Position numbers and translations under genes: made by a program. The notes under the pieces were generated by a model, which saw only the letters and a list, made by a program, of their open reading frames with translations, made no database searches and was not told where the DNA came from. This document shows positions 1 through 64,000 of a DNA stretch of 64,000 bases, piece by piece. Source of the DNA: a candidate division LCP-89 bacterium B3_LCP (GTDB taxonomy: Bacteria; Electryoneota; B3-LCP); assembly GCA_005223185.1 (NCBI GenBank), contig NJBN01000003.1, positions 62,001-126,000 on the forward strand, written 5' to 3'. Position 1 is the first letter of the stretch. The number at the start of each line of letters is the position of its first letter.

Positions 1-1076
1 TGAGTTTGGATTACTCACAGGCTGAAAGCCTGAAACAAACCATCGTACGGCATTCGAGAGCCGGGGATCTTTCGCTCTATTCAGAAGCACAGGAACGCGA
101 TCTGACGCTTTCGGAACTACTGGAAGAACTGGACCCGACGCCTCGAAGCGCCAACGGCAACCCGGCAGGGCAGTTTGACGCTTTCGAGCGCCAGATGCTG
201 GTTATGGGACTCAACGGAAGCGGGCGCAGATCCATCACTGTCGAGGACTTCTACTTGGGCGGCGGACTGATTCTCCTGCCGGAATATATCCAGCGTGAAA
301 TCCAGCGCGGTTATCGCCTGGTGCAGGATCCGCAGGAACTACTGGCTGCGTCAGTAGCAGTTAACGTACCGTCGGTCAAGCCTATCTACATCAAGATGGA
401 TGGCGCCAAGGAGAGCTTCGCCAAGCGTTCTGATGGAGCCGCCTACCCCACGGTTCAGCTTCTTTACAGAGAGAAGGAAGCCGATATCGTTGACAAGGGA
501 CGCAGCTTCGATTTCTCCTACAAGGTGATCAGAGGACAGAGGTTAGATGAATTCAAGGTATTCCTCTGGTGGATCGGAGCGCAATTGGCGTATGATGAAA
601 TCGATGACATCTACGACGTAATCATCAACGGTGATGGTACCAGTCCCGGCGCTGCTGACGTTTTCAACGGTGCTGGAGGAACCTGGGCTTATTCCGATAT
701 GGTACACCTGGCGATGTCCTTCGACGTACCATCGCAGATGACGCATGTCCTGGGCACCAGAGATGACATCGAGACCATCCTGAACCTGACTCAATACCAG
801 GATCCGGATACCTGGCATGCTGCGGAACTGTTCAGCAAGCAGGGACGCTATCAGGGTCTGCTGCCCATGAATGCCAAACTGGTAGTTGCACCCAACGCAA
901 CTGCAACCGAATTCGCAGCGTTGGACAGCCGCTTCGCCATCCGTGAATCGGTAGCGCAGCCACTGATGATCGAAGCGGAAAAAGTCATTTCACAGAAACT
1001 TGAAACTGCGGTGATTTCCAAAGAATCAGTTTACACCATCATGGTGGATGACGCCATGAAATCTTCGGATTACTAA
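1..1076 (+). CDS. Phage major capsid protein (HK97-fold type), 5' end at window edge
   Basis: The encoded protein of about 357 residues resembles tailed-phage major capsid proteins. It has a charged N-terminal helical segment (about residues 1-60), an Asp/Glu-rich E-loop-like stretch, a long spine-helix region around FLWWIGAQLAYDEIDDIYD, and a C-terminal part with VAPNATATEFAALD and the closing DDAMKSSDY. The first in-frame start inside the window is TTG at 6. Bases 1-5 read TGAGT, so an ATG whose A is the base just before the window would give MSLDYSQ; this is the likelier start, and an ATGA overlap with an upstream gene is possible. It is followed by two other head genes on the same strand. 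The capsid call is strong; the exact family is inferred. Confidence 0.85.
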   Translation, partial: SLDYSQAESLKQTIVRHSRAGDLSLYSEAQERDLTLSELLEELDPTPRSANGNPAGQFDAFERQMLVMGLNGSGRRSITVEDFYLGGGLILLPEYIQREIQRGYRLVQDPQELLAASVAVNVPSVKPIYIKMDGAKESFAKRSDGAAYPTVQLLYREKEADIVDKGRSFDFSYKVIRGQRLDEFKVFLWWIGAQLAYDEIDDIYDVIINGDGTSPGAADVFNGAGGTWAYSDMVHLAMSFDVPSQMTHVLGTRDDIETILNLTQYQDPDTWHAAELFSKQGRYQGLLPMNAKLVVAPNATATEFAALDSRFAIRESVAQPLMIEAEKVISQKLETAVISKESVYTIMVDDAMKSSDY

Positions 1077-1126
1077 TAGTGAATCATCACCACACCAAAG
1101 TATATCACATTGGAAAGAGGTAGCTT

Positions 1127-1498
1127 ATGCCTTTAAATCCAACAGAAAATTACCTGCGTGAAAGACGCAACTGCACACTGATGAATTTCGCTGAAGTCGT
1201 AACGACCAATAACCGTTATCTCAAAGGACCGGGCGGGTATTCCGGTGATGGTTACCCCATGCCTGCGCCCGGGAAGATACTCCGGCTGAAGGTTTATGAC
1301 GACACTTCTGTGCAAAGTTCATCCGCAGAATCCAGTTTTAATGCTGGAGACCGGATTTCAGTGATAGCGGAATATGACCAGCCCTGGTTCGACGTTACCG
1401 TTCAGATTAACGGCGTCAATTCCGCTACCTATTGTAACATGGTGCAGGTGAACTGCACCTTGCGGGCTTCAGTGTTGTTGCGGCTGGACGTTTATTAA
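1127..1498 (+). CDS. Small uncharacterised protein of the phage head cluster
   Basis: This 123-residue protein has no motif I recognise. It is rich in beta-prone residues, lacks a signal peptide or membrane segment, and contains three cysteines. The start is supported by a GAAAGAGGTAG ribosome binding site a few bases upstream of ATG 1127. It lies 50 bases after the capsid gene and about 100 bases before the decoration-like gene on the same strand, so a minor capsid or head-assembly role is plausible from position only. No function can be assigned from the sequence itself. Confidence 0.6.
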   Translation: MPLNPTENYLRERRNCTLMNFAEVVTTNNRYLKGPGGYSGDGYPMPAPGKILRLKVYDDTSVQSSSAESSFNAGDRISVIAEYDQPWFDVTVQINGVNSATYCNMVQVNCTLRASVLLRLDVY

Positions 1499-1605
1499 GC
1501 GTGCATTTGCAGTCAGGTAAACAACTAAACAAAAGTCAAATGGCAGCCTGTCCCAAAGGCACTTTGAACGGGCTGCCGCCCCTTGATACATAAAGGAGGA
1601 AAACA

Positions 1606-2046
1606 ATGTCAAGTCAATTCATAGTAGATAACCAGGGAGTGGGCATGCACCCCACCCTGACCATGAAGGTCGATACCAGCACCAACAAGGATTTCTCTCA
1701 AGTCGATATCGACAACAACCTCACCGCCTGCATCATATCAGATGACAACGAGGTAGGTATGGGCACCAACGGTAGTAAGCTTTTCGGTAAAGTCGTTGCC
1801 GTTTCTTCTGAGGTTGACGGCAATGGAATTCCGGCCACTTGTACTGTACAAGCCGGCGGCGTCGCTCGCTTCAAGTACAACACCGGTGCAGCTCCATCCG
1901 TGAACCAGATGGTGGAGGTTGACGGCGCTGGCAAAGTGCGCCAAGCTTCTGCTGCTGCCAGCATCCCCGCCGGTGGTCACGTCTGCCGTGGCCAGGTCAT
2001 CGCCAAAGACACGACCAATGAAACTGTGGATGTGTGGTTAGGGTAG
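1606..2046 (+). CDS. Capsid decoration (cement)-like protein
   Basis: The 146-residue product is small, Gly/Ala/Val-rich and beta-rich, with pieces such as TCTVQAGGVARFKYN and a C-terminal GQVIAKDTTNETVDVWLG. This resembles phage capsid decoration proteins (DUF2190-like or lambda gpD-like), which bind the outside of the mature shell and stabilise it after DNA packaging. It follows the capsid gene, the usual place for this protein. A strong AAAGGAGG ribosome binding site precedes ATG 1606. The family is judged by composition and order rather than an invariant motif, so a different minor head protein is possible. Confidence 0.6.
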   Translation: MSSQFIVDNQGVGMHPTLTMKVDTSTNKDFSQVDIDNNLTACIISDDNEVGMGTNGSKLFGKVVAVSSEVDGNGIPATCTVQAGGVARFKYNTGAAPSVNQMVEVDGAGKVRQASAAASIPAGGHVCRGQVIAKDTTNETVDVWLG

Positions 2047-2054
2047 GTTGAAAT

Positions 2055-2184
2055 GGGGCTGTCTTAAAAGAAGGATTGTCATTCTGAGCCCTAATTTATT
2101 GGGGTGAAGAATCTCTTGTTATTCTGTAACTTGCGGATTAAGGAGACTCTTCGCTTCGCTTAGAGTGACATTTGGGACAGCCCC
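2055..2184. mobile_element. Short inverted-repeat element (MITE-like), about 130 bp
   Basis: The ends are perfect inverted repeats, GGGGCTGTC at 2055-2063 and GACAGCCCC at 2176-2184. The interior carries the TGTCATTCTGAGCCC...GGTGAAGAATCTC type of intergenic repeat, related to the stretches near 6404-6440 and 23720-23763. It begins 9 bases after the decoration gene stop and has no coding capacity. A non-autonomous mobile element or a folded intergenic repeat are both possible. Confidence 0.55.
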
Positions 2185-2284
2185 TACTAAATACTTTATC
2201 CTTGTGAAAGATGCGTAAGCGCTAGACGGCTTTTTCTGGTGAAAATTCTTGTGTTATGCGATATAATTATATATAATAGTATTG

Positions 2285-2590
2285 ATGAACAAGAAAACTG
2301 TTAAAATACCTCAAAAGGTAATCGCTGAGTTCTGCAAGCGAAATCATATCAGAAAACTATCTCTTTTCGGTTCTGCATTGAGGGGTGATCTACGGCAGGA
2401 CAGCGACGTCGATTTCTTGGTAGAATTTGATCCTGATCATCTCCCCGGTTTAATCAGACTCGCTGGAATTGAATTAGAGCTGGCAGGACTGTTGGGACGC
2501 AAAGTCGATCTCAGAACGCCTCAAGATCTAAGTCGCTATTTCAGGCAGGAAGTGATTGATACAGCTAAGGTGCAGTATGCTAAAAGCTGA
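2285..2590 (+). CDS. MNT-type nucleotidyltransferase antitoxin
   Basis: The protein is a minimal nucleotidyltransferase of about 101 residues with the motif [20 protein letters not shown], the GS-x-RG-x-SD-x-D signature that binds metal and nucleotide. Family members partner HEPN toxins and neutralise them by adding AMP to the toxin. The next gene overlaps it by 14 bases and encodes such a HEPN protein. ATG 2285 is preferred to the TTG at 2282. The pair sits between two phage head genes on their strand. The AMP-transfer role is known for the MntA/HepT family and inferred here. Confidence 0.85.
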
Positions 2591-2912
2591 CCGGATTCGC
2601 CTTAACCACATGTTAGATGCTGCGCATGAAGCAGTCTCTTTTATTCAGGACAAAACTCTTAGGACTTTACATAGTGATCGTAAACTAACCCTCGCACTGA
2701 TCAAATCCATTGAAATTATCGGTGAAGCAGCATCAAAGGTCACCGAAGAAACCCGCAATGACCTACCTCATATCCCTTGGTCGAGCATTATCAACATGAG
2801 AAACCGCCTCATTCACGCCTACTTCGACATCAACTTAGACATCCTCTGGAAAACAGTAATCGAGGACCTTCCACCACTAATCCACGATCTTGAAGAGGTT
2901 GTTGGGGAATGA
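2577..2912 (+). CDS. HepT-like HEPN toxin (DUF86)
   Basis: This 111-residue helical protein carries RNRLIHAY near residues 85-92, matching the Rx4HxY motif of HepT RNase toxins, where Arg, His and Tyr form the active site and the target of antitoxin modification. ATG 2577 lies inside the end of the MNT gene with a 14-base overlap, indicating translational coupling; an earlier in-frame start at 2556 is less likely. HEPN toxins of this group cleave RNA and halt growth when not neutralised. The motif is intact, so the toxin is probably active. Confidence 0.85.
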
Positions 2913-2968
2913 GTTTAGGAATATATTTTCAGTGATGCATGGCGGCCTGGTTGCAAGTGTTATTAAGC

Positions 2969-3598
2969 TTAAAATGGGAATTCTAGTATAGTTATACAAT
3001 AGAAATCATTATTATCACTTTGTGTATCCTCCCAGGGTTTCAATCCAAGCACATGTTCTCCTGCCGAAATTCCGTTTAAAACCAATGGATTCATTACAAA
3101 TGATTTGTGACTTTGCCTCTCATTTGTGTAGGTCTTGCAAGTGCCAACAACTTTGCCATCCAGTTCTATATACATTCCTATTATACTGGATTCATGTGAG
3201 TAACCAGAACCGGAGGCAAAAATGATCATGGTGCCGCCATTTGATGTGAAGCTACCTCCCAACTTGTCCCAAGATCCATTTTCCAGGTCAAGTATTTGTG
3301 TAACATCCCAACTGCCAACATCTAAAAATGAATCAATTTCGCCAATCATCGATACAGCATTATCATGGAGATTCCTTATCTCATCCATTTTTTGCTTTGT
3401 AGTGTTCTCCAGTTCGGTTATTCCCTTTTCATCAAGCTTCATCTTAATTGCATCATTTACGTATTTATTCACCCCAAAAGCGGAGAGAATTGCAATTATT
3501 ACAGCTATAAAACCGAAAATCCCTATCGCTTGATTTCGAGCTTTATCTGCTTGCTCCTTAACATAGAGTTTTATTTGTGCTGGTATATCTTCAGACAT
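2969..3598 (-). CDS. Membrane-anchored protein with coiled-coil and C-terminal beta domain, function unknown
   Basis: The 209-residue product has an amphipathic N-terminus, one membrane segment (about residues 25-44, IGIFGFIAVIIAILSAFGV), a helical stretch that could be coiled coil (45-90), and a Gly/Ser/Thr-rich region ending in DFYCITILEFPF that looks beta-rich. I do not recognise the family. It has its own consensus promoter at 3682-3710. It runs opposite to the flanking phage and toxin-antitoxin genes and is separated from HepT by only 56 bases. Confidence 0.6.
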   Translation of the reverse strand: MSEDIPAQIKLYVKEQADKARNQAIGIFGFIAVIIAILSAFGVNKYVNDAIKMKLDEKGITELENTTKQKMDEIRNLHDNAVSMIGEIDSFLDVGSWDVTQILDLENGSWDKLGGSFTSNGGTMIIFASGSGYSHESSIIGMYIELDGKVVGTCKTYTNERQSHKSFVMNPLVLNGISAGEHVLGLKPWEDTQSDNNDFYCITILEFPF

Positions 3599-3676
3599 AA
3601 TTCAGTCCGTCTCTATAGTCATAATTACTGTTCTCTGCATAGGTTCTCTTTACTCATTTGCCTTGTCCACCTACCT

Positions 3677-3745
3677 CCCCCAATATACCCACCCCCACTC
3701 CAAATGTCAAGTTAAATAACTGGTACATCTTTTCATTACACAGTT
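3677..3745. repeat. Promoter/leader block L1, direct repeat of 4515-4583
   Basis: These 69 bases match 4515-4583 closely, including CCCCCAATATACCC and the exact ATCTTTTCATTACACAGTT at the end. The block carries a minus-strand promoter and, on the plus strand, the leader that in the second copy precedes the connector gene. Here the plus-strand leader leads nowhere, so this copy looks like a duplication remnant. Confidence 0.75.
3682..3710 (-). promoter_or_regulatory. Promoter for the membrane-anchored protein gene
   Basis: Read on the minus strand it is TTGACA (3705-3710), a 17-base spacer, and TATATT (3682-3687). It lies 84 bases upstream of ATG 3598. Confidence 0.75.
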
Positions 3746-3786
3746 TAGGTTCGCTGTTAGGGGAGATCTGATTGTAGAGGTTTTAA

Positions 3787-3945
3787 TCCCCCCTTACTCC
3801 CCCCTTGAAAAAGAAGGGGGGCTCTTGTGGTGTCCCATCATTCAGAGGGCTCGCGTACTATCCCCCCTTGTCAAGGGGGGAGGCCCGGCTTGCCGGGGCG
3901 GGGGGGATCAGGTGGATATACCGCCGGGACGGGGGGATCCGCAAA
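3787..3945. repeat. GC-rich palindromic repeat, left flank of DUF559 gene (R1)
   Basis: The stretch has CCCCCCTTACTCCCCCC, TTGAAAAAGAA, GGGGGGCTC, then CATCATTCAGAGGGCTCGCG and CCCCCCTTGTCAAGGGGGG. It is repeated almost exactly at 4350-4512, and shorter relatives occur at 33119-33211, 35751-35844 and 41452-41520. The copy encodes the last few residues of the DUF559 protein. Confidence 0.8.
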
Positions 3946-4327
3946 TTCTATGAATTTCAGAACACACCCCGGCTAAGTTTTCCATAACATCCGTATTCAA
4001 AAACCTGATTATCTTCAATCCATATCCTTCAAGTATAGATGTGCGTTCTGCATCGTAGCCTTTCCCATCCTCAGTGAAATGTGATTCACCGTCAATCTCA
4101 ATCACTAATTTCAATTCAGGGCTGTAAAAATCTACAATAAAATGGTCTATAGGTCGCTGTCGTAGAAATTTATATTTTGAATGTCGAAGGCAATCAAGCC
4201 ATAGTTTCTTCTCTGGTTTAGTCATATTCTTGCGGAGTAACTTTGCACGCTCAACCAGAGCTGGATTATAGGGTAAATGAAAATTACCGGTTATTAGGCC
4301 TCGTTTCTTTAAATCTTCACGATCCAT
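3908..4327 (-). CDS. DUF559 (Vsr-like) endonuclease-domain protein
   Basis: The 139-residue product matches the DUF559 family related to very-short-patch-repair and restriction nucleases. It has ARLLRKNMTKPEKKLWLDCLR-type helices, then FIVDFYSPELKLVIEIDGESHF, which holds the family's Asp/Glu catalytic core, then GLKIIRFLNTDVMEN. ATG 4327 is chosen because it opens the conserved region; a longer frame to 4438 only translates the flanking repeat. The C-terminal SPRPGGIST is encoded by repeat R1, so the gene has been trimmed or extended by the repeat. It is bracketed by near-identical repeats R1 and R2, like a small mobile cassette. Promoter 4520-4548 can drive it. Confidence 0.8.
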   Translation of the reverse strand: MDREDLKKRGLITGNFHLPYNPALVERAKLLRKNMTKPEKKLWLDCLRHSKYKFLRQRPIDHFIVDFYSPELKLVIEIDGESHFTEDGKGYDAERTSILEGYGLKIIRFLNTDVMENLAGVCSEIHRICGSPRPGGIST

Positions 4328-4349
4328 ATTCAGTTGTTTGCACTTAAAA

Positions 4350-4512
4350 GATCCCCCCTTACTCCCCCCTTGAAAAAAAGGGGGGCTCACATGTTTCCCA
4401 CTCTTGAAAGAAGGGGGGCTCTTGTGGTGTCCCATCATTCAGAGGGCTCGCGTACTATCCCCCCTTGTCAAGGGGGGTGGCCCGGCTTGCCGGGACGGGG
4501 GGATTGGAAGAT
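4350..4512. repeat. GC-rich palindromic repeat, right flank of DUF559 gene (R2)
   Basis: This is the second copy of R1 in direct orientation, with the same TTTTCAAGGGGGGAG-type palindromes and the shared CTCTTGTGGTGTCCCATCAT segment. It lies between the DUF559 start codon and leader block L2. Confidence 0.8.
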
Positions 4513-4514
4513 TT

Positions 4515-4583
4515 CCCCCAATATACCCTCCCCCACCCCAATTGTCAAGCCAAACATCTAACACATCTTTTCATTACACAGTT
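4515..4583. repeat. Promoter/leader block L2, direct repeat of 3677-3745
   Basis: This copy joins a minus-strand promoter for the DUF559 gene to the plus-strand leader of the connector gene at 4625, so it is probably the original arrangement. Confidence 0.75.
4520..4548 (-). promoter_or_regulatory. Promoter reading toward the DUF559 gene
   Basis: On the minus strand: TTGACA (4543-4548), 17 bases, TATATT (4520-4525). It lies about 190 bases upstream of ATG 4327, with repeat R2 forming a structured leader. Confidence 0.65.
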
Positions 4584-4624
4584 CGCAATTTCCAATCTAA
4601 AATCTGAAATCCAAAGGAGGAATC

Positions 4625-5479
4625 ATGTCCTGGACAGACTTAAGCACAGTGCGCAAGCACCTGCAGGAGACCACCACTGCATCTACGACAATCGAAGATG
4701 AGGAGCACATTCTATCGGGCACGGACATAGTGCAGCTTGAACGCAAATCGATCACTCAGCATTCTGAAGAGGTCAAGACTATTGATCTGGGCAGCCCTTT
4801 CGAGGCTGGCTTAAAGACTTTAACCGGCACCAACTGGATGAATTTAGTTCATGACGACCTGGTGCCTGACACGATCGTGATCACTGCCGATCAAGCTCTC
4901 GATACCGTTTACATCGAAGGCACGGATTACATTACCGATTACGAAGTTGGCAGGATCAAGCGAGCGGCTGGATCGGCTATTCCCAGCGGCGGGCAGGTGT
5001 ACGTCTGGTATTTCTACTTTACGGTGCACACCAGGGATACCGACTACGAAATTGATTATGATTCAGGTGAGTTGAACCGGATCGATATTGGCAGTATCGC
5101 CAACGGATCGACGGTGTATGTGGATTATTCAGTATCGGCAGGGACCGTCGCCGACGAACTTATCGAGCAGGCGATTGACGAAGCTGAAGATAAGATTCTG
5201 GCGCGGCTGAAAGATGAGTATTCCCCCTCATCAACCGATCAGGGATTGAAAACCGGCGCTACCGAATTGACTTTAGCAGTAGTCTGCAACGCCAAAGCCA
5301 TGGACGTTATGCTGAAATCGCCTTCGGATGAAGCTGACGGCGCCTCGGGACAGTGGCGCATGATGTCCCAAAGATATGAAAACCAGGCGTGGGAAACGCT
5401 GGACCGCTTCGTAAATACCCGCACTCGGCGCAGACCGGTAGCAAAGAATAACAAAAGCTGGGATTTGTGGGCGGATTAG
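4625..5479 (+). CDS. Phage head-tail connector/adaptor protein
   Basis: The 284-residue protein resembles head-tail adaptor proteins that form the ring below the portal. It has an N-terminal helical start (MSWTDLSTVRKHLQ), two beta-rich repeats with the pattern DYEIDYDSGELNRI near residue 140, and a helical C-terminus (DELIEQAIDEAEDKILARLK, then ENQAWETLDRFVN) typical of gp6/gp15-like connectors. AAAGGAGG precedes ATG 4625. It is on the same strand as the capsid genes but separated from them by 2.6 kb of inserted genes. The next expected genes (head closure, tail terminator, tail tube) are absent downstream. Confidence 0.7.
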   Translation: MSWTDLSTVRKHLQETTTASTTIEDEEHILSGTDIVQLERKSITQHSEEVKTIDLGSPFEAGLKTLTGTNWMNLVHDDLVPDTIVITADQALDTVYIEGTDYITDYEVGRIKRAAGSAIPSGGQVYVWYFYFTVHTRDTDYEIDYDSGELNRIDIGSIANGSTVYVDYSVSAGTVADELIEQAIDEAEDKILARLKDEYSPSSTDQGLKTGATELTLAVVCNAKAMDVMLKSPSDEADGASGQWRMMSQRYENQAWETLDRFVNTRTRRRPVAKNNKSWDLWAD

Positions 5480-5495
5480 GTTCACATTATGGGCG

Positions 5496-5533
5496 GCATG
5501 CTTCTGGTTCCGGTTTACCGGAAACGAAGCATG
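5496..5533. repeat. 38-bp hairpin, identical to 6293-6330
   Basis: The arms are CATGCTTC and GAAGCATG around an inner TTCCGGT/ACCGGAA stem. It stands between the connector stop (5479) and the lipoprotein stop (5537), so it may act as a shared terminator. Confidence 0.75.
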
Positions 5534-5536
5534 TCT

Positions 5537-6253
5537 TTAAATCTCGAACCATATAGTTTCGCTGTAGTAATCCGTAGAGAACGACACGCCGTAGATCCCG
5601 GGAGCGTAAGGTGTGAAATCGTGAATTACCTGGTGAGTTCCCACCGACAGCATAGCGTTTATGAGCTCTACGTTAATGCTATAACTCTGATCAGATAAAT
5701 CAAGATTTGTCTGAGAGCCCGCTGGTAGAGTCATAGTGATAATCAGGTTCTGCTTAGTAGAATCTTCCCAGCAGAGACTTAAGGACGTCGATACCGGCAC
5801 ACCTGGTTGCACCGCTGATCCACCTGAGGCGCCATCCGCGATCCATTGATACACCGAATCTATCGCCGATTGTGCCAGATAAGGACCTCCCGGCGGCATG
5901 CGGACGTCCGCGGAATCGGTTAAGGATATCAAGAAATAACTGCTGTCCGGTTCACCGGGAATCACCAGAGGTGCATGAGTGGTCTGAGCGTTCATCAATT
6001 CTTCGTAAACAGTCAAATCTAAGTAGCCATTGTTCTGGGATGGGGGTGGTTGATGACACACCCAGCAGTGATCGTTTAACAACGGAAAAAGATCTTCGTA
6101 AACCAGTGACGGAGTACCACCACCGCTGGTATCACCCGGGCAGATGGGTATATCATATAGAACGAACTCGGTGCTTCCCTGATCGCACCCGTACCCTATT
6201 AACATAACAGCCACAATGACTGATACTGATAAAAACCATTTCATCTTATACAT
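5537..6253 (-). CDS. Lipoprotein with single CxxCH c-type heme motif
   Basis: The 238-residue protein begins with a lipoprotein signal (membrane stretch then IGYGC), so it should be lipid-anchored. Residues around 62-66 read CWVCH, a covalent heme motif, and MPPGG near residue 117 could give the axial methionine, as in planctomycete-type cytochrome c domains (PSCyt1). The C-terminal half is beta-rich and unassigned. A GAGGAG site precedes ATG 6253. The gene is bracketed by identical 38-bp hairpins at 5496 and 6293. An electron-transfer or heme-sensing role is inferred. Confidence 0.65.
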   Translation of the reverse strand: MYKMKWFLSVSVIVAVMLIGYGCDQGSTEFVLYDIPICPGDTSGGGTPSLVYEDLFPLLNDHCWVCHQPPPSQNNGYLDLTVYEELMNAQTTHAPLVIPGEPDSSYFLISLTDSADVRMPPGGPYLAQSAIDSVYQWIADGASGGSAVQPGVPVSTSLSLCWEDSTKQNLIITMTLPAGSQTNLDLSDQSYSINVELINAMLSVGTHQVIHDFTPYAPGIYGVSFSTDYYSETIWFEI

Positions 6254-6292
6254 TGATTAAACTCCTCGTGGATATATTATTACTATTGGGTG

Positions 6293-6330
6293 GCATGCTT
6301 CTGGTTCCGGTTTACCGGAAACGAAGCATG
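6293..6330. repeat. 38-bp hairpin, identical to 5496-5533
   Basis: Same sequence and orientation as the copy downstream of the lipoprotein gene; together they frame it as a cassette. Confidence 0.75.
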
Positions 6331-6365
6331 ATGAACTGCTGCCGCCTCTCCGCAGGTAGCAGCCC

Positions 6366-6445
6366 CCCCCGTTCATCCTGAGCCTCACTTTCTATCCCCC
6401 CGTCATCCTGAGCCCCACTTCAGTGGGGTGAAGGATCTCATTGCC
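6366..6445. repeat. Intergenic 'TCATCCTGAGCC...GGTGAAGGATCTC' repeat
   Basis: Two overlapping copies of a TCATCCTGAGCC motif, one followed by the small stem CCCCACTTCAGTGGGG. Relatives are at 2081-2115 and, inverted, at 23720-23763 and 16729-16765. No coding role. Confidence 0.55.
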
Positions 6446-6481
6446 AGAATATGGGGTTCCCACAGCTTAGCTGTGGGTAAA

Positions 6482-6853
6482 CTAATCTTCCAGCCAATCG
6501 TACTGATCCCTGGTGATCTCAGCACGAACCTTGCCTGTGTGAGCGATCCCTGCCGGTTCGAACAGGATGAGTCTGGTGTGTCCATGAGGAACCACGCGGT
6601 GCTCGACTCCCTTAGAAACGATGCAGAATTCGCCGGGTTGCAGGGTGACCATGGCGTCTCTTTCGTGGACGTCCAGAGAGCCCTCCAGCACCCAGAATAG
6701 CTCATCCTCGTGATCGTGAGTATGCCAGGGGACTTTATCCCCTTCCACCCGCACGACCTTGACGTGCTGCCCGTTCAGCTCGCCCACGATCTTCGGCGAA
6801 AAAGTATCATTGAACTTGCTGAAGCAGGCTTCTATATTGACGACTTTGGGCAT
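6482..6853 (-). CDS. Small single-domain cupin protein
   Basis: The 123-residue protein is one cupin barrel. Motif 1 is WHTHDHEDELFWVLEG, giving His, His and Glu metal ligands, and motif 2 is PGEFCIVSKGVEHRV, giving the last His. Such small cupins bind a divalent metal and act as isomerases, oxygenases or sugar-binding proteins; the substrate cannot be told. It has no export signal, so it is cytoplasmic. The gene stands alone between repeat elements. Confidence 0.85.
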   Translation of the reverse strand: MPKVVNIEACFSKFNDTFSPKIVGELNGQHVKVVRVEGDKVPWHTHDHEDELFWVLEGSLDVHERDAMVTLQPGEFCIVSKGVEHRVVPHGHTRLILFEPAGIAHTGKVRAEITRDQYDWLED

Positions 6854-6881
6854 GAATTGCTCTCAATAATTAAATAAATGC

Positions 6882-6979
6882 GTAGGGTGGACTAAAGCAA
6901 AGCGTAGTCCACCATGGTCTATCTCATGCGGTGGACTGCGCTCGTCCGTCAATTGACGGACTGACTTAGTCCACCCTAC
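6882..6979. repeat. 98-bp inverted-repeat element
   Basis: Perfect terminal inverted repeats GTAGGGTGGACTAA (6882-6895) and TTAGTCCACCCTAC (6966-6979) with an internal GTCCGTCAATTGACGGAC stem. Non-coding. The stretch from here to 7149 has no gene that I can see. Confidence 0.7.
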
Positions 6980-7149
6980 AAATGCGCTCCCTTCTTATCC
7001 TCACTAAATTTAAAAAACCGATGCGGCAAAGTAAAGTGGAATTTGGGGTTTGTTGTTATTGATGGTGGTTCTGTGTGAGTGGAGGAGGGAGGATTGGAAT
7101 GAGGATGTTGGGTGGGGAGACTTGACAGCAGGATAAATGATCATGCACT

Positions 7150-7380
7150 TTACCAGTCCGCCAATTCTGTCTGATTTTCTAATGCAGATATTTTTGAATT
7201 TGCCAATTTAATATATTCTTCGCTGATATCATACCCAACATAATTACGCTTGTTTTTTATTGCTGAAAGGCAGGTTGTACCGCTACCTAGAAATGGATCT
7301 AAGATTACATCATCTTTAAAAGTATATAATTTAATTAAACGATTGGGTAATTCTTCCGGGAAAGGAGCAGGATGACCCAC
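7150..7380 (-). pseudogene. C-terminal fragment of a DNA methyltransferase
   Basis: The 76 residues match the C-terminal part of N4-cytosine/N6-adenine DNA methyltransferases: HPAPFPEELPNRLI, then the SAM-binding motif I DPFLGSGTTCLSA and GYDISEEYIKLA. The catalytic DPPY/SPPY block and N-terminal half are missing. The frame opens at a GTG directly after a stop codon and has no convincing start, so this is a truncated remnant. It lies next to an HNH endonuclease gene and may be the residue of a restriction-modification locus. Confidence 0.8.
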
Positions 7381-7448
7381 TTATCTTGTAGAAGTGACAA
7401 GGAATGTCCAGATACGCAAGTAGTAATCGCATCCAAACGAATTTTACT

Positions 7449-8324
7449 TTAGAGATGTATTTGTTTGATATAGTTATCTGGTTTTAATTGTTCAACGAGT
7501 TGGTTAATTTCGAATACATTCTCATTGAATATCACTCTAATAAGCCAGCTTTGTTTATTGAATGTGCTTAGTACCTTCGCAAATTCAAATTGTCTATGAC
7601 AATTTGCACAAACTAAAATCAAATTGCTTGGATGATTCCCTTTCGAGGCATCTAAATGGTGAATTTCGAAGTAAGGTGTATTATCTCGCTTCAGGAAATT
7701 GAACCCACATACTTGGCAAATACCATTATAAATCCTACCTAAGATCAATCGTAAGCTAGTTGGAACGGGCTCTTTCACCTTACCAGGCTTCCTTGTGATA
7801 TGTCGTCTCTTCTCCTTTATCGGAATATCTATATGCCGGAAATATTCATGAACTGTAGTTCTTTCATCGTCCAGATCAACTATTTTTGATAGACTCATTA
7901 TTTTTCTTAGTGCATCCTTCTCATTCTCAGAATTATCTAAACCATTTTGATGTTCTTTTATCTTATCAATAAACGACGCCTCAGAAGAAAGACGATAAAT
8001 ACATCTTTCTTTATCTAATACCTGAATTACTATCTCATCGCCATCTTTAAATCGATTCCCTTCTATCCATTCTCTTAATCCGCCTATCCTATTTTCATTT
8101 GTAGAACTGCTATATGGAGAATATTTTTTTGTTCTAATTTCATCTGCGTTATCCAAAATGACATTTATTTCTCTATTATGCTGTGGAAACCAATTTGAGA
8201 TTGATCTCGGAATAGCCAACAATCCCTTATCAATTCTGCTTTGAGTTATCCTTATGGTCTCATAGCTATAGTTTATCTCACTAGCTTTTTGAATTATCGG
8301 AGATTTCTCGGATTTCATCAGCAT
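7449..8324 (-). CDS. HNH endonuclease
   Basis: The protein has about 291 residues. The C-terminal part is an HNH nuclease domain: CQVCGFNF, then YFEIHHLDASKGNHPSNLILVCANCHRQFE, where paired CxxC sites bind zinc and the HH...N...H residues form the catalytic metal site. The N-terminal 190 residues resemble a DNA-binding or restriction-specificity region but I cannot name it. The start is uncertain (8339, 8324 or 8318); all overlap the end of the small upstream gene. With the adjacent methyltransferase remnant it may be the nuclease of a decayed restriction system. Confidence 0.75.
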   Translation of the reverse strand: MLMKSEKSPIIQKASEINYSYETIRITQSRIDKGLLAIPRSISNWFPQHNREINVILDNADEIRTKKYSPYSSSTNENRIGGLREWIEGNRFKDGDEIVIQVLDKERCIYRLSSEASFIDKIKEHQNGLDNSENEKDALRKIMSLSKIVDLDDERTTVHEYFRHIDIPIKEKRRHITRKPGKVKEPVPTSLRLILGRIYNGICQVCGFNFLKRDNTPYFEIHHLDASKGNHPSNLILVCANCHRQFEFAKVLSTFNKQSWLIRVIFNENVFEINQLVEQLKPDNYIKQIHL

Positions 8325-8466
8325 CACACCAATCTTCAAGGTTATTTATTATTTGGACTTCGTTTACTGGCGTTCTTTCAACTTGTCTAAATGCGTCTGT
8401 TTCATTTGCAGCATCAATTTGGAGTGTACAAAAAGTTGAGTAATACTTTATAATTTCATATTTCAT
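8281..8466 (-). CDS. Small acidic protein upstream of the HNH gene
   Basis: This 61-residue protein starts MKYEIIKYYSTFCTLQID and contains NETDAFRQVE, a layout like the small DpnD/PcfM-type proteins in which a short beta-sheet precedes an alpha helix. ATG 8466 is preferred over the longer frame from 8574, whose extra residues look unrelated. It overlaps the HNH gene start, so the two are probably co-translated. Function unknown. Confidence 0.5.
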   Translation of the reverse strand: MKYEIIKYYSTFCTLQIDAANETDAFRQVERTPVNEVQIINNLEDWCDADEIREISDNSKS

Positions 8467-8574
8467 CGCTTGTCCTCTATATTTTATTTGTCGGTGAATT
8501 GGACAGGTAAAAGCATTCCTAGCAACCTGTCTCTGAGAAGCTGATTGGAAAATACTCTTTCTTTCCCTAAACAT

Positions 8575-8697
8575 ACTTCAAAATACCAATTAAGTCAACC
8601 TCAAATCCAACAAACAACTCATCACCCCACCACTAACAGCTAACAACCAACTGCTAACTGCCAACTGCCAACTGCCCACCACTAACTGCCAACTCCC
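8575..8697. other. Low-complexity leader before terminase genes
   Basis: The stretch is made of imperfect AACTGCC and CTAAC repeats directly before ATG 8698. No Shine-Dalgarno sequence is present there, unlike other head genes. It could be a site for terminase binding (a pac-like region) but nothing in the sequence proves that. Confidence 0.4.
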
Positions 8698-9135
8698 ATG
8701 CCTGATACTTTCTACGACCGTTTAGACTTCTACCGCATGCTCAATGCCGGTATGAACAACTTTGCTAAAATAGCCGTAGCTCTTAGAGTCTCCGTTCGCA
8801 CACTGGAGCGCTGGAAGAGGAGCTATGATCCTGAAAAAGGTCCCTACGGCTCCTTAGGCGACATATCTGTCGATCAGATGCTGGAATCCAAGCTTGAGTT
8901 GCTGGACGGAATTGACGGACAGGGTTTTGTGGCGGACAATTCTGAGCCCGAGCTAAAGAAAGGTCCCCGCGCCGAGATCCTCTACGCCCTCCGCCAGGCA
9001 GCCCTTGAAGGCAACGTCCCCGCCGCCAAGCTACTGCTATCCGAGTACAGCAATCTACCCCCGGAGGACGGGGAAGTGCTGACCGTGGAAAACGCCATCG
9101 AACTGATTAAAAGCTGGGCGGAAGAATCTAAATGA
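8698..9135 (+). CDS. Phage terminase small subunit
   Basis: The 145-residue protein has an N-terminal helix-turn-helix (about residues 15-42, FAKIAVALRVSVRTLERWKR) like the DNA-recognition domain of small terminases, then a helical oligomerisation region ending in AALEGNVPAAKLLLSEY, common in phage small terminase subunits. Its stop overlaps the start of the large terminase by four bases (ATGA), the usual coupling. An in-frame stop lies 12 bases upstream of ATG 8698, so the start is fixed. It should select phage DNA for packaging. Confidence 0.8.
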   Translation: MPDTFYDRLDFYRMLNAGMNNFAKIAVALRVSVRTLERWKRSYDPEKGPYGSLGDISVDQMLESKLELLDGIDGQGFVADNSEPELKKGPRAEILYALRQAALEGNVPAAKLLLSEYSNLPPEDGEVLTVENAIELIKSWAEESK

Positions 9136-10484
9136 ACTCCAGAGAATTTCACCAGCTCTACAAAGCATTTCATGACCCTTTTGCTTTCCTGACCAAACAT
9201 GTGCATACGCTGGATCCGGTCATGGGCATAACCCCCTATCCGGACTGGCAGCACCTGCGCAGGCTCAGTGGAGCCCTCTTATCTTCACAACGCATCTTAG
9301 TCGTCAAGTCTCGCCAGATGATGGCCACCTGGACGTCACTGGGATTGCTGCTGCACCAGGCAATTTTCGGCAGTCAGGGAATATATCTGTTGCTATCGCG
9401 CAACGAACGATCAGCGAAGGAATTGCTGGACAGGTTGAGGTTCATAATAGCTGGTCTGCCAAAACATTTCCGACCGGGGATCGGCACTAATAATTCGGAG
9501 GAGTTGGAATTTTCAGGCATAGGCGTGCGCATCCTGTCGCTGCCCGCTACACCTGACGCTCCGCGTATGCATTCACCGGCGGGGGTTATCTGGGATGAGA
9601 TGGCTTTCACGCCCCATTCAGAGGATATCTGGACGGCGTTAAAGCCAGCATTGGATTCGGGAGGATTTTTCTGGGGGATATCCAGTTCGGGAGGACCGGG
9701 AAATGTCTTCGCTCGTCTGGCAGCAAATCCATCCGAATATGGTCTGAAATCAATGTGGCTGCACTATTCTGAACATCCTCATCGTGGTGAAGATTGGGTG
9801 AATGAGGCACGAAAAGGGCTTTCCCGGGAGCGCTGGGCGAGGGAATATGAGATCAGCTTTGAATTTGCCGAAGACCGCGTATATTCGGATTTTGAGCGCA
9901 GAACTCACATCCTGGTGGAGCCGTATCGTGTGCGCACGGATCTGCCGATCTACCGTTCTGTGGATTTCGGGTACTACCACCCGGTGGTGTTATACATACA
10001 GAAAACGACTGACGACCGGATCATCATCATTGATGAATGGATCGGTGAGCGTGCCACCATTCAGGATTTGCACGATGCTATATGCCACATGGATGCCACA
10101 TACGGCATTTCCGAGAAGGATGTGGCATGGACGTCCTGCGATCCTGCGGGTCACAGTCCAGGCGATTCAGGAGTTTCCCCTATCGAGAGGCTGAAGCGGG
10201 CGGGGATCAAAATCAGAGCGAAGGCATCGCGCATAGAAGAAGGACTGGACTTAGTGCGCGAGATGCTGCGAGAACGTGAAGGCGTGCCGGGTCTGATGGT
10301 ATCACCGAAGGCTGCTAAAACGGTAGAAGACTTTGGCGGTTACCGCATGCGGGAAGACGGCTTAGCACCGGAGAAGGACAATATCCACGATCACACCATG
10401 GATGCGCTGCGCTATTTTGTGGTGAATTTGATGGGGGTGAAGGGGAATAAAATGAAGGTGGGTGCGAGGGTAAGGGGACTATAG
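9132..10484 (+). CDS. Phage terminase large subunit
   Basis: The 450-residue motor protein carries an ATPase domain with a variant Walker A (VVKSRQMMATWTSLG, about 58-72) and Walker B VIWDEMAF (about 152-159), followed by an RNase H-like nuclease domain with Asp residues in SVDFGYYHP, TSCDPAG and the late HDHTMDALRY. All expected catalytic positions are present, so the packaging ATPase and headful nuclease look intact. The start overlaps the small subunit. The stop overlaps that of the convergent GNAT-ASCH gene by six bases. The next phage gene on this strand, the portal, is 37.7 kb away. Confidence 0.93.
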   Translation: MNSREFHQLYKAFHDPFAFLTKHVHTLDPVMGITPYPDWQHLRRLSGALLSSQRILVVKSRQMMATWTSLGLLLHQAIFGSQGIYLLLSRNERSAKELLDRLRFIIAGLPKHFRPGIGTNNSEELEFSGIGVRILSLPATPDAPRMHSPAGVIWDEMAFTPHSEDIWTALKPALDSGGFFWGISSSGGPGNVFARLAANPSEYGLKSMWLHYSEHPHRGEDWVNEARKGLSRERWAREYEISFEFAEDRVYSDFERRTHILVEPYRVRTDLPIYRSVDFGYYHPVVLYIQKTTDDRIIIIDEWIGERATIQDLHDAICHMDATYGISEKDVAWTSCDPAGHSPGDSGVSPIERLKRAGIKIRAKASRIEEGLDLVREMLREREGVPGLMVSPKAAKTVEDFGGYRMREDGLAPEKDNIHDHTMDALRYFVVNLMGVKGNKMKVGARVRGL

Positions 10485-11477
10485 AGATAGATCATTTAAC
10501 CCACGCATTAGGTGCGACATTCCGACAGCAGATTTCCAGTCTGGATTGTTTTCAACACCTAGATATGATTGAGGAGGAACAAGATCACGGTGTAGTAGAT
10601 GTTCTAATTGCCACTTTGGTATCGGCTCAATTTTCTGAACATCATCTAGAACAATACCATATATTATATTTATGCCATGAGTATAGGCAGTAAATTCTTC
10701 TAACCTACAGTCTATCGCATCGTGCCACTTAAGCCACAAGGATTCTGGCGTGTCCTGAATTACATCCTTCACTTTGACCTTTGCAACAAAAGCTTGTATC
10801 GGTGATGAGGAATAAATAAGTGCCCATTTGCCGATCCATTTACTTGAAAATTTCTTCCTGAGTTCCATAATTTTTGTTTTATTAATAACTCTTTCAGCAT
10901 ATACAGGCTTTAACGAAAGAATCATATCAATCTTTTCGCCATTAATATTTGCGATAAGCCCAGCGTATAGCGGTAAATAATTTCTAAACACGAAGTTACT
11001 GAAATATTTATAATCAGCTTCAGCAAATATTTCTGGATCAAAAAGTCTATATTGATCCTCAAAATAGCCTCGGTTAGTAAAACCCATTTCCTCGAAAAAC
11101 TTTGAATATTTATCCCATAGATTCTCGGGAGCAGTAAAGTGAACTTTTTTCGTCCCTATCCTTAGATTCATTGCCATAAGCAAAAAAAGAATCTTGCCAA
11201 TTCCGTCATGGATAGCTTCATCTCGAACCCTAACTGTACATATCTTGCTATTTTCATCATGCTTCGCAAGAGCTGCTCCAACGGGAATACCGTTTTTTGT
11301 AACTAAGTAACCAATTCTTTCTCCACTTTCTAAGCCGGGCTTTGCTTTTTTATCATACCATACATGAATTCCAGGATATAAATCCTCTGCCTCAAGCACA
11401 ACAGTCTGATGATCAACAATTAAGCTTGGATCAAGGTGTTTTTCTTTGGTTTCTATTTTCTTAATTTCAATCTTCAT
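10479..11477 (-). CDS. GNAT acetyltransferase-ASCH domain fusion
   Basis: The roughly 332-residue protein combines an N-terminal GNAT-like domain (about residues 1-160, with GVPVGAALA-type strand and RVRDEAIHDGIGKILFLLMA as the acetyl-CoA loop) with a C-terminal ASCH/PUA-like domain (about 175-290, opening LSLKPVYAERVINKTKIMELRK, the usual ASCH start). ASCH domains bind RNA or modified nucleosides; GNAT domains transfer acyl groups. ATG 11477 is chosen because it overlaps the upstream deaminase-like gene by 11 bases; the frame to 11534 lies inside that gene. The pair forms one operon from promoter 12714-12742. The substrate is unknown. Confidence 0.7.
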   Translation of the reverse strand: MKIEIKKIETKEKHLDPSLIVDHQTVVLEAEDLYPGIHVWYDKKAKPGLESGERIGYLVTKNGIPVGAALAKHDENSKICTVRVRDEAIHDGIGKILFLLMAMNLRIGTKKVHFTAPENLWDKYSKFFEEMGFTNRGYFEDQYRLFDPEIFAEADYKYFSNFVFRNYLPLYAGLIANINGEKIDMILSLKPVYAERVINKTKIMELRKKFSSKWIGKWALIYSSSPIQAFVAKVKVKDVIQDTPESLWLKWHDAIDCRLEEFTAYTHGINIIYGIVLDDVQKIEPIPKWQLEHLLHRDLVPPQSYLGVENNPDWKSAVGMSHLMRGLNDLSL

Positions 11478-12642
11478 TTCTGAATTCTTTAAATATCTTT
11501 GATAGCTTGAGTTCCTGTTCCTCGTAGTATTCATCTCCTTTTTCAGCAGGTGATGACATTGGATAGTATTTTAGCTCTGCCATTAAATCACCGTGCTTTA
11601 GGAGCATATTGACATCATGACCACGCACCTCGAAAATCAGTGGTGTTCCTTTCTTATCTTCTCTTAATCTGCCAAATCCAGGGTGCACGAATCCTGCATG
11701 ATGAATTCTAAGCTCTCCTACTTCTTCGGTCATTGCAAGTCCATAAACTGCAATATTATCTGGTAGTATAAATCTTTCCTTCGAACGTAAAATATAAAAG
11801 GCGTTTTTCTCTACTTTTAAGGCCAAACTTCCATCGATCTGCAATATGTCTTCACTTTCTTTCTCAATTCTTTCCCAATAATTTTTAGGAGGATAATATG
11901 GTTTTTTTACACTAAGTTTAAGAGGAGCAAATCCTTCTTTTCTTCTTTTCGCTTTTAAGGCGATAGTACCATCCTTTGTTGGTTTAAGACTTAGTCTTAG
12001 GTTTGTCTGATCTGCCCCTGCAACTGAACCACCCCTTTCATGCTTCATGAGGTTGGTGAATAAATGTATTATTTCGCTTTGGATCCTTAATTTTTGAAAA
12101 TCCCCCTTAGATATTCTCAGTTGGAATATGGCATCACCATTATTAATTTTTATTGGAAATGAAAGAGGTGTAACTTCTACATATAAGTTTTTGTATCTAT
12201 AATTTCTCGCTCTAAACGGGCAAATACAATCATATTTTTCTTCATAATCTACTATAAGTCTTGTCAAAATATCAAGGCGGCCAATAGAACTTTTTCCAGT
12301 TCCCTGCCCATAAAAATGCTTTGGGAGACTAATCCTCTCATTTAATTCAAAGAGATAAACATATTCATCATCAGGAAAAATTCTTAGCCCAATCTTTGGG
12401 ATTCTTTTCTTTTTCCCCCCCACACGTTTAATTAAATCAACAACTCTAGAATAACGACTACACTTAATCCCAGCCGGCAACTTCCAATAATATCCGTTTA
12501 GATGAAGATCAAAAGATGATTTACCTATGTCGTCATCTGGGCCATCCCATCCTACTATAACTTTGCATTCTATTAGTTCCCTAATTTGATCTGTATTGAG
12601 AATACCAGGTTTTTCTATTTTTGGCGTTCGTTTCGTTGACAT
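11467..12642 (-). CDS. dCTP deaminase-like (two-domain DCD/dUTPase fold) protein
   Basis: The 391-residue protein resembles the long two-domain dCTP deaminase family. The first half has LNTDQIRELIE, SSFDLHL and YGQGTGKSSIGRLDILTRL; the second has VYGLAMTEEVGELRIHHAGFVHPGFG, matching the dUTPase-fold signature in which a Ser-Arg pair and an acidic residue handle the base. Typical bacterial DCD is about 190 residues, so this is the duplicated form. The gene is first in an operon with the GNAT-ASCH gene. Housekeeping dUMP supply or anti-phage nucleotide depletion are both possible; the neighbouring terminase genes make the second worth testing. Confidence 0.7.
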   Translation of the reverse strand: MSTKRTPKIEKPGILNTDQIRELIECKVIVGWDGPDDDIGKSSFDLHLNGYYWKLPAGIKCSRYSRVVDLIKRVGGKKKRIPKIGLRIFPDDEYVYLFELNERISLPKHFYGQGTGKSSIGRLDILTRLIVDYEEKYDCICPFRARNYRYKNLYVEVTPLSFPIKINNGDAIFQLRISKGDFQKLRIQSEIIHLFTNLMKHERGGSVAGADQTNLRLSLKPTKDGTIALKAKRRKEGFAPLKLSVKKPYYPPKNYWERIEKESEDILQIDGSLALKVEKNAFYILRSKERFILPDNIAVYGLAMTEEVGELRIHHAGFVHPGFGRLREDKKGTPLIFEVRGHDVNMLLKHGDLMAELKYYPMSSPAEKGDEYYEEQELKLSKIFKEFRNED

Positions 12643-12713
12643 TTAATACCTCAAGATGGTGAAGGAACTGAAGGAGAAATGAAGAACGCTACTTACTGGT
12701 CTTGATTTCTTCT

Positions 12714-12742
12714 AATATAACATATTATTCCTGATTTGTCAA
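12714..12742 (-). promoter_or_regulatory. Promoter of the DCD-like/GNAT-ASCH operon
   Basis: On the minus strand TTGACA (12737-12742), 17 bases, TATATT (12714-12719), a near-ideal housekeeping promoter 72 bases upstream of ATG 12642. Confidence 0.8.
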
Positions 12743-12772
12743 GCACTTTTTCTCACCTCGGATAGATTTATT

Positions 12773-12802
12773 AAAAAAGAGGGCGGACACACAGGTCCGC
12801 CC
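12773..12802 (-). terminator. Rho-independent terminator of pckA
   Basis: On the minus strand GGGCGGAC pairs with GTCCGCCC around a short loop, followed by TCTTTTTT. It lies about 40 bases after the pckA stop. Confidence 0.8.
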
Positions 12803-12840
12803 CTACAGTAATCATTGAAGTTTAGGTTATTTATCAGTGT

Positions 12841-14457
12841 TTACGCCACGACCAGTGGTTCAGTAGTAGGCCCTGCGTCACGCACTTCCTGACTGACTTC
12901 ACTTTCGTAGTTGGTGAAGTTTTCCTTGAATTTGCCTGCCAGTTCGATGGCTTTCTGATCGTATGCTTCCTTGTCCTCCCAGGTGTTGCGGGGGTTTAGG
13001 ATTTCAGAAGGCACACCCGGCGCACTCCTGGGAACCTGAACGCGGAAGATGGGATCTTCATCGTATTCAACTTCGCGCAGACTGCCGTCCAAAGCAGCGT
13101 TAACCAGCGTTCGCGTGTGCGGCAGGTGCATCCTCTTGCCCACTCCATAAGGACCACCCGTCCAGCCGGTGTTCACCAGCCAGCAGTCAACGTTGTGCTT
13201 GTTGATCTTATCGCGCAGCAGTTCGGCGTACTTGAAGGGGTGCAGAACCATAAACGGTTCACCAAAGCAAGCGCTGAAGGTGGTGGTCGGTTCGGTAATG
13301 CCAATTTCCGTTCCGGCTAACTTGGCGGTATATCCAGATATAAAGTGGTACATAGCTTGCTCCGGCGTCAGCTTGGCAATAGGCGGCAGAACGCCAAAAG
13401 CATCTGAGGTCAACATGATCAGATTTTTAGGATGATCGCAACGCTTTTCCCTGAGTGCGTTGGGGATATGCGGTATCGGATAGGCGGCTCGAGTGTTCTC
13501 GGTTAAGGAATCATCATCCAGATCGAGACGGCGGGTGATGGAATCGAAACCGACATTTTCCAGGATAGTGCCAAAACGGCGGGTCGTTTCGTATATTTCC
13601 GGTTCGTGTTCCTTGGAAATACCGATCACCTTGGCATAACAGCCGCCTTCAAAGTTAAAGATACCGTTGTCCGACCAGCCGTGTTCGTCATCGCCAACCA
13701 AATTACGGTTGGGATCGGCTGAAAGGGTGGTCTTGCCCGTACCCGAAAGGCCGAAGAACAAGGCCGCGTCATCTTCAGGACCAATGTTTGCCGAACAGTG
13801 CATGGACAGCACTTTGGACTGGGGCAGCAGGTAATTCATCACCGTGAAGATGGATTTTTTGATCTCACCCCCATACGCCGTTCCACCTATCAGCACCATC
13901 TTCATACCCAGGTTTAACAGGATGAAAGCATCGGAATGGGTACCGTCCAGATCGGGATCAGCATGGAAATTGGGAACCTGCAGGACGGTGAATTCAGGGA
14001 CGTGATCTTCCAATGTTTCAACTGGAGCCTGTATGAACATATTGCGTGCGAACAGGTTATGCCAGGCGTTTTCTGTGATCACCCGAATGGGCATCCGGTA
14101 ATCGGGATCTGCACCAGCATAGCAGTCCTGAACGTAAACTTCCTTGCCCTGCAGAAACGCTTGAATTCTGCGGAATAGAAGCTTGAACTTGTCTTCCGGA
14201 TAAGGCTTGTTTATATTACCCCACCAAACCAACGATTCAGAAGTCGGTTCTGCGACGATAAACTTGTCCTTGGCGGCTCTACCGGTATGAGTACCGGTGC
14301 GCACAACAACAGGACCAAGGTGAGATATATGCCCTTCCTGTTTCCTGATTATGGCTTCGTACAGGGCGGGCGTATTGTGATTCCAGTGAACGCGGCCTAA
14401 GTTGGTCAGACCGTGATTTTCAAGTCCATATTTACTCTGAAGATGATCTACCGGCAT
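12841..14457 (-). CDS. pckA: Phosphoenolpyruvate carboxykinase (ATP)
   Basis: The 538-residue protein is a full-length ATP-dependent PEPCK, converting oxaloacetate and ATP to phosphoenolpyruvate, CO2 and ADP for gluconeogenesis. Visible signatures are the substrate-site RVHWNHNTPALYE, the metal/kinase loop GGTAYGGEIKKS, the P-loop GLSGTGKTTLSADP (about 245-258), GDDEHGWSDNGIFNFEGGCY and the C-terminal NTGWTGGPYGVGKR. AGGAGGACACC precedes ATG 14457, and a promoter lies at 14498-14526. It is monocistronic with a clear terminator. All catalytic blocks are intact. Confidence 0.97.
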   Translation of the reverse strand: MPVDHLQSKYGLENHGLTNLGRVHWNHNTPALYEAIIRKQEGHISHLGPVVVRTGTHTGRAAKDKFIVAEPTSESLVWWGNINKPYPEDKFKLLFRRIQAFLQGKEVYVQDCYAGADPDYRMPIRVITENAWHNLFARNMFIQAPVETLEDHVPEFTVLQVPNFHADPDLDGTHSDAFILLNLGMKMVLIGGTAYGGEIKKSIFTVMNYLLPQSKVLSMHCSANIGPEDDAALFFGLSGTGKTTLSADPNRNLVGDDEHGWSDNGIFNFEGGCYAKVIGISKEHEPEIYETTRRFGTILENVGFDSITRRLDLDDDSLTENTRAAYPIPHIPNALREKRCDHPKNLIMLTSDAFGVLPPIAKLTPEQAMYHFISGYTAKLAGTEIGITEPTTTFSACFGEPFMVLHPFKYAELLRDKINKHNVDCWLVNTGWTGGPYGVGKRMHLPHTRTLVNAALDGSLREVEYDEDPIFRVQVPRSAPGVPSEILNPRNTWEDKEAYDQKAIELAGKFKENFTNYESEVSQEVRDAGPTTEPLVVA

Positions 14458-14497
14458 GGTGTCCTCCTATTAAACGTAGAAATTTGAGTATTTTTAG

Positions 14498-14526
14498 ATT
14501 ATACGTACGAATGCACAGATTTACAA
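14498..14526 (-). promoter_or_regulatory. Promoter of pckA
   Basis: On the minus strand TTGTAA (14521-14526), 17 bases, TATAAT (14498-14503), about 40 bases upstream of the start codon. Confidence 0.7.
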
Positions 14527-14616
14527 GTAGAAAAGTGGGAAAATTGCGGGTGAAGTGAAATTATTTTTATTTTAGGTAAATAGCCTGGCAGATACTGCTT
14601 ATGCAGCGGGTGTTGA

Positions 14617-15462
14617 CTATAAATTCCGGATGATTTCCAATACCACTCGATTGGCATTTTTCGCTGCAATCGAATAAAATCGTTCAAAATCATCCATGGC
14701 ATTTTCATCAGATTTATCTGAGAGAGCACGAATGATAAGGCAGGGTACATCGAACTGGTAACATACCTGGGCAACGGCTGCACCTTCCATTTCCACCGCA
14801 TCGGCTTTAATACTCTCTCGCAGTTCTCCCTTTTTAGGTGTTGACGTAATGAAGGCATCACCAGTGGCGATAGTACCAACTATTATACGTGGCGTACTCA
14901 ATCCCACGCTGGTTTGAATCTTTTCCAATCCAATCTGATTAGCCACTACTCTTGCTAAATTTAAAAGTGCAGAATCAGCGGGAAAGAACACTGGATTACG
15001 TACGCCTGTAAAAGGACTTCTAACACCGAAATGATCGATTCCAGATGGAGTAATTTTCCCCAAATCATGCTGGATTGTGGTTTTTCCGATGACAATATCA
15101 CCCGGCAAAAGATCTGGATTGATCCCACCAGCAACACCGCTGAAGATAATCCCGTCAATCTGGAAATGCTCTATTATTAACGTGGTGACAATAGCGGCGT
15201 TGACCTTACCGACGCCGGTTAGGGCCAGCACAATATCGTTATTTGCAACTGTACCGGTAGTCAGGTTATATCCCATTACTTGCTGTTCTTCCGGTTGTTC
15301 CACCTGGCTCTTGATCCAGCTTAACTCTTCAGAAAAAGCTCCCATGACGGCGATTGTGTGGTTATCCTGCCCGTAGGTAGAACCGCACAATGTAAGTAGA
15401 ACAATCAGCAATAATGCAAGTAATGTGCTGCTTCTTTTAGTAATTTTGTAGATAAAGTTCAT
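14617..15462 (-). CDS. Exported 5'-methylthioadenosine/S-adenosylhomocysteine nucleosidase
   Basis: The 281-residue enzyme shows the MTAN/PNP fold: AVMGAFSEELSWI with the catalytic Glu, LTGVGKVNAAI, SGVAGG, then MEGAAVAQVC with the ribose-binding Glu and SDKSDENA with the catalytic Asp. It cleaves MTA or SAH to adenine and a thio-ribose sugar. Unusually, it carries a signal peptide (TLLALLLIVLLTLCGSTYGQ, about 14-33), so it should act outside the inner membrane. It follows rmuC by 26 bases and is probably co-transcribed with it. Related nucleosidases acting on other nucleosides are the main alternative. Confidence 0.88.
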   Translation of the reverse strand: MNFIYKITKRSSTLLALLLIVLLTLCGSTYGQDNHTIAVMGAFSEELSWIKSQVEQPEEQQVMGYNLTTGTVANNDIVLALTGVGKVNAAIVTTLIIEHFQIDGIIFSGVAGGINPDLLPGDIVIGKTTIQHDLGKITPSGIDHFGVRSPFTGVRNPVFFPADSALLNLARVVANQIGLEKIQTSVGLSTPRIIVGTIATGDAFITSTPKKGELRESIKADAVEMEGAAVAQVCYQFDVPCLIIRALSDKSDENAMDDFERFYSIAAKNANRVVLEIIRNL

Positions 15463-15488
15463 TTTTTTCTGGACGGATACTATGGTTA

Positions 15489-16706
15489 TTACTCCTCCGG
15501 TGGAAGGGGAATCTCACCCGGCAGAACGGCTGTAATGCCCCTCTTATTGCGCAAATCTTCGATTTTGCGTAATGGCACTTCAAGCTTGTTGCGGCGCGTG
15601 GTTACCAATTTATCATATTCATTCTTCGCATCTTCTAAACGCTTGCCCATCATTTCCATGCGTGCTACGTATTCGTTCCATTGCTTATTGAAGGAACCCA
15701 GCAGAGATAAAATCTCATGTGAAGTCTGTTCTAAGTTGAAATTATCCACTGCCTGACGAATGACGGCTAAAACTGCAAATAGGGTAACTGGCGAGCAGAA
15801 CACTACATGCTGTTTTAATCCTTCATCCAAAATATTACGATCCTGTTCATGGATAAAAGCGTAAACCTGTTCGTTGGGGATGAAAAGCAGGACATAATCC
15901 ACCGTATTTTCGGCGGGATTGATATATTCCCTGCCAGCAACTTCCTTTATTCTGTTTTTCACGTCACGCAGGAATTGTTTTCTAAATTCCTCTGCGTTGT
16001 GAGAATCACCGCTTGATTCAGCTTCGAGAAATTTCAAATAATTATCCAAGGGAAATTTCACATCCATATTGATGATCTGATTTTGAGGCAGGAAGAAGGT
16101 GAAATCCGGACGTTTTCCGGTGGATTCCATAGTCATCTGCTTGCGGTAGTTGACGTTTTCAATGAAACCCGCCACGCGCAGAACGTCTTCAGCCATGCGT
16201 TCGCCCCACTGACCGCGCACTTTACTGCTTGCCAAAGCTTCCTTCAACTGACCCGTAGTATCCATCAGTCTGGCTGTCTGTTCACTGGCGACGCGCAACT
16301 GCCTGTCAAGCTGCCCAAACTTTTCCACCCGGTCATTTTCCAAATCCTTCATCAAGCGGCCGACTTTATCCAGTTCCCCGGTCATGCTCTTCAACTGCTG
16401 ATCGATCAGGGATTTCTTGGATTCCAGTTCTTTCGATCCGGCTTGGGTTTGGATTTCCAGGGTTCCTTTGGCTAATTTGAGGAACTCTTCGGTTGACTTT
16501 GACAGCGCTTCTAAAGAGAGGCTGCCGAAACTCGATTTAACGGATTCGATCACCTGTTCAACTTGTTGTTGACGCTGGGAATCGGTTTCACGGTACATCT
16601 CAGCGGCTAATTCTCTGGCGTTCTTGGAATGGATGATTTTCAGCAGAAATGCAGCGCTGATGCCTAAGATGAAGCCGACGACCAAGGTTATGATGGCTAA
16701 GGTCAT
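15489..16706 (-). CDS. rmuC: DNA recombination protein RmuC
   Basis: The 405-residue protein has an N-terminal membrane segment (about residues 3-24), a long coiled coil (about 30-160, ending near LKEALASSKVRGQWGE) and the RmuC nuclease-like domain with FTFFLPQNQIINMDVKFPLDNY, YINPAENTVDYVLLFIPNEQVYAFIHE and VVFCSPVTLFAVL. RmuC-family proteins limit inversions at short inverted repeats, which fits a genome full of palindromes. It lies upstream of the nucleosidase gene on the same strand. Confidence 0.93.
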   Translation of the reverse strand: MTLAIITLVVGFILGISAAFLLKIIHSKNARELAAEMYRETDSQRQQQVEQVIESVKSSFGSLSLEALSKSTEEFLKLAKGTLEIQTQAGSKELESKKSLIDQQLKSMTGELDKVGRLMKDLENDRVEKFGQLDRQLRVASEQTARLMDTTGQLKEALASSKVRGQWGERMAEDVLRVAGFIENVNYRKQMTMESTGKRPDFTFFLPQNQIINMDVKFPLDNYLKFLEAESSGDSHNAEEFRKQFLRDVKNRIKEVAGREYINPAENTVDYVLLFIPNEQVYAFIHEQDRNILDEGLKQHVVFCSPVTLFAVLAVIRQAVDNFNLEQTSHEILSLLGSFNKQWNEYVARMEMMGKRLEDAKNEYDKLVTTRRNKLEVPLRKIEDLRNKRGITAVLPGEIPLPPEE

Positions 16707-16784
16707 GGTTGGTCAACTAAAGTTTAAATTGAGATTGCTTCGGGCTTCGCCCTCGCAATGACGGGAAAATAGGTAACTCTATCA

Positions 16785-17117
16785 TTATTTTAAATACTGA
16801 GAAGCTAATATGCCTATCAACATCGCAAATAGGATGCTCAACAAGGTGCCTATCAGGTAGTATTCTGCAAATTCGCGGTCCTTCAGTTCCTCAAAGCGAG
16901 CTATGGATTTAGCGGTAAAGATCAGTACCAGCGCAGTGTATTCACCCAACAGGACGAAGGTCAGAACGAAGATGCGCTCTAAAATGCCGATAATGGTACC
17001 TGCACCCTTTAAACCGCCGCGAAAATCTCGCCGATGCCGGTGGAGCAGTAACCGGACGAAGAGATGACCGAAGATTATGGTAGCGAAATATGATATGGTG
17101 TAGATTAGCAAATCCAT
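16785..17117 (-). CDS. DUF3307-like membrane protein
   Basis: The 110-residue protein has three or four membrane helices. Its sequence GILERIFVLTFVLLGEYTALVLIFTAKSIARFEELKDREFAEYYLIGTLLS (read in parts) matches the C-terminal half of DUF3307 proteins, which are often encoded next to SatD. The N-terminal half of the usual DUF3307 protein is missing, so this is a short version. SatD is encoded just upstream, and a 26-bp palindrome lies between them. Function unknown. Confidence 0.7.
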   Translation of the reverse strand: MDLLIYTISYFATIIFGHLFVRLLLHRHRRDFRGGLKGAGTIIGILERIFVLTFVLLGEYTALVLIFTAKSIARFEELKDREFAEYYLIGTLLSILFAMLIGILASQYLK

Positions 17118-17264
17118 ATTAGATTAAAAGGCCAGGAGGTTGTTTATTGTACAATTATTCTTGTTTCTAAACTAAAACAAATGGTAAGCGATTATGTTTA
17201 CTATTCTTGGCTGTTAGTAATATTGCTTACCGTCTACCGATAAAGCAATAATTGATCACATGAT

Positions 17265-17290
17265 AATTATAGCCATATATGACTATAATT
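17265..17290. promoter_or_regulatory. Candidate operator palindrome, 26 bp
   Basis: The arms AATTATAG (17265-17272) and CTATAATT (17283-17290) flank the self-complementary core CATATATG, with one mismatched pair. It sits upstream of the DUF3307-like gene and just after the SatD gene, whose product ends in a helix-turn-helix. Confidence 0.5.
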
Positions 17291-17316
17291 TGTAATATAG
17301 CTTTGTGTGTCTATAA

Positions 17317-17943
17317 TTATTTAACTCTCAGTATTCCAGCAATATGTGTTTCAGCTTTATAAATATCCTGGTAATTCGACGCTTTCAGTATGGACGATAC
17401 AGTTGGCTGTGATATTCTAAAATTCCCCCCTAATTCTGAAAGGGTATAATCAGGATGCAGTCGGAAGCAATTCACGATCTCTTTCTGTCGATCAGTCCAA
17501 GAACTTTCTATCGTCCAAATCAACATGAGAATTATATTTATGGTTTCATCGGCATGATTTTTTTGATTCTGGGATTTGAAAATCAGTGAAAGTTCTTGAT
17601 TCTTGCATTCTTCCAGAGCTTCTCTGGCTCTGTAGAATGCCGATCCCCGCAGACCTTTATCGTCATCCTGCGACTTCTCAATTTCACCGATGCCCATACC
17701 ACAGTAGATTTGTACAGGCAGACTGGCTTTGATGAATGTGTAAACATCAAAAGCACGTTCGGGCGTCCTTAGAGCACCCTGGAACTCATCGCCGATGGTC
17801 GGATTGAATTCGATTAGTATCTCTTCGGAGTAACGGCGATTGACTTCCTGCAGGATTTCCGTCAACTTCTGGAAGGTCTCGGGCCAGTTGTCAAGGTCTC
17901 TGGAACCCTTTATATCACCGATTATGGCGCAGTGTTTTGACAT
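17317..17943 (-). CDS. SatD family protein with C-terminal HTH
   Basis: The 208-residue protein opens MSKHCAIIGDIKGSRDL, the typical start of SatD proteins, continues with IEFNPTIGDEFQGAL and GMGIGEIE, and ends with a helix-turn-helix (LSELGGNFRISQPTVSSILKA, about 170-190). ATG 17943 is preferred over 17994 because it starts the conserved part and lies 5 bases after the stop of the ORF6N gene. SatD-like proteins occur in acid-tolerance and phage-related loci; biochemical function is not established. The HTH suggests it regulates DNA, maybe its DUF3307-like neighbour. Confidence 0.8.
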   Translation of the reverse strand: MSKHCAIIGDIKGSRDLDNWPETFQKLTEILQEVNRRYSEEILIEFNPTIGDEFQGALRTPERAFDVYTFIKASLPVQIYCGMGIGEIEKSQDDDKGLRGSAFYRAREALEECKNQELSLIFKSQNQKNHADETINIILMLIWTIESSWTDRQKEIVNCFRLHPDYTLSELGGNFRISQPTVSSILKASNYQDIYKAETHIAGILRVK

Positions 17944-17947
17944 GATG

Positions 17948-18490
17948 TTAATTTTTCCTGGGATTTTTCGCTTTTTTTCCAACGACAAATCCAACCTTTC
18001 CGATTTTCTTTGTGCTTGGCGGAGTCATTAGTTCGCGAATTGCATCAAAAACAATCTTGAACTGAGCGTCGTATTTCTTCTCCATCTCATCGAGTTTACG
18101 AGATAAATCCTTATGTGCAGCTAAAATTCCCCTCAGCTTCACGAACGCCCGCACAATCAAAATGTTGACCTGGACGGCTTTTTCACTGCGAAGCACGCTG
18201 GACAGCATGGCGACGCCCTGTTCGGTGAAGGCACGCGGCAGTTTACGGGTACCACCCCAGTTTGATGTTCCAAAATGGAATATCAAGTTGTCGAACTCCT
18301 GCTTGTTCAACTGAAACATAAAATCCTGCGGAAAACGGTTGATATTACGAGTAACAGCCTTGTTCAAGTTGCCAGTAGTCACACCGTAAAGGTCCGCCAG
18401 ATCACGATCCAGCATCACCTTCTGCCCACGGATCAGCAGGATTTTGTTCTCGATGCGCTCGATGGGGATGAGGTTAGGCATGGGCACCAC
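17948..18490 (-). CDS. ORF6N domain (phage antirepressor-like) protein
   Basis: The 180-residue protein is an ORF6N domain protein: [55 protein letters not shown], followed by a helical tail ([20 protein letters not shown]) and a basic C-terminus. ORF6N domains are found in phage antirepressors and are thought to bind DNA. The codons for LIFHFGTS (18262-18286) form a palindrome that recurs upstream of the gene. It is followed by SatD with a 4-base gap, so the two are likely co-transcribed. Confidence 0.85.
18262..18286. repeat. Palindrome inside the ORF6N coding region
   Basis: Arms TTGATGTTCCA and TGGAATATCAA around a 3-base centre, encoding LIFHFGTS on the minus strand. It matches 18498-18522 except for one central base. 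Confidence 0.8.
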
Positions 18491-18497
18491 TCAATGT

Positions 18498-18623
18498 TTG
18501 ATGTTCCAGAATGGAATATCAAGATACTTCATTGTTTTCAAAATCACGAGTTGTGATCTTAAAGATGGTAGTTTTGAGGTGCTAAAATGGAACCTCAAGA
18601 TCACAATTTGTGATTATAGATCT
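18498..18623. promoter_or_regulatory. Two-unit palindrome array upstream of the ORF6N gene
   Basis: Unit one has the palindrome TTGATGTTCCA/TGGAATATCAA (18498-18522) and then ATCACGAGTTGTGAT (18543-18557). Unit two has TTGAGGTGCTA/TGGAACCTCAA (18574-18598) and then ATCACAATTTGTGAT. The array lies directly upstream of ATG 18490 and may be an operator; the first palindrome is nearly identical to one inside the gene. Confidence 0.6.
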
Positions 18624-18660
18624 TCTAATACATACATGCTAAATATGTGGAATCAACTCA

Positions 18661-19230
18661 GTCCCCCCGGGAATGAATTCCCGGGCTACAATCCTTCAGT
18701 CCGCCATTCAGCGGACGTAAAAAAGCGGTTAGCCATGCTGCGAAGAGAATTCATGTTTGAGAAGTAAAATTCTCATCTCTTCTTCGTAGGTCATTTTCTG
18801 ATGGTGATCTAATTGATTTTCGATATAGGATTTTACCTGGGTGTGAAGTGATCTGCTAACGCTGAAAGCACCATAACCACCTTGCCATGCGAAATCTATC
18901 ATATAATCAAATTCCTGATGTATCCACCGGGAAGAAGCACCCTTGAATATTTTGACCGTTTGTGAAACAGACATTGTTGAAGGTATAGAAACCAACAAAT
19001 GGACATGGTCTTCTATCCCGCCAACAGCGAACAAACCGATGTGATGATCCCGAGCTAGAGCTCCAAAGTAGGGATACAATCGATCACGCAGAGCAGGACT
19101 AATTATCGGCGCTCGTTCTTTGGTGGCAAATACCACGTGACAAATACAACTTATAAAGGTGTGTGCCATTAAGAGCGTCCTACTTTAGTTGGACTGCAGG
19201 GGTTTAGCCCGGGAATTCATTCCCGGGGTA
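18661..19230 (-). mobile_element. REP transposase unit bounded by inverted REP-like repeats
   Basis: The left end (18661-18724) has CCCGGGAATGAATTCCCGGG followed by a second stem GTCCGCCATTCAGCGGAC. The right end (19173-19230) is the same two-palindrome layout in inverted orientation. The transposase gene lies between them. A solitary copy is at 20008-20064. Confidence 0.7.
18729..19169 (-). CDS. IS200/IS605-like Y1 transposase (RAYT-type)
   Basis: The 146-residue protein is a Y1 HUH transposase: HVVFATKERAP, the HUH motif in GGIEDHVHLLVSIP (His-Val-His near residues 57-59), FKGASSRWIHQEF, and QVKSYIENQLDHHQ with the likely catalytic Tyr. The ends are REP-like palindromes in inverted orientation, so it fits REP-associated tyrosine transposases, which move or maintain REP sequences by single-strand cutting. 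The protein is full length and motifs are intact. Confidence 0.9.
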   Translation of the reverse strand: MAHTFISCICHVVFATKERAPIISPALRDRLYPYFGALARDHHIGLFAVGGIEDHVHLLVSIPSTMSVSQTVKIFKGASSRWIHQEFDYMIDFAWQGGYGAFSVSRSLHTQVKSYIENQLDHHQKMTYEEEMRILLLKHEFSSQHG

Positions 19231-19231
19231 T

Positions 19232-19960
19232 TTAAAGATTCAATTTACCTCTATCGCCAAGTTCTTTTGCGTATTTTGCATAGAATTCATTAGATGCGCC
19301 CAGATCGGACATGATTGGCAATGTTCCATCTTCCCGAAGGAAGCACTTATGGAATGGGAAACTGTCTGAGTGCTTAGAGGTAATATAATGCCAAAATAGA
19401 CCATTAAGGTTGAACCTGTACCCACGAAATGATTCCATGCGGAATTTCTCAGGGGGAAGAATTACATCATGTTGTTGGCGCATTTGTTTATTCTCTGGAA
19501 AAATAATCAGACATCCATATTCATAATGTCTACCTGGACTATCGGCTAAGAGCATCTTCCGAATATGTTCCTCATGTGGCGAAGATGAAAGATCAACATG
19601 TTTGAACTCTATTAAATTGCTGACACTCGATCTCCAAAGTAGCGATAGTTGAAAAAGTTTAAATTTATTGTATTCTACACCTTGAAAGATTGTAGCATTA
19701 TCAAAATACTCAGGTTTAGTCGATCTCTGGAATATTAATCTTGATACATAGTCTTCCCATTTACCAATTTTATTACTATCACATTCCTCACAAAGCAATC
19801 TCTCCTTTAGTCCCTTTTGAAGTGTTCTACTATTTTCGTTCGGATCAGTTGAAGTCCTAATAAATCTATGCTTCTCATCATAAAGAGGCTTATACATAAA
19901 CTCTGGGATGATATGAGAATTCACAAGTTTACGCTCATTTTGGCATAGTTTACATACCAT
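19232..19960 (-). CDS. Zinc-ribbon/HNH-like protein with SHIIPEF motif
   Basis: The 242-residue protein begins MVCKLCQNERKLVNSHIIPEF and has LLCEECDSNKIGKWE about 50 residues later. Two CxxC pairs and the intervening SH form an HNH-like zinc site, a layout seen in phage- and defence-linked proteins of unknown activity. The rest is unassigned. ATG 19960 is chosen since it opens the motif; an earlier start at 19996 adds 12 residues. It is encoded just outside the right end of the REP transposase unit and its product is probably cytoplasmic. Confidence 0.6.
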   Translation of the reverse strand: MVCKLCQNERKLVNSHIIPEFMYKPLYDEKHRFIRTSTDPNENSRTLQKGLKERLLCEECDSNKIGKWEDYVSRLIFQRSTKPEYFDNATIFQGVEYNKFKLFQLSLLWRSSVSNLIEFKHVDLSSSPHEEHIRKMLLADSPGRHYEYGCLIIFPENKQMRQQHDVILPPEKFRMESFRGYRFNLNGLFWHYITSKHSDSFPFHKCFLREDGTLPIMSDLGASNEFYAKYAKELGDRGKLNL

Positions 19961-20007
19961 ATAAAATCCCTTCCATTCGTAATGAAATATATTCACAGAT
20001 CACAATT

Positions 20008-20064
20008 CCCCCCGGGAATAAATTCCCGGGTTACAATCCTTCAGTCCCTTAAGGGACGTAAAAA
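20008..20064. repeat. Solitary REP-like double palindrome
   Basis: CCCGGGAATAAATTCCCGGG followed by CAATCCTTCAGTCC and CTTAAGGGACGTAAAA, matching the left end of the transposase unit at 18661-18724. It lies between the stop of the POT transporter gene and the SHIIPEF gene. Confidence 0.75.
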
Positions 20065-20065
20065 C

Positions 20066-21835
20066 CTACACCATCTCCTTCCCCTTCTTCATCTTTCTGA
20101 TGATCAGGCGGTCGTAGAGCACCAGGATGAAAGCTGTGAAGAAGCCCAGAATGGCGAAGATGATCCACATGATGTCAGGGCGCTGGAGGTCGCGGGCTAA
20201 GCTGCCGTATAACTGCCCGGAAAGGATGCCTCCGAAGAGGTTACCAAGCGCTACCGCCCAGAAGTAGTAACCCATATATAGCGCTTTCTTGTCCATGGGA
20301 GCGATCCTGCCGATGTATTCCTGGCTCTTGGGGGAAGCCATCATTTCACCGAAAGCGAAGATAATGATGGCGAAAACCACCGGCCAGCCGTTGTGCAGCC
20401 AAGCGGTAACTCCTATGCCGATGGAAGCAACCACTACGCCTCCCACCATGGCATTGAACGGGTTCCAGCGGGCGATAATATAGGATACGATAATCTGGCA
20501 GAGAACAATCGCCGTTGCGTCAAACTTAATCAGATATTCCGGGTTGACCTGACGACCGATGGAGATCAATTCATTTGCCAGTAAGGTGAATTGACCTGAA
20601 GTCAGCGTTGCGCCGCTGTTGATACCATGCTGAATGAGGATGGTGCCTAACTGCGCTTCATCTATACGTATGCGGGCGGCTAACAGAGCATGGTAAAGTT
20701 CACTGACCGTACCGGAAAAATCGGTCTGAGACAGTATGGCGCCAGCCTGCGGGATATGATCCTTGATGACGGCTACGATAATATCCGGATTGATGGTTGA
20801 CATCCAACTGAAGAAGCCCCACCAGGAAGCCAGCATATCCTGGGTATTGACAAAGTCGCGGATGTATTCCGGCATGGTGATCCAGATCTGGTTGAAGGAG
20901 GTCCAGAAACCGGACAGGATGAGCAGGTAGAGGGCGAAGCGCCAGTTGCCAAGCTTCATCGGAGGAAGAAATGCTTTTTTACCCATTTTACGCAGGGGAA
21001 TATCTATCATAAGGTTAGCGGCTAACCAGATGGGGACTAAATAAACAACCGTTTTCCAGGTGAGCCAACCCTGGCTGCCCAGCATGAGGAGAACAAGAAT
21101 GGTAAATGCGGTCAGGAAGAAGCGAGTGTTGCCTAAGACTTCCACCATGTCGGTGAACACCATTTTCATGGATCGTTTTTTTGCCGAAGCCGCTTCGGTC
21201 GTGGGTTCTTTGTAGAATAATAACAGCCAGATGAAATTAACTCCGATGGCGGCGGTGGAAGCGTAAAACATGTAATCCCAGGAGAAACCGCGCAGTTTGC
21301 CGACAATTAGCGGGCCAATAACCGCTCCGACGTTGACCATCATGTAGAATATTCCGAAGCCCATGGCGCTGTTCTTCTCAGTAGTAACGCGGGCGATGGT
21401 TCCGGTGACAACCGGTTTGAAAGTGGCAGCTCCGACGGCTAACATCAGGAAGGTGAAGAAGAAGACTTCATAGGTGTGAACCTGCCCTAACAGGAAATAG
21501 GAAGGCACCATTATGGTATATGCCACGAAGAAGGTCTTCTTATAGCCGAACCTGTCACCTAAGGCTCCAGTCAGGACGGGGAGCAGGTAGAGGATGAAGG
21601 GGATAACCGCTTGCAACGTCCCTCTCTGTTCGGATGTGAAACCTAAGCCGCCTTCGGCGACGGACGCGGTAATATAGAGCGATGATACAGAGAAGAAGCC
21701 GTACCACGCCATCCGCTCGAAGATCTCCATGGTGTTGGCGATCCAGAAGGAGGTGGGGTAAGAAGCTACTAACTTTAAAAATCTGCTGATGGGGTTTCCG
21801 TTTGGCGCTTCGAGGGATGGTGCAGTACTCATCAT
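20066..21835 (-). CDS. POT/PTR family peptide transporter
   Basis: The 589-residue membrane protein has about 14 helices and reads as a proton-coupled oligopeptide transporter of the MFS: FWIANTMEIFERMAWYGFFSVSSLYI with the family ERM-Y signature near residue 40, GALGDRFGYKKTF between helices, FGIFYMMVNVGAVIGPLIVGKLR (the second PTR2 signature, in parts) and a C-terminal GYYFWAVALGNLFGG. A loop insertion of about 100 residues lies near the centre (about 330-430). It would import di- and tripeptides, matching the secreted peptidases nearby. Confidence 0.85.
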   Translation of the reverse strand: MMSTAPSLEAPNGNPISRFLKLVASYPTSFWIANTMEIFERMAWYGFFSVSSLYITASVAEGGLGFTSEQRGTLQAVIPFILYLLPVLTGALGDRFGYKKTFFVAYTIMVPSYFLLGQVHTYEVFFFTFLMLAVGAATFKPVVTGTIARVTTEKNSAMGFGIFYMMVNVGAVIGPLIVGKLRGFSWDYMFYASTAAIGVNFIWLLLFYKEPTTEAASAKKRSMKMVFTDMVEVLGNTRFFLTAFTILVLLMLGSQGWLTWKTVVYLVPIWLAANLMIDIPLRKMGKKAFLPPMKLGNWRFALYLLILSGFWTSFNQIWITMPEYIRDFVNTQDMLASWWGFFSWMSTINPDIIVAVIKDHIPQAGAILSQTDFSGTVSELYHALLAARIRIDEAQLGTILIQHGINSGATLTSGQFTLLANELISIGRQVNPEYLIKFDATAIVLCQIIVSYIIARWNPFNAMVGGVVVASIGIGVTAWLHNGWPVVFAIIIFAFGEMMASPKSQEYIGRIAPMDKKALYMGYYFWAVALGNLFGGILSGQLYGSLARDLQRPDIMWIIFAILGFFTAFILVLYDRLIIRKMKKGKEMV

Positions 21836-22089
21836 GGCGGTTGTATCTCCGGCAAGTTAGGATTCGTGGTCGGAATTATTCACAAAAATATACGGAAAGC
21901 GGGGGTTAAATGCAAGGGGAAAGGAGGCGGAGTGGGGAATTTAGAATGTAGAATTTTGAATGGGGAATTTTGAATTAGGAAATGAAAACAGCGTCTGATT
22001 CTGGACAAGCCAGAATGACGCTGTTAAAGTCCTGAACCGCAGATCCGCCAGAGGCGGACAAGTTCCACTGATTACGCTGATTTCACAGA

Positions 22090-23538
22090 TTATTTCATCA
22101 ACACCAGCTTCTGCGTTTGGGTGAAGTCTCCGGTGGTTATGCGGGCGAAGTAGATTCCGGAGGATAGATCGCCAGCGTTAAAGGGAGCCTGGTACGATCC
22201 GGGAGCCAGCCATTTGTCAGCCAGCGTAGTGACGAGGTTACCCTGAATATCATACACTGATATTTTGACACTTCCTGCAACCGGCAGCGAGAAACTGATG
22301 GTAGTGGTGGGATTGAAAGGGTTAGGGAAGGAGTGAAGGAGGGAATAGGTCAGCGGCTGCGGTTGATCCAAATTGATGACACCGGTTTCGGAATCAAGGC
22401 GAATCAGCAAGACATCAGAACCACCAGCACCATAGGAAGAGGTTGCTCCTGCGACGATATACCCGCCATCATTGGTCTGTTGAATGCTATTACCATAATC
22501 ATAGAAGCCTCCACCGATGGTTTGACTCCATAGCTCCATACCTGAAGCGTCGGTCTTGATTAGATAGAGGTCAGTACTGATAGCGCCATCAGGAGTTAAA
22601 TATCCTGTGATGATATACCCGCCATCACTGGTCTGCTGAACGCTTTTGCCCATATCTTCGCTGCTTCCGCCGAAGGTCTGACTCCATTGCTCGGTACCTG
22701 ATGCGTCGGTTTTTATTAGATATAGATCAGCATCACCAACACCATAGGAATAGGTATATCCTGCGATTATATACCCGCCGTCATCGGTCTGATGAACGCT
22801 GCTTCCAAAATCACTACTGCTTCCGCCGAAGGTCCGGGTTAATAGGGTATCACCCGAAGCGTTGGTTTTGACTAAATAGACGTCATAACTACCAGCACCG
22901 TAGGAAGAGGTCCTCCCTGCGATAACATACCCACCATCATCGGTCTGTTGAACGCTGTAACCCTTATCAGTTTCACTTCCTCCAAATGTACGACTCCATA
23001 GCAGGTTACCTGAAGCATCGGCTTTAATCAAATAGAAATCAGTATTGAAGAAGGTGATTTCAGTGTATCCTGCGATGATATATCCGCCATCAATAGTCTG
23101 TTGGACGCTGTATCCATAAACATCTCCGCTTCCACCAAAAGTTTGACTCCATTGCTCTATTCCCGAAGCGTCGGTCTTTATTAAATAGACGTCAATCTCG
23201 CCAGCGCCAAAAGATAAGGTATATCCTGTGATGATATACCCGCCATCGCTGGTCTGCTGAACGCTTTCGCCATAATCACCAGAGCTTCCACCGAAAGTTT
23301 GGGTCCATTGTTCACTACCTGAGGCATCGGTCTTGATTAAATAAACATCACTGCCGCCAGCTCCAGAAGATTCGGTACTTCCCCCGATAATGTACCCACC
23401 GTCACTGGTCTGCTGGACGCTGAAACCACCATCAGTACCACTTCCCCCGAAGGTTTGGGACCAGAGGGCAGAGGGTTGGGCAATACTGGAAACGGATAAG
23501 ATTAGTATCGAAATGATTGATATGGATAGGGCTCTCAT
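22090..23538 (-). CDS. Secreted seven-repeat propeller-like protein with T9SS sorting domain
   Basis: After a signal peptide (about 1-20, ending IAQPS) there are seven repeats of about 49 residues following WSQTFGGS..D.G.SVQQTSDGGYIIAG and DVYLIKTDASG. Seven such units would close a seven-bladed beta-propeller. The C-terminus is a T9SS type A sorting domain with FPNPFNPTTTISFSLP, VYDIQGNLVTTLAD and SGIYFARITTGDFTQTQKLVLMK read in parts. It is exported and probably displayed on the cell surface. The binding partner is unknown. The gene has a promoter-like sequence at 23570-23597 and is a paralogue of the next gene. Confidence 0.85.
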   Translation of the reverse strand: MRALSISIISILILSVSSIAQPSALWSQTFGGSGTDGGFSVQQTSDGGYIIGGSTESSGAGGSDVYLIKTDASGSEQWTQTFGGSSGDYGESVQQTSDGGYIITGYTLSFGAGEIDVYLIKTDASGIEQWSQTFGGSGDVYGYSVQQTIDGGYIIAGYTEITFFNTDFYLIKADASGNLLWSRTFGGSETDKGYSVQQTDDGGYVIAGRTSSYGAGSYDVYLVKTNASGDTLLTRTFGGSSSDFGSSVHQTDDGGYIIAGYTYSYGVGDADLYLIKTDASGTEQWSQTFGGSSEDMGKSVQQTSDGGYIITGYLTPDGAISTDLYLIKTDASGMELWSQTIGGGFYDYGNSIQQTNDGGYIVAGATSSYGAGGSDVLLIRLDSETGVINLDQPQPLTYSLLHSFPNPFNPTTTISFSLPVAGSVKISVYDIQGNLVTTLADKWLAPGSYQAPFNAGDLSSGIYFARITTGDFTQTQKLVLMK

Positions 23539-23569
23539 TTATCTTCTCCATGAATTAGATTATTGATAT

Positions 23570-23597
23570 AATATATAAGGAATTTGGTGAGGATCAA
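23570..23597 (-). promoter_or_regulatory. Promoter-like sequence for the first propeller gene
   Basis: On the minus strand TTGATC (23592-23597), 16 bases, TATATT (23570-23575). It is weaker than the other promoters of this set. Confidence 0.5.
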
Positions 23598-23719
23598 GGA
23601 GGAAATGGTGGAAATAGAGGGATTCGGGCGTTGGGGGACAGAAAGGGCGCAGCATGCTTCGCCCCTACGGTAAGATGTCGGAGTCAGGGGCGACCCCGAC
23701 TACGGGATTCGCAGAATTA

Positions 23720-23763
23720 AAAAAGATTCTTCGCCTCGCCTGCGGCGGGCTCAGAATGACATT
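23720..23763. repeat. Inverted copy of the 'TGTCATTCTGAGC' intergenic repeat
   Basis: It reads AAGATTCTTCGCCTCGCC, TGCGGCGGGC and TCAGAATGACATT, the reverse complement of the repeat within 2081-2115. It lies downstream of the second propeller gene's stop region. Confidence 0.55.
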
Positions 23764-23798
23764 TCTGTATTCTGCTCTCAGTACTCTGTGTTCTGCAT

Positions 23799-25262
23799 CT
23801 ATTTCATCAGTACCAACTTCTGCGTTGTGGTGAAGTCGCCGGCGGTGAGACGTGCGAAGTAGATGCCGGAGGGTAGGTTATCTCCCCTGAAGGGAACCTG
23901 GTAAGTGCCCGGTGTTAACCAGTTGTCAGCCAGCACGGTGACAAGGTTGCCCTGAAGGTCATACACCTGAATTTGGACGTCCCCCGCCATGGGCATCTCG
24001 AAGCGGATCAGGGTGGATGGATTACACGGATTTGGATAGGCGGGAAACAGTGAATAGGTTAGTGGCTGCTGCAGATCCAATTCGATCATACCAGTTTCAG
24101 AGTCGAGGCGGATAAGCCAGATATCTGAAGAACCAGAGCCAAAAGATTCGGTCCTCCCAGCGATGATATACCCACCGTCGCTGGTCTGCTGAACACTCAT
24201 CCCCTCATCTGAATCGTTCCCTCCGAAAGTTTGACTCCATTGCTCAATTCCTGCGACGTTAGTCTTGATTAAATAGACGTCTTGGTTACCAGCAGTGCCG
24301 TTAGAAGAGCTGCTTCCTGCGATGATATACCCACCGTCATTGGTTTGCTGAACACTCATCCCCTCATCTGAATCGTTCCCTCCGAAAGTTTGACTCCATT
24401 GCTCAATTCCAGCGGCGTCAGTCTTGATTAAATAGACGTCTTGGCCACCAGCAGTGCCGTTGGAAGAGCTGCTTCCTGCGATGATATACCCATTATAGCC
24501 GACCTGCTGAACGTAGTAGCCATAATCATATTCGCCTCCACCGAAGACTTGACTCCACTGTTCAGTACCCAAAGCATCGGTTTTGATTAAATAGACGTCC
24601 CAATTACCAGCGCCATAAGACCAGGTAATTCCCGCGATGATATATCCGCCGTCGCTCGTCTGCTGAACGCTGTGGCCCCAATCACTAAAGCTTCCACCGA
24701 AAGTTTGACTCCACTGCTGATTACCTGAAGCATCGGTCTTGATTAGATAGACATCATCACTACCAGCGCCAAAAGAAGCAGATCCTCCCACAACTATATA
24801 CCCGCCGTCGCTCGTCTGCTGAACGCTGTAGCCTTGTTCAAAATCGCTTCCACCGAAGGGTTGACTCCATCGCTCATTACCAGAAGCGTCGGTCTTGATT
24901 AGATAGATGTCATACATACCAGCGCCATATGAAATGGTACCTCCAGCGATGATATATCCGCCGTCGCTCGTCTGCTGAACGCTGTAACCATAATCATTAA
25001 GATTTCCACCGAAGGTTTGACTCCATTGCTCATTACCAGAAGCGTCGGTCTTGACTAAATAGACATCATAACCACCAGCACCATAAGAAACGGTTTCTCC
25101 AGCGATGATAAATCCGCCATCTGTGGTCTGCTGAACGCTCTTACCTAAATCAACAGAGCTTCCACCGAAGGTTTGGGTCCAGCTGGTGGCGGGTTGGGCG
25201 AAAGTGGCAGAAGAAAAGCAGGCAAAAGTGATGATAGAGAGCATTAGAGTACGAATTTTCAT
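23799..25262 (-). CDS. Secreted seven-repeat propeller-like protein with T9SS sorting domain (paralogue)
   Basis: This 487-residue protein has a signal peptide (MKIRTLMLSIITFACF, ending TFAQP), seven 49-residue repeats of the type WSQTFGG...VQQTSDGGYIIAG...DVYLIKTDASG, and a T9SS sorting domain (YPNPCNPSTLIRFEMP, SGIYFARLTAG, LVLMK). Repeats six and seven are almost identical in protein and DNA, a sign of recent duplication or gene conversion. ATG 25262 is chosen because GGAGT lies six bases upstream; the frame from 25274 adds MESI. A consensus promoter is at 25289-25317. It is a neighbour and paralogue of the preceding gene. Confidence 0.85.
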   Translation of the reverse strand: MKIRTLMLSIITFACFSSATFAQPATSWTQTFGGSSVDLGKSVQQTTDGGFIIAGETVSYGAGGYDVYLVKTDASGNEQWSQTFGGNLNDYGYSVQQTSDGGYIIAGGTISYGAGMYDIYLIKTDASGNERWSQPFGGSDFEQGYSVQQTSDGGYIVVGGSASFGAGSDDVYLIKTDASGNQQWSQTFGGSFSDWGHSVQQTSDGGYIIAGITWSYGAGNWDVYLIKTDALGTEQWSQVFGGGEYDYGYYVQQVGYNGYIIAGSSSSNGTAGGQDVYLIKTDAAGIEQWSQTFGGNDSDEGMSVQQTNDGGYIIAGSSSSNGTAGNQDVYLIKTNVAGIEQWSQTFGGNDSDEGMSVQQTSDGGYIIAGRTESFGSGSSDIWLIRLDSETGMIELDLQQPLTYSLFPAYPNPCNPSTLIRFEMPMAGDVQIQVYDLQGNLVTVLADNWLTPGTYQVPFRGDNLPSGIYFARLTAGDFTTTQKLVLMK

Positions 25263-25288
25263 GATTGACTCCATAGAAGATTTGGTAG

Positions 25289-25317
25289 AATATACAGATA
25301 TTTTTCGGGAAAGTCAA
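25289..25317 (-). promoter_or_regulatory. Promoter of the second propeller gene
   Basis: On the minus strand TTGACT (25312-25317), 17 bases, TATATT (25289-25294). Confidence 0.75.
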
Positions 25318-25351
25318 GGGGTGGGGGGAATAAATAAAAAAAGGAAGGGGG

Positions 25352-25389
25352 GCGTCAGGTCACACCCCTTAAGGGTCAAGACCTGACGC
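25352..25389. repeat. GCGTCAGGTC palindromic repeat
   Basis: Arms GCGTCAGGTC (25352-25361) and GACCTGACGC (25380-25389). The same arms with a different centre are at 49599-49640. It lies between two T9SS genes. Confidence 0.65.
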
Positions 25390-25426
25390 AACGATGTACT
25401 TGCATCTTGCAGCCTGCAACTTGCAT

Positions 25427-27607
25427 CTATTTCATCAACACCAGCTTCTGTGTTTGGGTGAAATCTCCGGCGGTTGGCGTAGCCACAAGCAGACGGGCGA
25501 AGTAGATGCCGGAGGATAGATTGCCAGCGTTAAAGGGAGCCTGGTACGATCCGGGAGTCAGCCATTCGTCAGCCAGCGTAGTAACGAGGTTACCCTGGAT
25601 ATCATAGACCGTTATTTTGACGTCTCCTGCAACCGGTATCTGGAAACGGATCGAAGTTGATGGGTTGAAGGGATTGGGATAGGGTGAGTGCATTTCGTAA
25701 TCCAAAGGAAGAGCTGTCCCTGGGATTTCAATGATACCGGCAGGATTACAATCTAAGACATATAACATGTTGTAGTCAGCGACATAGGCCAAATTATCGG
25801 AAACAGCAAATCCTGAGAGATACACGATGCTACCTAAGTCGTAGTAGCCGGTTTCATAGGGATCACTCGGATCGGAAACATTAAGAATACTGACCCTGGC
25901 GCCGTCACCATAGCCAACAATCGCGATGTGCTCTGCCCACGGAGCTTCAATACGGAATACATGGTCATCCAATTCATAGAATCCCGCGTACACAGGGTTT
26001 GCCGGAGTGCTGACATCTACAATCCATAAACCTCTATAATCTTCACCATCGGTTTCACTACCCAAATAGGCAAAACCTCCCGATACGTCTATGGCTTGAG
26101 GCTCCCAATTTGGCGAGCTTGGATGCCAAAGTGCTATTTCAATCGGCGCTGTTGGGTTGGAGCTTAAGTTATAGACCACCAGGAATTCATCATCATCTGC
26201 TACATACAGATGATCCCCATCTATCGAGAGAGCTTCCGGATCGTATCCGATGACAGTATTCGCTATTTGCAGATCCGATGGATCAGCGATGTCTATGACC
26301 TGGATTAGATTTTCATCCTGGCAGTAGGCATAGTTCCCATAGAAGTGAAGACCATCTGACGGCTCCAAGCCTAAATCCAGCGAATCGGCAATGAAGGGGT
26401 TTGCAGGGTTTTCGACATTTATTGAATATACGAAGGTCTCGCCATAGTAAGAATAAGCATAATTGTTGTGAACATCAATGTCCTGTAGAATATTGTTCAG
26501 TTCTACTGAACCCACTGGAACCAGAGTAGTTGGATTACTTATATTATATATTTCCAGAATACCATCCACCCCTATATAAGCAAGATCACCATCAATAGCA
26601 AACCCAGTGGCGTAGGGTCCAAACGATAGAGAAGTGATTATTTGTGAAGTTGGAGGGGTACTTACATTGATCATGTCAATGCCAAAGTAATCGGTATCGC
26701 AGACAAGATCGCCAATTACGGCGATACCATTTACATAACCTCCGGTTTCAAGAACCTGTACTATTTGAAATATATGAAGATCTATCACTAATAATGGACC
26801 GGCTGCTACGAATGCATAATCGCCCGAACTGGAAAGTGCAATATCCTCAGCTTCACCAAAAGCGTCACAGAATCTAGTAACAAAAGGACTGGTAGGAATC
26901 TGTATATTTACCTCGTAAATATTTCCCTCATCAGAATCAGCCACATATGCGTAATCCCCCAAGACAGCTATCTCACTCGGTTCAAAATTGAGATTTAGTG
27001 TATTCTCAAAGATAAGTGCATCAGGTTCTGAAATCCTTACGGTGTATAATAGATTATTATCACGATCGGTGATAAAGAGATAAGATCCTGAAATAGCGAT
27101 ACCGAACATGTTTGCCCCCAATTCCGGGCTTTGCCAGTATGCTGCCTGTTGAAGATTGCCCAGGTCGATTAGATCTATCATGCGAAGGTAGTCTTCACCT
27201 ATGGCATAAGCATAGTTTCCGGAAACGATGGCTTCTTCGATCTCTTCCATTTGGAAGAAGCCTTCTTCAGTGATCGCCAAAGGATCTGAGATATCGTATA
27301 TCTGTAAACCCTGGCCGGCGAGAGCCGCATAGAGATAATTCCCGTCTATAGTGAGGTCTATTATGGGTGCTGTTGTCTGGTAACTCCCTACTGTATCAGG
27401 ATCGGCTGGGTCGGAAATATCCAGGACGCGCAAATAGCTGTCGAAGGTGCCGAAATAGGCGTAGTCGCCCTGAGCTGCCACTCTGTAAGTGAGACCCCAG
27501 GAATCGAAATGTGTCGCCAGAAGGTCTATATTCCAGCCCTGGCCAAACGCGGGCAGAGTAACGACAAAGACGGTCAGTAAGATGATGATTGACAGGCTCT
27601 TTTTCAT
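25427..27607 (-). CDS. Secreted LVIVD-repeat protein with T9SS sorting domain
   Basis: The 726-residue protein has a signal peptide (about 1-22, ending PAFGQG), then a long array of beta-propeller-type repeats in the LVIVD family, each about 42 residues with a pattern like GDYAYVA...L.V.DISDPANP. The C-terminus has PYPNPFNPSTSIRFQIP and the usual sorting tail. The final strand is interrupted by a short insert, ARLLVATPTAGDFTQTQ, so the tail is slightly longer than in its paralogues. It has its own promoter at 27641-27669. LVIVD proteins are surface-exposed with unknown ligands. Confidence 0.85.
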   Translation of the reverse strand: MKKSLSIIILLTVFVVTLPAFGQGWNIDLLATHFDSWGLTYRVAAQGDYAYFGTFDSYLRVLDISDPADPDTVGSYQTTAPIIDLTIDGNYLYAALAGQGLQIYDISDPLAITEEGFFQMEEIEEAIVSGNYAYAIGEDYLRMIDLIDLGNLQQAAYWQSPELGANMFGIAISGSYLFITDRDNNLLYTVRISEPDALIFENTLNLNFEPSEIAVLGDYAYVADSDEGNIYEVNIQIPTSPFVTRFCDAFGEAEDIALSSSGDYAFVAAGPLLVIDLHIFQIVQVLETGGYVNGIAVIGDLVCDTDYFGIDMINVSTPPTSQIITSLSFGPYATGFAIDGDLAYIGVDGILEIYNISNPTTLVPVGSVELNNILQDIDVHNNYAYSYYGETFVYSINVENPANPFIADSLDLGLEPSDGLHFYGNYAYCQDENLIQVIDIADPSDLQIANTVIGYDPEALSIDGDHLYVADDDEFLVVYNLSSNPTAPIEIALWHPSSPNWEPQAIDVSGGFAYLGSETDGEDYRGLWIVDVSTPANPVYAGFYELDDHVFRIEAPWAEHIAIVGYGDGARVSILNVSDPSDPYETGYYDLGSIVYLSGFAVSDNLAYVADYNMLYVLDCNPAGIIEIPGTALPLDYEMHSPYPNPFNPSTSIRFQIPVAGDVKITVYDIQGNLVTTLADEWLTPGSYQAPFNAGNLSSGIYFARLLVATPTAGDFTQTQKLVLMK

Positions 27608-27640
27608 TTTTTCCTCGTGGATTTGGTTCGTGTTGCTGCC

Positions 27641-27669
27641 AATATAAACAATTAAATAATTTCAGTCAA
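27641..27669 (-). promoter_or_regulatory. Promoter of the LVIVD gene
   Basis: On the minus strand TTGACT (27664-27669), 17 bases, TATATT (27641-27646). Confidence 0.75.
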
Positions 27670-27689
27670 GTGCTAAGATCAGCAATCTG

Positions 27690-27784
27690 GTAAAATTATA
27701 AATGCGAGCTAAGTAGATGCCGGAGGGGAGGTTTGAGGCGTTGAAAATGATGTTATACGCTCCTGCCGGATGCCAGCCGTGTGA
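27690..27784 (-). pseudogene. Orphan remnant of a T9SS sorting domain
   Basis: Translation of the minus strand gives GWHPAGAYNIIFNASNLPS followed by GIYLARIYNF, the last third of a sorting domain. No gene body or start codon accompanies it. The rest of 27608-28149 holds a promoter, AT-rich DNA with no gene, and a hairpin after the OPT transporter gene. Confidence 0.65.
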
Positions 27785-28088
27785 CAATTCTTATTAAAGA
27801 AAACAAGTAAAAATTTTAATAACTTTTATTTTATTAAAATTCTCTTACATTAACTGTTTTCATAACTACATTATAAATAATATGTTAAAGAATTATGAAG
27901 ATTTTTGTTGAATTTTCTTCAACTTTCAGGATATTGTTATATACTGTAAAATATGTATTTACATGTGAAGAAATAACTTAGCGTTGCATGTACTGTATTT
28001 AAGTGTCTATTATTATAAAATATAGGGTGATATTGAACGACTCTAAGTACTTGTATATCCTTCAAGTTTCTTCAGGGTTATAAGACCA

Positions 28089-28115
28089 AAGGGCGACCTA
28101 CCTTAAGCCGCCCTT
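28089..28115 (-). terminator. Hairpin downstream of the OPT transporter gene
   Basis: AAGGGCG (28089-28095) pairs with CGCCCTT (28109-28115); on the minus strand the stem is followed by TGGTCTTAT, only partly T-rich. Confidence 0.5.
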
Positions 28116-28149
28116 CTGGATTCTTTAATTCTGTCTTCTGTATTCTTTT

Positions 28150-30156
28150 TTATTCCTCCACTTTACCGGCTTTGGAGTATGCGTAGAGGAAATAAGCCAG
28201 CGCTGCGAACATAATCAGACCCAGCCAGTTGCGCAAGCCTTCGTTCATAGGTAGAGTGTATTCAAAGCCGAACATCTTGGTCATGGCATCGAAGACTCCT
28301 GCCAGCGCTCCACCGGCGATAAAACCGGAAGCGATGAGTATGCCTCTATCAGCTCGGAACTTAGATATCTTCTCTTTCTTGCTGGAATTCTTGATTAACC
28401 AGCCGACGCAGGCACCCAAAAGAATGGGGCTGTTCAGTTCGATGGGAAGGTACATTCCCAGAGCGAACGCCAGCGGATTAACGCCGACCATGGTAACCAG
28501 CACTGCTATGACACTGCCAACGGCATACAGCATCCAGGGAGCGCCCTGTCCGCCTAAGAAGGCGTTGGCAACTGCTGCCATAGCTGAAGCCTGTGGAGCC
28601 GGTAGCGGATTGGGATGTTCGGCTGTGGGCTGACCGAAACCATAAACATGGGCGAAAAGCATGATGACAGCAGTAACGGTCAAGCTCGCCAGCGCAGCCC
28701 CGAAGATATTACTCCACTGAATGGTCTTGGGGGTCGATCCCAGCCAGTAACCGATCTTAAACTGCGTCACCAGCGATCCTGCCATGGAGAGCGCCGTGCA
28801 GACGACACCTCCTATCAGGATGATTGCCAGCATACCGGAAGCTCCCGAAAGACCCAGCGCCGAAAGCACTACTGCGGCTATAATCAATGTTGTCAAGGTC
28901 ATGCCTGAGATCGGTGTAACTGAAATCATGGCGATCGCCCAGGCGGATACTGCCGAAAACAGGAAGACGATCAAAATGGTCATGATCAGCGAAATCAGGG
29001 ACACGCTAGTAGCATTTGCTTCTCCGGCGACAGCTACAAAGCGGAAGTAGAGGAAGATGAGCACAGCCGTTATTATTCCGATGATCGCCAGTGTTGACAT
29101 CTTGATGTCTTTATCCAGGCGGGAATCGGAATCACCATCACCGTGTTTTTTGAACAACTGAGCAACTACCTGCTGCATCGCCTGCTTGATGACAGGAGAC
29201 ATCTTCAGGATGGAGATTACGCCTGCGGCAAAGATTCCGCCGATACCGATATTGCGCACGCCGGGAATGAACATTCCTGCATCATCGGTGAAGCCGAAGA
29301 AGATATCAGTGAAAGGACGTGCCGCGAAAACCGGGCTTAAGTTGCCCACCAGCGGGATCAACACGAAGTACGCCAGCATGGATCCCGCCATGATGATAGA
29401 AGCGAACTTCACACCGATGATCACGCCCAGTCCCAATACCGCGGCTGAGGTGTTCATGGCAAAGACGCTCTTGAACTTGTCGGTGAAGTTGGCTAATGCG
29501 GGTATGGCTGCCGTACTGAAGACGTCACTCCAGGTTCTGAATGCCAGGGCTAAGTAATCCACGACAATACCGACACCCAGTGAATAGATTAAAACCTTGG
29601 CGGAACTACCGCCTTTTTCACCGGTCACCAGGATTTCAGTGGTAGCTGTCGCCTCTGGGAAGGGGAGCTTGCCGTGCATATCAGCCACGAAATACTTGCG
29701 GAAGGGGATCAGGAACAACACTCCTAAGATCGCACCGAAGAAGGGAACTAAGAATATCTGCAGGAAAGTCGCCAGAAAGCTGTCACTTTCAAGATTTAAC
29801 ATGAAGATGGCAGGCATGACGAACACAGTGCCACCCACAAGTATCCCGGAAGTACAACCGATGGCTAAGATATTCACGTTCTCAATCAAGATACTCTTAC
29901 GCGCCACCATCGCTGAAAACCCTATTGCCAGGATACTGATAGGGATGGCGGTCTCAATTCCCTGCCCCAGCTTCAACGCTATGTAGGAAGCTGCTGCGGC
30001 AAAGATGATGATCATCAGAATCCCGAAGGTGATGGAACGTCCGGTAACTTCCAGCACGCCCTTCTCCGCGGGAATCATGGGAGTATAAGTTTCACCATTC
30101 TTCAACTCCGTGAAGGCATTTTCGGGGAGATGAAGTCCTTTATTCGCTTCACTCAC
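28150..30156 (-). CDS. OPT family oligopeptide transporter
   Basis: The 668-residue protein has about 16 membrane helices and family features including GRSITFGILMIIIFAAAASYIALKLGQ near the start, PFRKYFVADMHGKLPFPEATATTEI (the OPT signature region, in parts), and a long glycine-rich C-terminal half. OPT transporters import peptides or metal-chelate compounds with protons. ATG 30156 opens MSEANKGLHLPENAF. The neighbouring POT, secreted peptidase and esterase genes suggest nutrient uptake. Confidence 0.88.
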   Translation of the reverse strand: MSEANKGLHLPENAFTELKNGETYTPMIPAEKGVLEVTGRSITFGILMIIIFAAAASYIALKLGQGIETAIPISILAIGFSAMVARKSILIENVNILAIGCTSGILVGGTVFVMPAIFMLNLESDSFLATFLQIFLVPFFGAILGVLFLIPFRKYFVADMHGKLPFPEATATTEILVTGEKGGSSAKVLIYSLGVGIVVDYLALAFRTWSDVFSTAAIPALANFTDKFKSVFAMNTSAAVLGLGVIIGVKFASIIMAGSMLAYFVLIPLVGNLSPVFAARPFTDIFFGFTDDAGMFIPGVRNIGIGGIFAAGVISILKMSPVIKQAMQQVVAQLFKKHGDGDSDSRLDKDIKMSTLAIIGIITAVLIFLYFRFVAVAGEANATSVSLISLIMTILIVFLFSAVSAWAIAMISVTPISGMTLTTLIIAAVVLSALGLSGASGMLAIILIGGVVCTALSMAGSLVTQFKIGYWLGSTPKTIQWSNIFGAALASLTVTAVIMLFAHVYGFGQPTAEHPNPLPAPQASAMAAVANAFLGGQGAPWMLYAVGSVIAVLVTMVGVNPLAFALGMYLPIELNSPILLGACVGWLIKNSSKKEKISKFRADRGILIASGFIAGGALAGVFDAMTKMFGFEYTLPMNEGLRNWLGLIMFAALAYFLYAYSKAGKVEE

Positions 30157-30226
30157 AGTGATTCTCCTGATTGTGGGATTTATTTAGATTATTTATTTAC
30201 TATCTTACTGTCGGCATATGTGACAG

Positions 30227-30275
30227 GTAGCGCGGGGGCTTGCCCCCGCTGGCGGCAGACAAGCTGCCGCGCTAC
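30227..30275. repeat. Double-palindrome intergenic repeat
   Basis: Outer arms GTAGCGCGG and CCGCGCTAC enclose a GGGGGCTTGCCCCC hairpin. It sits in the 306-base gap between the OPT gene and the next LVIVD gene, with the repeat 30394-30461; no gene is seen in the gap. Confidence 0.65.
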
Positions 30276-30393
30276 CCTCTTAACAAACCATTTGACATGT
30301 TCAAACAGTGCAGTGAAGTTACCGATTTCACAAGTTAAAAGCAAGTGGAAAAACGGGAATTAGGTGAAAAACGGAGGGGAGGGAGGAAAGTTT

Positions 30394-30461
30394 GGGGAGG
30401 TCGGACATTCGTGTCTGACCTAATTGCCACTTACTGACAGACAAGAATGTCTATCCTCCCC
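30394..30461. repeat. GGGGAGG inverted-repeat element
   Basis: Ends GGGGAGG (30394-30400) and CCTCCCC (30455-30461) with internal GACAGACAAGAATG. A near copy is at 44169-44231 and half copies are at 33251-33290 and 35884-35925. Confidence 0.65.
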
Positions 30462-30462
30462 G

Positions 30463-33012
30463 CTACTTCAGCAACACCAATTTCTGTGTTTGGGTGTAGT
30501 CTCCTGCGGTTAGACGTGCGAAGTAGATGCCGGAGGGCAGATTTGATCCGTCGAAGAGGATGTTGTGAGTGCCGGGGGGGTAAATGCGGGTCGACGCAAG
30601 ATCGACCCCTACGCGGGAACCGGCTATATCAAACAGATCCAAAGTAACCAAACCCGCAACCGGCAGAGAGAAAACAATATTGGTGGTGGGATTGAAGGGG
30701 TTGGGGTGAATGCTCTTAATACCAAATTCTGAAGGAGTAGCCTCTTGAGTTTCAGTGAACCACATTTCAAACGGTTCACCACTGTTCGACCAGTTGGCTA
30801 TGGGTACACCATCTCCCGTTTCCAGTTTCTCGAAAGTAAAGCAATCGCTGTCCCAGATTCCATCAGGATAAACGCCGACATGTCCCATGTAGGTATATGT
30901 TCCTGACCGCGCACCACCGGGTACATTTTGTGTTCGGATTCGTTCTATAGATGTGGTATCAGGAAGGGTCAGATTAATAGGCCCCAGCACAGGTCCATAA
31001 AGAGTGCTGTCAGGCATGGTGACTATAGTCCAAACATCGAAAGTTTGAGGTATGGAGGCGCCATTGGATAATGTAATATTGAAGTCAAACGATCCGCCGT
31101 TAGCAGGAATCTGAACGGGCGGATCGATCGGCGTCAAGGTGATATTCAAATTCGGTGGTGAAAACTGGTAGATGCCCAAATTATTGTTCGATGCAGTAAT
31201 GATGTAATCACCGGATACCGTTACGCCAAGCGCCCCTCCTGGAGTGTCATAGTAACCTTCTTCAGATGGGGCGTATGGATTGGAAATATCCACAATACGC
31301 AGTCCGCCGTATTCAGCGCTTACATAAGCGTAACTACCGGAAACGGTAACTTTGAAAGTACATGACACCAAATCACAAAATCCCGTTTGGAATGGTGCAG
31401 ATGGATCAGAAACATCGATTACTATTAAACCATCCTGGTCCGTAACATAAGCGTAATCTCCATCGACAGCAACGCCCCTCAACCAACCAGCATTACAGCT
31501 TCCTATATATGACGGATTTGAGGGCTGGGAAATATCTATGATTTGCAAACCACCATCACATACCGACAGGTAAGCAAAATCGCCGGACACTGCTATATCC
31601 GTTTCATAATACCAATTGCCTTCGTAATATCCGGTTCGAATGGGATTAGTCGGGTCGGACACATCGATTACATATAAACCTTGTGACAATGTGTATGCAT
31701 AGTCGCCTGACACATCTACGGATTCTACATCTCCTATGGCTCCGCAGCTGCCCACTTCGATCGGATTTGCAGGATCGAAGAAATTCACAACTCGCATACC
31801 CGCATTTCCTTCCGCAATATAGGCGTAATGATCCTGTACGGCAACTTCTCGCGAATCACCAGGTGTATCGTAGATGCCCATCTCCACAGGAGAAGTTGGA
31901 TCTGCAACATCCACTATCCGTAAGCCAGCAGGTTCGTCAGTTACACAAGCGATATCACCAGAAACAGCGATGTCGTAGATGTAGCCGTTGTCGTGACAAT
32001 AGCTTATTTCCACAGGTTCTTCGGGATCGGCTATGTTTATAATACGCAAACCCCAGCACTGGGTCGCAACATATGCGTGTTCACCGGAAATAAAAACACC
32101 TAAAGCGTTGTTTGGGGTTTGACAGTAACCGACAGCATCCGGATTGGAGGGATTGGAGATATCTATCACACGTAGGCCGTCGTACCAGGTGTATCCGCTG
32201 CCTCCAGTTACGACGTAAGCGTGATTTCCTGAAACGGCGACGTCATAGGCATTTATGCTCGAGGTGCTGAAGACATAAGAGCCTACTTCGAAGGGATTAG
32301 TCGGATCCATGACATCTATTACTCTCAGACCATTGTCACCATCTGCAATATAGGCGAAACGCCCCTGTAAAGCAACACCTAATGCCCAGCCGGGAGTATC
32401 GCAGATACCGACTTGCATCGGATCGGTAGGATCAGAAATATCGACGATACGCAGTCCAGTGCCCCAGGCAGCTAAATATGCATAATCACCAGATACGACA
32501 ACGTCATCTTCAAGGTTTTCGTGTTCGAAATGTCCAACTTCTACGGGATTAGCAGGATCGGAAACGTCGATGATGCGCATCCCCCAATTATAATCTGACA
32601 CATAAGCATAGTCACCTTGTACATCTACGCCATGTGCTCTCCCGGGTGTATCGCAGAATCCCGTTTCCACAGGATTAGAAGGATTAGTGACATCTATTAT
32701 CCGCAATCCATCATAGTTGTTCGCGACATATGCGTACTCGCCGGAGACAACTACATCGTAGCAAAAACCAGGAGTAAGGCAGTACCCGACTTCCACGGGA
32801 TGAGCAGGATCAGAAATATCTATCACTCTCAGACCGGTACTGGCAACGTAGGCGTAATCACCAGATACAGCAACATCTTCAGTTGAGAGCCAATGGGCGT
32901 AAATACGACTCATCATGGTTACATTCAGGCTATCCTGAGCGGTCACACCACCAGCAAGCAGCAGGATGATAAATCCTGCATAAAGGATCACATGAAGAGT
33001 TGTGCGGTTCAT
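30463..33012 (-). CDS. Large secreted LVIVD-repeat protein with T9SS sorting domain
   Basis: The 849-residue protein has a signal peptide (about 1-25, ending GGVTAQD), then about 14 LVIVD repeats with VSGDYAYVA...GLRIIDVSDPANPVEVG, then a domain with PVQIPANGGSFDFNITLSN and RTQNVPGGARSGTYTYMG that is shared with five other proteins here, then a T9SS sorting domain (NPFNPTTNIVFSLP ... LVLLK). A palindromic repeat lies within the sorting domain codons at 30588-30608. The first 132 residues and the promoter region are duplicated at 35253-35926. Confidence 0.87.
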   Translation of the reverse strand: MNRTTLHVILYAGFIILLLAGGVTAQDSLNVTMMSRIYAHWLSTEDVAVSGDYAYVASTGLRVIDISDPAHPVEVGYCLTPGFCYDVVVSGEYAYVANNYDGLRIIDVTNPSNPVETGFCDTPGRAHGVDVQGDYAYVSDYNWGMRIIDVSDPANPVEVGHFEHENLEDDVVVSGDYAYLAAWGTGLRIVDISDPTDPMQVGICDTPGWALGVALQGRFAYIADGDNGLRVIDVMDPTNPFEVGSYVFSTSSINAYDVAVSGNHAYVVTGGSGYTWYDGLRVIDISNPSNPDAVGYCQTPNNALGVFISGEHAYVATQCWGLRIINIADPEEPVEISYCHDNGYIYDIAVSGDIACVTDEPAGLRIVDVADPTSPVEMGIYDTPGDSREVAVQDHYAYIAEGNAGMRVVNFFDPANPIEVGSCGAIGDVESVDVSGDYAYTLSQGLYVIDVSDPTNPIRTGYYEGNWYYETDIAVSGDFAYLSVCDGGLQIIDISQPSNPSYIGSCNAGWLRGVAVDGDYAYVTDQDGLIVIDVSDPSAPFQTGFCDLVSCTFKVTVSGSYAYVSAEYGGLRIVDISNPYAPSEEGYYDTPGGALGVTVSGDYIITASNNNLGIYQFSPPNLNITLTPIDPPVQIPANGGSFDFNITLSNGASIPQTFDVWTIVTMPDSTLYGPVLGPINLTLPDTTSIERIRTQNVPGGARSGTYTYMGHVGVYPDGIWDSDCFTFEKLETGDGVPIANWSNSGEPFEMWFTETQEATPSEFGIKSIHPNPFNPTTNIVFSLPVAGLVTLDLFDIAGSRVGVDLASTRIYPPGTHNILFDGSNLPSGIYFARLTAGDYTQTQKLVLLK
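30588..30608. repeat. Palindrome inside a T9SS sorting domain (GGGTCGACGC type)
   Basis: GGGTCGA and TCGACCC flank CGCAAGA. On the minus strand it helps encode SRVGVDLASTRIYPPGTH in the middle of the sorting domain. Confidence 0.75.
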
Positions 33013-33046
33013 GATAAAACCTCCTTATTAAAGCACTGTATAGGAC

Positions 33047-33075
33047 AATATAAGATACTTTTTACAAAAAGTCAA
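33047..33075 (-). promoter_or_regulatory. Promoter of the large LVIVD gene
   Basis: On the minus strand TTGACT (33070-33075), 17 bases, TATATT (33047-33052), followed by AAGGAGG about 10 bases before the start codon. Confidence 0.8.
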
Positions 33076-33118
33076 TAGCCTGAAGGAAATTTTGTGAGAT
33101 TTTTTCAAAGATAAAAAG

Positions 33119-33211
33119 ATCCCCCCTTAATCCCCCCTTGAAAAAAAAGGGGGGCTCGCGTGTTGCCCTCTTACTCGAGGGGGGTGTCCCGCCTGGGCGG
33201 GGCGGGGGGAT
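33119..33211. repeat. GC-rich palindromic repeat (DUF559-associated type)
   Basis: It has GATCCCCCCTTAATCCCCCC, TTGAAAAAAAAGGGGGGCTCG and a GTCCCGCCTGGGCGGGG stem. It is close to the copies flanking the DUF559 gene and nearly identical to 35751-35844. Confidence 0.75.
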
Positions 33212-33237
33212 AAAAAAAGCGGGGGAAGCACCCCCGC
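33212..33237 (-). terminator. Rho-independent terminator of the beta-helix gene
   Basis: On the minus strand GCGGGGG pairs with CCCCCGC, followed by seven T residues, about 55 bases after the stop codon at 33292. Confidence 0.85.
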
Positions 33238-33291
33238 CCTACGGCTTACGTCCATTCCTTTCTGACAGGCAGGAATGCCTATCCTCCCCAG

Positions 33292-35025
33292 CTATTTCAG
33301 CAACACCAATTTCTGAGTTTGTATATAATTCCCCACGGTCATTCTGGCGAAGTAGATGCCGGAGGGCAGATTTGATCCGTTGAAGGTGATGTTGTGAGTG
33401 CCGGGGGGGTAAATGCGGGTCGACGCAAGATCGACCCCTACGCGGGAACCGGCTATATCAAATACTTCCAGATTAACCAAACCCGCAACTGGCAGAGAGA
33501 AGCTGATAACAGTGGTGGGGTTGAAAGGGTTTGGGTGCGGAGAACATAATTGAAGGAATTCGGGATTCATGAACACTGAGTTTTCCGTTGGACCTCCACA
33601 AAGATCACTTTGATTAAAGTAAAAAACACCTATATCTGCAACGGTTCTATCCGGATCTAAAGGACTTGCAGGATTTCCGGCGTCAATGCAGGGACTACCC
33701 GCCTGCAAATGGAAATCGGCTGCTGCAGGATCGACGAACAGCGGATCGAGGAAAATATTACTGAATCTGTCGCAGGAATCACCATTGGCATTCACATAAT
33801 TGATAATCTCAAAACCAAGCGGCTGAGGGCCAACGAAATTCCCGCCCGGATTATTATGAAAATCGTTAAAGATAAAATATCCCCGTGGGATATCATTGTC
33901 ATAATAATAGATGCCGCCTTCTCCCTGGTTATCGGCGATAATTGAATTGCTGATGGTATCGGTAGGCCAACTGCTGATTAAAAAGATACCACCGGCCGTC
34001 TCCTCGGCATAATTATCAACAATGGTACATTTGTCAATCCGTAAGTTAGAGCCGCTAGTGCTGATACCGCCGGCGTCAGCGGCTGAATTGCCGCTTATGA
34101 GACAATCAGTTATTCTCGAACCTCCACTACACAACAATATGCCTCCGCCAGTACCATCTGTGACATTATCAGAGATATTACATCTCTCGATTATAACATC
34201 GCCCGACTCTTCATCAATGGCTATCCCTGCGCCGCACGAGGAGGCATAGTTATTTGTAATTGTACAGTTTATCAGCTTGATTCTGTTAGAATGACTACCT
34301 ACGAACCCTGCGCCCCAACCTCCCACATTTCCGCTTATTTCGCAGCCTGTCACAATAATAGAAGATTCACCACAGCCAAGTCCACCGCCCGGACCAGAGT
34401 TACCGGATATGATGCAATCCTTTATAAAGGCTTCACAGCTATAGAAACACATTCCAGAGCCATCCCAGTCGCTGCTATTATTGCTTATTACGCATTCGAT
34501 GAATTTTGGGCGAGCGCGATAAATCGGATAACTCCCGGTGCCGTACACGCCTCCGCCATGAGCCTCTGCGTAATTACCGGTTATTGTGCAATTCCGGAAA
34601 ATCGGATTGCAGCGATCAAGCAGCACTCCGCCGCCACAGTTATCAGGCCAGTCGCCTTCGGCAATCCCACCGGTAATCAGGACATATACCATCCTGCCGG
34701 CATCATCTGCGCTGTCATGGAATTTGATTCCTCCCCATGTGATTCCTCCAGCCTGTGGCATGAATACAATGCTGTCATCCGCTGTTCCGACGGCATCCAA
34801 ACGCCCCTTTATTTCGAACCCGTAATAACTCGAGAAAAGGAATTGTGCTCCTGGTTCTATGATCAGCGATTCATCCACACCCACAAATATATCACCGTCC
34901 ACAATATATGTTGTATCCTCCAGTGTCCCGCTTAAAGCGCCGTAAATGTGGATCTGACCTTGTGATTCTCCTATGATTACGAAAACTGCTATCAAACTCA
35001 AAAAAGGAAAAGCGATCCGTCTCAT
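33292..35025 (-). CDS. Secreted right-handed beta-helix protein with T9SS sorting domain
   Basis: The 577-residue protein has a signal peptide (about 1-23, ending GESQGQ) and a parallel beta-helix of short repeats such as ITGNYAEAHGGGVYG, GNSGPGGGLGCGESS and SDNVTDGTGGGILL, which resemble polymorphic outer-membrane and pectate-lyase-like coils. A segment DADPDRTVADIGVFYFN-like (SPLDPDRTVADIG) precedes the sorting domain NPFNPTTVISFSLP ... LVLLK. The sorting domain contains the palindrome 33417-33437. It is flanked by the direct duplication 32617-33290/35253-35926. A binding or glycan-cleaving role is possible, but no catalytic site is recognised. Confidence 0.83.
   Translation of the reverse strand: MRRIAFPFLSLIAVFVIIGESQGQIHIYGALSGTLEDTTYIVDGDIFVGVDESLIIEPGAQFLFSSYYGFEIKGRLDAVGTADDSIVFMPQAGGITWGGIKFHDSADDAGRMVYVLITGGIAEGDWPDNCGGGVLLDRCNPIFRNCTITGNYAEAHGGGVYGTGSYPIYRARPKFIECVISNNSSDWDGSGMCFYSCEAFIKDCIISGNSGPGGGLGCGESSIIVTGCEISGNVGGWGAGFVGSHSNRIKLINCTITNNYASSCGAGIAIDEESGDVIIERCNISDNVTDGTGGGILLCSGGSRITDCLISGNSAADAGGISTSGSNLRIDKCTIVDNYAEETAGGIFLISSWPTDTISNSIIADNQGEGGIYYYDNDIPRGYFIFNDFHNNPGGNFVGPQPLGFEIINYVNANGDSCDRFSNIFLDPLFVDPAAADFHLQAGSPCIDAGNPASPLDPDRTVADIGVFYFNQSDLCGGPTENSVFMNPEFLQLCSPHPNPFNPTTVISFSLPVAGLVNLEVFDIAGSRVGVDLASTRIYPPGTHNITFNGSNLPSGIYFARMTVGNYIQTQKLVLLK
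33417..33437. repeat. Palindrome inside a T9SS sorting domain (GGGTCGACGC type)
   Basis: Identical to 30588-30608 and at the same codons of the sorting domain. Confidence 0.75.
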
Positions 35026-35053
35026 TATTTAATCTCCTGTAGTATAGCGTATC

Positions 35054-35648
35054 CTATTTTAGTAGCAACAATTTTTTAGTTTGCTTAAATTCCCCGGCGT
35101 TCATAACGGCAAAATACACGCCGCTCGTGAATCCCGATGCATCCCAGGTTACTTCGTGCACCCCCGCACCTCGCCAGCCGTTAACCAATTCACTTACCAG
35201 GCGGCCGGAAATGTCATAGATGCACAGGTTGACAATACTTGCATCTGGCAGCTTGTACATCGACGCCATGTGCCCTCCCGGGAGTATCGCAGAATCCTGT
35301 TTCCAAAGGATCAGCCGGGTCTGCAATATTTATGATACGAAGGCCAGCGTAATTACATGCCACATAAGCATAATCGCCGTTTATGACAACATCGTAGCAA
35401 TAATTCGGAGTTAAGCAATGACCCGTTTCCACAGGACGATTAGGGATTGAAATATCCACTACCCTCAAACCGGTGCTGGCTACATACGCGTAATCACCGG
35501 ATACGGCAACATCTTTAGTTGAGAGCCAATGGGCGTAAATACGACTTATCATGGTCACATTCAAACTGTCCTGAGCGTATAATCCACCAGCAAGTAGCAG
35601 GATTATAAGTCCTGCATAAAGGATCAAATGAAGAGAAGTGCGGTTCAT
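35054..35648 (-). pseudogene. Truncated LVIVD gene joined out of frame to a T9SS sorting domain
   Basis: The 5' part (35648 to about 35253) encodes a signal peptide and about three LVIVD repeats, close to the first 132 residues of the gene at 30463-33012. It then shifts frame at DTPGRAHGVDVQ, and the 3' part (to 35054) encodes a sorting domain beginning YKLPDASIVNLCIYDISGRL in another frame. No NPFNP strand is left. The gene looks like an internal deletion or recombination product, so a functional protein is unlikely. Confidence 0.8.
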
Positions 35649-35682
35649 CTTAAAACCTCCTTATGAAAGCACTGTATAGGAC

Positions 35683-35711
35683 AATATAAGATACTTTTTA
35701 CAAAAAGTCAA
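35683..35711 (-). promoter_or_regulatory. Promoter of the truncated LVIVD gene
   Basis: On the minus strand TTGACT (35706-35711), 17 bases, TATATT (35683-35688); identical core to 33047-33075. It may also drive the beta-helix gene downstream, which has no promoter of its own that I can see. Confidence 0.75.
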
Positions 35712-35750
35712 TAGCCTGAAGGAAATTTTGTGAGATTTTTTCAGAATAAA

Positions 35751-35844
35751 CGATCCCCCCTTAATCCCCCCTTGGAAAAAAAGGGGGGCTCGCGGATTGC
35801 CCTCTTACTCGAGGGGGGTGTCCCGCCTGGGCGGGGCGGGGGGA
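35751..35844. repeat. GC-rich palindromic repeat (DUF559-associated type)
   Basis: Nearly identical to 33119-33211 as part of the same segmental duplication. Confidence 0.75.
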
Positions 35845-35871
35845 TAAAAAAAGCGGGGGAAGCACCCCCGC
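35845..35871 (-). terminator. Rho-independent terminator of the CxxCH T9SS gene
   Basis: On the minus strand GCGGGGG pairs with CCCCCGC, followed by a run of seven T, 55 bases after the stop at 35926. Confidence 0.85.
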
Positions 35872-35925
35872 CCTACGGCTTACGTCCATTCCTTTCTGAC
35901 AGGCAGGAATGCCTATCCTCCCCAA

Positions 35926-37185
35926 CTACTTCGTCAATACCATCTTGCCTGTAGCGCTGAATTCGCCAGCACTCAAGCTGTACAGATATACACCGGATGA
36001 CAGGTCCGAAGCATCGAAGGTGACTTCGTGGACACCTGCATTGCGGTACCCATCGACCAAAGTGGACATCAGACGACCGCTGACGTCATACACGTTCAGC
36101 AGCACTTTCGACCCTTCTGGCAGAGCAAAGCTGATGTTGGTTGTGGGGTTGAAGGGGTTGGGATAGGCGCCCATAACTTCAAACTGCTGCGGTATAGTAT
36201 AGTCAACCTGGGTTGTAGAAATCTGGTCGAACGGGTTCGGTGCATGCAACGGCAGGTTTCCTTCAAAGTCAAAACCGGAATCAGCAGCGCTGGCTTTCGT
36301 CCATGCGAAAGAAGCCTCTTCCCAGATTACATCAGGAAGAACGCCGGTACGTACGAACCATTCATAATTACCACCGGGCCAGCTTCCCTGTACAGGATAG
36401 AAGTTATCCGGACGGTTGATCGCCCAGCCGGGCTGGTAGTTTGTCAGTGCGCGTGAGATCAACAAGGTCGGTGTTCCACCTTCGTATTCTGAATCAACCC
36501 AGACATCGCCATTCAAAACCTGGCCGCTGGTGTTCTGCGCATAGACACCCCACAAGAGGTTACCGCCACCCGCCGGAACCGGCGAACCGCCGTTTAACCA
36601 GGTATCGATAGTCCAACTGGGATAACTGGCAGCTGCAGGGACAACTTCGGTAGCAACGTAGATATAGTCACCTGTAGTGCCTCCAGCGTTGTCAGCGGCA
36701 TTTCCGGCAAAGTAGAAGGTTGCATCATCAGATCCTGTTGGTGCAGTCCAGTCGAAAGACCAGCTTCCGGATGCAGGCGTCCCGGCATAAGTACCGGTAT
36801 TCGTGTGCATTATTACATCCATCGGCAGGAAGGGATTTAACTGGGTGTTTACCGGATCAGAAACCGATAGATCTCCCGCGGTCTGCTCTAATGGATCCAG
36901 CGCAGTGATCTGGAATCCCCAGCGCATTGCTTGAGGATCAGCCACAGTCAAAGTTAATGGATAAACTGTTCCAGGAGTATAGGAAGCGGGCAAACCACTG
37001 ACAGTAATGCTACCGGCACCAGAATTAACAGGAAAAGTACTATGACATTGGGTGCAGTTGGCATTATTTGGTGGACTACCGGTCCAGTTGTTATTGGGTC
37101 CGTTGGGGCTGGCTTGAATGTCTGCTGACCAGAAACCTATTGTCAGCACTGCCAAACCCAGTAGAATTGTGGTAATCGCTTTCAC
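35926..37185 (-). CDS. Secreted CxxCH-containing protein with T9SS sorting domain
   Basis: The roughly 419-residue protein has a signal peptide, then PPNNANCTQCHSTFPVNSGAGS with a c-type heme motif CTQCH near residue 45, then a beta-sandwich region (ASYTPGTVYPLTLTVADPQAMRWGFQI) like Reeler or choice-of-anchor V domains. A second domain has NLLWGVYAQNTSGQVL, shared with the M28 peptidase protein. It ends in NPFNPTTNISFALP ... KMVLTK. GGAGG lies just upstream of GTG 37185, so this start is preferred over ATGs at 37197 and 37212. Surface electron transfer is possible but heme attachment is not proven. Confidence 0.75.
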   Translation of the reverse strand: MKAITTILLGLAVLTIGFWSADIQASPNGPNNNWTGSPPNNANCTQCHSTFPVNSGAGSITVSGLPASYTPGTVYPLTLTVADPQAMRWGFQITALDPLEQTAGDLSVSDPVNTQLNPFLPMDVIMHTNTGTYAGTPASGSWSFDWTAPTGSDDATFYFAGNAADNAGGTTGDYIYVATEVVPAAASYPSWTIDTWLNGGSPVPAGGGNLLWGVYAQNTSGQVLNGDVWVDSEYEGGTPTLLISRALTNYQPGWAINRPDNFYPVQGSWPGGNYEWFVRTGVLPDVIWEEASFAWTKASAADSGFDFEGNLPLHAPNPFDQISTTQVDYTIPQQFEVMGAYPNPFNPTTNISFALPEGSKVLLNVYDVSGRLMSTLVDGYRNAGVHEVTFDASDLSSGVYLYSLSAGEFSATGKMVLTK

Positions 37186-37302
37186 GTAAACCTCCATTTG
37201 ATTCGATTTCATCTATTTAGTCGTAGTCATATTTTAATCATATGAGCTTTGAACTAATTACGAAATCGAATTTGCAAATGTTTGACCTTAGCAAAATTTT
37301 AA

Positions 37303-37331
37303 TAAAAAAAGGCGGGGGAATCACCCCCGCC
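37303..37331 (-). terminator. Rho-independent terminator of the LVIVD gene at 37366
   Basis: On the minus strand GGCGGGGG pairs with CCCCCGCC, followed by TTTTTTTATT. Confidence 0.85.
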
Positions 37332-37365
37332 CTACGGTTATCGGTTTATGGTGCACGGTCAATGG

Positions 37366-39546
37366 TTACTTCATCAACACCAACTTCTGTGTCTGGGTGA
37401 AATCGCCTATTTCCAAACGCACAAAGTATATTCCCGATGCTAAACCTGTCCCATCGAAGAGTATGTTGTGCGTGCCGGGGGGATATTGACGGGTCGGCGC
37501 AAGACCGACCCCTACGCGCTTACCACCAATATCAAACACATCCAAATTTACCAAACTCGCAACCGGTAGAGAGAAACTGATGACGGTGGTGGGGTTGAAG
37601 GGATTGGGATAGGGATACATCAGAGAGTATGCCAACGGTAAATCGATCGTCCTATCTTGTTCAACTGGCGTTGCATCAAAGCAGCTGTATATTGCGAAGC
37701 AGGACCCTTCTGCGACATAAGCCAGACTATCTGAGATCAGAATACCTTCCGCAGTACCAGAAGTATAGTAGTAACCGCTGAGTTCCGGTTCGGTTGGATC
37801 TGTAACATCGAAGATGCGCAAACCTGCCCAATTATCCGCTAAGCATACGTGATTATCCGCAAGCAATCCTACACTCGTGGCGTAACCGGGCGTTTCATGC
37901 CACCCTATTTCAATCGGTGCAGCAGGATTTGCGACGTCAAATACCGTTAAACCGGCAAACCCATCTGCCACATAAGCATAATTGCCATCGATAGCTACAT
38001 CCATGGCGTATTCAGATGTTAATACACTGCTTACATAAAGCGGCGCTGCCGGATCGGTAATATCAGCGATATATAATCCACCATAATAACCATCAGCGAT
38101 ATAAATGTATGGATAATGGACGGCTATTCCTTCAGTAAATCCGGTAGTACTCAGAAACCCGGCAGTGAGTGGCGACGCGGGATCGGCAATAGAGACCACC
38201 TGAAGCCCTCCATCCTGAGCGGCTACAAAAGCGTAATCGCCATAGATTTCTACATCTACTGCGCACCCCGGGAGTGAACACACACTAATTCCCTCTGGAT
38301 TGGTCGGATCTGAAACTGACAAGACCAATAAGCCGGAATCAGCATTGGCAACGTACGCATAGTCCTGCTCAATAGCCACGTCATAAGCGGATTGAGTGAG
38401 GGGATAATTGGCGACCGAATCCGGATTCGATGGATGAGTGATGTTAACTATCAACACTCCCGCCGCTTCATTAACCCACTCCCTAATTCCGTTTGCGATA
38501 TAGGCGTAATTTTGGGATATATCTACCCCGCATGCCCATCCGGTGTTGCTACCACCAAACCAATCAATTAAATCCGGATTGCTGAGATTTGATATATCAA
38601 CCACTCCAACGCCACCAGGACCACCGACCAGATAACAATAAATATTTGTGGCATCAACGGCATTGATGACTGGTTCAATTTCTGTTTCTCCAATCTGATA
38701 CATATTTGCTGGATCGGCAACGCTGACTGTATGAAGTGTGTGACTTTGGCATAAGTAAGCTATGCTGTCGCAAACATGGACAGTCTTAGATGTATTCAAA
38801 GTCGAAAAGAATCCAACCTCCACAGGGATAATATTGGAGATATCAACTACACGGAGGCCACCTTCAAGAAGGAACATACTCGTAGCAGCATATAAGAAAT
38901 CACCAGAAACAACCAATTCTTCAGCCCCCCAACCCGTTCCTAACCTATAGGTTACCGCTGCATTGAGTGGATTGGACACATCTATTACCCACAACTCCCA
39001 GGGCGGAATAGTAGTGGCTACATATACATAATCACCTGCTGCTTCGACCTGTTTTGCGGATGGCACATCAACCGAATCCACTATCACGGGCGAAGACAAA
39101 TCGGAAATGTCTATAATCCATAAGCCATCATTATGGGACGTGACATAGGCATACGACCCTGAGACCGCGACATCATAAAAATTAACCCCCATAGTATCAC
39201 ACTGACCCAACATGGATGGATTTTCAGGATCAGTGATATCCACTATCCAGAGACCGCCATAGTAAGCAGCAATGCAGGCTATAGAATCTCCTATTAACTC
39301 AATATCCTTGGTCAATCCCCACCCTGCGAGATAGCTGACTTCAGACGGGTTTTCCGGATCGCTGATATCGACAACCTGGAATTCTCCTGATGCAGCGTAA
39401 GCATAATCACCAGTGATGGCGATATCATGTGCAGACTGCCAACCTGAATAGAGCTGGCCTATTTTCTCCATGTTCCAACTGCTCTGAGCCAGGGCATTCA
39501 CGGATGATAGCAGAACGCTGAACGCTATTAGACTTATCGTTTTCAT
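37366..39546 (-). CDS. Secreted LVIVD-repeat protein with T9SS sorting domain
   Basis: The 726-residue protein has a signal peptide (MKTISLIAFSVLLSSVNALAQ), about 14 LVIVD repeats with GDYAYVA...GLLVLSVSDPTNP patterns, and a sorting domain with NPFNPTTVISFSLP, RVGVGLAPTRQYPPGTH and LVLMK. ATG 39546 is chosen because it begins the signal peptide and follows GGAAAGAT; the frame from 39576 adds ten residues. The palindrome 37491-37511 forms part of the sorting domain. The ligand is unknown. Confidence 0.85.
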   Translation of the reverse strand: MKTISLIAFSVLLSSVNALAQSSWNMEKIGQLYSGWQSAHDIAITGDYAYAASGEFQVVDISDPENPSEVSYLAGWGLTKDIELIGDSIACIAAYYGGLWIVDITDPENPSMLGQCDTMGVNFYDVAVSGSYAYVTSHNDGLWIIDISDLSSPVIVDSVDVPSAKQVEAAGDYVYVATTIPPWELWVIDVSNPLNAAVTYRLGTGWGAEELVVSGDFLYAATSMFLLEGGLRVVDISNIIPVEVGFFSTLNTSKTVHVCDSIAYLCQSHTLHTVSVADPANMYQIGETEIEPVINAVDATNIYCYLVGGPGGVGVVDISNLSNPDLIDWFGGSNTGWACGVDISQNYAYIANGIREWVNEAAGVLIVNITHPSNPDSVANYPLTQSAYDVAIEQDYAYVANADSGLLVLSVSDPTNPEGISVCSLPGCAVDVEIYGDYAFVAAQDGGLQVVSIADPASPLTAGFLSTTGFTEGIAVHYPYIYIADGYYGGLYIADITDPAAPLYVSSVLTSEYAMDVAIDGNYAYVADGFAGLTVFDVANPAAPIEIGWHETPGYATSVGLLADNHVCLADNWAGLRIFDVTDPTEPELSGYYYTSGTAEGILISDSLAYVAEGSCFAIYSCFDATPVEQDRTIDLPLAYSLMYPYPNPFNPTTVISFSLPVASLVNLDVFDIGGKRVGVGLAPTRQYPPGTHNILFDGTGLASGIYFVRLEIGDFTQTQKLVLMK
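37491..37511. repeat. Palindrome inside a T9SS sorting domain (GGGTCGGCGC type)
   Basis: GGGTCGG and CCGACCC flank CGCAAGA; on the minus strand it falls within the codons for VGVGLAPTRQYP. Confidence 0.75.
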
Positions 39547-39610
39547 TTTATCTTTCCGATTAAGATACAGCAGCAACTAACGAACTTTGTCTTATCCCCT
39601 CCACGATCAA

Positions 39611-41284
39611 TTATTTCAGGAAAATCCCTTTGACAGTCTGAGTTTTTTCATCCGTAGTCAAGCGAAAGAATAGCAAACCTGAGGAAGCATTATCCGGCTT
39701 CCAATTTACCACATGCAAACCCGCAGGCTTAGTTTCCTGGATTAAGTCAGCAATTTTCCGACCCTGGACGTTATAGACTCCCAAATCCACTTTTGTTTGA
39801 GATGGTAACGAAAACGAGATAGATACGCTCGAGTTAAACGGATTGGGTACAGGTTGTCTAAGGGTCATTTCTGACACTATTTGACTTGTGGGATGCTTCA
39901 CAGCCAGAATGTCCCCTCCTCCCCAATGTATATCCTCGTCGGGGCTTGAAGGAGTCAAAGGCGAAGACCATGCCGAACCATCATAATACAAATCCATAGC
40001 ACGGTCAGACCATTCGCGAACACCCTGTAAACCTTCACCGATGGTAAAAGCCATCGCTACTTGCATTGTGTCATCTGGACTCATCGTGTAGGGCCCACAA
40101 GACAGCAGGTATCGATAATCCCAGACAGGTTCGCCCAGTTCGTTGGGACGGGGTAGAAACCTGCGACCGCCTGCTGAAAAGTGCGTGCCTTCCATGAAAC
40201 TGTATTTTTCCTCATCGTTTCCTGGATCGTTATTCCAATTCCACCATTGATGTGACCAGGGATTAGCAGTGGTATCAGTGGGACAGTACAACAGACAAGT
40301 ACCGCAAAATCCGGTAGCTGGTGGAGTTAAGTAACGCTCTCCGGTATCTTCCCAGGGATCGTTAGGATTGTCACCATCGTACATGTAGGAAAGCCCGCGT
40401 GGTAACAGATATCCTTGCAGGGGAATGCCGAAGGAATTGGTTAGCACCTGACCTTCGAAGACAGTACCTGCCTGACCGATCACGTCAGGTCCATTGGAGT
40501 CTTCCCAGAACCGATATTCATCATATATGCCATCGGGTTCCGCGAGATCTGGATCATATTGAGGATTAACCGGATCAATCCAGGGCCAGCCATAGGCATC
40601 ATAACCAGTTAGTCCATCACCATCCAGATCCATGGGATCGACCCAATCCCTGCGGTCTGAATCCGAATCAGCGCCATCTTCACCGTCGTAATCGACCCAA
40701 TCATCTATATGCGGTTCAGTCGGATCCAACTGGGTAACGTCATGATCGAAGCAGAAACCGAAGTACATCTCTTCTAGGGTGTATCCTCCGGTGTTGATGA
40801 TCAACAGTTCAAGACCGAAGAGATTGTGATATTCAACCGACGACCAGCTTAGATGACGTTCTTCGACACGCAAATCCAGAGGAAAATGGGTTGCCGATGC
40901 AAGCTCATCATCAAAGTAAACGATGACGTCCTGGTCGGATATCCCGGGCGCAACTGATAAGGGATCGTCCAGAGCCGCGTGCCATTCGTAATCTCCATAA
41001 TCAGCGTGCGTTACGTGGGGAATACCGGAAACCTTGGCACCTACCCAGAATCGCCCTTCCCAGAGATAATCAGAAGACTGCCCTCCGGGCCATTCCCATG
41101 AGGGTAGAGTGGCGTCAGGATCACCCCATCTACCAAAATTAGAGACCGCCGTCCAGATGTTGCCAGCATCTGTAACGACGTTTGCGTCCAAAGCTGGATC
41201 ACCGGCTTGAGCAGAGGTCAACAGCAGAATCAATCCAAGGATGATTGGGCTGGTTAGCAGCTTCATTCTTTTGAGGATATTCAT
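39611..41284 (-). CDS. Secreted T9SS protein of unknown function
   Basis: The 557-residue protein has a signal peptide (MNILKRMKLLTSPIILGL, ending SAQAGD), a body with many acidic Asp/Trp/Tyr residues including VDYDGEDGADSDSDRRDW and DGDGLTGYDAYGWP, which resemble calcium-binding loops, and a diverged sorting domain (NPFNSSVSISFSLP, then VKGIFLK). I do not recognise the main domain. ATG 41284 is chosen because AAAGGAG lies eight bases upstream; the longer frame starts at a GTG inside that site. A promoter is at 41312-41340, back to back with a truncated copy of the phage protease start. Confidence 0.75.
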   Translation of the reverse strand: MNILKRMKLLTSPIILGLILLLTSAQAGDPALDANVVTDAGNIWTAVSNFGRWGDPDATLPSWEWPGGQSSDYLWEGRFWVGAKVSGIPHVTHADYGDYEWHAALDDPLSVAPGISDQDVIVYFDDELASATHFPLDLRVEERHLSWSSVEYHNLFGLELLIINTGGYTLEEMYFGFCFDHDVTQLDPTEPHIDDWVDYDGEDGADSDSDRRDWVDPMDLDGDGLTGYDAYGWPWIDPVNPQYDPDLAEPDGIYDEYRFWEDSNGPDVIGQAGTVFEGQVLTNSFGIPLQGYLLPRGLSYMYDGDNPNDPWEDTGERYLTPPATGFCGTCLLYCPTDTTANPWSHQWWNWNNDPGNDEEKYSFMEGTHFSAGGRRFLPRPNELGEPVWDYRYLLSCGPYTMSPDDTMQVAMAFTIGEGLQGVREWSDRAMDLYYDGSAWSSPLTPSSPDEDIHWGGGDILAVKHPTSQIVSEMTLRQPVPNPFNSSVSISFSLPSQTKVDLGVYNVQGRKIADLIQETKPAGLHVVNWKPDNASSGLLFFRLTTDEKTQTVKGIFLK

Positions 41285-41311
41285 GATAATGACTCCTTTC
41301 ACAATATTCGC

Positions 41312-41340
41312 AATATACTACCCCACCCCACAAGAGTCAA
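41312..41340 (-). promoter_or_regulatory. Promoter of the T9SS gene ending at 39611
   Basis: On the minus strand TTGACT (41335-41340), 17 bases, TATATT (41312-41317). Confidence 0.8.
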
Positions 41341-41400
41341 CACAAAAAAAACAAATTTCCAAAAAATCAGGAGAACCACCATGATTCACCAAACACTATC
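41328..41400 (+). repeat. Duplicated leader and first codons of the phage protease gene (truncated copy)
   Basis: These 73 bases match 53880-53951: the -35 region, ACAAATTT, AGGAGAACCACC and ATGATTCACCAAACACTATC with the ATG at 41381. After seven codons the match ends and the frame runs into an unrelated 41401-41516 stretch. It is a broken second start of the protease-like gene. Confidence 0.85.
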
Positions 41401-41451
41401 CAACCACGGATACATAAAAAAGACGCACCAGTGTGCGCCTCACCATGTTAC

Positions 41452-41520
41452 GATCCCCCCTTACTCCCCCCTTGAAAAAAAAGGGGGGATTCCCGCCCAA
41501 GCGGGATAAAGGGATTACCC
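41452..41520. repeat. GC-rich palindromic repeat (DUF559-associated type)
   Basis: CCCCCCTTACTCCCCCC then TTGAAAAAAAAGGGGGG and a CCCGCCCAAGCGGG stem; a shorter member of the family at 3787 and 4350. Confidence 0.7.
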
Positions 41521-41558
41521 CTATCCAAATATTCCTTTCTGTTCTCTGTTTTCAGAAT

Positions 41559-44129
41559 CTACTTCATCAACACCAACTTCTGCGTTTGCGTGTAATCTCC
41601 GGCGGTTAAACGAGCGAAGTAGATGCCGGAGGATAGATTCGACCCATCGAAGAGGATGCTGTGGGTGCCGGGGGGATATTGACGGGTCGGCGCAAGACCG
41701 ACCCCTACGCGCTTACCACCAATATCAAACACCTCCAGAGTAACCAAACCAGCAACGGGCAGAGAGAAACTGATTACAGTGATGGGGTTGAAGGGGTTGG
41801 GGTGGGCGTTTAAGAACTCAAATTCCGAAGGGATGACCTCATTGCTTTCACTAAACCACATGTCGAAGGATTCGCCTGAGTTCGACCAGTTGGCTAAAGG
41901 CACGCCATCACCTGCTTCCAGCTTTTCAAAAGTGAAATTGCCATAATCCCAGGCCATGTCTGGGTAAAAGCCCACGCGGCCTTCATAGATATATTCACCT
42001 GGTGGCGCAGAAGCCGGTACATTCTGGGTTCTCTCTCTGGAAAGGGAACTTCCCGCAGCTAAATCAACGCTGACCGGTCCTAAAACCGGTCCGTACCAGG
42101 ATTCATCCGGAAGTTGTACCATGATCCAGGCATCGCAAGCTACCGGGCTGGGGACCATATTCAGCAAATTGACCGTAAAATCGAAACTACCGCCACTCGA
42201 TGGGATGTAAATAGGCGGATTGGAAGGCGTTATGGTGATTTCGACAGTCGGCGTCATCGCTTCGGCTGGATCGTATATTCCGAAGTAACTCATATCGGCA
42301 ATGTAAGCTAAATTCCTGTCACTAAACACATCATACGCGTATCCGGGTGTATCGTAGAAGCCAACCTCAAACGGCGATGAAGGTTCCATAACATTGATCA
42401 CCCGCAAGCCCTCATCCCAATCAGCGATGAAAACGTAATCATCAGAAATAGGATCGCTGGGGAGGGCTACTCCATAAGCGTAACCAGGAGTGTCGTATTC
42501 ACCTTCCACAAAGGGAGTGGTTGGATCAGTTACATTTACCACCTTCAGCCCGGCATAATAGCAGGCGACATAAGCATGCCCATCCCAGACGACAATTTCG
42601 TAGGGGCTTGCCATAAGGGTGCATGATCCCATTTCGTAGGGAGCAGTCGGATCAGCGATGTTGACCACTCGCAGGGAAATGTCATCACCGACATAGGCGA
42701 ATATCCCGGCAACGTCAACACTACGGGTTAGGCCGCACGGTGGAGCAGGCAGATAGCCCACTTCAACCGGATGTATTGGGTCAACAATGTAGATAATCCT
42801 CAAACCCCCCATAGCATCAGCTACACAGATGTAGTCATCAGTAAACATGTCAATATCAAGAACGGACCCCGGAGTGTCATATATCCCTGTCAAAACAGGT
42901 GATATGGGGTAGCTCATGTCCAAAATCCACAAACCTTCTGAACCCATGGCGATATAGGCATAACCGCCGGAAACTATGATGTCCTCAGCACCCTGCAGAG
43001 GTTCATAGGATCCGATCTCCAGCGGTGCGTGAGGATCGCAGACGTCCACAATCCTCAGTCCAGCATACTCATCCAGCAGATAGGCATAATCACCCACAAC
43101 AAACAACCCCTGGATCTGACTCGGTTCGTAATAAGCGCCCACTTCAAGGGGGATTAAGGGATTACTCACGTCTATCATCCTCATACCTGACCAGGTGTCC
43201 GCAACGCAGACGTAATCACCGTACATGGCAGCACCTTGTGCGATAGACTGCGTTTCGTAATAGGCAATTTCCGTGGGGTGATTCGGTGAAGAAACGTCGA
43301 TAACTCGAAGACCGTTTATCCAGTCTGCTACGAAAGCATAGTCACCGGAAAGAGCTACCCCTCGTGCTGACCCAGGAGTACTGCAAGTTCCCACTTCATA
43401 GGGAAAAAGGGGATTGGAGACGTCGAAAATGCGTAATCCGCCGGAACCATCAGCTTCATAAGCGTAATCTCCGCTTACGGCGATATGGTATCCACAGCCA
43501 GGTGTGTCCAGAGTGCTCATCTGCCGAGGATTCGCAGGATCGGAGACATTGACTATAGCGAATCCGAAATAATTGAGGACGACATAGGCGTAATCGCCGG
43601 CTACCGCTACATCTTGGGCGTTCCCCGGGAGGAGACAGAAACCCACCTCAAAAGGCTGTATGGGATTGGATACGTCAACGACTCGCAGACCACCTGAAGC
43701 ATCGTTTGCCACATAAGCATAATTCCCGGATACTTCCACACCCAGTACATGCCAGCCGGGCACAGAACCCACTTCATGAGGATTATAGGGATCGGAAACG
43801 TTTATGATTAGCAGTCCGGCATTGTAAGCAGCGACATAGGCGTAACCACCCTGCACGGCAACGTCCAGAGCCAGATCGGACGTTACCAGACGGCTCATTT
43901 CGGCCGGTTCGGCGGGATTGGAAATGTCAACGATCCGCAAACCTTCACTACCGAAAGTGCCATAAGCACAATCACCTGAAATGACTACCGTGTTGACGCC
44001 ACCGAAGTAGTCATATAGCTCACCTAATTTGGTTACACCTGAACTGTCCTGGGCTTGGACAGTTAGCGAACAAGCCATCAGTATTGTAATAACGATGAAG
44101 ACAATTTTAAGATACATGCGCGATTTCAT
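41559..44129 (-). CDS. Large secreted LVIVD-repeat protein with T9SS sorting domain
   Basis: The 856-residue protein has a signal peptide (about 1-26, ending TVQAQD), about 14 LVIVD repeats (for example SGDYAYEADGSGGLRIFDVSNP), the shared domain PPIYIPSSGGSFDFTVNLLN ... RTQNVPASAPPGEYIYEG, and a T9SS sorting domain with NPFNPITVISFSLP ... LVLMK. The palindrome 41684-41704 sits in the sorting domain. No consensus promoter was found directly upstream. The role on the surface is unknown. Confidence 0.87.
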   Translation of the reverse strand: MKSRMYLKIVFIVITILMACSLTVQAQDSSGVTKLGELYDYFGGVNTVVISGDCAYGTFGSEGLRIVDISNPAEPAEMSRLVTSDLALDVAVQGGYAYVAAYNAGLLIINVSDPYNPHEVGSVPGWHVLGVEVSGNYAYVANDASGGLRVVDVSNPIQPFEVGFCLLPGNAQDVAVAGDYAYVVLNYFGFAIVNVSDPANPRQMSTLDTPGCGYHIAVSGDYAYEADGSGGLRIFDVSNPLFPYEVGTCSTPGSARGVALSGDYAFVADWINGLRVIDVSSPNHPTEIAYYETQSIAQGAAMYGDYVCVADTWSGMRMIDVSNPLIPLEVGAYYEPSQIQGLFVVGDYAYLLDEYAGLRIVDVCDPHAPLEIGSYEPLQGAEDIIVSGGYAYIAMGSEGLWILDMSYPISPVLTGIYDTPGSVLDIDMFTDDYICVADAMGGLRIIYIVDPIHPVEVGYLPAPPCGLTRSVDVAGIFAYVGDDISLRVVNIADPTAPYEMGSCTLMASPYEIVVWDGHAYVACYYAGLKVVNVTDPTTPFVEGEYDTPGYAYGVALPSDPISDDYVFIADWDEGLRVINVMEPSSPFEVGFYDTPGYAYDVFSDRNLAYIADMSYFGIYDPAEAMTPTVEITITPSNPPIYIPSSGGSFDFTVNLLNMVPSPVACDAWIMVQLPDESWYGPVLGPVSVDLAAGSSLSRERTQNVPASAPPGEYIYEGRVGFYPDMAWDYGNFTFEKLEAGDGVPLANWSNSGESFDMWFSESNEVIPSEFEFLNAHPNPFNPITVISFSLPVAGLVTLEVFDIGGKRVGVGLAPTRQYPPGTHSILFDGSNLSSGIYFARLTAGDYTQTQKLVLMK
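41684..41704. repeat. Palindrome inside a T9SS sorting domain (GGGTCGGCGC type)
   Basis: Identical to 37491-37511 and in the same codons. Confidence 0.75.
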
Positions 44130-44168
44130 TTTTAGCCTCCATTATTATTTAAGCAAATTTAACTCTAC

Positions 44169-44231
44169 GGGGAGGTTGGGCATTCCTGCCTGACCTGACC
44201 ACAATGACAGACAAGAATGTCCGTCCTCCCC
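44169..44231. repeat. GGGGAGG inverted-repeat element
   Basis: Ends GGGGAGG (44169-44175) and CCTCCCC (44225-44231), with GACAGACAAGAATGTC inside; related to 30394-30461. Confidence 0.65.
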
Positions 44232-44239
44232 ATCATATA

Positions 44240-46318
44240 CTATTTCAGCAACACCAACTTCTGCGTTTGGGTGAAATCTCCCGCAGTCATACGGGCAAAG
44301 TAGATGCCGGATGGCAGGCCTGAACCATCGAAGAGGATGTTGTGGGTACCTGGGGGATATTGACGGGTCGGCGCAAGACCGACCCCTACGCGCTTACCAC
44401 CAATATCAAACACATCCAGGGAGACCAAACCCGCAACCGGTAGAGAGAAACTGATTACTGTTGTGGGGTTGAAGGGGTTGGGGTGACAAGGAAAAAGGCA
44501 AAAGGAAAGAGGTAAAAGTTCCGTGGTTAATCCGTCACTCAGGAAATCTTCGCCGGTATTTAACCAGTCACCGACGATAATTCCATCTGTACCGGTTGCC
44601 AGCTTTTCAAACGTGAAGCTGTCCTGATTGTAACCGATCCAGGGGTATTCACCGACCATCCCTGACATGGTATAAGTACCGGGAGCTGCGTAATTGGGTA
44701 CGTTCTGCGAGCGTGTCCGGGAGATGTTGGTATTGCCACTCAAATTGAACGCCGCCGGCCCTAGAGTTGTAAAGGTGTAACCGTTTGGTGTAGTAATATT
44801 CAACCAGATATCGAAGGGGACAGTAGTACCAGTTGAATTTTCCAGCACAACATCAAAATCGAAAGAACCTCCGGAAGCCGGTATCTGGATGGGTGGATTC
44901 TGCGGCTCTAATGTTATACGCAGAGCTGGTGTCTGGCTGTATTTAATAACAAAAGCATCCTTGCCGTTATTGAGTTCAGAAGACCAGCCTGCTATATAGA
45001 CATTCTCTTCCTCATCAAGGATTACTTTGTAGGCGCCATTCGTGCCTTCGCCACTGCCACTATACAATGCAATCCATTGTTCAATGCCAGCTGAATTATA
45101 CATAATCGTAGCACAATTAGCTTCTGTATATTGTAAATTGTAATCCGCTGAACCTGTGACGTAAACATTACCGACTTCATCAGAGGTAATTGACCATGGA
45201 GTGTCAGAAAGATCCTCATTTCCATTATATTCGGTTGCCCATTGCTCAATCCCACCGGAGGTGTACTTGATGGTAACCCAATCACCGAGATCACCCCAGA
45301 GGTTAACCGCATTTATAAACCCGGTGACAAGGACGTTCCCGAATACATCCATAGAAATCGCTTGTCCATAATCCAGGGGATTCGTTGCGCCAGCGTATCT
45401 GTTAGCCCATTGTTCCACACCAGCATTGTCATATTTAATCGTGACAATATCTACATCTGTGTCTATCCCGTATGAACCACCTGTGACATAGGCATTACCC
45501 AAAGCATCAACGACTAAATCCCAGCCCTCATCTAAATCATCTCCAGGACCATTATACCTTGCAGACCATTGTTCCACTCCATCCGAATTGTACATAACAG
45601 TGGCAATGTCTTTACCTGAGTCGTAGGTTTGCGTGCCATGGCTTATGCCCGTGACGTACACGTTATTATTAACATCTATAGCTATTCCATACGCATCATC
45701 GATATAATTTGCCGGACCGTCATAAGTGTTTATCCATTGTTCAATCCCCTGCGGATTATATTTGATAGTAAGATAATCCTGGGATGTGGAAGCACCGGAG
45801 GTCGTACCGGTAATATATACATTGCCTACGTCATCTAAAGCGATATCCGTTCCTTTGTCAGTCAGGTTTCCAGCGTCATCATAAGTCACCAGCCATTGTT
45901 GGATGCCTAAACTATCATATTTAACGGTGAAACACTTCCCATCCAAACCCGGATAGGAATCGCACCCCCCCGTAACATAAACATTACCATTATCGTCAAC
46001 TGCTATAGCGCTGCCCCAGTCAGTGCCATTCTCAAACCCGATAAACACTTCAACCCAAAGCAGTTCGCCAGCCGAATTGTATTTCATGGTTGCACAATCA
46101 CTAATCCAGGGCGGAGCAGTGCTGCAGTTAATTTGGCTTGTTACGTATATATTCCCGTTCGCATCCATAGTCATATCGTTTGCGTAGTCATTGGTATTGT
46201 TGGGACCGTTGTAAGGGGTGACCCATTCTTCCCAGATCTGAGCAGAAACGATTGTGGGAACTGTCATTAGAAGACATCCTACTGAAAGGGTTAAACAAAT
46301 CATGAGCAAGTTTTTCAT
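44240..46318 (-). CDS. Secreted SBBP beta-propeller protein with T9SS sorting domain
   Basis: The 692-residue protein has a signal peptide (about 1-26, ending TIVSAQI), then about eight SBBP repeats: the pattern AIDVNNNVYVTG followed by IKYNSAGVEQW. These occur in extracellular beta-propellers. The shared domain PPIQIPASGGSFDFDVVLEN ... RSQNVPNYAAPGTY follows, and the C-terminus is a sorting domain with NPFNPTTVISFSLP ... LVLLK. The palindrome 44365-44385 lies in it. ATACATACCTCCTG-like sequence on the plus strand gives an AGGAGG site before ATG 46318. Confidence 0.85.
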   Translation of the reverse strand: MKNLLMICLTLSVGCLLMTVPTIVSAQIWEEWVTPYNGPNNTNDYANDMTMDANGNIYVTSQINCSTAPPWISDCATMKYNSAGELLWVEVFIGFENGTDWGSAIAVDDNGNVYVTGGCDSYPGLDGKCFTVKYDSLGIQQWLVTYDDAGNLTDKGTDIALDDVGNVYITGTTSGASTSQDYLTIKYNPQGIEQWINTYDGPANYIDDAYGIAIDVNNNVYVTGISHGTQTYDSGKDIATVMYNSDGVEQWSARYNGPGDDLDEGWDLVVDALGNAYVTGGSYGIDTDVDIVTIKYDNAGVEQWANRYAGATNPLDYGQAISMDVFGNVLVTGFINAVNLWGDLGDWVTIKYTSGGIEQWATEYNGNEDLSDTPWSITSDEVGNVYVTGSADYNLQYTEANCATIMYNSAGIEQWIALYSGSGEGTNGAYKVILDEEENVYIAGWSSELNNGKDAFVIKYSQTPALRITLEPQNPPIQIPASGGSFDFDVVLENSTGTTVPFDIWLNITTPNGYTFTTLGPAAFNLSGNTNISRTRSQNVPNYAAPGTYTMSGMVGEYPWIGYNQDSFTFEKLATGTDGIIVGDWLNTGEDFLSDGLTTELLPLSFCLFPCHPNPFNPTTVISFSLPVAGLVSLDVFDIGGKRVGVGLAPTRQYPPGTHNILFDGSGLPSGIYFARMTAGDFTQTQKLVLLK
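44365..44385. repeat. Palindrome inside a T9SS sorting domain (GGGTCGGCGC type)
   Basis: Identical to 37491-37511 and in the same codons. Confidence 0.75.
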
Positions 46319-46428
46319 TACATACCTCCTGGTGTTTTCAGGTTTTACAGGTGTTAGCCTGCACTGGATTATTGTAGGTTATTATACGCATATTTATCTG
46401 GATTCTCTATTTCGCCTGAAATATTCAC

Positions 46429-48108
46429 TCACTTCAGCAACACCAACTTCTGCGTTTGGGTGAAATCCCCCGCGGTTAGACTGGCGAAATAGATGCCGGA
46501 TGATAAGCCAGTACCATCGAAGAGGATGTTGTGGGTGCCGGGCGGATATTGACGGGTCGGCGCAAGACCGACCCCTACGCGCTTACCACTAATATCAAAT
46601 ACCTCCAAAGTAACCAATCCCGCAACCGGTAGAGAGAAACTGATTACTGTTGTGGGGTTGAAGGGGTTGGGGTGACAAGGAAAGAGGCAGAAATAAGAAG
46701 GTAAAGGTTCTGTGGCTAACTCGTCACTCAGGAAATCTTCGCCAGTATTTAACCAATCATCAATGGGCACACCATCGCCTGTTTCCAGCTTTTCGAAAGT
46801 GAAGCTATTACTATCCCAGATGGTGTCAGGATAAACCCCTACAAATCCTTCATAGGTGTAAGTTCCGGGCGGTGCTCCACCGGGTACATTCTGTGTCCGA
46901 TCTCGATCGATCGTTGCTCCTGCAGGAAGAGTCAAGTTAACCGGTCCTAAAACCGGCCCGTATTGTGAGCTATCCGGTAGAGTAACCATGATCCAGGCGT
47001 CGAAGTTGTTCGTATAGCTTTCGTTATTTGAGATAGCTATATTGAAATCGAAGCTGCCGCCGGTAGCAGGGATAGTGACAGGTGGATTTAAAGGTGTCAA
47101 CGTGATATTGATGTCACTCGACATAGCCGCAGAGCAATCATATATACTGAAATAATCTTCATCTGCTACGAAGGCAAAATTCCCTGAAGCCGCAACATCC
47201 CAAGACAAACCGGGTGTGTCGTAATAACCTACTTCGTAAGGTCGTATGGGATCTGATATGTTCAGCACACGTAATCCTGATCCGTAAGAGGCAACGAACA
47301 GATAGTCATCCATAGTGAACACGCCTTTTGTGTAACCTTCTACATCACAGCCGCCAACCATTGTCAGATTTGACGGATCGGATATATCGACGACTTTCAG
47401 CGTTGGTGAAACATAGCCGGCTGAGACATAAGCGTAATCACCAGTAATGGAAACGTCACGCCCATATCCGAATAGATCGATGCTGCATAGTTCAACCGGA
47501 TTAGTGGGATCTGTCAGATCGAGTGATATCAGAGTGCATCCGTATCTTTGTACCAGGAAACCATAGTTCTCTTGAAAATCCATACCAAAGGCATATCCAT
47601 TTACGAAAAACAGAGCGCCAAAACAGGGAGCAAGCGGGTGGGTTACATCCACAATGAGCAAATCTCCCCAATTCGCCTCTGAAATGTAAACATAACCTCC
47701 ATACTCATCAATGTTGACGCCATAATCGCCTACATGGTATGTGCTCAACCAGACGGGTGAACCCGGATTACCTATATCTATTATATCAAGATAAATCGAG
47801 TACATGCTCTCTTTGAGTAGGTAGAGGTAATCCTCGGATATACAAACCTGAGACACAAATTGAAAAGTATCAAGCTGAGCCATCAGCATGGGAGAGTATG
47901 GATCGGCAACATTGTACAACAACAGACCTGAGGTTCCCGCAGACAATGCAATTAGATTTCCTTCGAGATCCAGATCGGTTACATAATTATCGAACGTAAA
48001 CTGACAGATACTGGTCACATTCAAACTATCCTGGGCATAAACGCTACCAGTAAACAGCAGGATAAATAATCCTGTATAGGCAATGGAATGAAGAGAAGTG
48101 CGGTTCAT
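46429..48108 (-). CDS. Secreted LVIVD-repeat protein with T9SS sorting domain
   Basis: The 559-residue protein has a signal peptide like those of the genes at 33012 and 35648 (MNRTSLHSIAYTGLFILLF, ending SVYAQD), about seven LVIVD repeats, the shared domain PPVTIPATGGSFDFNIAISN ... RTQNVPGGAPPGTYTYEG, and a sorting domain with NPFNPTTVISFSLP ... LVLLK. The palindrome 46554-46574 lies in it. AAGGAGG precedes ATG 48108 and the promoter 48143-48171 stands back to back with the phage portal gene. Confidence 0.86.
   Translation of the reverse strand: MNRTSLHSIAYTGLFILLFTGSVYAQDSLNVTSICQFTFDNYVTDLDLEGNLIALSAGTSGLLLYNVADPYSPMLMAQLDTFQFVSQVCISEDYLYLLKESMYSIYLDIIDIGNPGSPVWLSTYHVGDYGVNIDEYGGYVYISEANWGDLLIVDVTHPLAPCFGALFFVNGYAFGMDFQENYGFLVQRYGCTLISLDLTDPTNPVELCSIDLFGYGRDVSITGDYAYVSAGYVSPTLKVVDISDPSNLTMVGGCDVEGYTKGVFTMDDYLFVASYGSGLRVLNISDPIRPYEVGYYDTPGLSWDVAASGNFAFVADEDYFSIYDCSAAMSSDINITLTPLNPPVTIPATGGSFDFNIAISNNESYTNNFDAWIMVTLPDSSQYGPVLGPVNLTLPAGATIDRDRTQNVPGGAPPGTYTYEGFVGVYPDTIWDSNSFTFEKLETGDGVPIDDWLNTGEDFLSDELATEPLPSYFCLFPCHPNPFNPTTVISFSLPVAGLVTLEVFDISGKRVGVGLAPTRQYPPGTHNILFDGTGLSSGIYFASLTAGDFTQTQKLVLLK
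46554..46574. repeat. Palindrome inside a T9SS sorting domain (GGGTCGGCGC type)
   Basis: Identical to 37491-37511 and in the same codons. Confidence 0.75.
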
Positions 48109-48142
48109 CTTAAAACCTCCTTATGAAATCTCTGCATTCCAC

Positions 48143-48171
48143 AATATAAGACACTTTTAGTAAAAAGTCAA
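48143..48171 (-). promoter_or_regulatory. Promoter of the LVIVD gene next to the portal gene
   Basis: On the minus strand TTGACT (48166-48171), 17 bases, TATATT (48143-48148); homologous to the promoters at 33047 and 35683. Confidence 0.8.
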
Positions 48172-48234
48172 TACCCTCAGAAAAAAATAGTAACTTTTTC
48201 TAATTAACTGAATAACAACAAAATCGGAGGTAAC

Positions 48235-49509
48235 ATGTTCTGGAAATCCAAAAGAGAAGAGAAAGATCACCATCCCCGCCCGCTGATAACACCCGTTCCA
48301 GCGGCGCGAGCCAGAGGCGCTAAGCATCGTTTAGGGACTACCAGCCTGTCTTCATGGCCGGTAGCAAGGGGCGTTACGGCTGCAAGAACCTGGGGTCTGT
48401 ACAATTACGTTCCCAGCGGCAGAGCATCGCTCTACTGTTATCTGCGGGATACCATTCCCATAGTATCAGCAGCAGTCTGGGCATGGGTGAGGTTGTGTTC
48501 CACACCTCAATCTGTGGAGATTACCGGCTCCGAACCTGAAATCAGCCGAGCACAAGGCATCCTGGATGATCTGGACAGCCGCATCTTAGAAAACCCTTAC
48601 CAGCGAGCTAAAGGGGTTAACCGGCTCACCGAAGCCATGTTCCTGGATCTATTCACTTTAGGACGTTTCTGTGGAGAATTGGTGCTGCAGCCGGATGGAT
48701 CGGGGATCGATTACTTCCAGACGCTGGATCCTTTCAAGGTGCAGTGGGAGAGATCGGGTAAATGGAGAGCGACCTACGAAGAGGAAGATGGTTCGGTCCG
48801 AAAATTGAATCCTGAACGCACCTTCTACACCACTTTAGGAATGGATTCAACTAATCCGGCTGGCATCGAACCTTTAGCCACTGTTCCTTTCATTCTGGAA
48901 ATTGAACAGAAGCTGTTGGAAGACATGGCGAGATCAAGTCATAACGCCGGTACGCCTCGCCTGCAGGTGAAGATCACTCCGCCACAAGCATTTGAAAACG
49001 AGAACGAAGAGGAATACCTGTCTCGCATTAACGGCTACTTCGATCAGACCGTTGACCAGTTTCAATCACTTGAAGCTGACCAGAACCTGTTCACCTGGTC
49101 GGATGTGGAAGTAACTGTTGTTGGCGGCGAAAAAGGCCGCAGTTTCACCTGGAAGGTCAACAGGGAACAGATTCTGGAAGACGTCATCACTGCTCTCAAA
49201 CTGTTCCCCTGGGTGCTGGGACGTTCGCACGGCACCACACAGAACTGGGTGAGCGCTCAATATAATTTGCTGATGCAGGAAGTTGATTCTATCCAGGCTT
49301 CGGCTACTTCCTTAGCAGACTGGCTGCGTAGTACTGAACTGAAATTGCGCGGCTGCAAAGCGAAAGCAAAACATGTCTTCGCTCCCAATCAGGATCCGTT
49401 CCAGTTGGAGCGTGCTCAAGCGGATGAAACCCGCTTCGGCACGATTGACGGAATGGTGGAGAAAGGGTATATTACCAAGGATGAGGGTAAGAGAAGGTTG
49501 GGAGTGTGA
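48235..49509 (+). CDS. Phage portal protein
   Basis: The 424-residue protein resembles tailed-phage portal proteins, which form the dodecameric DNA channel at one capsid vertex. Visible elements are a basic N-terminus, the wing-type stretch RASLYCYLRDTIPIVSAAVWAWVRL (about 62-86), TEAMFLDLFTLGRFCGELV, a stem-like helix FILEIEQKLLEDMARSS (about 222-238) and the C-terminal YITKDEGKRRLGV typical of portals. ATCGGAGG lies eight bases before ATG 48235. It is intact and on the same strand as the terminase 37.7 kb upstream and the protease 4.4 kb downstream. Everything around it is on the minus strand. Confidence 0.85.
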   Translation: MFWKSKREEKDHHPRPLITPVPAARARGAKHRLGTTSLSSWPVARGVTAARTWGLYNYVPSGRASLYCYLRDTIPIVSAAVWAWVRLCSTPQSVEITGSEPEISRAQGILDDLDSRILENPYQRAKGVNRLTEAMFLDLFTLGRFCGELVLQPDGSGIDYFQTLDPFKVQWERSGKWRATYEEEDGSVRKLNPERTFYTTLGMDSTNPAGIEPLATVPFILEIEQKLLEDMARSSHNAGTPRLQVKITPPQAFENENEEEYLSRINGYFDQTVDQFQSLEADQNLFTWSDVEVTVVGGEKGRSFTWKVNREQILEDVITALKLFPWVLGRSHGTTQNWVSAQYNLLMQEVDSIQASATSLADWLRSTELKLRGCKAKAKHVFAPNQDPFQLERAQADETRFGTIDGMVEKGYITKDEGKRRLGV

Positions 49510-49598
49510 AGAATTGAGAATGTAGAATGTAGAATTGGGAATTGAGAATTATAGGGGCGAGATTACCTCGCCCCTATAGACTATTTCTACTATCTGTT

Positions 49599-49640
49599 GC
49601 GTCAGGTCTTGTCAGTCAACCGACTGATGTGACCTGACGC
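49599..49640. repeat. GCGTCAGGTC palindromic repeat, second copy
   Basis: Arms GCGTCAGGTC and GACCTGACGC enclose an inner CAGTC/GACTG stem. It lies between the portal stop and the holin-like gene, near another hairpin GGGGCGAG/CTCGCCCC at 49555-49575. Confidence 0.65.
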
Positions 49641-49661
49641 CCAATCTAAAAACTTGCGACT

Positions 49662-49922
49662 TTACGCCGCACTTGCCTTAGGCAACAAGGCATTATAAAG
49701 CCACGCAAAGATAGCTCCGCAGATCAACCCATCTACGAAGCCCCAGACCAGGCCGATAATACTGCCCAGCGGTGTAATAGTGTAACCTAAGTAAACCCGG
49801 TTGAAAATTGTTGTAGTTGCTCCGGACCCTTCCAGGATGATCAGCCACCACGTCGCAAGAAACAGTCCCACACCCACGAGAATGGCGCTCGTCAGAGCTA
49901 AAGCTTTGACATTTAAACGCAT
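49662..49922 (-). CDS. Small two-helix membrane protein ('bacteriophage holin'-labelled family)
   Basis: The 86-residue protein has two membrane helices (about 10-31 and 54-79) and opens MRLNVKALALTSAILVGVGLF. This start is shared by a bacterial family that is often automatically labelled bacteriophage holin. It is on the minus strand next to other cellular genes, so it is unlikely to be the lysis protein of the phage module. Function unknown. Confidence 0.6.
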   Translation of the reverse strand: MRLNVKALALTSAILVGVGLFLATWWLIILEGSGATTTIFNRVYLGYTITPLGSIIGLVWGFVDGLICGAIFAWLYNALLPKASAA

Positions 49923-49980
49923 GATGAGTTCCTTTCGGTTAAGATGAACCAGTTAAACGGGTAGTGGTAAGATTCTCTTT

Positions 49981-50355
49981 CTATTTTAGATCTTGGGATT
50001 GCTTCCTGTTTATTAACTGAGTGAAAGGTGCGACAATTAAGAACCCCAGAAGCATCAATCGAGTGATTTTCAGTTTGTGTCCATATTCAGTTAGCTTTTC
50101 GATGATAGAAGTAGCATAGGCGAGCATATCGGGGGTCATCATGCTTTCTCCACTCTGCATGTGAGTGGAAGTTGAAAGTGAAGCTAAAAGACCTACTTGC
50201 TGTTCAATCAGGCTGGAGAACATACCATACAACAGCAAGAGGACAACTGAGGTCAAGGCGATGATAACCGCTTTCAGCAGCTTCGATTTGATAAAAACCA
50301 ATGCGACTAGTGAAAACAGTGCTATTATGACGATGGCAATTTCATAGGATAACAT
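49981..50355 (-). CDS. Small membrane protein of unknown function
   Basis: The 124-residue protein has three membrane segments (about 3-21, 29-49 and 95-112) separated by a polar loop with QVGLLASLSTSTHMQSGES. I do not recognise the family. It has an ideal promoter at 50392-50420 and may be co-transcribed with the holin-like gene 58 bases downstream. Confidence 0.6.
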   Translation of the reverse strand: MLSYEIAIVIIALFSLVALVFIKSKLLKAVIIALTSVVLLLLYGMFSSLIEQQVGLLASLSTSTHMQSGESMMTPDMLAYATSIIEKLTEYGHKLKITRLMLLGFLIVAPFTQLINRKQSQDLK

Positions 50356-50391
50356 GTTCCAGCACCATCTATTATCTTCCGCATTTTATCA

Positions 50392-50420
50392 AATATAACA
50401 ACTATTTCCCTAATTGTCAA
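50392..50420 (-). promoter_or_regulatory. Promoter of the small membrane protein gene
   Basis: On the minus strand TTGACA (50415-50420), 17 bases, TATATT (50392-50397). Confidence 0.8.
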
Positions 50421-50481
50421 TACCTAAATCAGAAATATGAAATTTTATCTTTACATTGCTTTTCTGCAAATTTGAAAACCC

Positions 50482-51855
50482 CTATTCCTCCGCTTCCGGC
50501 ACGCCTTTCAGCAGCCATTTTCTGGCAAGGAGTAGCGTAACCGGGCTGATGCAGGCTATACATGCGTAGACCATCCACATGGTACCGCTATTATGTGGAC
50601 CGCTTTCGGGAACAAAATGCGCTAACATCGAACCGGAATACAATCCGGTGGTGAACTTCGCCATGAACCAGGGGATGCCCGCCAAACCCATGTAAGCTCC
50701 CACTCTGCCCGCCGGCGCCAATCGTGCCACGTATTCCAGAAAACGCGATGACCAGACTGCTTCGCCAAGTGAATAGATGGTAACATAAGTCAGCAGAGTC
50801 CATAAATGCGGACCCGGCACCAGGATAAAGGGAATAATTGCGGTGATCAAAGTGCCGATAATCATCATATTTACGATCTTGGCTTTTCTGGTGAAGGCGG
50901 CTATAGTCGGCACGAAGATGACTATTATCAGTGGATTCATACCGTGAATCCATTCGTACTTCGCCGACACAGTTTCGGGGAAACAGCGAAAGACGTAATC
51001 GGGCACGGTCAGGAAATCGTGTGCGAAGATGGTGCGCACCGGCAGCAGGATGAATATGAAGAACATGAAGCGGGGATCGGCGAAGGGCAGCTCTTTTAAC
51101 TTCTCGATCCAGGTTTTATCGCCGTCGTCATCTTTCTCCTCTTCGACAACCGTCCTGTCCGTTTCTTCCACCTTACGTGTAAAGAAGGTTATATGGATCA
51201 GGAGCATCAATCCGGTGACGGCAATAGCCATCCAATAGACACCATTTATCCCCCAGCCAAGACCTACTATTTCCATAAATCCTAAGTTTAAGAAAGTAGC
51301 ATCTGAACGAAGGAAAGGTGATATGAAGCTTTCCGCCACTATGCCTAAGTTCATAATCGAATAGAGCAGTCCGAAAGCAATGGTTGCGGTGCGCGGATCG
51401 GTATACTCCTTAATTCCAGCGTAAAGAGCAGGCTGCATGACGCCTGTACCCAGAGCCATCAACATCAGACCAGTCCAGGCGGATACCTGGCTCATTCCCT
51501 CGAACGCGGGTGCAATAGTCAATAATACCCGCCCCGCTCCGATGACGATCAATGACCAGGTTAAGGCTCTGCGCACACCCAATTTATCCGAAACGAATCC
51601 ACCACCGAACATGAAGAGAGTAACCAAACCGGTGTATAACGACACACTGAAGCCGGTTACTTTATCAGTCATACCTAGACCGGACGGACCCAGGTAGCGG
51701 GTCAACAGCATGAGGATGCCGAAGTAGGCGATGCCGTCGAAGAAGTTGATCTGGTTAACCAGCCAGAAACCTTTGGAGGCTCTCAGCAATAAACGGAAAT
51801 TTTCGCGAAGGGTTAAGTCTTTTTCTTCTTCAGTGGATTCGGTCGGGTCGGTCAT
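50482..51855 (-). CDS. MFS transporter, POT-like
   Basis: The 457-residue protein has about 12 membrane helices with FWLVNQINFFDGIAYFGILMLLTRYL near the start and GGGFVSDKLGVRRALTWSLIV in the loop between helices 2 and 3, the MFS signature. FGLLYSIMNLGIVAE and a C-terminal AVWSSRFLEYVARLAP resemble the POT transporter at 20066, but the first signature lacks the ERM residues. Substrate is probably a peptide or other small solute, not certain. It is a stand-alone gene on the minus strand. Confidence 0.75.
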   Translation of the reverse strand: MTDPTESTEEEKDLTLRENFRLLLRASKGFWLVNQINFFDGIAYFGILMLLTRYLGPSGLGMTDKVTGFSVSLYTGLVTLFMFGGGFVSDKLGVRRALTWSLIVIGAGRVLLTIAPAFEGMSQVSAWTGLMLMALGTGVMQPALYAGIKEYTDPRTATIAFGLLYSIMNLGIVAESFISPFLRSDATFLNLGFMEIVGLGWGINGVYWMAIAVTGLMLLIHITFFTRKVEETDRTVVEEEKDDDGDKTWIEKLKELPFADPRFMFFIFILLPVRTIFAHDFLTVPDYVFRCFPETVSAKYEWIHGMNPLIIVIFVPTIAAFTRKAKIVNMMIIGTLITAIIPFILVPGPHLWTLLTYVTIYSLGEAVWSSRFLEYVARLAPAGRVGAYMGLAGIPWFMAKFTTGLYSGSMLAHFVPESGPHNSGTMWMVYACIACISPVTLLLARKWLLKGVPEAEE

Positions 51856-52039
51856 GGGAAGTTCCGTAGATTATATGGTGATATGAAGCTATAATTTACG
51901 AAGGAGGGAAACTAATTGCAAGGGGGAAAGTGGTGATTCAGGATTCGGAATTTGGGAGTCGTTGAGCAGTCGGACGCCCTCGTCCGACTCTTCAAAACTG
52001 GCAGACGAGGGCGTACGCTTGCTGGAGGAAAGTATTAGA

Positions 52040-52840
52040 CTACGGATTATAATACTGCAATGCTTCAGGCATCTGTTCTTTCAGTTTCTCCACCCTCGTT
52101 TCCGGAGCCGGGTGGGTGGAGATAAATTCGGGGGGACGCACGCCGCCTTCTAAATTCATTCGTTCCCAGAAGGGGACAGCTTCACGGGGATCGTATCCAG
52201 CTTTTGCCATGAGGATCAGACCTATATGATCAGCTTCCGATTCATGCAGACGGCTGTAGGGTAATAGAACGCCAACCTGAGCACCCACGCAGAAAGCGGT
52301 TAAGGCAATCATGCGTGTCTCTTCTGATTTCTCCTTCAGCGCCAGATCGAGAGCCACGCCACCTAATTGAGTGATCAATCCCTGGCTCATCCTCTCCCCG
52401 CCGTGATTGGCTAAGGCGTGAGCAACTTCGTGTCCCATAACTACAGCTACGCCGGTGCTGTTCTGGCAGACCGGCAGAATCCCACTGTAAAAAGCGACCT
52501 TACCGCCGGGCATACACCAGGCGTTCACCAAAGTGTCGTTGTCGATCAGATTAAATTCCCACTGGTAATTCCGGATCTTGCTGGACAATCCATTCTCACG
52601 CAGAAAGTCTTCGGCTGCCTGGGCTATGCCGCGTCCTACCTGACGGATCATCCGCACGTCTTCCCTATCCTGCGATAGGTTCGATTCAGCCATCACCTGC
52701 TGATAACTATCCAAACTCAAAGCTAACAGTTCATATTGAGGGATGATGGTTAACTGCTGCCTGCCTGTAAGAGGCACAGTTGCACAGCCGATCAGGAAGG
52801 TAATTATCAGTAGAAAGGGTATTATTCTCACTGTTTTCAT
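52040..52840 (-). CDS. M48 family metallopeptidase lipoprotein
   Basis: The 266-residue protein has a lipoprotein signal (MKTVRIIPFLLIITFLIGCA), then the M48 catalytic site VVMGHEVAHALANHGGERMS (HExxH near residue 140) and a third ligand region SRLHESEADHIGLILMAKAGYD. The layout is that of periplasmic LoiP/YcaL-type zinc proteases, which degrade misfolded envelope proteins. It is fully intact and follows a signal-type arrangement for an outer-membrane or periplasmic anchor. Confidence 0.9.
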   Translation of the reverse strand: MKTVRIIPFLLIITFLIGCATVPLTGRQQLTIIPQYELLALSLDSYQQVMAESNLSQDREDVRMIRQVGRGIAQAAEDFLRENGLSSKIRNYQWEFNLIDNDTLVNAWCMPGGKVAFYSGILPVCQNSTGVAVVMGHEVAHALANHGGERMSQGLITQLGGVALDLALKEKSEETRMIALTAFCVGAQVGVLLPYSRLHESEADHIGLILMAKAGYDPREAVPFWERMNLEGGVRPPEFISTHPAPETRVEKLKEQMPEALQYYNP

Positions 52841-52969
52841 TATGGATCTCTATATTTATCGTGGATATTCCATAATCATAGTTCAGTGTAAAACTAGTTT
52901 GACCTGCCAAAAAATAATTCACAGCCGTCTTATAGTCAAGGGTTGTTATCGCGAATGTTGTAAATAAAA

Positions 52970-52998
52970 TAAGAAAAGGCGGGGGAAGCACCCCCGCC
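52970..52998 (-). terminator. Rho-independent terminator downstream of the orphan sorting domain
   Basis: On the minus strand GGCGGGGG pairs with CCCCCGCC, followed by TTTTCTTATTTTAT. Confidence 0.8.
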
Positions 52999-53044
52999 CT
53001 ACGGCTTATTCTGTTCTCTGTTTTCTGTTCTCTGTTTTCTGTAT

Positions 53045-53266
53045 CTACTTCATCAACACTAACTTCTGTGTCTGCGTAAAATCGCCAGCTTCCAAGCGTA
53101 CAAAGTAGATTCCCGATTCTAGACCGGTTCCATCGAAGAGTATGTTGTGCGTGCCGAGGGGATAATAACCCTGTAGGTCGGATTCCCCGAATCCGACCAC
53201 CCGCCCGTTTATATCAGAAAATCTCCCATTTCTTTCTTGTGAGAGCAGGATCGGTACTCTTAACAT
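53045..53266 (-). pseudogene. Orphan T9SS sorting-domain fragment
   Basis: The frame encodes FSDINGRVVGFGESDLQGYYPLGTHNI (in parts), then SGIYFVRLEAGDFTQTQKLVLMK in parts, the second half of a sorting domain, but no NPFNP strand or gene body. It overlaps the 3' end of the zinc-ribbon/SH3 gene in a different frame. The palindrome 53176-53198 lies in it. It looks like debris from recombination with a T9SS gene. Confidence 0.7.
53176..53198. repeat. GGTCGGATTC palindrome in the orphan sorting domain
   Basis: GGTCGGATTC and GAATCCGACC around CCC. The same repeat family occurs inside the phage protease gene at 54534-54554. Confidence 0.75.
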
Positions 53267-53834
53267 AAAAATCCTGCATTATAAAAACATTTCTGTTCCA
53301 ACACTCCAAATCGTCTACTGTTTTGATATATAAGAGTCGCGCTCTACCGCCTAGAACCTCACCATAGTATTTCTTACTGAAACCATTATCTTTATACAGT
53401 TTCACCCCTGACCACAAGCGACCACTTGCAGGCAACCAAAGTTCTTCATTCTTCAGTAAATATGCTGCTGAATATCCAATTGGAATTCCACTTTTGTATA
53501 TGAGATACCACCCATCTATCAAACTGTCTACTAAGACTTCTTCACCAAGCTTTATCTTATCTATTACGGGAAAATCAGTTGACCGACCGGATCTGATATT
53601 AATAGTCGTGTGCGCATATTTGTGCTGTAGATCTTTTGATCGTTCTGCTTTATCCCCATCCCTGTTATTAGATACTATTACTATCGCAAGGATTAAGAAT
53701 ATGAAGATAAGAAAAAGAGCAAATCCCGCAAATGAATCATCATTCATACCGGGATTCTTAACGCCACATTCTGGGCATAACTTAGCTGATTTCGTTACTT
53801 CATGACCACATTCTCTACAATTAACCAGAGCCAT
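53214..53834 (-). CDS. Zinc-ribbon, membrane-anchored SH3-domain protein
   Basis: The 206-residue protein has an N-terminal zinc ribbon (CRECGHEVTKSAKLCPECG, residues 6-24), one membrane helix (about 35-55), and an SH3b-like domain (about 70-125, INIRSGRSTDFPVIDKIKLGEEVLV then GWYLIYKSGIPIGYSAAYL). The last 20 residues may be altered by the neighbouring sorting-domain debris. It probably binds cell-wall or protein partners on the outside, with the ribbon inside. It has a consensus promoter at 53864-53892 back to back with the phage protease gene. Confidence 0.75.
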   Translation of the reverse strand: MALVNCRECGHEVTKSAKLCPECGVKNPGMNDDSFAGFALFLIFIFLILAIVIVSNNRDGDKAERSKDLQHKYAHTTINIRSGRSTDFPVIDKIKLGEEVLVDSLIDGWYLIYKSGIPIGYSAAYLLKNEELWLPASGRLWSGVKLYKDNGFSKKYYGEVLGGRARLLYIKTVDDLECWNRNVFIMQDFYVKSTDPALTRKKWEIF

Positions 53835-53863
53835 TTTTATTATCCTTTATAGAGTAGCAATCC

Positions 53864-53892
53864 AATATACAAAACAATTCCACAAAAGTCAA
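53864..53892 (-). promoter_or_regulatory. Promoter of the zinc-ribbon/SH3 gene
   Basis: On the minus strand TTGACT (53887-53892), 17 bases, TATATT (53864-53869). Confidence 0.8.
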
Positions 53893-53951
53893 TACCCCAA
53901 AACAAATTTCTAAAAATTAAGGAGAACCACCATGATTCACCAAACACTATC
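53880..53951 (+). repeat. Leader and first codons of the phage protease gene (intact copy)
   Basis: The 72 bases match 41328-41400 with only a few differences, and are identical from AGGAGAACCACCATG onward. Confidence 0.85.
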
Positions 53952-54675
53952 AGGTCCGCTGGTAAGAGATGCGGACATACCAACGAACGAGGACGTTCGT
54001 ATTATCAATTCGCTGAAGAATCCGCCGCCTGTACCGGTATCTGAGAAGGATATCTTCATGCGCCACTGCCGTTTAGCAGGAGACTCCATTGACGGCTATT
54101 TCGGTTGCTTCCGGACTGAAGATTTGCCCAAGCTGTTGTCCATGGTGCAGGGCGCGCCTCTGCTCATAGGACACAATAAGAGATCGCTGGGTGTGGCTCG
54201 TTTTTTCGGCGGAACCATCGAAGAACATGACGGCAGTAAGTACATCGTCCCCAGCTTCTATTGGCTGCGCGGACATTCATCCGCCGATGACCTGCGCGTC
54301 GCCATCGACGGCGGCTTGTACAGTGAAGCATCCATCTCCTTCGCCTATGAAAAACCCACCTGCTCAGTCTGCGGAGAGGACATACGTACCTGCGAACATC
54401 TGCCCGGTTCAGCGCATGGAGATGACGGTAACCCTGTTTTCTACTATTACGACAACGTGGTTGCTGTACTGGAGGGGTCACTGGTCTATCGTGGCGCTCA
54501 GCCGGGAACGGGGTTCAGTTTGTCATCGATGTTGTCGGATTCGGAGAATCCGACCTACGGTACTCCCATCCTGCGCATCAAACGACACGGTAAGTGGTAT
54601 CGAGCACCATTGATCGAGGAGAATCCAGATTCAGAACCACCAGTCACGCAACCCTCGCAACCTGCGAGTGTATGA
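53932..54675 (+). CDS. Phage capsid-maturation protease-like protein
   Basis: The 247-residue protein resembles HK97-type prohead proteases. LLIGHNKRSLGVARFFGG (about 77-94) offers the catalytic His, and LYSEASISFAYEKP (about 128-141) the catalytic Ser context. A short zinc-type motif CSVCGEDIRTCEHLPG (about 143-158) follows, as in some environmental phage proteases. The C-terminal tail is Pro/Gln-rich. AGGAG precedes ATG 53932. Its palindrome 54534-54554 belongs to a host repeat family. The order portal then protease is normal, though 4.4 kb of cellular genes separates them. Confidence 0.72.
   Translation: MIHQTLSGPLVRDADIPTNEDVRIINSLKNPPPVPVSEKDIFMRHCRLAGDSIDGYFGCFRTEDLPKLLSMVQGAPLLIGHNKRSLGVARFFGGTIEEHDGSKYIVPSFYWLRGHSSADDLRVAIDGGLYSEASISFAYEKPTCSVCGEDIRTCEHLPGSAHGDDGNPVFYYYDNVVAVLEGSLVYRGAQPGTGFSLSSMLSDSENPTYGTPILRIKRHGKWYRAPLIEENPDSEPPVTQPSQPASV
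54534..54554. repeat. GTCGGATTC palindrome inside the phage protease gene
   Basis: GTCGGATTC and GAATCCGAC around GGA, extended by GTAGGT on one side on the minus strand, just as at 53176. It encodes part of LSDSENPTYG. Confidence 0.7.
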
Positions 54676-54703
54676 CTGAATTGCGGATTAACAGAAATGA
54701 AGA

Positions 54704-54734
54704 GGGGCGATCATCAGATCGCCCCTTTGGTTTT
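54704..54734 (+). terminator. Bidirectional rho-independent terminator
   Basis: GGGGCGATC pairs with GATCGCCCC, followed on the plus strand by TTTGGTTTT and on the minus strand by TCTTCATTT. It separates the convergent protease gene and beta-helix T9SS gene. Confidence 0.85.
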
Positions 54735-54766
54735 CGGTAATCGGTTTACTGTAAATGATTTTTCCA

Positions 54767-56908
54767 CTACTTCACCAAAACCATCTTCCCGCTGGCTGTA
54801 AGGCCTTCAGCAGACAGACGATAGACATAAATACCCGAAGACAGACCCGACCCATCGAAGGTAACCTCATGCACACCTTCATCTCTCCAGCCGTTGACCA
54901 GTGTTGTAACCAAACGCCCGGAAATATCATAAACCGACAGTTTTACCAAACTTGCATCTTGTAACTTGTAGCTGAGAACTGTGGTTGGATTGAAGGGGTT
55001 GGGGTAGTTCTGATTTAAATGACACATTTCTGAAATGTCTACCTGATTGACGCATGAACCGCTCTCTGCCTCAAAGGATTCACCCCAATTCGTCCATCCA
55101 GCAGAACCGTCACCCGCATGGTGTGTTATTGTCTTCTCGAATTTGAATTGATCTATCGAGGTATTAGCTCCAACCACCGCGTAGGCGTTGAACGTGTACG
55201 TTCCCACAGGCGCGAGGGGTGGGACATTTTGTGTTCGAACTCGGCTCACAATTACCCCGCCACTGATATTAACGTTGACCGGACCTAACAATGGAGGAGT
55301 CACTACACTATTCGGTTTGGTAGCATCGCACCAGATATTAGTCAAATGAGTGACTGTGTCAATGTTGGTGGCCCAGATCGTGTAATTGAAGCTACTACCA
55401 CTGGCTGGAATTGAAATGGAGTAGGTGGTAGTATGAGGTGTGAGCAGAATACGCACCGGATTAAACTGTTCGAAGAAATAGCATCCCATGTCCGCTCGAG
55501 TGACGTCAGGGTCGTTGTATATGGGGTTGGGGTCGCCGCTGTCAATGCAAGGTGAACTCCATTGCAGCCGGTAATCATTCCAGTTGGTATCTACGAAGGC
55601 GGGATATAGACCGATATTTCCTGGTCCCGGCCATCCTCCTTGAAGGTCACTGAACGTCACTATTAGAGTCGATGCTGGGCCAATCATGATCTGTGTGAAA
55701 CCCGCGAGATCGGTGTTTGCCCAGAAGATACTATTCTTGACGAGGATGTTTGAGGAAGTGAGGTAGATTCCCCCGCCTTGTCCGAGGAAAGCAAGGTTGC
55801 CAAAGAACGTATTCTTATTCAGACTGTTCGTTATGGGGCAACCGGTACAGTAAAGTCCTCCGCCGTTCCCTGCTGCAACCACTGATCCAGCCTGGTTCCT
55901 GGCGATTTCATTAAAATCAATGATGGGATCTGCAAATGAACAGTAAATACCACCGCCATCGACTCCGGCAGCATTCTGGCTGATGATGTTTGCCTCTATC
56001 CAGGGTGTAAACCCGGTGCAGTAAATCCCGCCGCCATTTAGGTTATAGGCGATGTTTTCGATGATGGTGTTGCCGTAAATAAATGGGCTGTAGCCGCTGC
56101 AATAAATTCCACCACCACTGTTTACAGCCCAATTTTCGTTGATTATGCAGTCAGCTACGGTGGTATTACAGTCACCGATGAAAATACCGCCACCTAATTT
56201 TGCTAGATTATCGTTGATTTTGGTTTCAGCAATTGTTGCGTCAGAGTTACTCAGACAACAGATGCCTCCACCCCAACCAACAAGTGTTGAGGCTAAGCAG
56301 TTATTGATGTCGCAATGTGAGATAAAGGGGTAGGAGTCAGTGCAGTAAATTCCACCTCCATTGGTCGCAGCGGCTTCATAGATAGTGGTGTTGATGATCC
56401 AGGGATCAGAGTAACTTAAGTAGATACCACCGCCATTGTTCGAGGCCGAGCAAAATCGAATGCTGCAGTCTGAGATATATGGGTCTGTGTTAGAACAATA
56501 AATGGCGCCGCCATTTAGATCTGATCCAGTACCGGCAGTAGCTCTGCCGTTTTCAAGGATACAGTAAAGTAGCGAACAAGCTGGGGAAGCATTAGAATAA
56601 CGGATACTATGCCAGCCAGAATCAAGAACTGTCGTAAAAGTCACTGAATCGCCCTCAACACCGCATGCTAATAAAGTGGCGTTGGAATCTACCATAAATT
56701 TGAAATAGCCCTGGAAGATTACGTCCACACCAGCAGCGATTGTGAGGGTTGAATCTGTTGGCACATTAATGTTTCCTATGACATTGTAAGGACTACCAGA
56801 TGAAGTCCAATTTCCATAGACTGGACCTGTCACATTGGTAGCATAGCTTACGCCTACGCAAGTCATACAAACGGTGACAGCTATAAGCATGAATAGATAT
56901 TTTTTCAT
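54767..56908 (-). CDS. Secreted right-handed beta-helix protein with T9SS sorting domain
   Basis: The 713-residue protein starts MKKYLFMLIAVTVCMTCVGVSYA, a signal peptide, then has a beta-helix of repeats such as NGGGIYLSYSDPWI and NSGGGIYCSGYSPFIYGN, the shared RTQNVPPLAPVGTYTFN-type domain, and a T9SS sorting domain with NPFNPTTVLSYKLQ ... KMVLVK. ATG 56908 is chosen because GGAGG precedes it; a frame from 57010 would translate the structured leader. Promoter 57131-57159 implies an mRNA leader of about 215 bases. A role in adhesion or glycan binding is inferred. Confidence 0.83.
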   Translation of the reverse strand: MKKYLFMLIAVTVCMTCVGVSYATNVTGPVYGNWTSSGSPYNVIGNINVPTDSTLTIAAGVDVIFQGYFKFMVDSNATLLACGVEGDSVTFTTVLDSGWHSIRYSNASPACSLLYCILENGRATAGTGSDLNGGAIYCSNTDPYISDCSIRFCSASNNGGGIYLSYSDPWIINTTIYEAAATNGGGIYCTDSYPFISHCDINNCLASTLVGWGGGICCLSNSDATIAETKINDNLAKLGGGIFIGDCNTTVADCIINENWAVNSGGGIYCSGYSPFIYGNTIIENIAYNLNGGGIYCTGFTPWIEANIISQNAAGVDGGGIYCSFADPIIDFNEIARNQAGSVVAAGNGGGLYCTGCPITNSLNKNTFFGNLAFLGQGGGIYLTSSNILVKNSIFWANTDLAGFTQIMIGPASTLIVTFSDLQGGWPGPGNIGLYPAFVDTNWNDYRLQWSSPCIDSGDPNPIYNDPDVTRADMGCYFFEQFNPVRILLTPHTTTYSISIPASGSSFNYTIWATNIDTVTHLTNIWCDATKPNSVVTPPLLGPVNVNISGGVIVSRVRTQNVPPLAPVGTYTFNAYAVVGANTSIDQFKFEKTITHHAGDGSAGWTNWGESFEAESGSCVNQVDISEMCHLNQNYPNPFNPTTVLSYKLQDASLVKLSVYDISGRLVTTLVNGWRDEGVHEVTFDGSGLSSGIYVYRLSAEGLTASGKMVLVK

Positions 56909-56956
56909 TTGAGCCTCCTGATTATTATTCACATGTTTTTCCACCTTTATAGAGAA

Positions 56957-57124
56957 AAGGCACATCCAGATACACCTCATCTCTGAGTATGAATCCAACT
57001 GTGCCTTCATTTAGCAGGCTCTTAAACTTACCCAGCAAGGGGACTCACGCCCCGAAAGTAGGGTTTCCCTAATAACCTCGCAAAGCGCTGATTACTTTTA
57101 ATCAATTGCGATATTATCCTTCTA
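56957..57124 (-). ncRNA. Structured leader with terminator-like hairpin upstream of a T9SS gene
   Basis: Downstream of promoter 57131-57159 the leader contains small hairpins AGGGAAACCCT (about 57060-57070) and GGGGCGTGAGTCCCC (about 57040-57055), then a long stem whose arms are AAGGCACA (57000-57007) and TGTGCCTT (56957-56964), followed by TTCTCT before the start codon. This layout, folded domain then terminator-like stem, is that of a riboswitch or other cis-regulatory RNA. I cannot match it to a known class. Confidence 0.4.
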
Positions 57125-57130
57125 CACAAC

Positions 57131-57159
57131 AATATAGTACAGTATTCTGCGAAAGTCAA
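57131..57159 (-). promoter_or_regulatory. Promoter of the beta-helix T9SS gene
   Basis: On the minus strand TTGACT (57154-57159), 17 bases, TATATT (57131-57136). Confidence 0.8.
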
Positions 57160-57268
57160 GGGATATTTTAGTCGTACATGAAATATTTCGCCGTTGAGAA
57201 TGAAAAGGGGCTATCCCAAAAGCAAATGAGAAGGCACCTAACTAATAGCTCAAAACCGTAATTAGCCA

Positions 57269-60200
57269 CTACTTCATCAACACCATCTTACCTGTATCCG
57301 TAAACTCACCGGCAGTCAACCGGTACAAGTACACTCCCGAAGACAGACCAGATGCATCGAACGTCACCTCATGTACACCAGCATCCCGCCAACCGTTAAT
57401 CAACTCCTCCACCTTCCGCCCTGAAACATCGTAAACCGACAGGTTAACATGACTGACCACTGACAACTGATAACTGACCACTGTTGAGGGATTGAAGGGA
57501 TTGGGATAAGTTCCCAACACTTCAAATTGCATTGGGATGCTATAATCCACCTGAGTCATATATATCTCGTCAAATGGATTGGGCGCATTCAGCGGCAGAT
57601 TGGCCTCGAAATCGAAGTCCAGATCTACCGGGCCATCCTTCACCCAGGAGAATGCATCGGTATGCCATACCTGATATTCGGGATGCCAGCCTGAATAAAT
57701 GCGAAAATCGTAGTTACCACCTGGCCAGCTATTGGGTACCGGGTACCAGGCATCCGGGCGGTTTATCTGCCAGCCGGGTTGGTAATTGGTAATCTCACGC
57801 AGAATCAATGTGGTTGTATCTGTACTCTCGTAGATCTCGTCAATCCAGATATCGTAATCCAGCGGCACCGATCCCTGATTCTCGCCCCAAATTGCGTAGA
57901 ACAGGTCGCCACCACCTGCCTGTACCGGTGAACCCGAAACGTAATCCACCGTAACAACCATGGAAGGTACAATCCCTGTAGTTTTAAACAGGATAGCAAA
58001 CTCGTTCTCGATGGCGTGTGCATGTTGGTCATAACCGCCATCGAAGAAGTACTGCAAACCGGCCGTTTCAGCCGCATTTTCGATACCTATGGTACCTTCT
58101 GATGTGACTGCAGTTGCTGACATACCCTTGTACTGGAAGATAATCTCGCCATCACCGGTAACCGTCGGGTGGTGTGCAGGATCAAAGAGGATGACCTGGA
58201 AGGTTTCAAATGATCCTGTTGGCGAGTATTGTTCGATATGATTGTATTCGACAACCAACAGGTGATCCACCTCATCGTACCACTGCCACACCTTCCCGGA
58301 ATTAGTGCGCTGAGGCGACAGATCTTCCCAGTACGGCGCGATCATCGCGGGAGGACCGTCATCGTTGGGGATGCCTGAGTTTGAGTAATCATCCTCAAAC
58401 GTCTCGCCCATACCGATCCAGCCGTTCGCCGCTATTGTGAAGCGGTCATATGATGTTCCGTAATACTGAAAACTGAAGGGCAGATCGAACTGGAAAGTCT
58501 GGTCATCCTGCGTAAAGTTAACCAGTGTGCCCGGACCTCCGGAATCAGCGGATATTTCAACCCATTCGTAAGCAGGATATTCCGGTTCATCAAAGGGATC
58601 GAAAGCCAGATAACCATATGCATCGGGACCAGTAGGTTCAAATGCAGGATCACCCACCATGAAGTTGATCGGCACGTTGTTCTGATAGCCGCCGAATGCC
58701 GTTATATCCAGATCAGTACTCACCCATGTTCCGTTGGGGCACTCCCCATCTATTTCGATGATATACGGCTGCGACCCGACACCGGTCTGCATGGGATCGA
58801 GGTCAGGATATGTAGCAGTATTTTGCGTGATTATCAGGCAAGGTTCAACCGTACTCAAATTAGCAGAAACAATGGTGGTGGATTCATTGCCTACATTGAT
58901 CAGGGTAACGAGAATACTGATCGTCTCACCAGGATCAGGAGATCCATTACCATTGCCAACGATTTCATCGAATTCTGTATCAGATACAGTCACATAGGGA
59001 CCACTCTCAACGATTGGTACTGCGTAATCGGCTAAAGCGGCAATAGCGACACGTGTGCAGTTGGTGGCATATTCCAGGTCGCAGTTGATGACCAAATCAT
59101 TCACAGAATGATACCAGGGATTAAAATCGGGTCCCCAAGCTTGTTCTTCGATACCGCAGATAGCTGGATAACCGGCATCCCAGAATGGACCATGATCAGA
59201 AGAACCCATGGAAGGATTGATATCTATATCCGGTTCCAGACCAGTGGGAACGAAGGTCAAGATCGCTTCGGCGATCTTATTCGCCATAGCCTGAGACAGA
59301 GGATTATTGTCGGAATATATCACCATATCCGGTGGTAGAGGATCATTGCCTGAATAGGCGATCATGTCATAGTTGAAGCACCCAACTACCTGTGTTTGGG
59401 CTGCCAACAGATCCTGCACGTAATCTTCACTGCCGTAAAGACCCTGTTCTTCGCCTGCAAAACCGACAAAGCGAATGGTTTTCTCGAAGTGATAGGCAGA
59501 TAGAATTCGGGCACATTCCAGGAAACAAGCTGTACCCGATCCGTTGTCATCTGCACCGGGCGCTATCGGTTCTGGACTCCCGGGAGCCCCGGCAGTAGCA
59601 TCATAATGGCCAGTTATGAAGATTATGGAATCGGGATAAACCAGACCCGGTAGTTCACCGATGACGTTACGTTTGGTATTTCCACTGATCTGGAAGTTAT
59701 CAAAGTATGTGTCCAGGCCAAAACTCTGAAATTGAGTGTAGATCCAGTCGGCAGCGTTATCGCAACCAGATGTATAGGTATTACGCGTGACAAAATCTTC
59801 CAGCGTCTGGAGGTATTCCGTATATTGTACCTGTGAAACCTGGTTCACCAGTTCCTGGATGAAAGGATGGAAGTCATCCGTCTGGTACAGTTCGAGATCC
59901 GAATAATCCATCGGTTTGGGGACCAGACTGATATGGATCCATTCACCCACAATAATTGGTAGCGTTTGAAGTTGATCTGAAGTCGCCTGAAAGATAGCCT
60001 GTGATTGGTCTGTATAGAGCATGTTGACTCTACCTCGCAGTTTTTCGACTTCATCAGGTGAAGCAATTAGGAGCCGGTAAAGGTCTCCCGCCCGAGAATC
60101 ATATCCATGGAGGAACCTGGTCCCTGCTGGTGGGCTGTCTCCTGTTGGCAGGCTGCCGATCCAGAAATCTCCGGCACGATGGAATAGTTCAAATCCCGAT

Positions 60201-60313
60201 GCCTCCAACGTTTTATGATCATCAGGGACCGGTACGGTTACTAAATTCCAGTCAGATGCACTAAGGATGGTAATGGGCAGTACAATGGCAATTAGACAAA
60301 GCAAGCGTCTCAT
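57269..60313 (-). CDS. Secreted M28 family peptidase with T9SS sorting domain
   Basis: The 1014-residue protein has a signal peptide (about 1-19) and a peptidase M28 domain at about 190-430, with zinc ligands in ITGHYDAT, GADDNGSGTACF, VGFAGEEQGLYGS, CFNYDMIAYSG and YHSVNDL. It should cleave peptides from the N-terminus outside the cell. Beyond it are beta-sandwich domains (a CARDB-like region with GNGNGSPDPGETISILV, then a domain with GDPDAYGYLAFDP-type text shared with the last gene) and a sorting domain with NPFNPSTVVSYQL ... KMVLMK. It has a promoter at 60352-60380 and fits the peptide transporters in the region. Confidence 0.9.
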   Translation of the reverse strand: MRRLLCLIAIVLPITILSASDWNLVTVPVPDDHKTLEASGFELFHRAGDFWIGSLPTGDSPPAGTRFLHGYDSRAGDLYRLLIASPDEVEKLRGRVNMLYTDQSQAIFQATSDQLQTLPIIVGEWIHISLVPKPMDYSDLELYQTDDFHPFIQELVNQVSQVQYTEYLQTLEDFVTRNTYTSGCDNAADWIYTQFQSFGLDTYFDNFQISGNTKRNVIGELPGLVYPDSIIFITGHYDATAGAPGSPEPIAPGADDNGSGTACFLECARILSAYHFEKTIRFVGFAGEEQGLYGSEDYVQDLLAAQTQVVGCFNYDMIAYSGNDPLPPDMVIYSDNNPLSQAMANKIAEAILTFVPTGLEPDIDINPSMGSSDHGPFWDAGYPAICGIEEQAWGPDFNPWYHSVNDLVINCDLEYATNCTRVAIAALADYAVPIVESGPYVTVSDTEFDEIVGNGNGSPDPGETISILVTLINVGNESTTIVSANLSTVEPCLIITQNTATYPDLDPMQTGVGSQPYIIEIDGECPNGTWVSTDLDITAFGGYQNNVPINFMVGDPAFEPTGPDAYGYLAFDPFDEPEYPAYEWVEISADSGGPGTLVNFTQDDQTFQFDLPFSFQYYGTSYDRFTIAANGWIGMGETFEDDYSNSGIPNDDGPPAMIAPYWEDLSPQRTNSGKVWQWYDEVDHLLVVEYNHIEQYSPTGSFETFQVILFDPAHHPTVTGDGEIIFQYKGMSATAVTSEGTIGIENAAETAGLQYFFDGGYDQHAHAIENEFAILFKTTGIVPSMVVTVDYVSGSPVQAGGGDLFYAIWGENQGSVPLDYDIWIDEIYESTDTTTLILREITNYQPGWQINRPDAWYPVPNSWPGGNYDFRIYSGWHPEYQVWHTDAFSWVKDGPVDLDFDFEANLPLNAPNPFDEIYMTQVDYSIPMQFEVLGTYPNPFNPSTVVSYQLSVVSHVNLSVYDVSGRKVEELINGWRDAGVHEVTFDASGLSSGVYLYRLTAGEFTDTGKMVLMK

Positions 60314-60351
60314 GGTGTCCTCCGTATTCTGTGTAGATTTTCTTGTTATAC

Positions 60352-60380
60352 AAAATACAAATATTATGACCGAAAGTCAA
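60352..60380 (-). promoter_or_regulatory. Promoter of the M28 peptidase gene
   Basis: On the minus strand TTGACT (60375-60380), 17 bases, TATTTT (60352-60357). Confidence 0.7.
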
Positions 60381-60478
60381 GCGATTATTTCAATCGACGC
60401 AATTTTCTATAGAAAAAGGTGGGGAAGTGCCCCTGCCATTATTATTTACTATTACTTACTATCTTCCGTTCTCGATTT

Positions 60479-62233
60479 CTACTTCATCAACACCATCTTA
60501 CCTGTATCCGTAAACTCACCGGCAGTCAACCGGTACAAGTACACTCCCGATGACAGATCAGATGCTTCAAACGTCACCTCATGCACACCCGTATCCCGCC
60601 AGCCTCTGACCAGTTCTGCCACTTTCCTGCCAGTGATATCATAAACATACAGGTTTACAAAGCTGACTGCTGAAAGCTGATAACTGACCGTCGTGGTCGG
60701 ATTGAAGGGATTAGGGGATGACGAAATCCTGAATTCCGGATCAGGATTATCCCAAGTTGTGGTAGATTGAGTTGACATTCTCAGGCAACGATCTTCATAA
60801 CTTTCGATGGGAAATCTATAGAATGTCAGGGCATCGATTCCCCGATCGTTTTTAATCAACGGTCCTTCATAAGTTTGAGTCGGGGTTGCATTATTCCAGG
60901 ACTGGTTAGGCGTGTAAGTAAGATACCTTGCTTCTACCGGTTCAGACAATGCTAATATAACCGTATTCGGGTTCGCCGGACTGACTCCGCCTCTGCGAAT
61001 GAAGCCCCATGACAGGTCAAGATAAATATGATCTTCCATGGTGTAGCCCTGGTAATCTTCCGGCCAGAATACTTCCTGATCGAACTCCATCGCGATAGTG
61101 TCCGATGCCGGCGAAGTATAAGATACATTCAGGATATTGGGCGGCGCTATATTGAGTGTATCTGCCGAACCGTAATAATCCCTCGCTATCAGAGGATAAA
61201 TCCTTTCAGCCATTTCAAAATGTCCATCCCAATAGAAGTGCAGACCGTCATGCGCTTCGATTCCGAGAGTAGACATTATCTTAACGTTATCGTAATTGTA
61301 TGGGATGGTTCTCTGAACATCACGAAGGTGCATTTGCGCCGCGTCATAGAAGGAATGTCTGATCTGGAATATATAGACATTTACCACCCCTGGATAATCC
61401 ACCATCCAATCGTTGTACAACAAATCGAATTGGTTAGCATAATCACTCCAATTATAAGGGTAAGTATTGTTTTCTCCCTGATGCCAGATTATTCCTTTTG
61501 CATGTTCTCTAATGTCGGATTCCTGCATACGGTATAATAGTCTTCCGTAAATTGTTTCAAGATTACGGGGATTGTTTTCATCTTTTTGATGTTGTGCGAT
61601 AGTAGTACCGCCTTTTGCACCGTTGATGATACAGACAGGTATTCCATAGTTCACTGCTATTGATTTGGCCATTTGCAGGCCCCATATCCCGACATGGCCT
61701 TCATACTCCGGCCATACTGTTGCAATCGCCATATGCCAGTTTGTATCATTTTGGCATTCTATGGGATTCGGCGACATATTGCCGAATGTTCTAACCCATC
61801 TGGCTCCAAACCTTTCATTAGATAGGTTGTAGGCCTCTGCGTTCGATTGCCCCTGTATTATGTAAGTATCTCCGCAAACAACGCTGTCTGCCACAATAAT
61901 TGAATTTCCATCAATAAACAGTTGAAAGCTGTGATTTGACAATTCTGCGTGTATTTTTGGCTGGAAGTCAAATTCAGCGATGCCCTGAATATATGTAAGG
62001 GGTTCTGTAAGGTTACCCAAGTATTGTCCGTCTTTTTCAATCCATACTTTTACCGAATCGTATCCGGGAGTTCGCAAATTCCCCGAGATATCCACTATAG
62101 AGGAATCCTGCAAATCCCGGGGATAAAGCTGGTAGGATTGCGGGAAAGAGGTAATTTGGACGTTTTGACCGTGTGCGGGAATGTTTCCTGCTGTGATGAC
62201 AATAAATATCAATAGAGAACGTATCCTGTTCAT
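60479..62233 (-). CDS. Secreted sialate O-acetylesterase-like (SASA) enzyme with T9SS sorting domain
   Basis: The 584-residue protein has a signal peptide (about 1-22, ending PAHGQN), then a SGNH-type esterase domain with the catalytic Ser in YIIQGQSNAEAYN (about 125-137), HQGENNTY in the middle and the Asp-x-x-His pair in AHDGLHFYWDGH. The family removes acetyl groups from sialic acids or other sugars. A C-terminal domain and a sorting domain (NPFNPTTTVSYQL ... KMVLMK) follow. It is next to the M28 peptidase gene and lacks a visible promoter of its own. Confidence 0.85.
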   Translation of the reverse strand: MNRIRSLLIFIVITAGNIPAHGQNVQITSFPQSYQLYPRDLQDSSIVDISGNLRTPGYDSVKVWIEKDGQYLGNLTEPLTYIQGIAEFDFQPKIHAELSNHSFQLFIDGNSIIVADSVVCGDTYIIQGQSNAEAYNLSNERFGARWVRTFGNMSPNPIECQNDTNWHMAIATVWPEYEGHVGIWGLQMAKSIAVNYGIPVCIINGAKGGTTIAQHQKDENNPRNLETIYGRLLYRMQESDIREHAKGIIWHQGENNTYPYNWSDYANQFDLLYNDWMVDYPGVVNVYIFQIRHSFYDAAQMHLRDVQRTIPYNYDNVKIMSTLGIEAHDGLHFYWDGHFEMAERIYPLIARDYYGSADTLNIAPPNILNVSYTSPASDTIAMEFDQEVFWPEDYQGYTMEDHIYLDLSWGFIRRGGVSPANPNTVILALSEPVEARYLTYTPNQSWNNATPTQTYEGPLIKNDRGIDALTFYRFPIESYEDRCLRMSTQSTTTWDNPDPEFRISSSPNPFNPTTTVSYQLSAVSFVNLYVYDITGRKVAELVRGWRDTGVHEVTFEASDLSSGVYLYRLTAGEFTDTGKMVLMK

Positions 62234-62298
62234 AGTGGTAAATCTCCTGGTTTTGCTACGAATAGAGGTTTAAGTCTATTCGAATTATCTGCTGACAA

Positions 62299-64000
62299 TT
62301 ATTTTATCAGCGCCATCTTTTTGACAGCAGTGAATTCCTTTGCCACCATGTGGTAGAAGTAGATGCCGGAAGGTAGATCAGAGGCGTCGAAGGTCACTTC
62401 GTGGATACCGGCTGTACGCCTACCGTTGACTAATTCAGCGATTTCTCTTCCCTGTACGTCGAAAACGGTTAAAGTGATCTGTGATGTTTCTGGTAGAGCA
62501 AAACTAATTGACGTTGTTGGATTGAATGGATTGGGGTAGTTCTGACGTAGAGCAGATGTTAGTGGAAGGGCTACTTCATCTGCATTGGTTGTCAGCCATT
62601 GGTCGAAGGATTCGCCCGTGTTTGACCAGTTGCCAATCAGGTTATCATCTCCCGATGAGAGCTTCTCAAAGGTGAAACTGTTGCTATCCCAGATGAAGTC
62701 GGGATAGGTACCAACTCGCCCCTCATAGGTATAAGTACCAGCGGGTGCGCTGCCGGGAACAGTTTGACTCCGGTCACGATCCAGTGTGTTGCCAGCTGGC
62801 AGCGAGAGATCAACGGGACCCAATACTGGGCCGTACCAGTTCTGGTTCGGTAACTGCACCATAATCCAGGTGCTGAAGGCAAGTGATGTAGGTTCATTAT
62901 TTGTCAATGCAATATTAAAGTCGAAGCTGCCTCCCTGACCTGGAATCGTAACGGGAGTTACAGCAGGAGTCATCGCGATCGTCACCTCCGGGATGGTGAT
63001 CGGCGTGGAGAAGAGTATTGCGGACTGATCTTCCAGGGTCGCAGCCGTGGCGGGGTAAATGTTTCCATTGCGATAGAGGAGTCCGTCGTCCTCATCGTGA
63101 TTTTCAATTCCAGTGGGGCCCCAGCTCTCAAATTCCTTGAACTGGAATTTTATCTGACCATCACCCGTTGAAGTTGGGTAGAATTCAGGATCATACAAGA
63201 TTATTTCATAGGTTGTGTGACCATCATAAGCCAAAGCATACCAGGGAACATAATTGTATTCTATCACAAAATAATGACCGGTTTGACTGTATTGATACCA
63301 GACACCGCCGGCATCCCCTCCGACAGTTGCTCCTGAAGGATCCAAATCACCCCAGATGGCGCTAACCATCGCTGGCGGGCCATCTTCATTGGGGATGGAG
63401 GATGAAGTATAGTCGATCTCATTTGTCACACCCATGCAGATGTGTCCCGGAGTGGTAACGGTTAAACTGTCATAAGTAATGCCGTAATACTGGAAATCGA
63501 ATGGTAAGGCCAGATGATGAACCTGATCGATTTGCGTGAAGGGGATGCGATTGCCAACACCGCCGGAATCGGGGACCAGTTCTATCCAGTCGTATTCAGT
63601 GAAGAACGGGTAATCATACCGGTCATAGGCCATGTAGCCGTAATTATCAGGACCGGTGGGCATGGAGTTGGCATTTCCTATGGTTGTTGAAAAGCCCGTC
63701 TCATTGGTATAGCCATGATCACCGCTAATATTTATAGTGAATTCGGGGAAGCTTCCCGGTGGATAGAAATCCGGTTCTATGGTAACGTTGAAGGTGATTC
63801 TTGTTTCTGATCCAGCCGGCATATCGCCGCAGCTTACCATGCCACTGTTTATGATCACCTGTGTATTCTCACAAGCCAGGACGGCTTCGATATTTTCACC
63901 TGTATATGACCCTGCATTCCCCAGAGTAATGATCAGATTAGCGTTCTCCCCAGGTGCTAAAAGGCTGTCTCCGTTGCCGCCAACTGAATCGTCGATGAAT
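62299..64000 (-). CDS. Secreted T9SS protein, 5' part beyond the window
   Basis: The open frame continues through the window edge with FIDDSVGGNGDSLLAPGENA, so the start is outside. The visible part has a CARDB-like stretch, a beta-sandwich domain with TGPDNYGYMAYDRYDYPF shared with the M28 peptidase protein, the shared domain TPVTIPGQGGSFDFNIALTN ... RSQTVPGSAPAGTYTYEG, and a sorting domain with NPFNPTTSISFALP ... KMALIK. A catalytic domain may lie in the missing N-terminus, since this layout resembles secreted peptidases, but none is visible here. Confidence 0.8.
   Translation of the reverse strand, partial: FIDDSVGGNGDSLLAPGENANLIITLGNAGSYTGENIEAVLACENTQVIINSGMVSCGDMPAGSETRITFNVTIEPDFYPPGSFPEFTINISGDHGYTNETGFSTTIGNANSMPTGPDNYGYMAYDRYDYPFFTEYDWIELVPDSGGVGNRIPFTQIDQVHHLALPFDFQYYGITYDSLTVTTPGHICMGVTNEIDYTSSSIPNEDGPPAMVSAIWGDLDPSGATVGGDAGGVWYQYSQTGHYFVIEYNYVPWYALAYDGHTTYEIILYDPEFYPTSTGDGQIKFQFKEFESWGPTGIENHDEDDGLLYRNGNIYPATAATLEDQSAILFSTPITIPEVTIAMTPAVTPVTIPGQGGSFDFNIALTNNEPTSLAFSTWIMVQLPNQNWYGPVLGPVDLSLPAGNTLDRDRSQTVPGSAPAGTYTYEGRVGTYPDFIWDSNSFTFEKLSSGDDNLIGNWSNTGESFDQWLTTNADEVALPLTSALRQNYPNPFNPTTSISFALPETSQITLTVFDVQGREIAELVNGRRTAGIHEVTFDASDLPSGIYFYHMVAKEFTAVKKMALIK

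Follow-up and report, generated by a model that had tools for sequence, protein, structure and literature searches.

A dispersed phage head and packaging module in Electryoneota and its relatives suggests a vertically inherited, tail-less GTA-like particle

We analyze a 64,000-nt stretch of contig NJBN01000003.1 (positions 62,001-126,000, forward strand; hereafter, "the window") from candidate division LCP-89 bacterium B3_LCP, a member of the Electryoneota, in which eight phage-type head and packaging genes lie in islands among cellular genes. We consider it probable (roughly 0.7, judging from the sequences) that this eight-gene module encodes a domesticated, tail-less (or very short-tailed) DNA-packaging particle of tailed-phage origin, resembling a gene transfer agent (GTA) and inherited vertically. 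On our best reading, the system nearest in kind is the tail-less FpGTA of Faecalibacterium (PMC12946183). In open-licence papers, we found no report of GTAs in Zixibacteria, Calditrichota or Electryoneota.

Results

Head and packaging genes of the window

All eight module genes are present, intact and on the plus strand, in islands spread across 54.7 kb, as an initial annotation of this DNA had described (islands over 54 kb of cellular DNA). The major capsid protein (MCP; 1..1076, contig 62000-63076, 358 aa) has its ATG start codon at contig position 62000, a single base ahead of the window, ends at 1076, and matches phrog_3922 (E = 1e-46) and PF25209 (above cut-off). It is followed by orf2 (1127..1498), a 123-aa beta-sandwich protein that is conserved between MCP and connector within the phylum (25 loci), and by a decoration-like virion protein (1606..2046; phrog_4588, E = 4e-6), which lies immediately upstream of MCP in most relatives and has moved downstream of orf2 in the window's family. 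The connector/adaptor-like protein (4625..5479) is found at 26 loci. The small terminase-like protein (TerS; 8698..9135) and the large terminase (TerL; 9132..10484) have reading frames that overlap by 4 nt; TerL matches phrog_2 (E = 4e-29), PF03237 (just above cut-off) and T4 gp17 (1e-20). The portal protein (48235..49509; phrog_3753, E = 2e-30) and an S78-like prohead protease (53932..54675) complete the set.

The Caudoviricete origin of the particle genes is indicated by PHROGs, Pfam and PDB profiles for MCP, TerL, portal and the decoration-like protein, and by the active site for the protease; a sequence search of the MCP and portal profiles against the PDB matched nothing. PHROGs support for the protease is limited to phrog_16951, labelled "unknown" (1e-15), and the His and Ser of S78-type prohead proteases (His81/Ser134) are invariant in 30/30 homologues, alongside a conserved C-x2-C...C-x-H cluster. 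The ATPase (Walker A/B) motifs and nuclease aspartates of TerL are intact and are kept in 30/30 homologues, with one gap, at two of the sites, as the only exception. Position, a weak HTH and a conserved slot (hhalign 95.5% to the same-slot profile of other families) suggest that the gene preceding TerL is small terminase-like. For orf2, a fold search with the AF2 model (pLDDT 86) returned no significant match, only weak galectin-like beta sandwiches; the protein is probably a head decoration or fibre. The connector-like model (AF2, pLDDT 86) has tandem beta domains followed by C-terminal helices, with weak matches, at low TM-scores, to beta domains of baseplate or tail proteins and to neck proteins. 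An Rfam search of the window gave no match.

Tail, lysis and regulation

Like the initial annotation, which saw no tail or integrase gene, we found in the window none of the integrase, replication, tail and lysis modules that would adjoin the head genes of a temperate prophage. In 15 genomes searched throughout for two families, and in the cluster annotation, no tape measure or sheath gene recognisable by Pfam or PHROGs co-occurs with the module, a search that tail genes too divergent for these profiles would escape; the tape measure is absent from genome G000. The module's content is the opposite of a tailocin, which keeps the tail and has lost the head. In the window's family, no gene for lysis was detected next to the module; an amidase lies next to the cluster at seven loci from several families.

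The lack of a detectable tail for injection would suit a conserved particle with a job other than gene transfer, its capsids, DNA-filled or empty, serving in killing or defence, as a storage shell or as a decoy. There is precedent in PBSX-type particles, which package host DNA that is not delivered (PMC12946183). However, TerL, TerS, portal and protease are all conserved with intact active sites, which argues that DNA packaging itself is under selection, and killing particles usually retain the tail and lose the head. We regard such a role as unlikely, though deserving of some weight.

In the window's family, a CI-like repressor paired with an ImmA/IrrE-type (M78) protease precedes the cluster, 4 kb upstream of MCP, in a region with conserved divergent promoters. 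A promoter-like 16-mer, TATATAATATACAACA, lies near the repressor and recurs at three further sites of the contig; we do not claim it as an operator, since these further copies have no obvious shared downstream gene type.

Distribution and co-diversification with the host

Across the 39 genomes of the host phylum, labelled Electryoneota or Calditrichota-type in public records, we find MCP in 34 (orthologues 52-84% identical), portal in 33 and protease in 35; at least one of MCP, TerL, portal and protease is present in 37/39, one per genome. The remaining two genomes (G017 and G036) have none of these four genes, so the module is dispensable. Relatives carry intact homologues, the one exception being the MCP of a MAG (G001), which has an in-frame stop; most or all of the genomes compared seem to be MAGs, and that of the window is a draft in 18 contigs. 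Homologous modules occur in 112 of 133 genomes of a second phylum, at a chromosomal site that is fixed across several families, and in 4/6 genomes of a third, which makes the module older than the host phylum. Between the host and second phyla, hhalign gives 100% for portal and connector and 99.9% for the decoration-like protein. The second-phylum TerL is not recognisably orthologous to that of the window (20%), and hhalign did not show homology among the small upstream genes of different families (up24, up25, up50).

MCP distances follow those of the host RpoB closely (rho 0.911 across 39 genomes from three phyla and 0.830 when restricted to the host phylum), and those of the other genes track RpoB as well (Mantel rho 0.54 for TerL, 0.70-0.84 for portal and 0.73 for protease; 0/2000 permutations each, MCP included). 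With a mean MCP/RpoB distance ratio of 0.96, MCP evolves at nearly the rate of RpoB. In phage records, the best relatives are below 30% identity, IMG/VR holds one close contig, and in a TerL scan values of 43% or above were confined to six short contigs, followed by matches of at most 30% over most of the length.

These data speak strongly against an active temperate phage family that prefers these hosts, has infected them repeatedly and has left some copies decaying and scattered. The genes are phage-derived, and pairing a repressor with ImmA is characteristic of temperate elements, as that account would have it. Yet the module is single-copy with constant chromosomal neighbours, its distances are congruent with those of the host, its MCP is as slow as RpoB, integrase, replication and tail genes are absent, and phage and IMG/VR records are nearly empty of relatives. 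We rejected a circulating phage on the phage records, IMG/VR and the TerL scan, and co-diversification contradicts it; the account is very improbable.

Gene order, dispersal and selection

The order MCP-connector-TerS-TerL-portal-protease is, as previously noted, the usual phage order in circularly permuted form; we further find that the permutation is ancestral to the phylum and that dispersal is not its cause. A search of relatives for the same islands, which the initial annotation had proposed, found them in order and with several identical junctions in other genera of the window's family, whereas in most families of the phylum the module is compact (6-10 kb), in the same permuted order. 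Junctions that recur in independently assembled relatives are repressor-ImmA-up25-MCP, MCP-orf2-decoration-connector and portal-MFS-protease. Dispersal of the head module in the window's family is stable.

Minus-strand cellular genes had been described as splitting the islands, and this is mostly the case: between them lie genes for a DUF559 protein, PSCyt1, cupin, HNH, DCD, PEPCK, RmuC, MFS and M48 peptidase, together with several T9SS-sorted secreted proteins (LVIVD repeats in 4/5 tested). One exception is the MNT/HEPN (HepT) toxin-antitoxin pair (2282..2912; PF01909/PF01934), which is on the plus strand, lies outside the module, and is an insertion with no conserved counterpart in the decoration-like/connector gap of other genomes of the family. 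RmuC (15489..16706, minus strand; PF02646, 1e-70) sits in the TerL-portal gap; portal and protease are separated by a conserved gene for the MFS transporter (50482..51855, minus strand), found at the same place in relative G001 at 89% identity, which validates the junctions. Ribosome binding sites, called mostly good in the initial annotation, are indeed strong Shine-Dalgarno sequences at most islands, but not at TerS.

The module genes are under purifying selection, with dN/dS of about 0.05-0.22 where dS is unsaturated. The earlier interpretation, a domesticated particle or GTA whose genes were separated and kept by selection, is supported by this low dN/dS, the recurrent junctions and the intact homologues; chimeric junctions, or dN/dS near 1 with disrupted homologues, had been named as signs against it, and we see junctions that recur and values far below 1. 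A degrading, non-functional prophage remnant dispersed by insertions would fit the wide spacing of the islands in the window's family and the in-frame stop in the G001 MCP. It has very little chance of being correct, however, as dN/dS contradicts decay, the active sites are invariant phylum-wide, and several genera keep the same dispersed order. An assembly chimera of phage and chromosomal DNA, the artefact raised earlier as an alternative and conceivable in a draft of 18 contigs, is rejected as the least probable explanation: the same islands and identical junctions in independently assembled genera indicate dispersal rather than chimerism, and there is no composition break along the window.

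Discussion

Of the features by which Kogay et al. 2022 (PMC9662315) define a GTA, this putative GTA-like viriform shows Caudoviricete-derived particle proteins, full endogenisation at multiple loci and vertical inheritance together with its host. The same definition expects a GTA's own genes to be too much for a single particle, mostly random host DNA to be encapsidated and the packaged DNA to reach other cells; on the first point, the 54.7 kb spanned by the module genes would exceed a small head. We infer that its products form particles and move DNA. An ImmR/ImmA-like switch (CI-type repressor and ImmA/IrrE-type protease) would keep the module off until a signal, which may be DNA damage or the stationary phase, fires the rightward promoters in some cells. 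MCP, the decoration-like protein and orf2 would then assemble an HK97-type shell on the portal, to be matured by the protease, and TerS/TerL, having no phage genome of their own to package, would fill the heads with host DNA. Particles may leave by lysis, an amidase adjoining the cluster in several families, and delivery without a long tail could use a short connector-based tail or another route.

FpGTA I of Faecalibacterium prausnitzii forms particles of about 40 nm with no visible tail and about 9 kb of host DNA (PMC12946183). Like the present module, it keeps the head genes for TerS, TerL, portal and capsid in a small cluster that has become fixed in the host genome, and its gene sets are split between loci (PMC12946183). 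It differs in belonging to another phylum, in carrying genes for tail fibre, baseplate, holin and endolysin at a second locus, and in having a scaffolding gene where the present module has a protease.

RcGTA (Rhodogtaviriformidae) encodes a full tail and has its head genes in one cluster, whereas here the head cluster is scattered, a tail was not found and the host range is deeper (three phyla). Shared with RcGTA are domesticated tailed-phage head and packaging genes at several loci, vertical inheritance and slow evolution (PMC9662315). BaGTA (Bartonella) and BhGTA/VSH-1 (Brachyspira) likewise arose by independent domestication, and their gene sets are dispersed or in part unknown (PMC9662315), but they occupy narrow host groups and differ in gene content. 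Two human-faecal "Bacteriophage sp." contigs (MT835508/MT835952) contain only TerL-portal-protease-(decoration)-MCP, with homologous proteins, between opposite-strand bacterial flanks (SecY, RnfC, GerA); their MCPs are 26-28% identical, their order is canonical and their hosts are Clostridia-like. Encapsulins, HK97-fold nanocompartments, are also capsid-derived and kept vertically, but pair a capsid with a cargo enzyme and have no terminase, portal or protease, all three of which are present and co-conserved here.

To our knowledge, few GTAs have been recognised, most of them limited to one order or genus. A head module found almost throughout one phylum, often in a second and also in a third, with a capsid as slow to evolve as RNA polymerase, would mean that virus-derived DNA packaging is able to turn into a core cellular trait, and would render testable both gene transfer without a normal tail and the question of why selection keeps GTAs. 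More tentatively, and at somewhat less than even odds, domestication of the tail-less particle may predate the split of three or more bacterial phyla of the FCB region, with inheritance as part of the core genome since; if so, it would be the oldest and most widely fixed GTA-like system, with DNA released or taken up through some route other than a phage tail. A GTA head cluster scattered by tens of kilobases and yet kept also means that prophage finders relying on clustered genes will miss such elements.

A dispersed head and packaging module

The module is real and intact. As the initial annotation proposed, gene calls and profile matches identify eight intact plus-strand genes of head type in the window, which is C16:62001-126000 of a 3.79 Mb genome in 18 contigs: the major capsid protein (MCP, whose start codon begins 1 base before the window), orf2, decoration-like, connector-like, TerS-like, large terminase (TerL), portal and protease genes. 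They form five plus-strand islands, namely MCP-orf2-decoration, connector, TerS-TerL, portal and protease, separated by ordinary genes (PEPCK, DCD, RmuC, MFS, an M48 peptidase and several T9SS-sorted secreted proteins). Two of the dividers first named are revised here: the toxin-antitoxin pair, taken to be on the minus strand, is a HEPN/MNT pair on the plus strand, and rmuC is present among the dividing genes, with its position corrected to the TerL-portal gap. From 25427 to 48108 of the window, that gap is filled by several large secreted proteins with T9SS sorting, the majority bearing LVIVD repeats; large secreted-type genes likewise split the module in three other genomes (G008, G020, G131).

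In profile searches, MCP matches phrog_3922 (1e-46) and PF25209, TerL matches phrog_2 (4e-29), T4 gp17 (1e-20) and one further solved large terminase, and portal matches phrog_3753 (2e-30). Thirty TerL sequences all retain Walker A K59/R61, Walker B D155/E156 and the nuclease residue D278, and 29 of them retain D337 and D424, with one gap. Thirty proteases share His81, Ser134 and a C-x2-C...C-x-H cluster without exception. The connector structure is predicted with high confidence (pLDDT 86), and a fold search with the model gave no convincing match; position and a helical C-terminus suggest an adaptor. orf2 is confidently predicted to be a beta sandwich, and a fold search of its model gave nothing significant.

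Recurrence of the islands in related genomes

The dispersal is stable. The possibility that the islands reflect an assembly chimera is ruled out, because several of the junctions recur in separately assembled relatives of different genera (G001, G002, G004, G005). Portal, an MFS gene (89% identical) and protease keep the window's order in G001; the order ImmA-like gene, repressor, up25 (a small gene upstream of MCP), minus-strand gene and MCP is common to G001, G004 and G005, and MCP-orf2-decoration-connector to G001, G002 and G005. TerL and portal lie on different contigs in G001, and none of the window's TerL-portal gap genes is found in the 8 kb read downstream of its TerL; since gap content differs, the islands are still drifting apart while the genes remain intact.

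Distribution and gene order across phyla

The module is phylum-wide in Electryoneota, which NCBI assigns to the FCB group. Among 39 genomes, MCP is found in 34 (23 of the 27 good ones), TerL in at least 32, portal in 33 and protease in 35, and only G017 and G036 are missing all four. Hits are single copy per genome, additional ones resembling fragments of split genes. The MCP of G001 (L182:8099-9157) is interrupted by an in-frame TGA, either a sequencing error or a broken copy. A second phylum (that of G046) has the module in 112 of 133 genomes and a third (that of G092) in 4 of 6; a wider scan of 386 genomes added only a handful of weaker cases, and the module is therefore clade-bound rather than a ubiquitous mobile family.

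Most host-phylum families have a compact order, (small ORF)-decoration-MCP-orf2-connector-TerS-TerL-portal-protease, which is shared by G121 of the third phylum. Hit coordinates were compared in the 16 genomes that have MCP and protease on one contig: 12 have a span of 6.3-9.7 kb, and the other four (G008, G013, G020 and the window genome) one of 22-55 kb. The second-phylum order is portal-TerL-protease-decoration-MCP-connector, so that each order is a circular permutation of the other, and the permuted arrangement predates dispersal. Between the host and second phyla, hhalign finds homology for MCP, decoration-like, connector, portal and protease (probabilities 99.9-100%). The second-phylum TerL is not recognisably orthologous to that of the host phylum by hhalign, and TerL may thus have been swapped out between phyla. 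Between MCP and connector, the second phylum has a protein of ~310-480 aa and no known family (L218:10573-11985 and homologues, 13 loci), a candidate head fibre.

Inheritance and selection

The module is ancient and under selection. MCP distances correlate with RpoB distances at rho 0.911 across 39 genomes from three phyla and at rho 0.830 across 30 host-phylum genomes; corresponding values are 0.844/0.699 for portal, 0.733 for protease and 0.540 for TerL, and 0 of 2000 permutations reached these correlations. Within the host phylum, MCP changes at 0.96x the rate of RpoB, and TerL, portal and protease at ~2.5x. The selection that intact frames were initially taken to imply is borne out by dN/dS from unsaturated pairs, several saturated pairs being left out: 0.05-0.22 overall, 0.05-0.11 for MCP and 0.08-0.22 for the other three genes. 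In several families of the second phylum, the cluster has identical cellular neighbours: genes for a TPR protein, a PD-(D/E)XK nuclease, an HD-GYP-type regulator and an M50 peptidase.

Relation to tail-less particles

As evolution, the finding is strong; the functional side we infer from the genes, which would assemble particles, package host DNA, answer to a switch and mediate transfer. The lack of tail genes noted in the window extends to compact clusters of other genomes. Pfam and PHROGs searches of such clusters in the host and second phyla gave no match to tail tube, tape measure or baseplate, and divergent tail genes may lie elsewhere; the sole match with a tail name, a weak one, links the connector beta domain with a family of Ig-like major tail proteins. 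Of 15 whole genomes, 2 have a tape-measure family and 3 a sheath family, and neither accompanies the module. The window genome has a phage-sheath-like gene elsewhere (PF04984, 668-aa frame, G000:C13:43334-43882), possibly part of a contractile injection system. An Amidase_2 gene follows protease or adjoins the cluster at seven loci, and the second-phylum cluster ends with a weak holin match.

Of six features listed for GTAs by Kogay et al. (PMC9662315), three are found here and three are experimental, and we therefore file the module as GTA-like, not as a GTA. Among working systems it is closest to FpGTA of Faecalibacterium prausnitzii (PMC12946183), whose tail-less 40 nm heads contain ~9 kb of host DNA and whose genes occupy two loci. 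In two human-faecal contigs filed as phage, MT835508.1 (L279) and MT835952.1 (L278), a homologous TerL-portal-protease-MCP cluster lies among bacterial genes (secY, rnfC or gerA), and 51 IMG/VR contigs resemble them. At a guess, such contigs may be host DNA from particles of this kind, perhaps packaged Clostridia chromosome.

A putative switch upstream

Overlapping minus-strand genes for an ImmA/IrrE-type peptidase (PF06114) and an HTH_3 CI-like repressor lie 4 kb upstream of the window (C16:56898-57948; L004:16898-17948). The pair is conserved in those loci of the window genome's family that extend that far, and the repressor, with a common C-terminal domain, is present also in other host-phylum families. 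Leftward and rightward sigma-70-like promoters, facing away from each other, are predicted in this region, the layout of a temperate-phage switch, and such a switch may control the scattered islands. At the rightward promoter, 16 bases, TGTTGTATATTATATA, are identical in all four family genomes compared. Downstream lie an apparent small Cys-rich plus-strand ORF and then a 145-aa coiled-coil-like gene (C16:58638-59075), the latter conserved in the family. The exact 16-mer TATATAATATACAACA occurs at C16 positions 493, 58070, 195008 and 309467, one of these being the rightward promoter.
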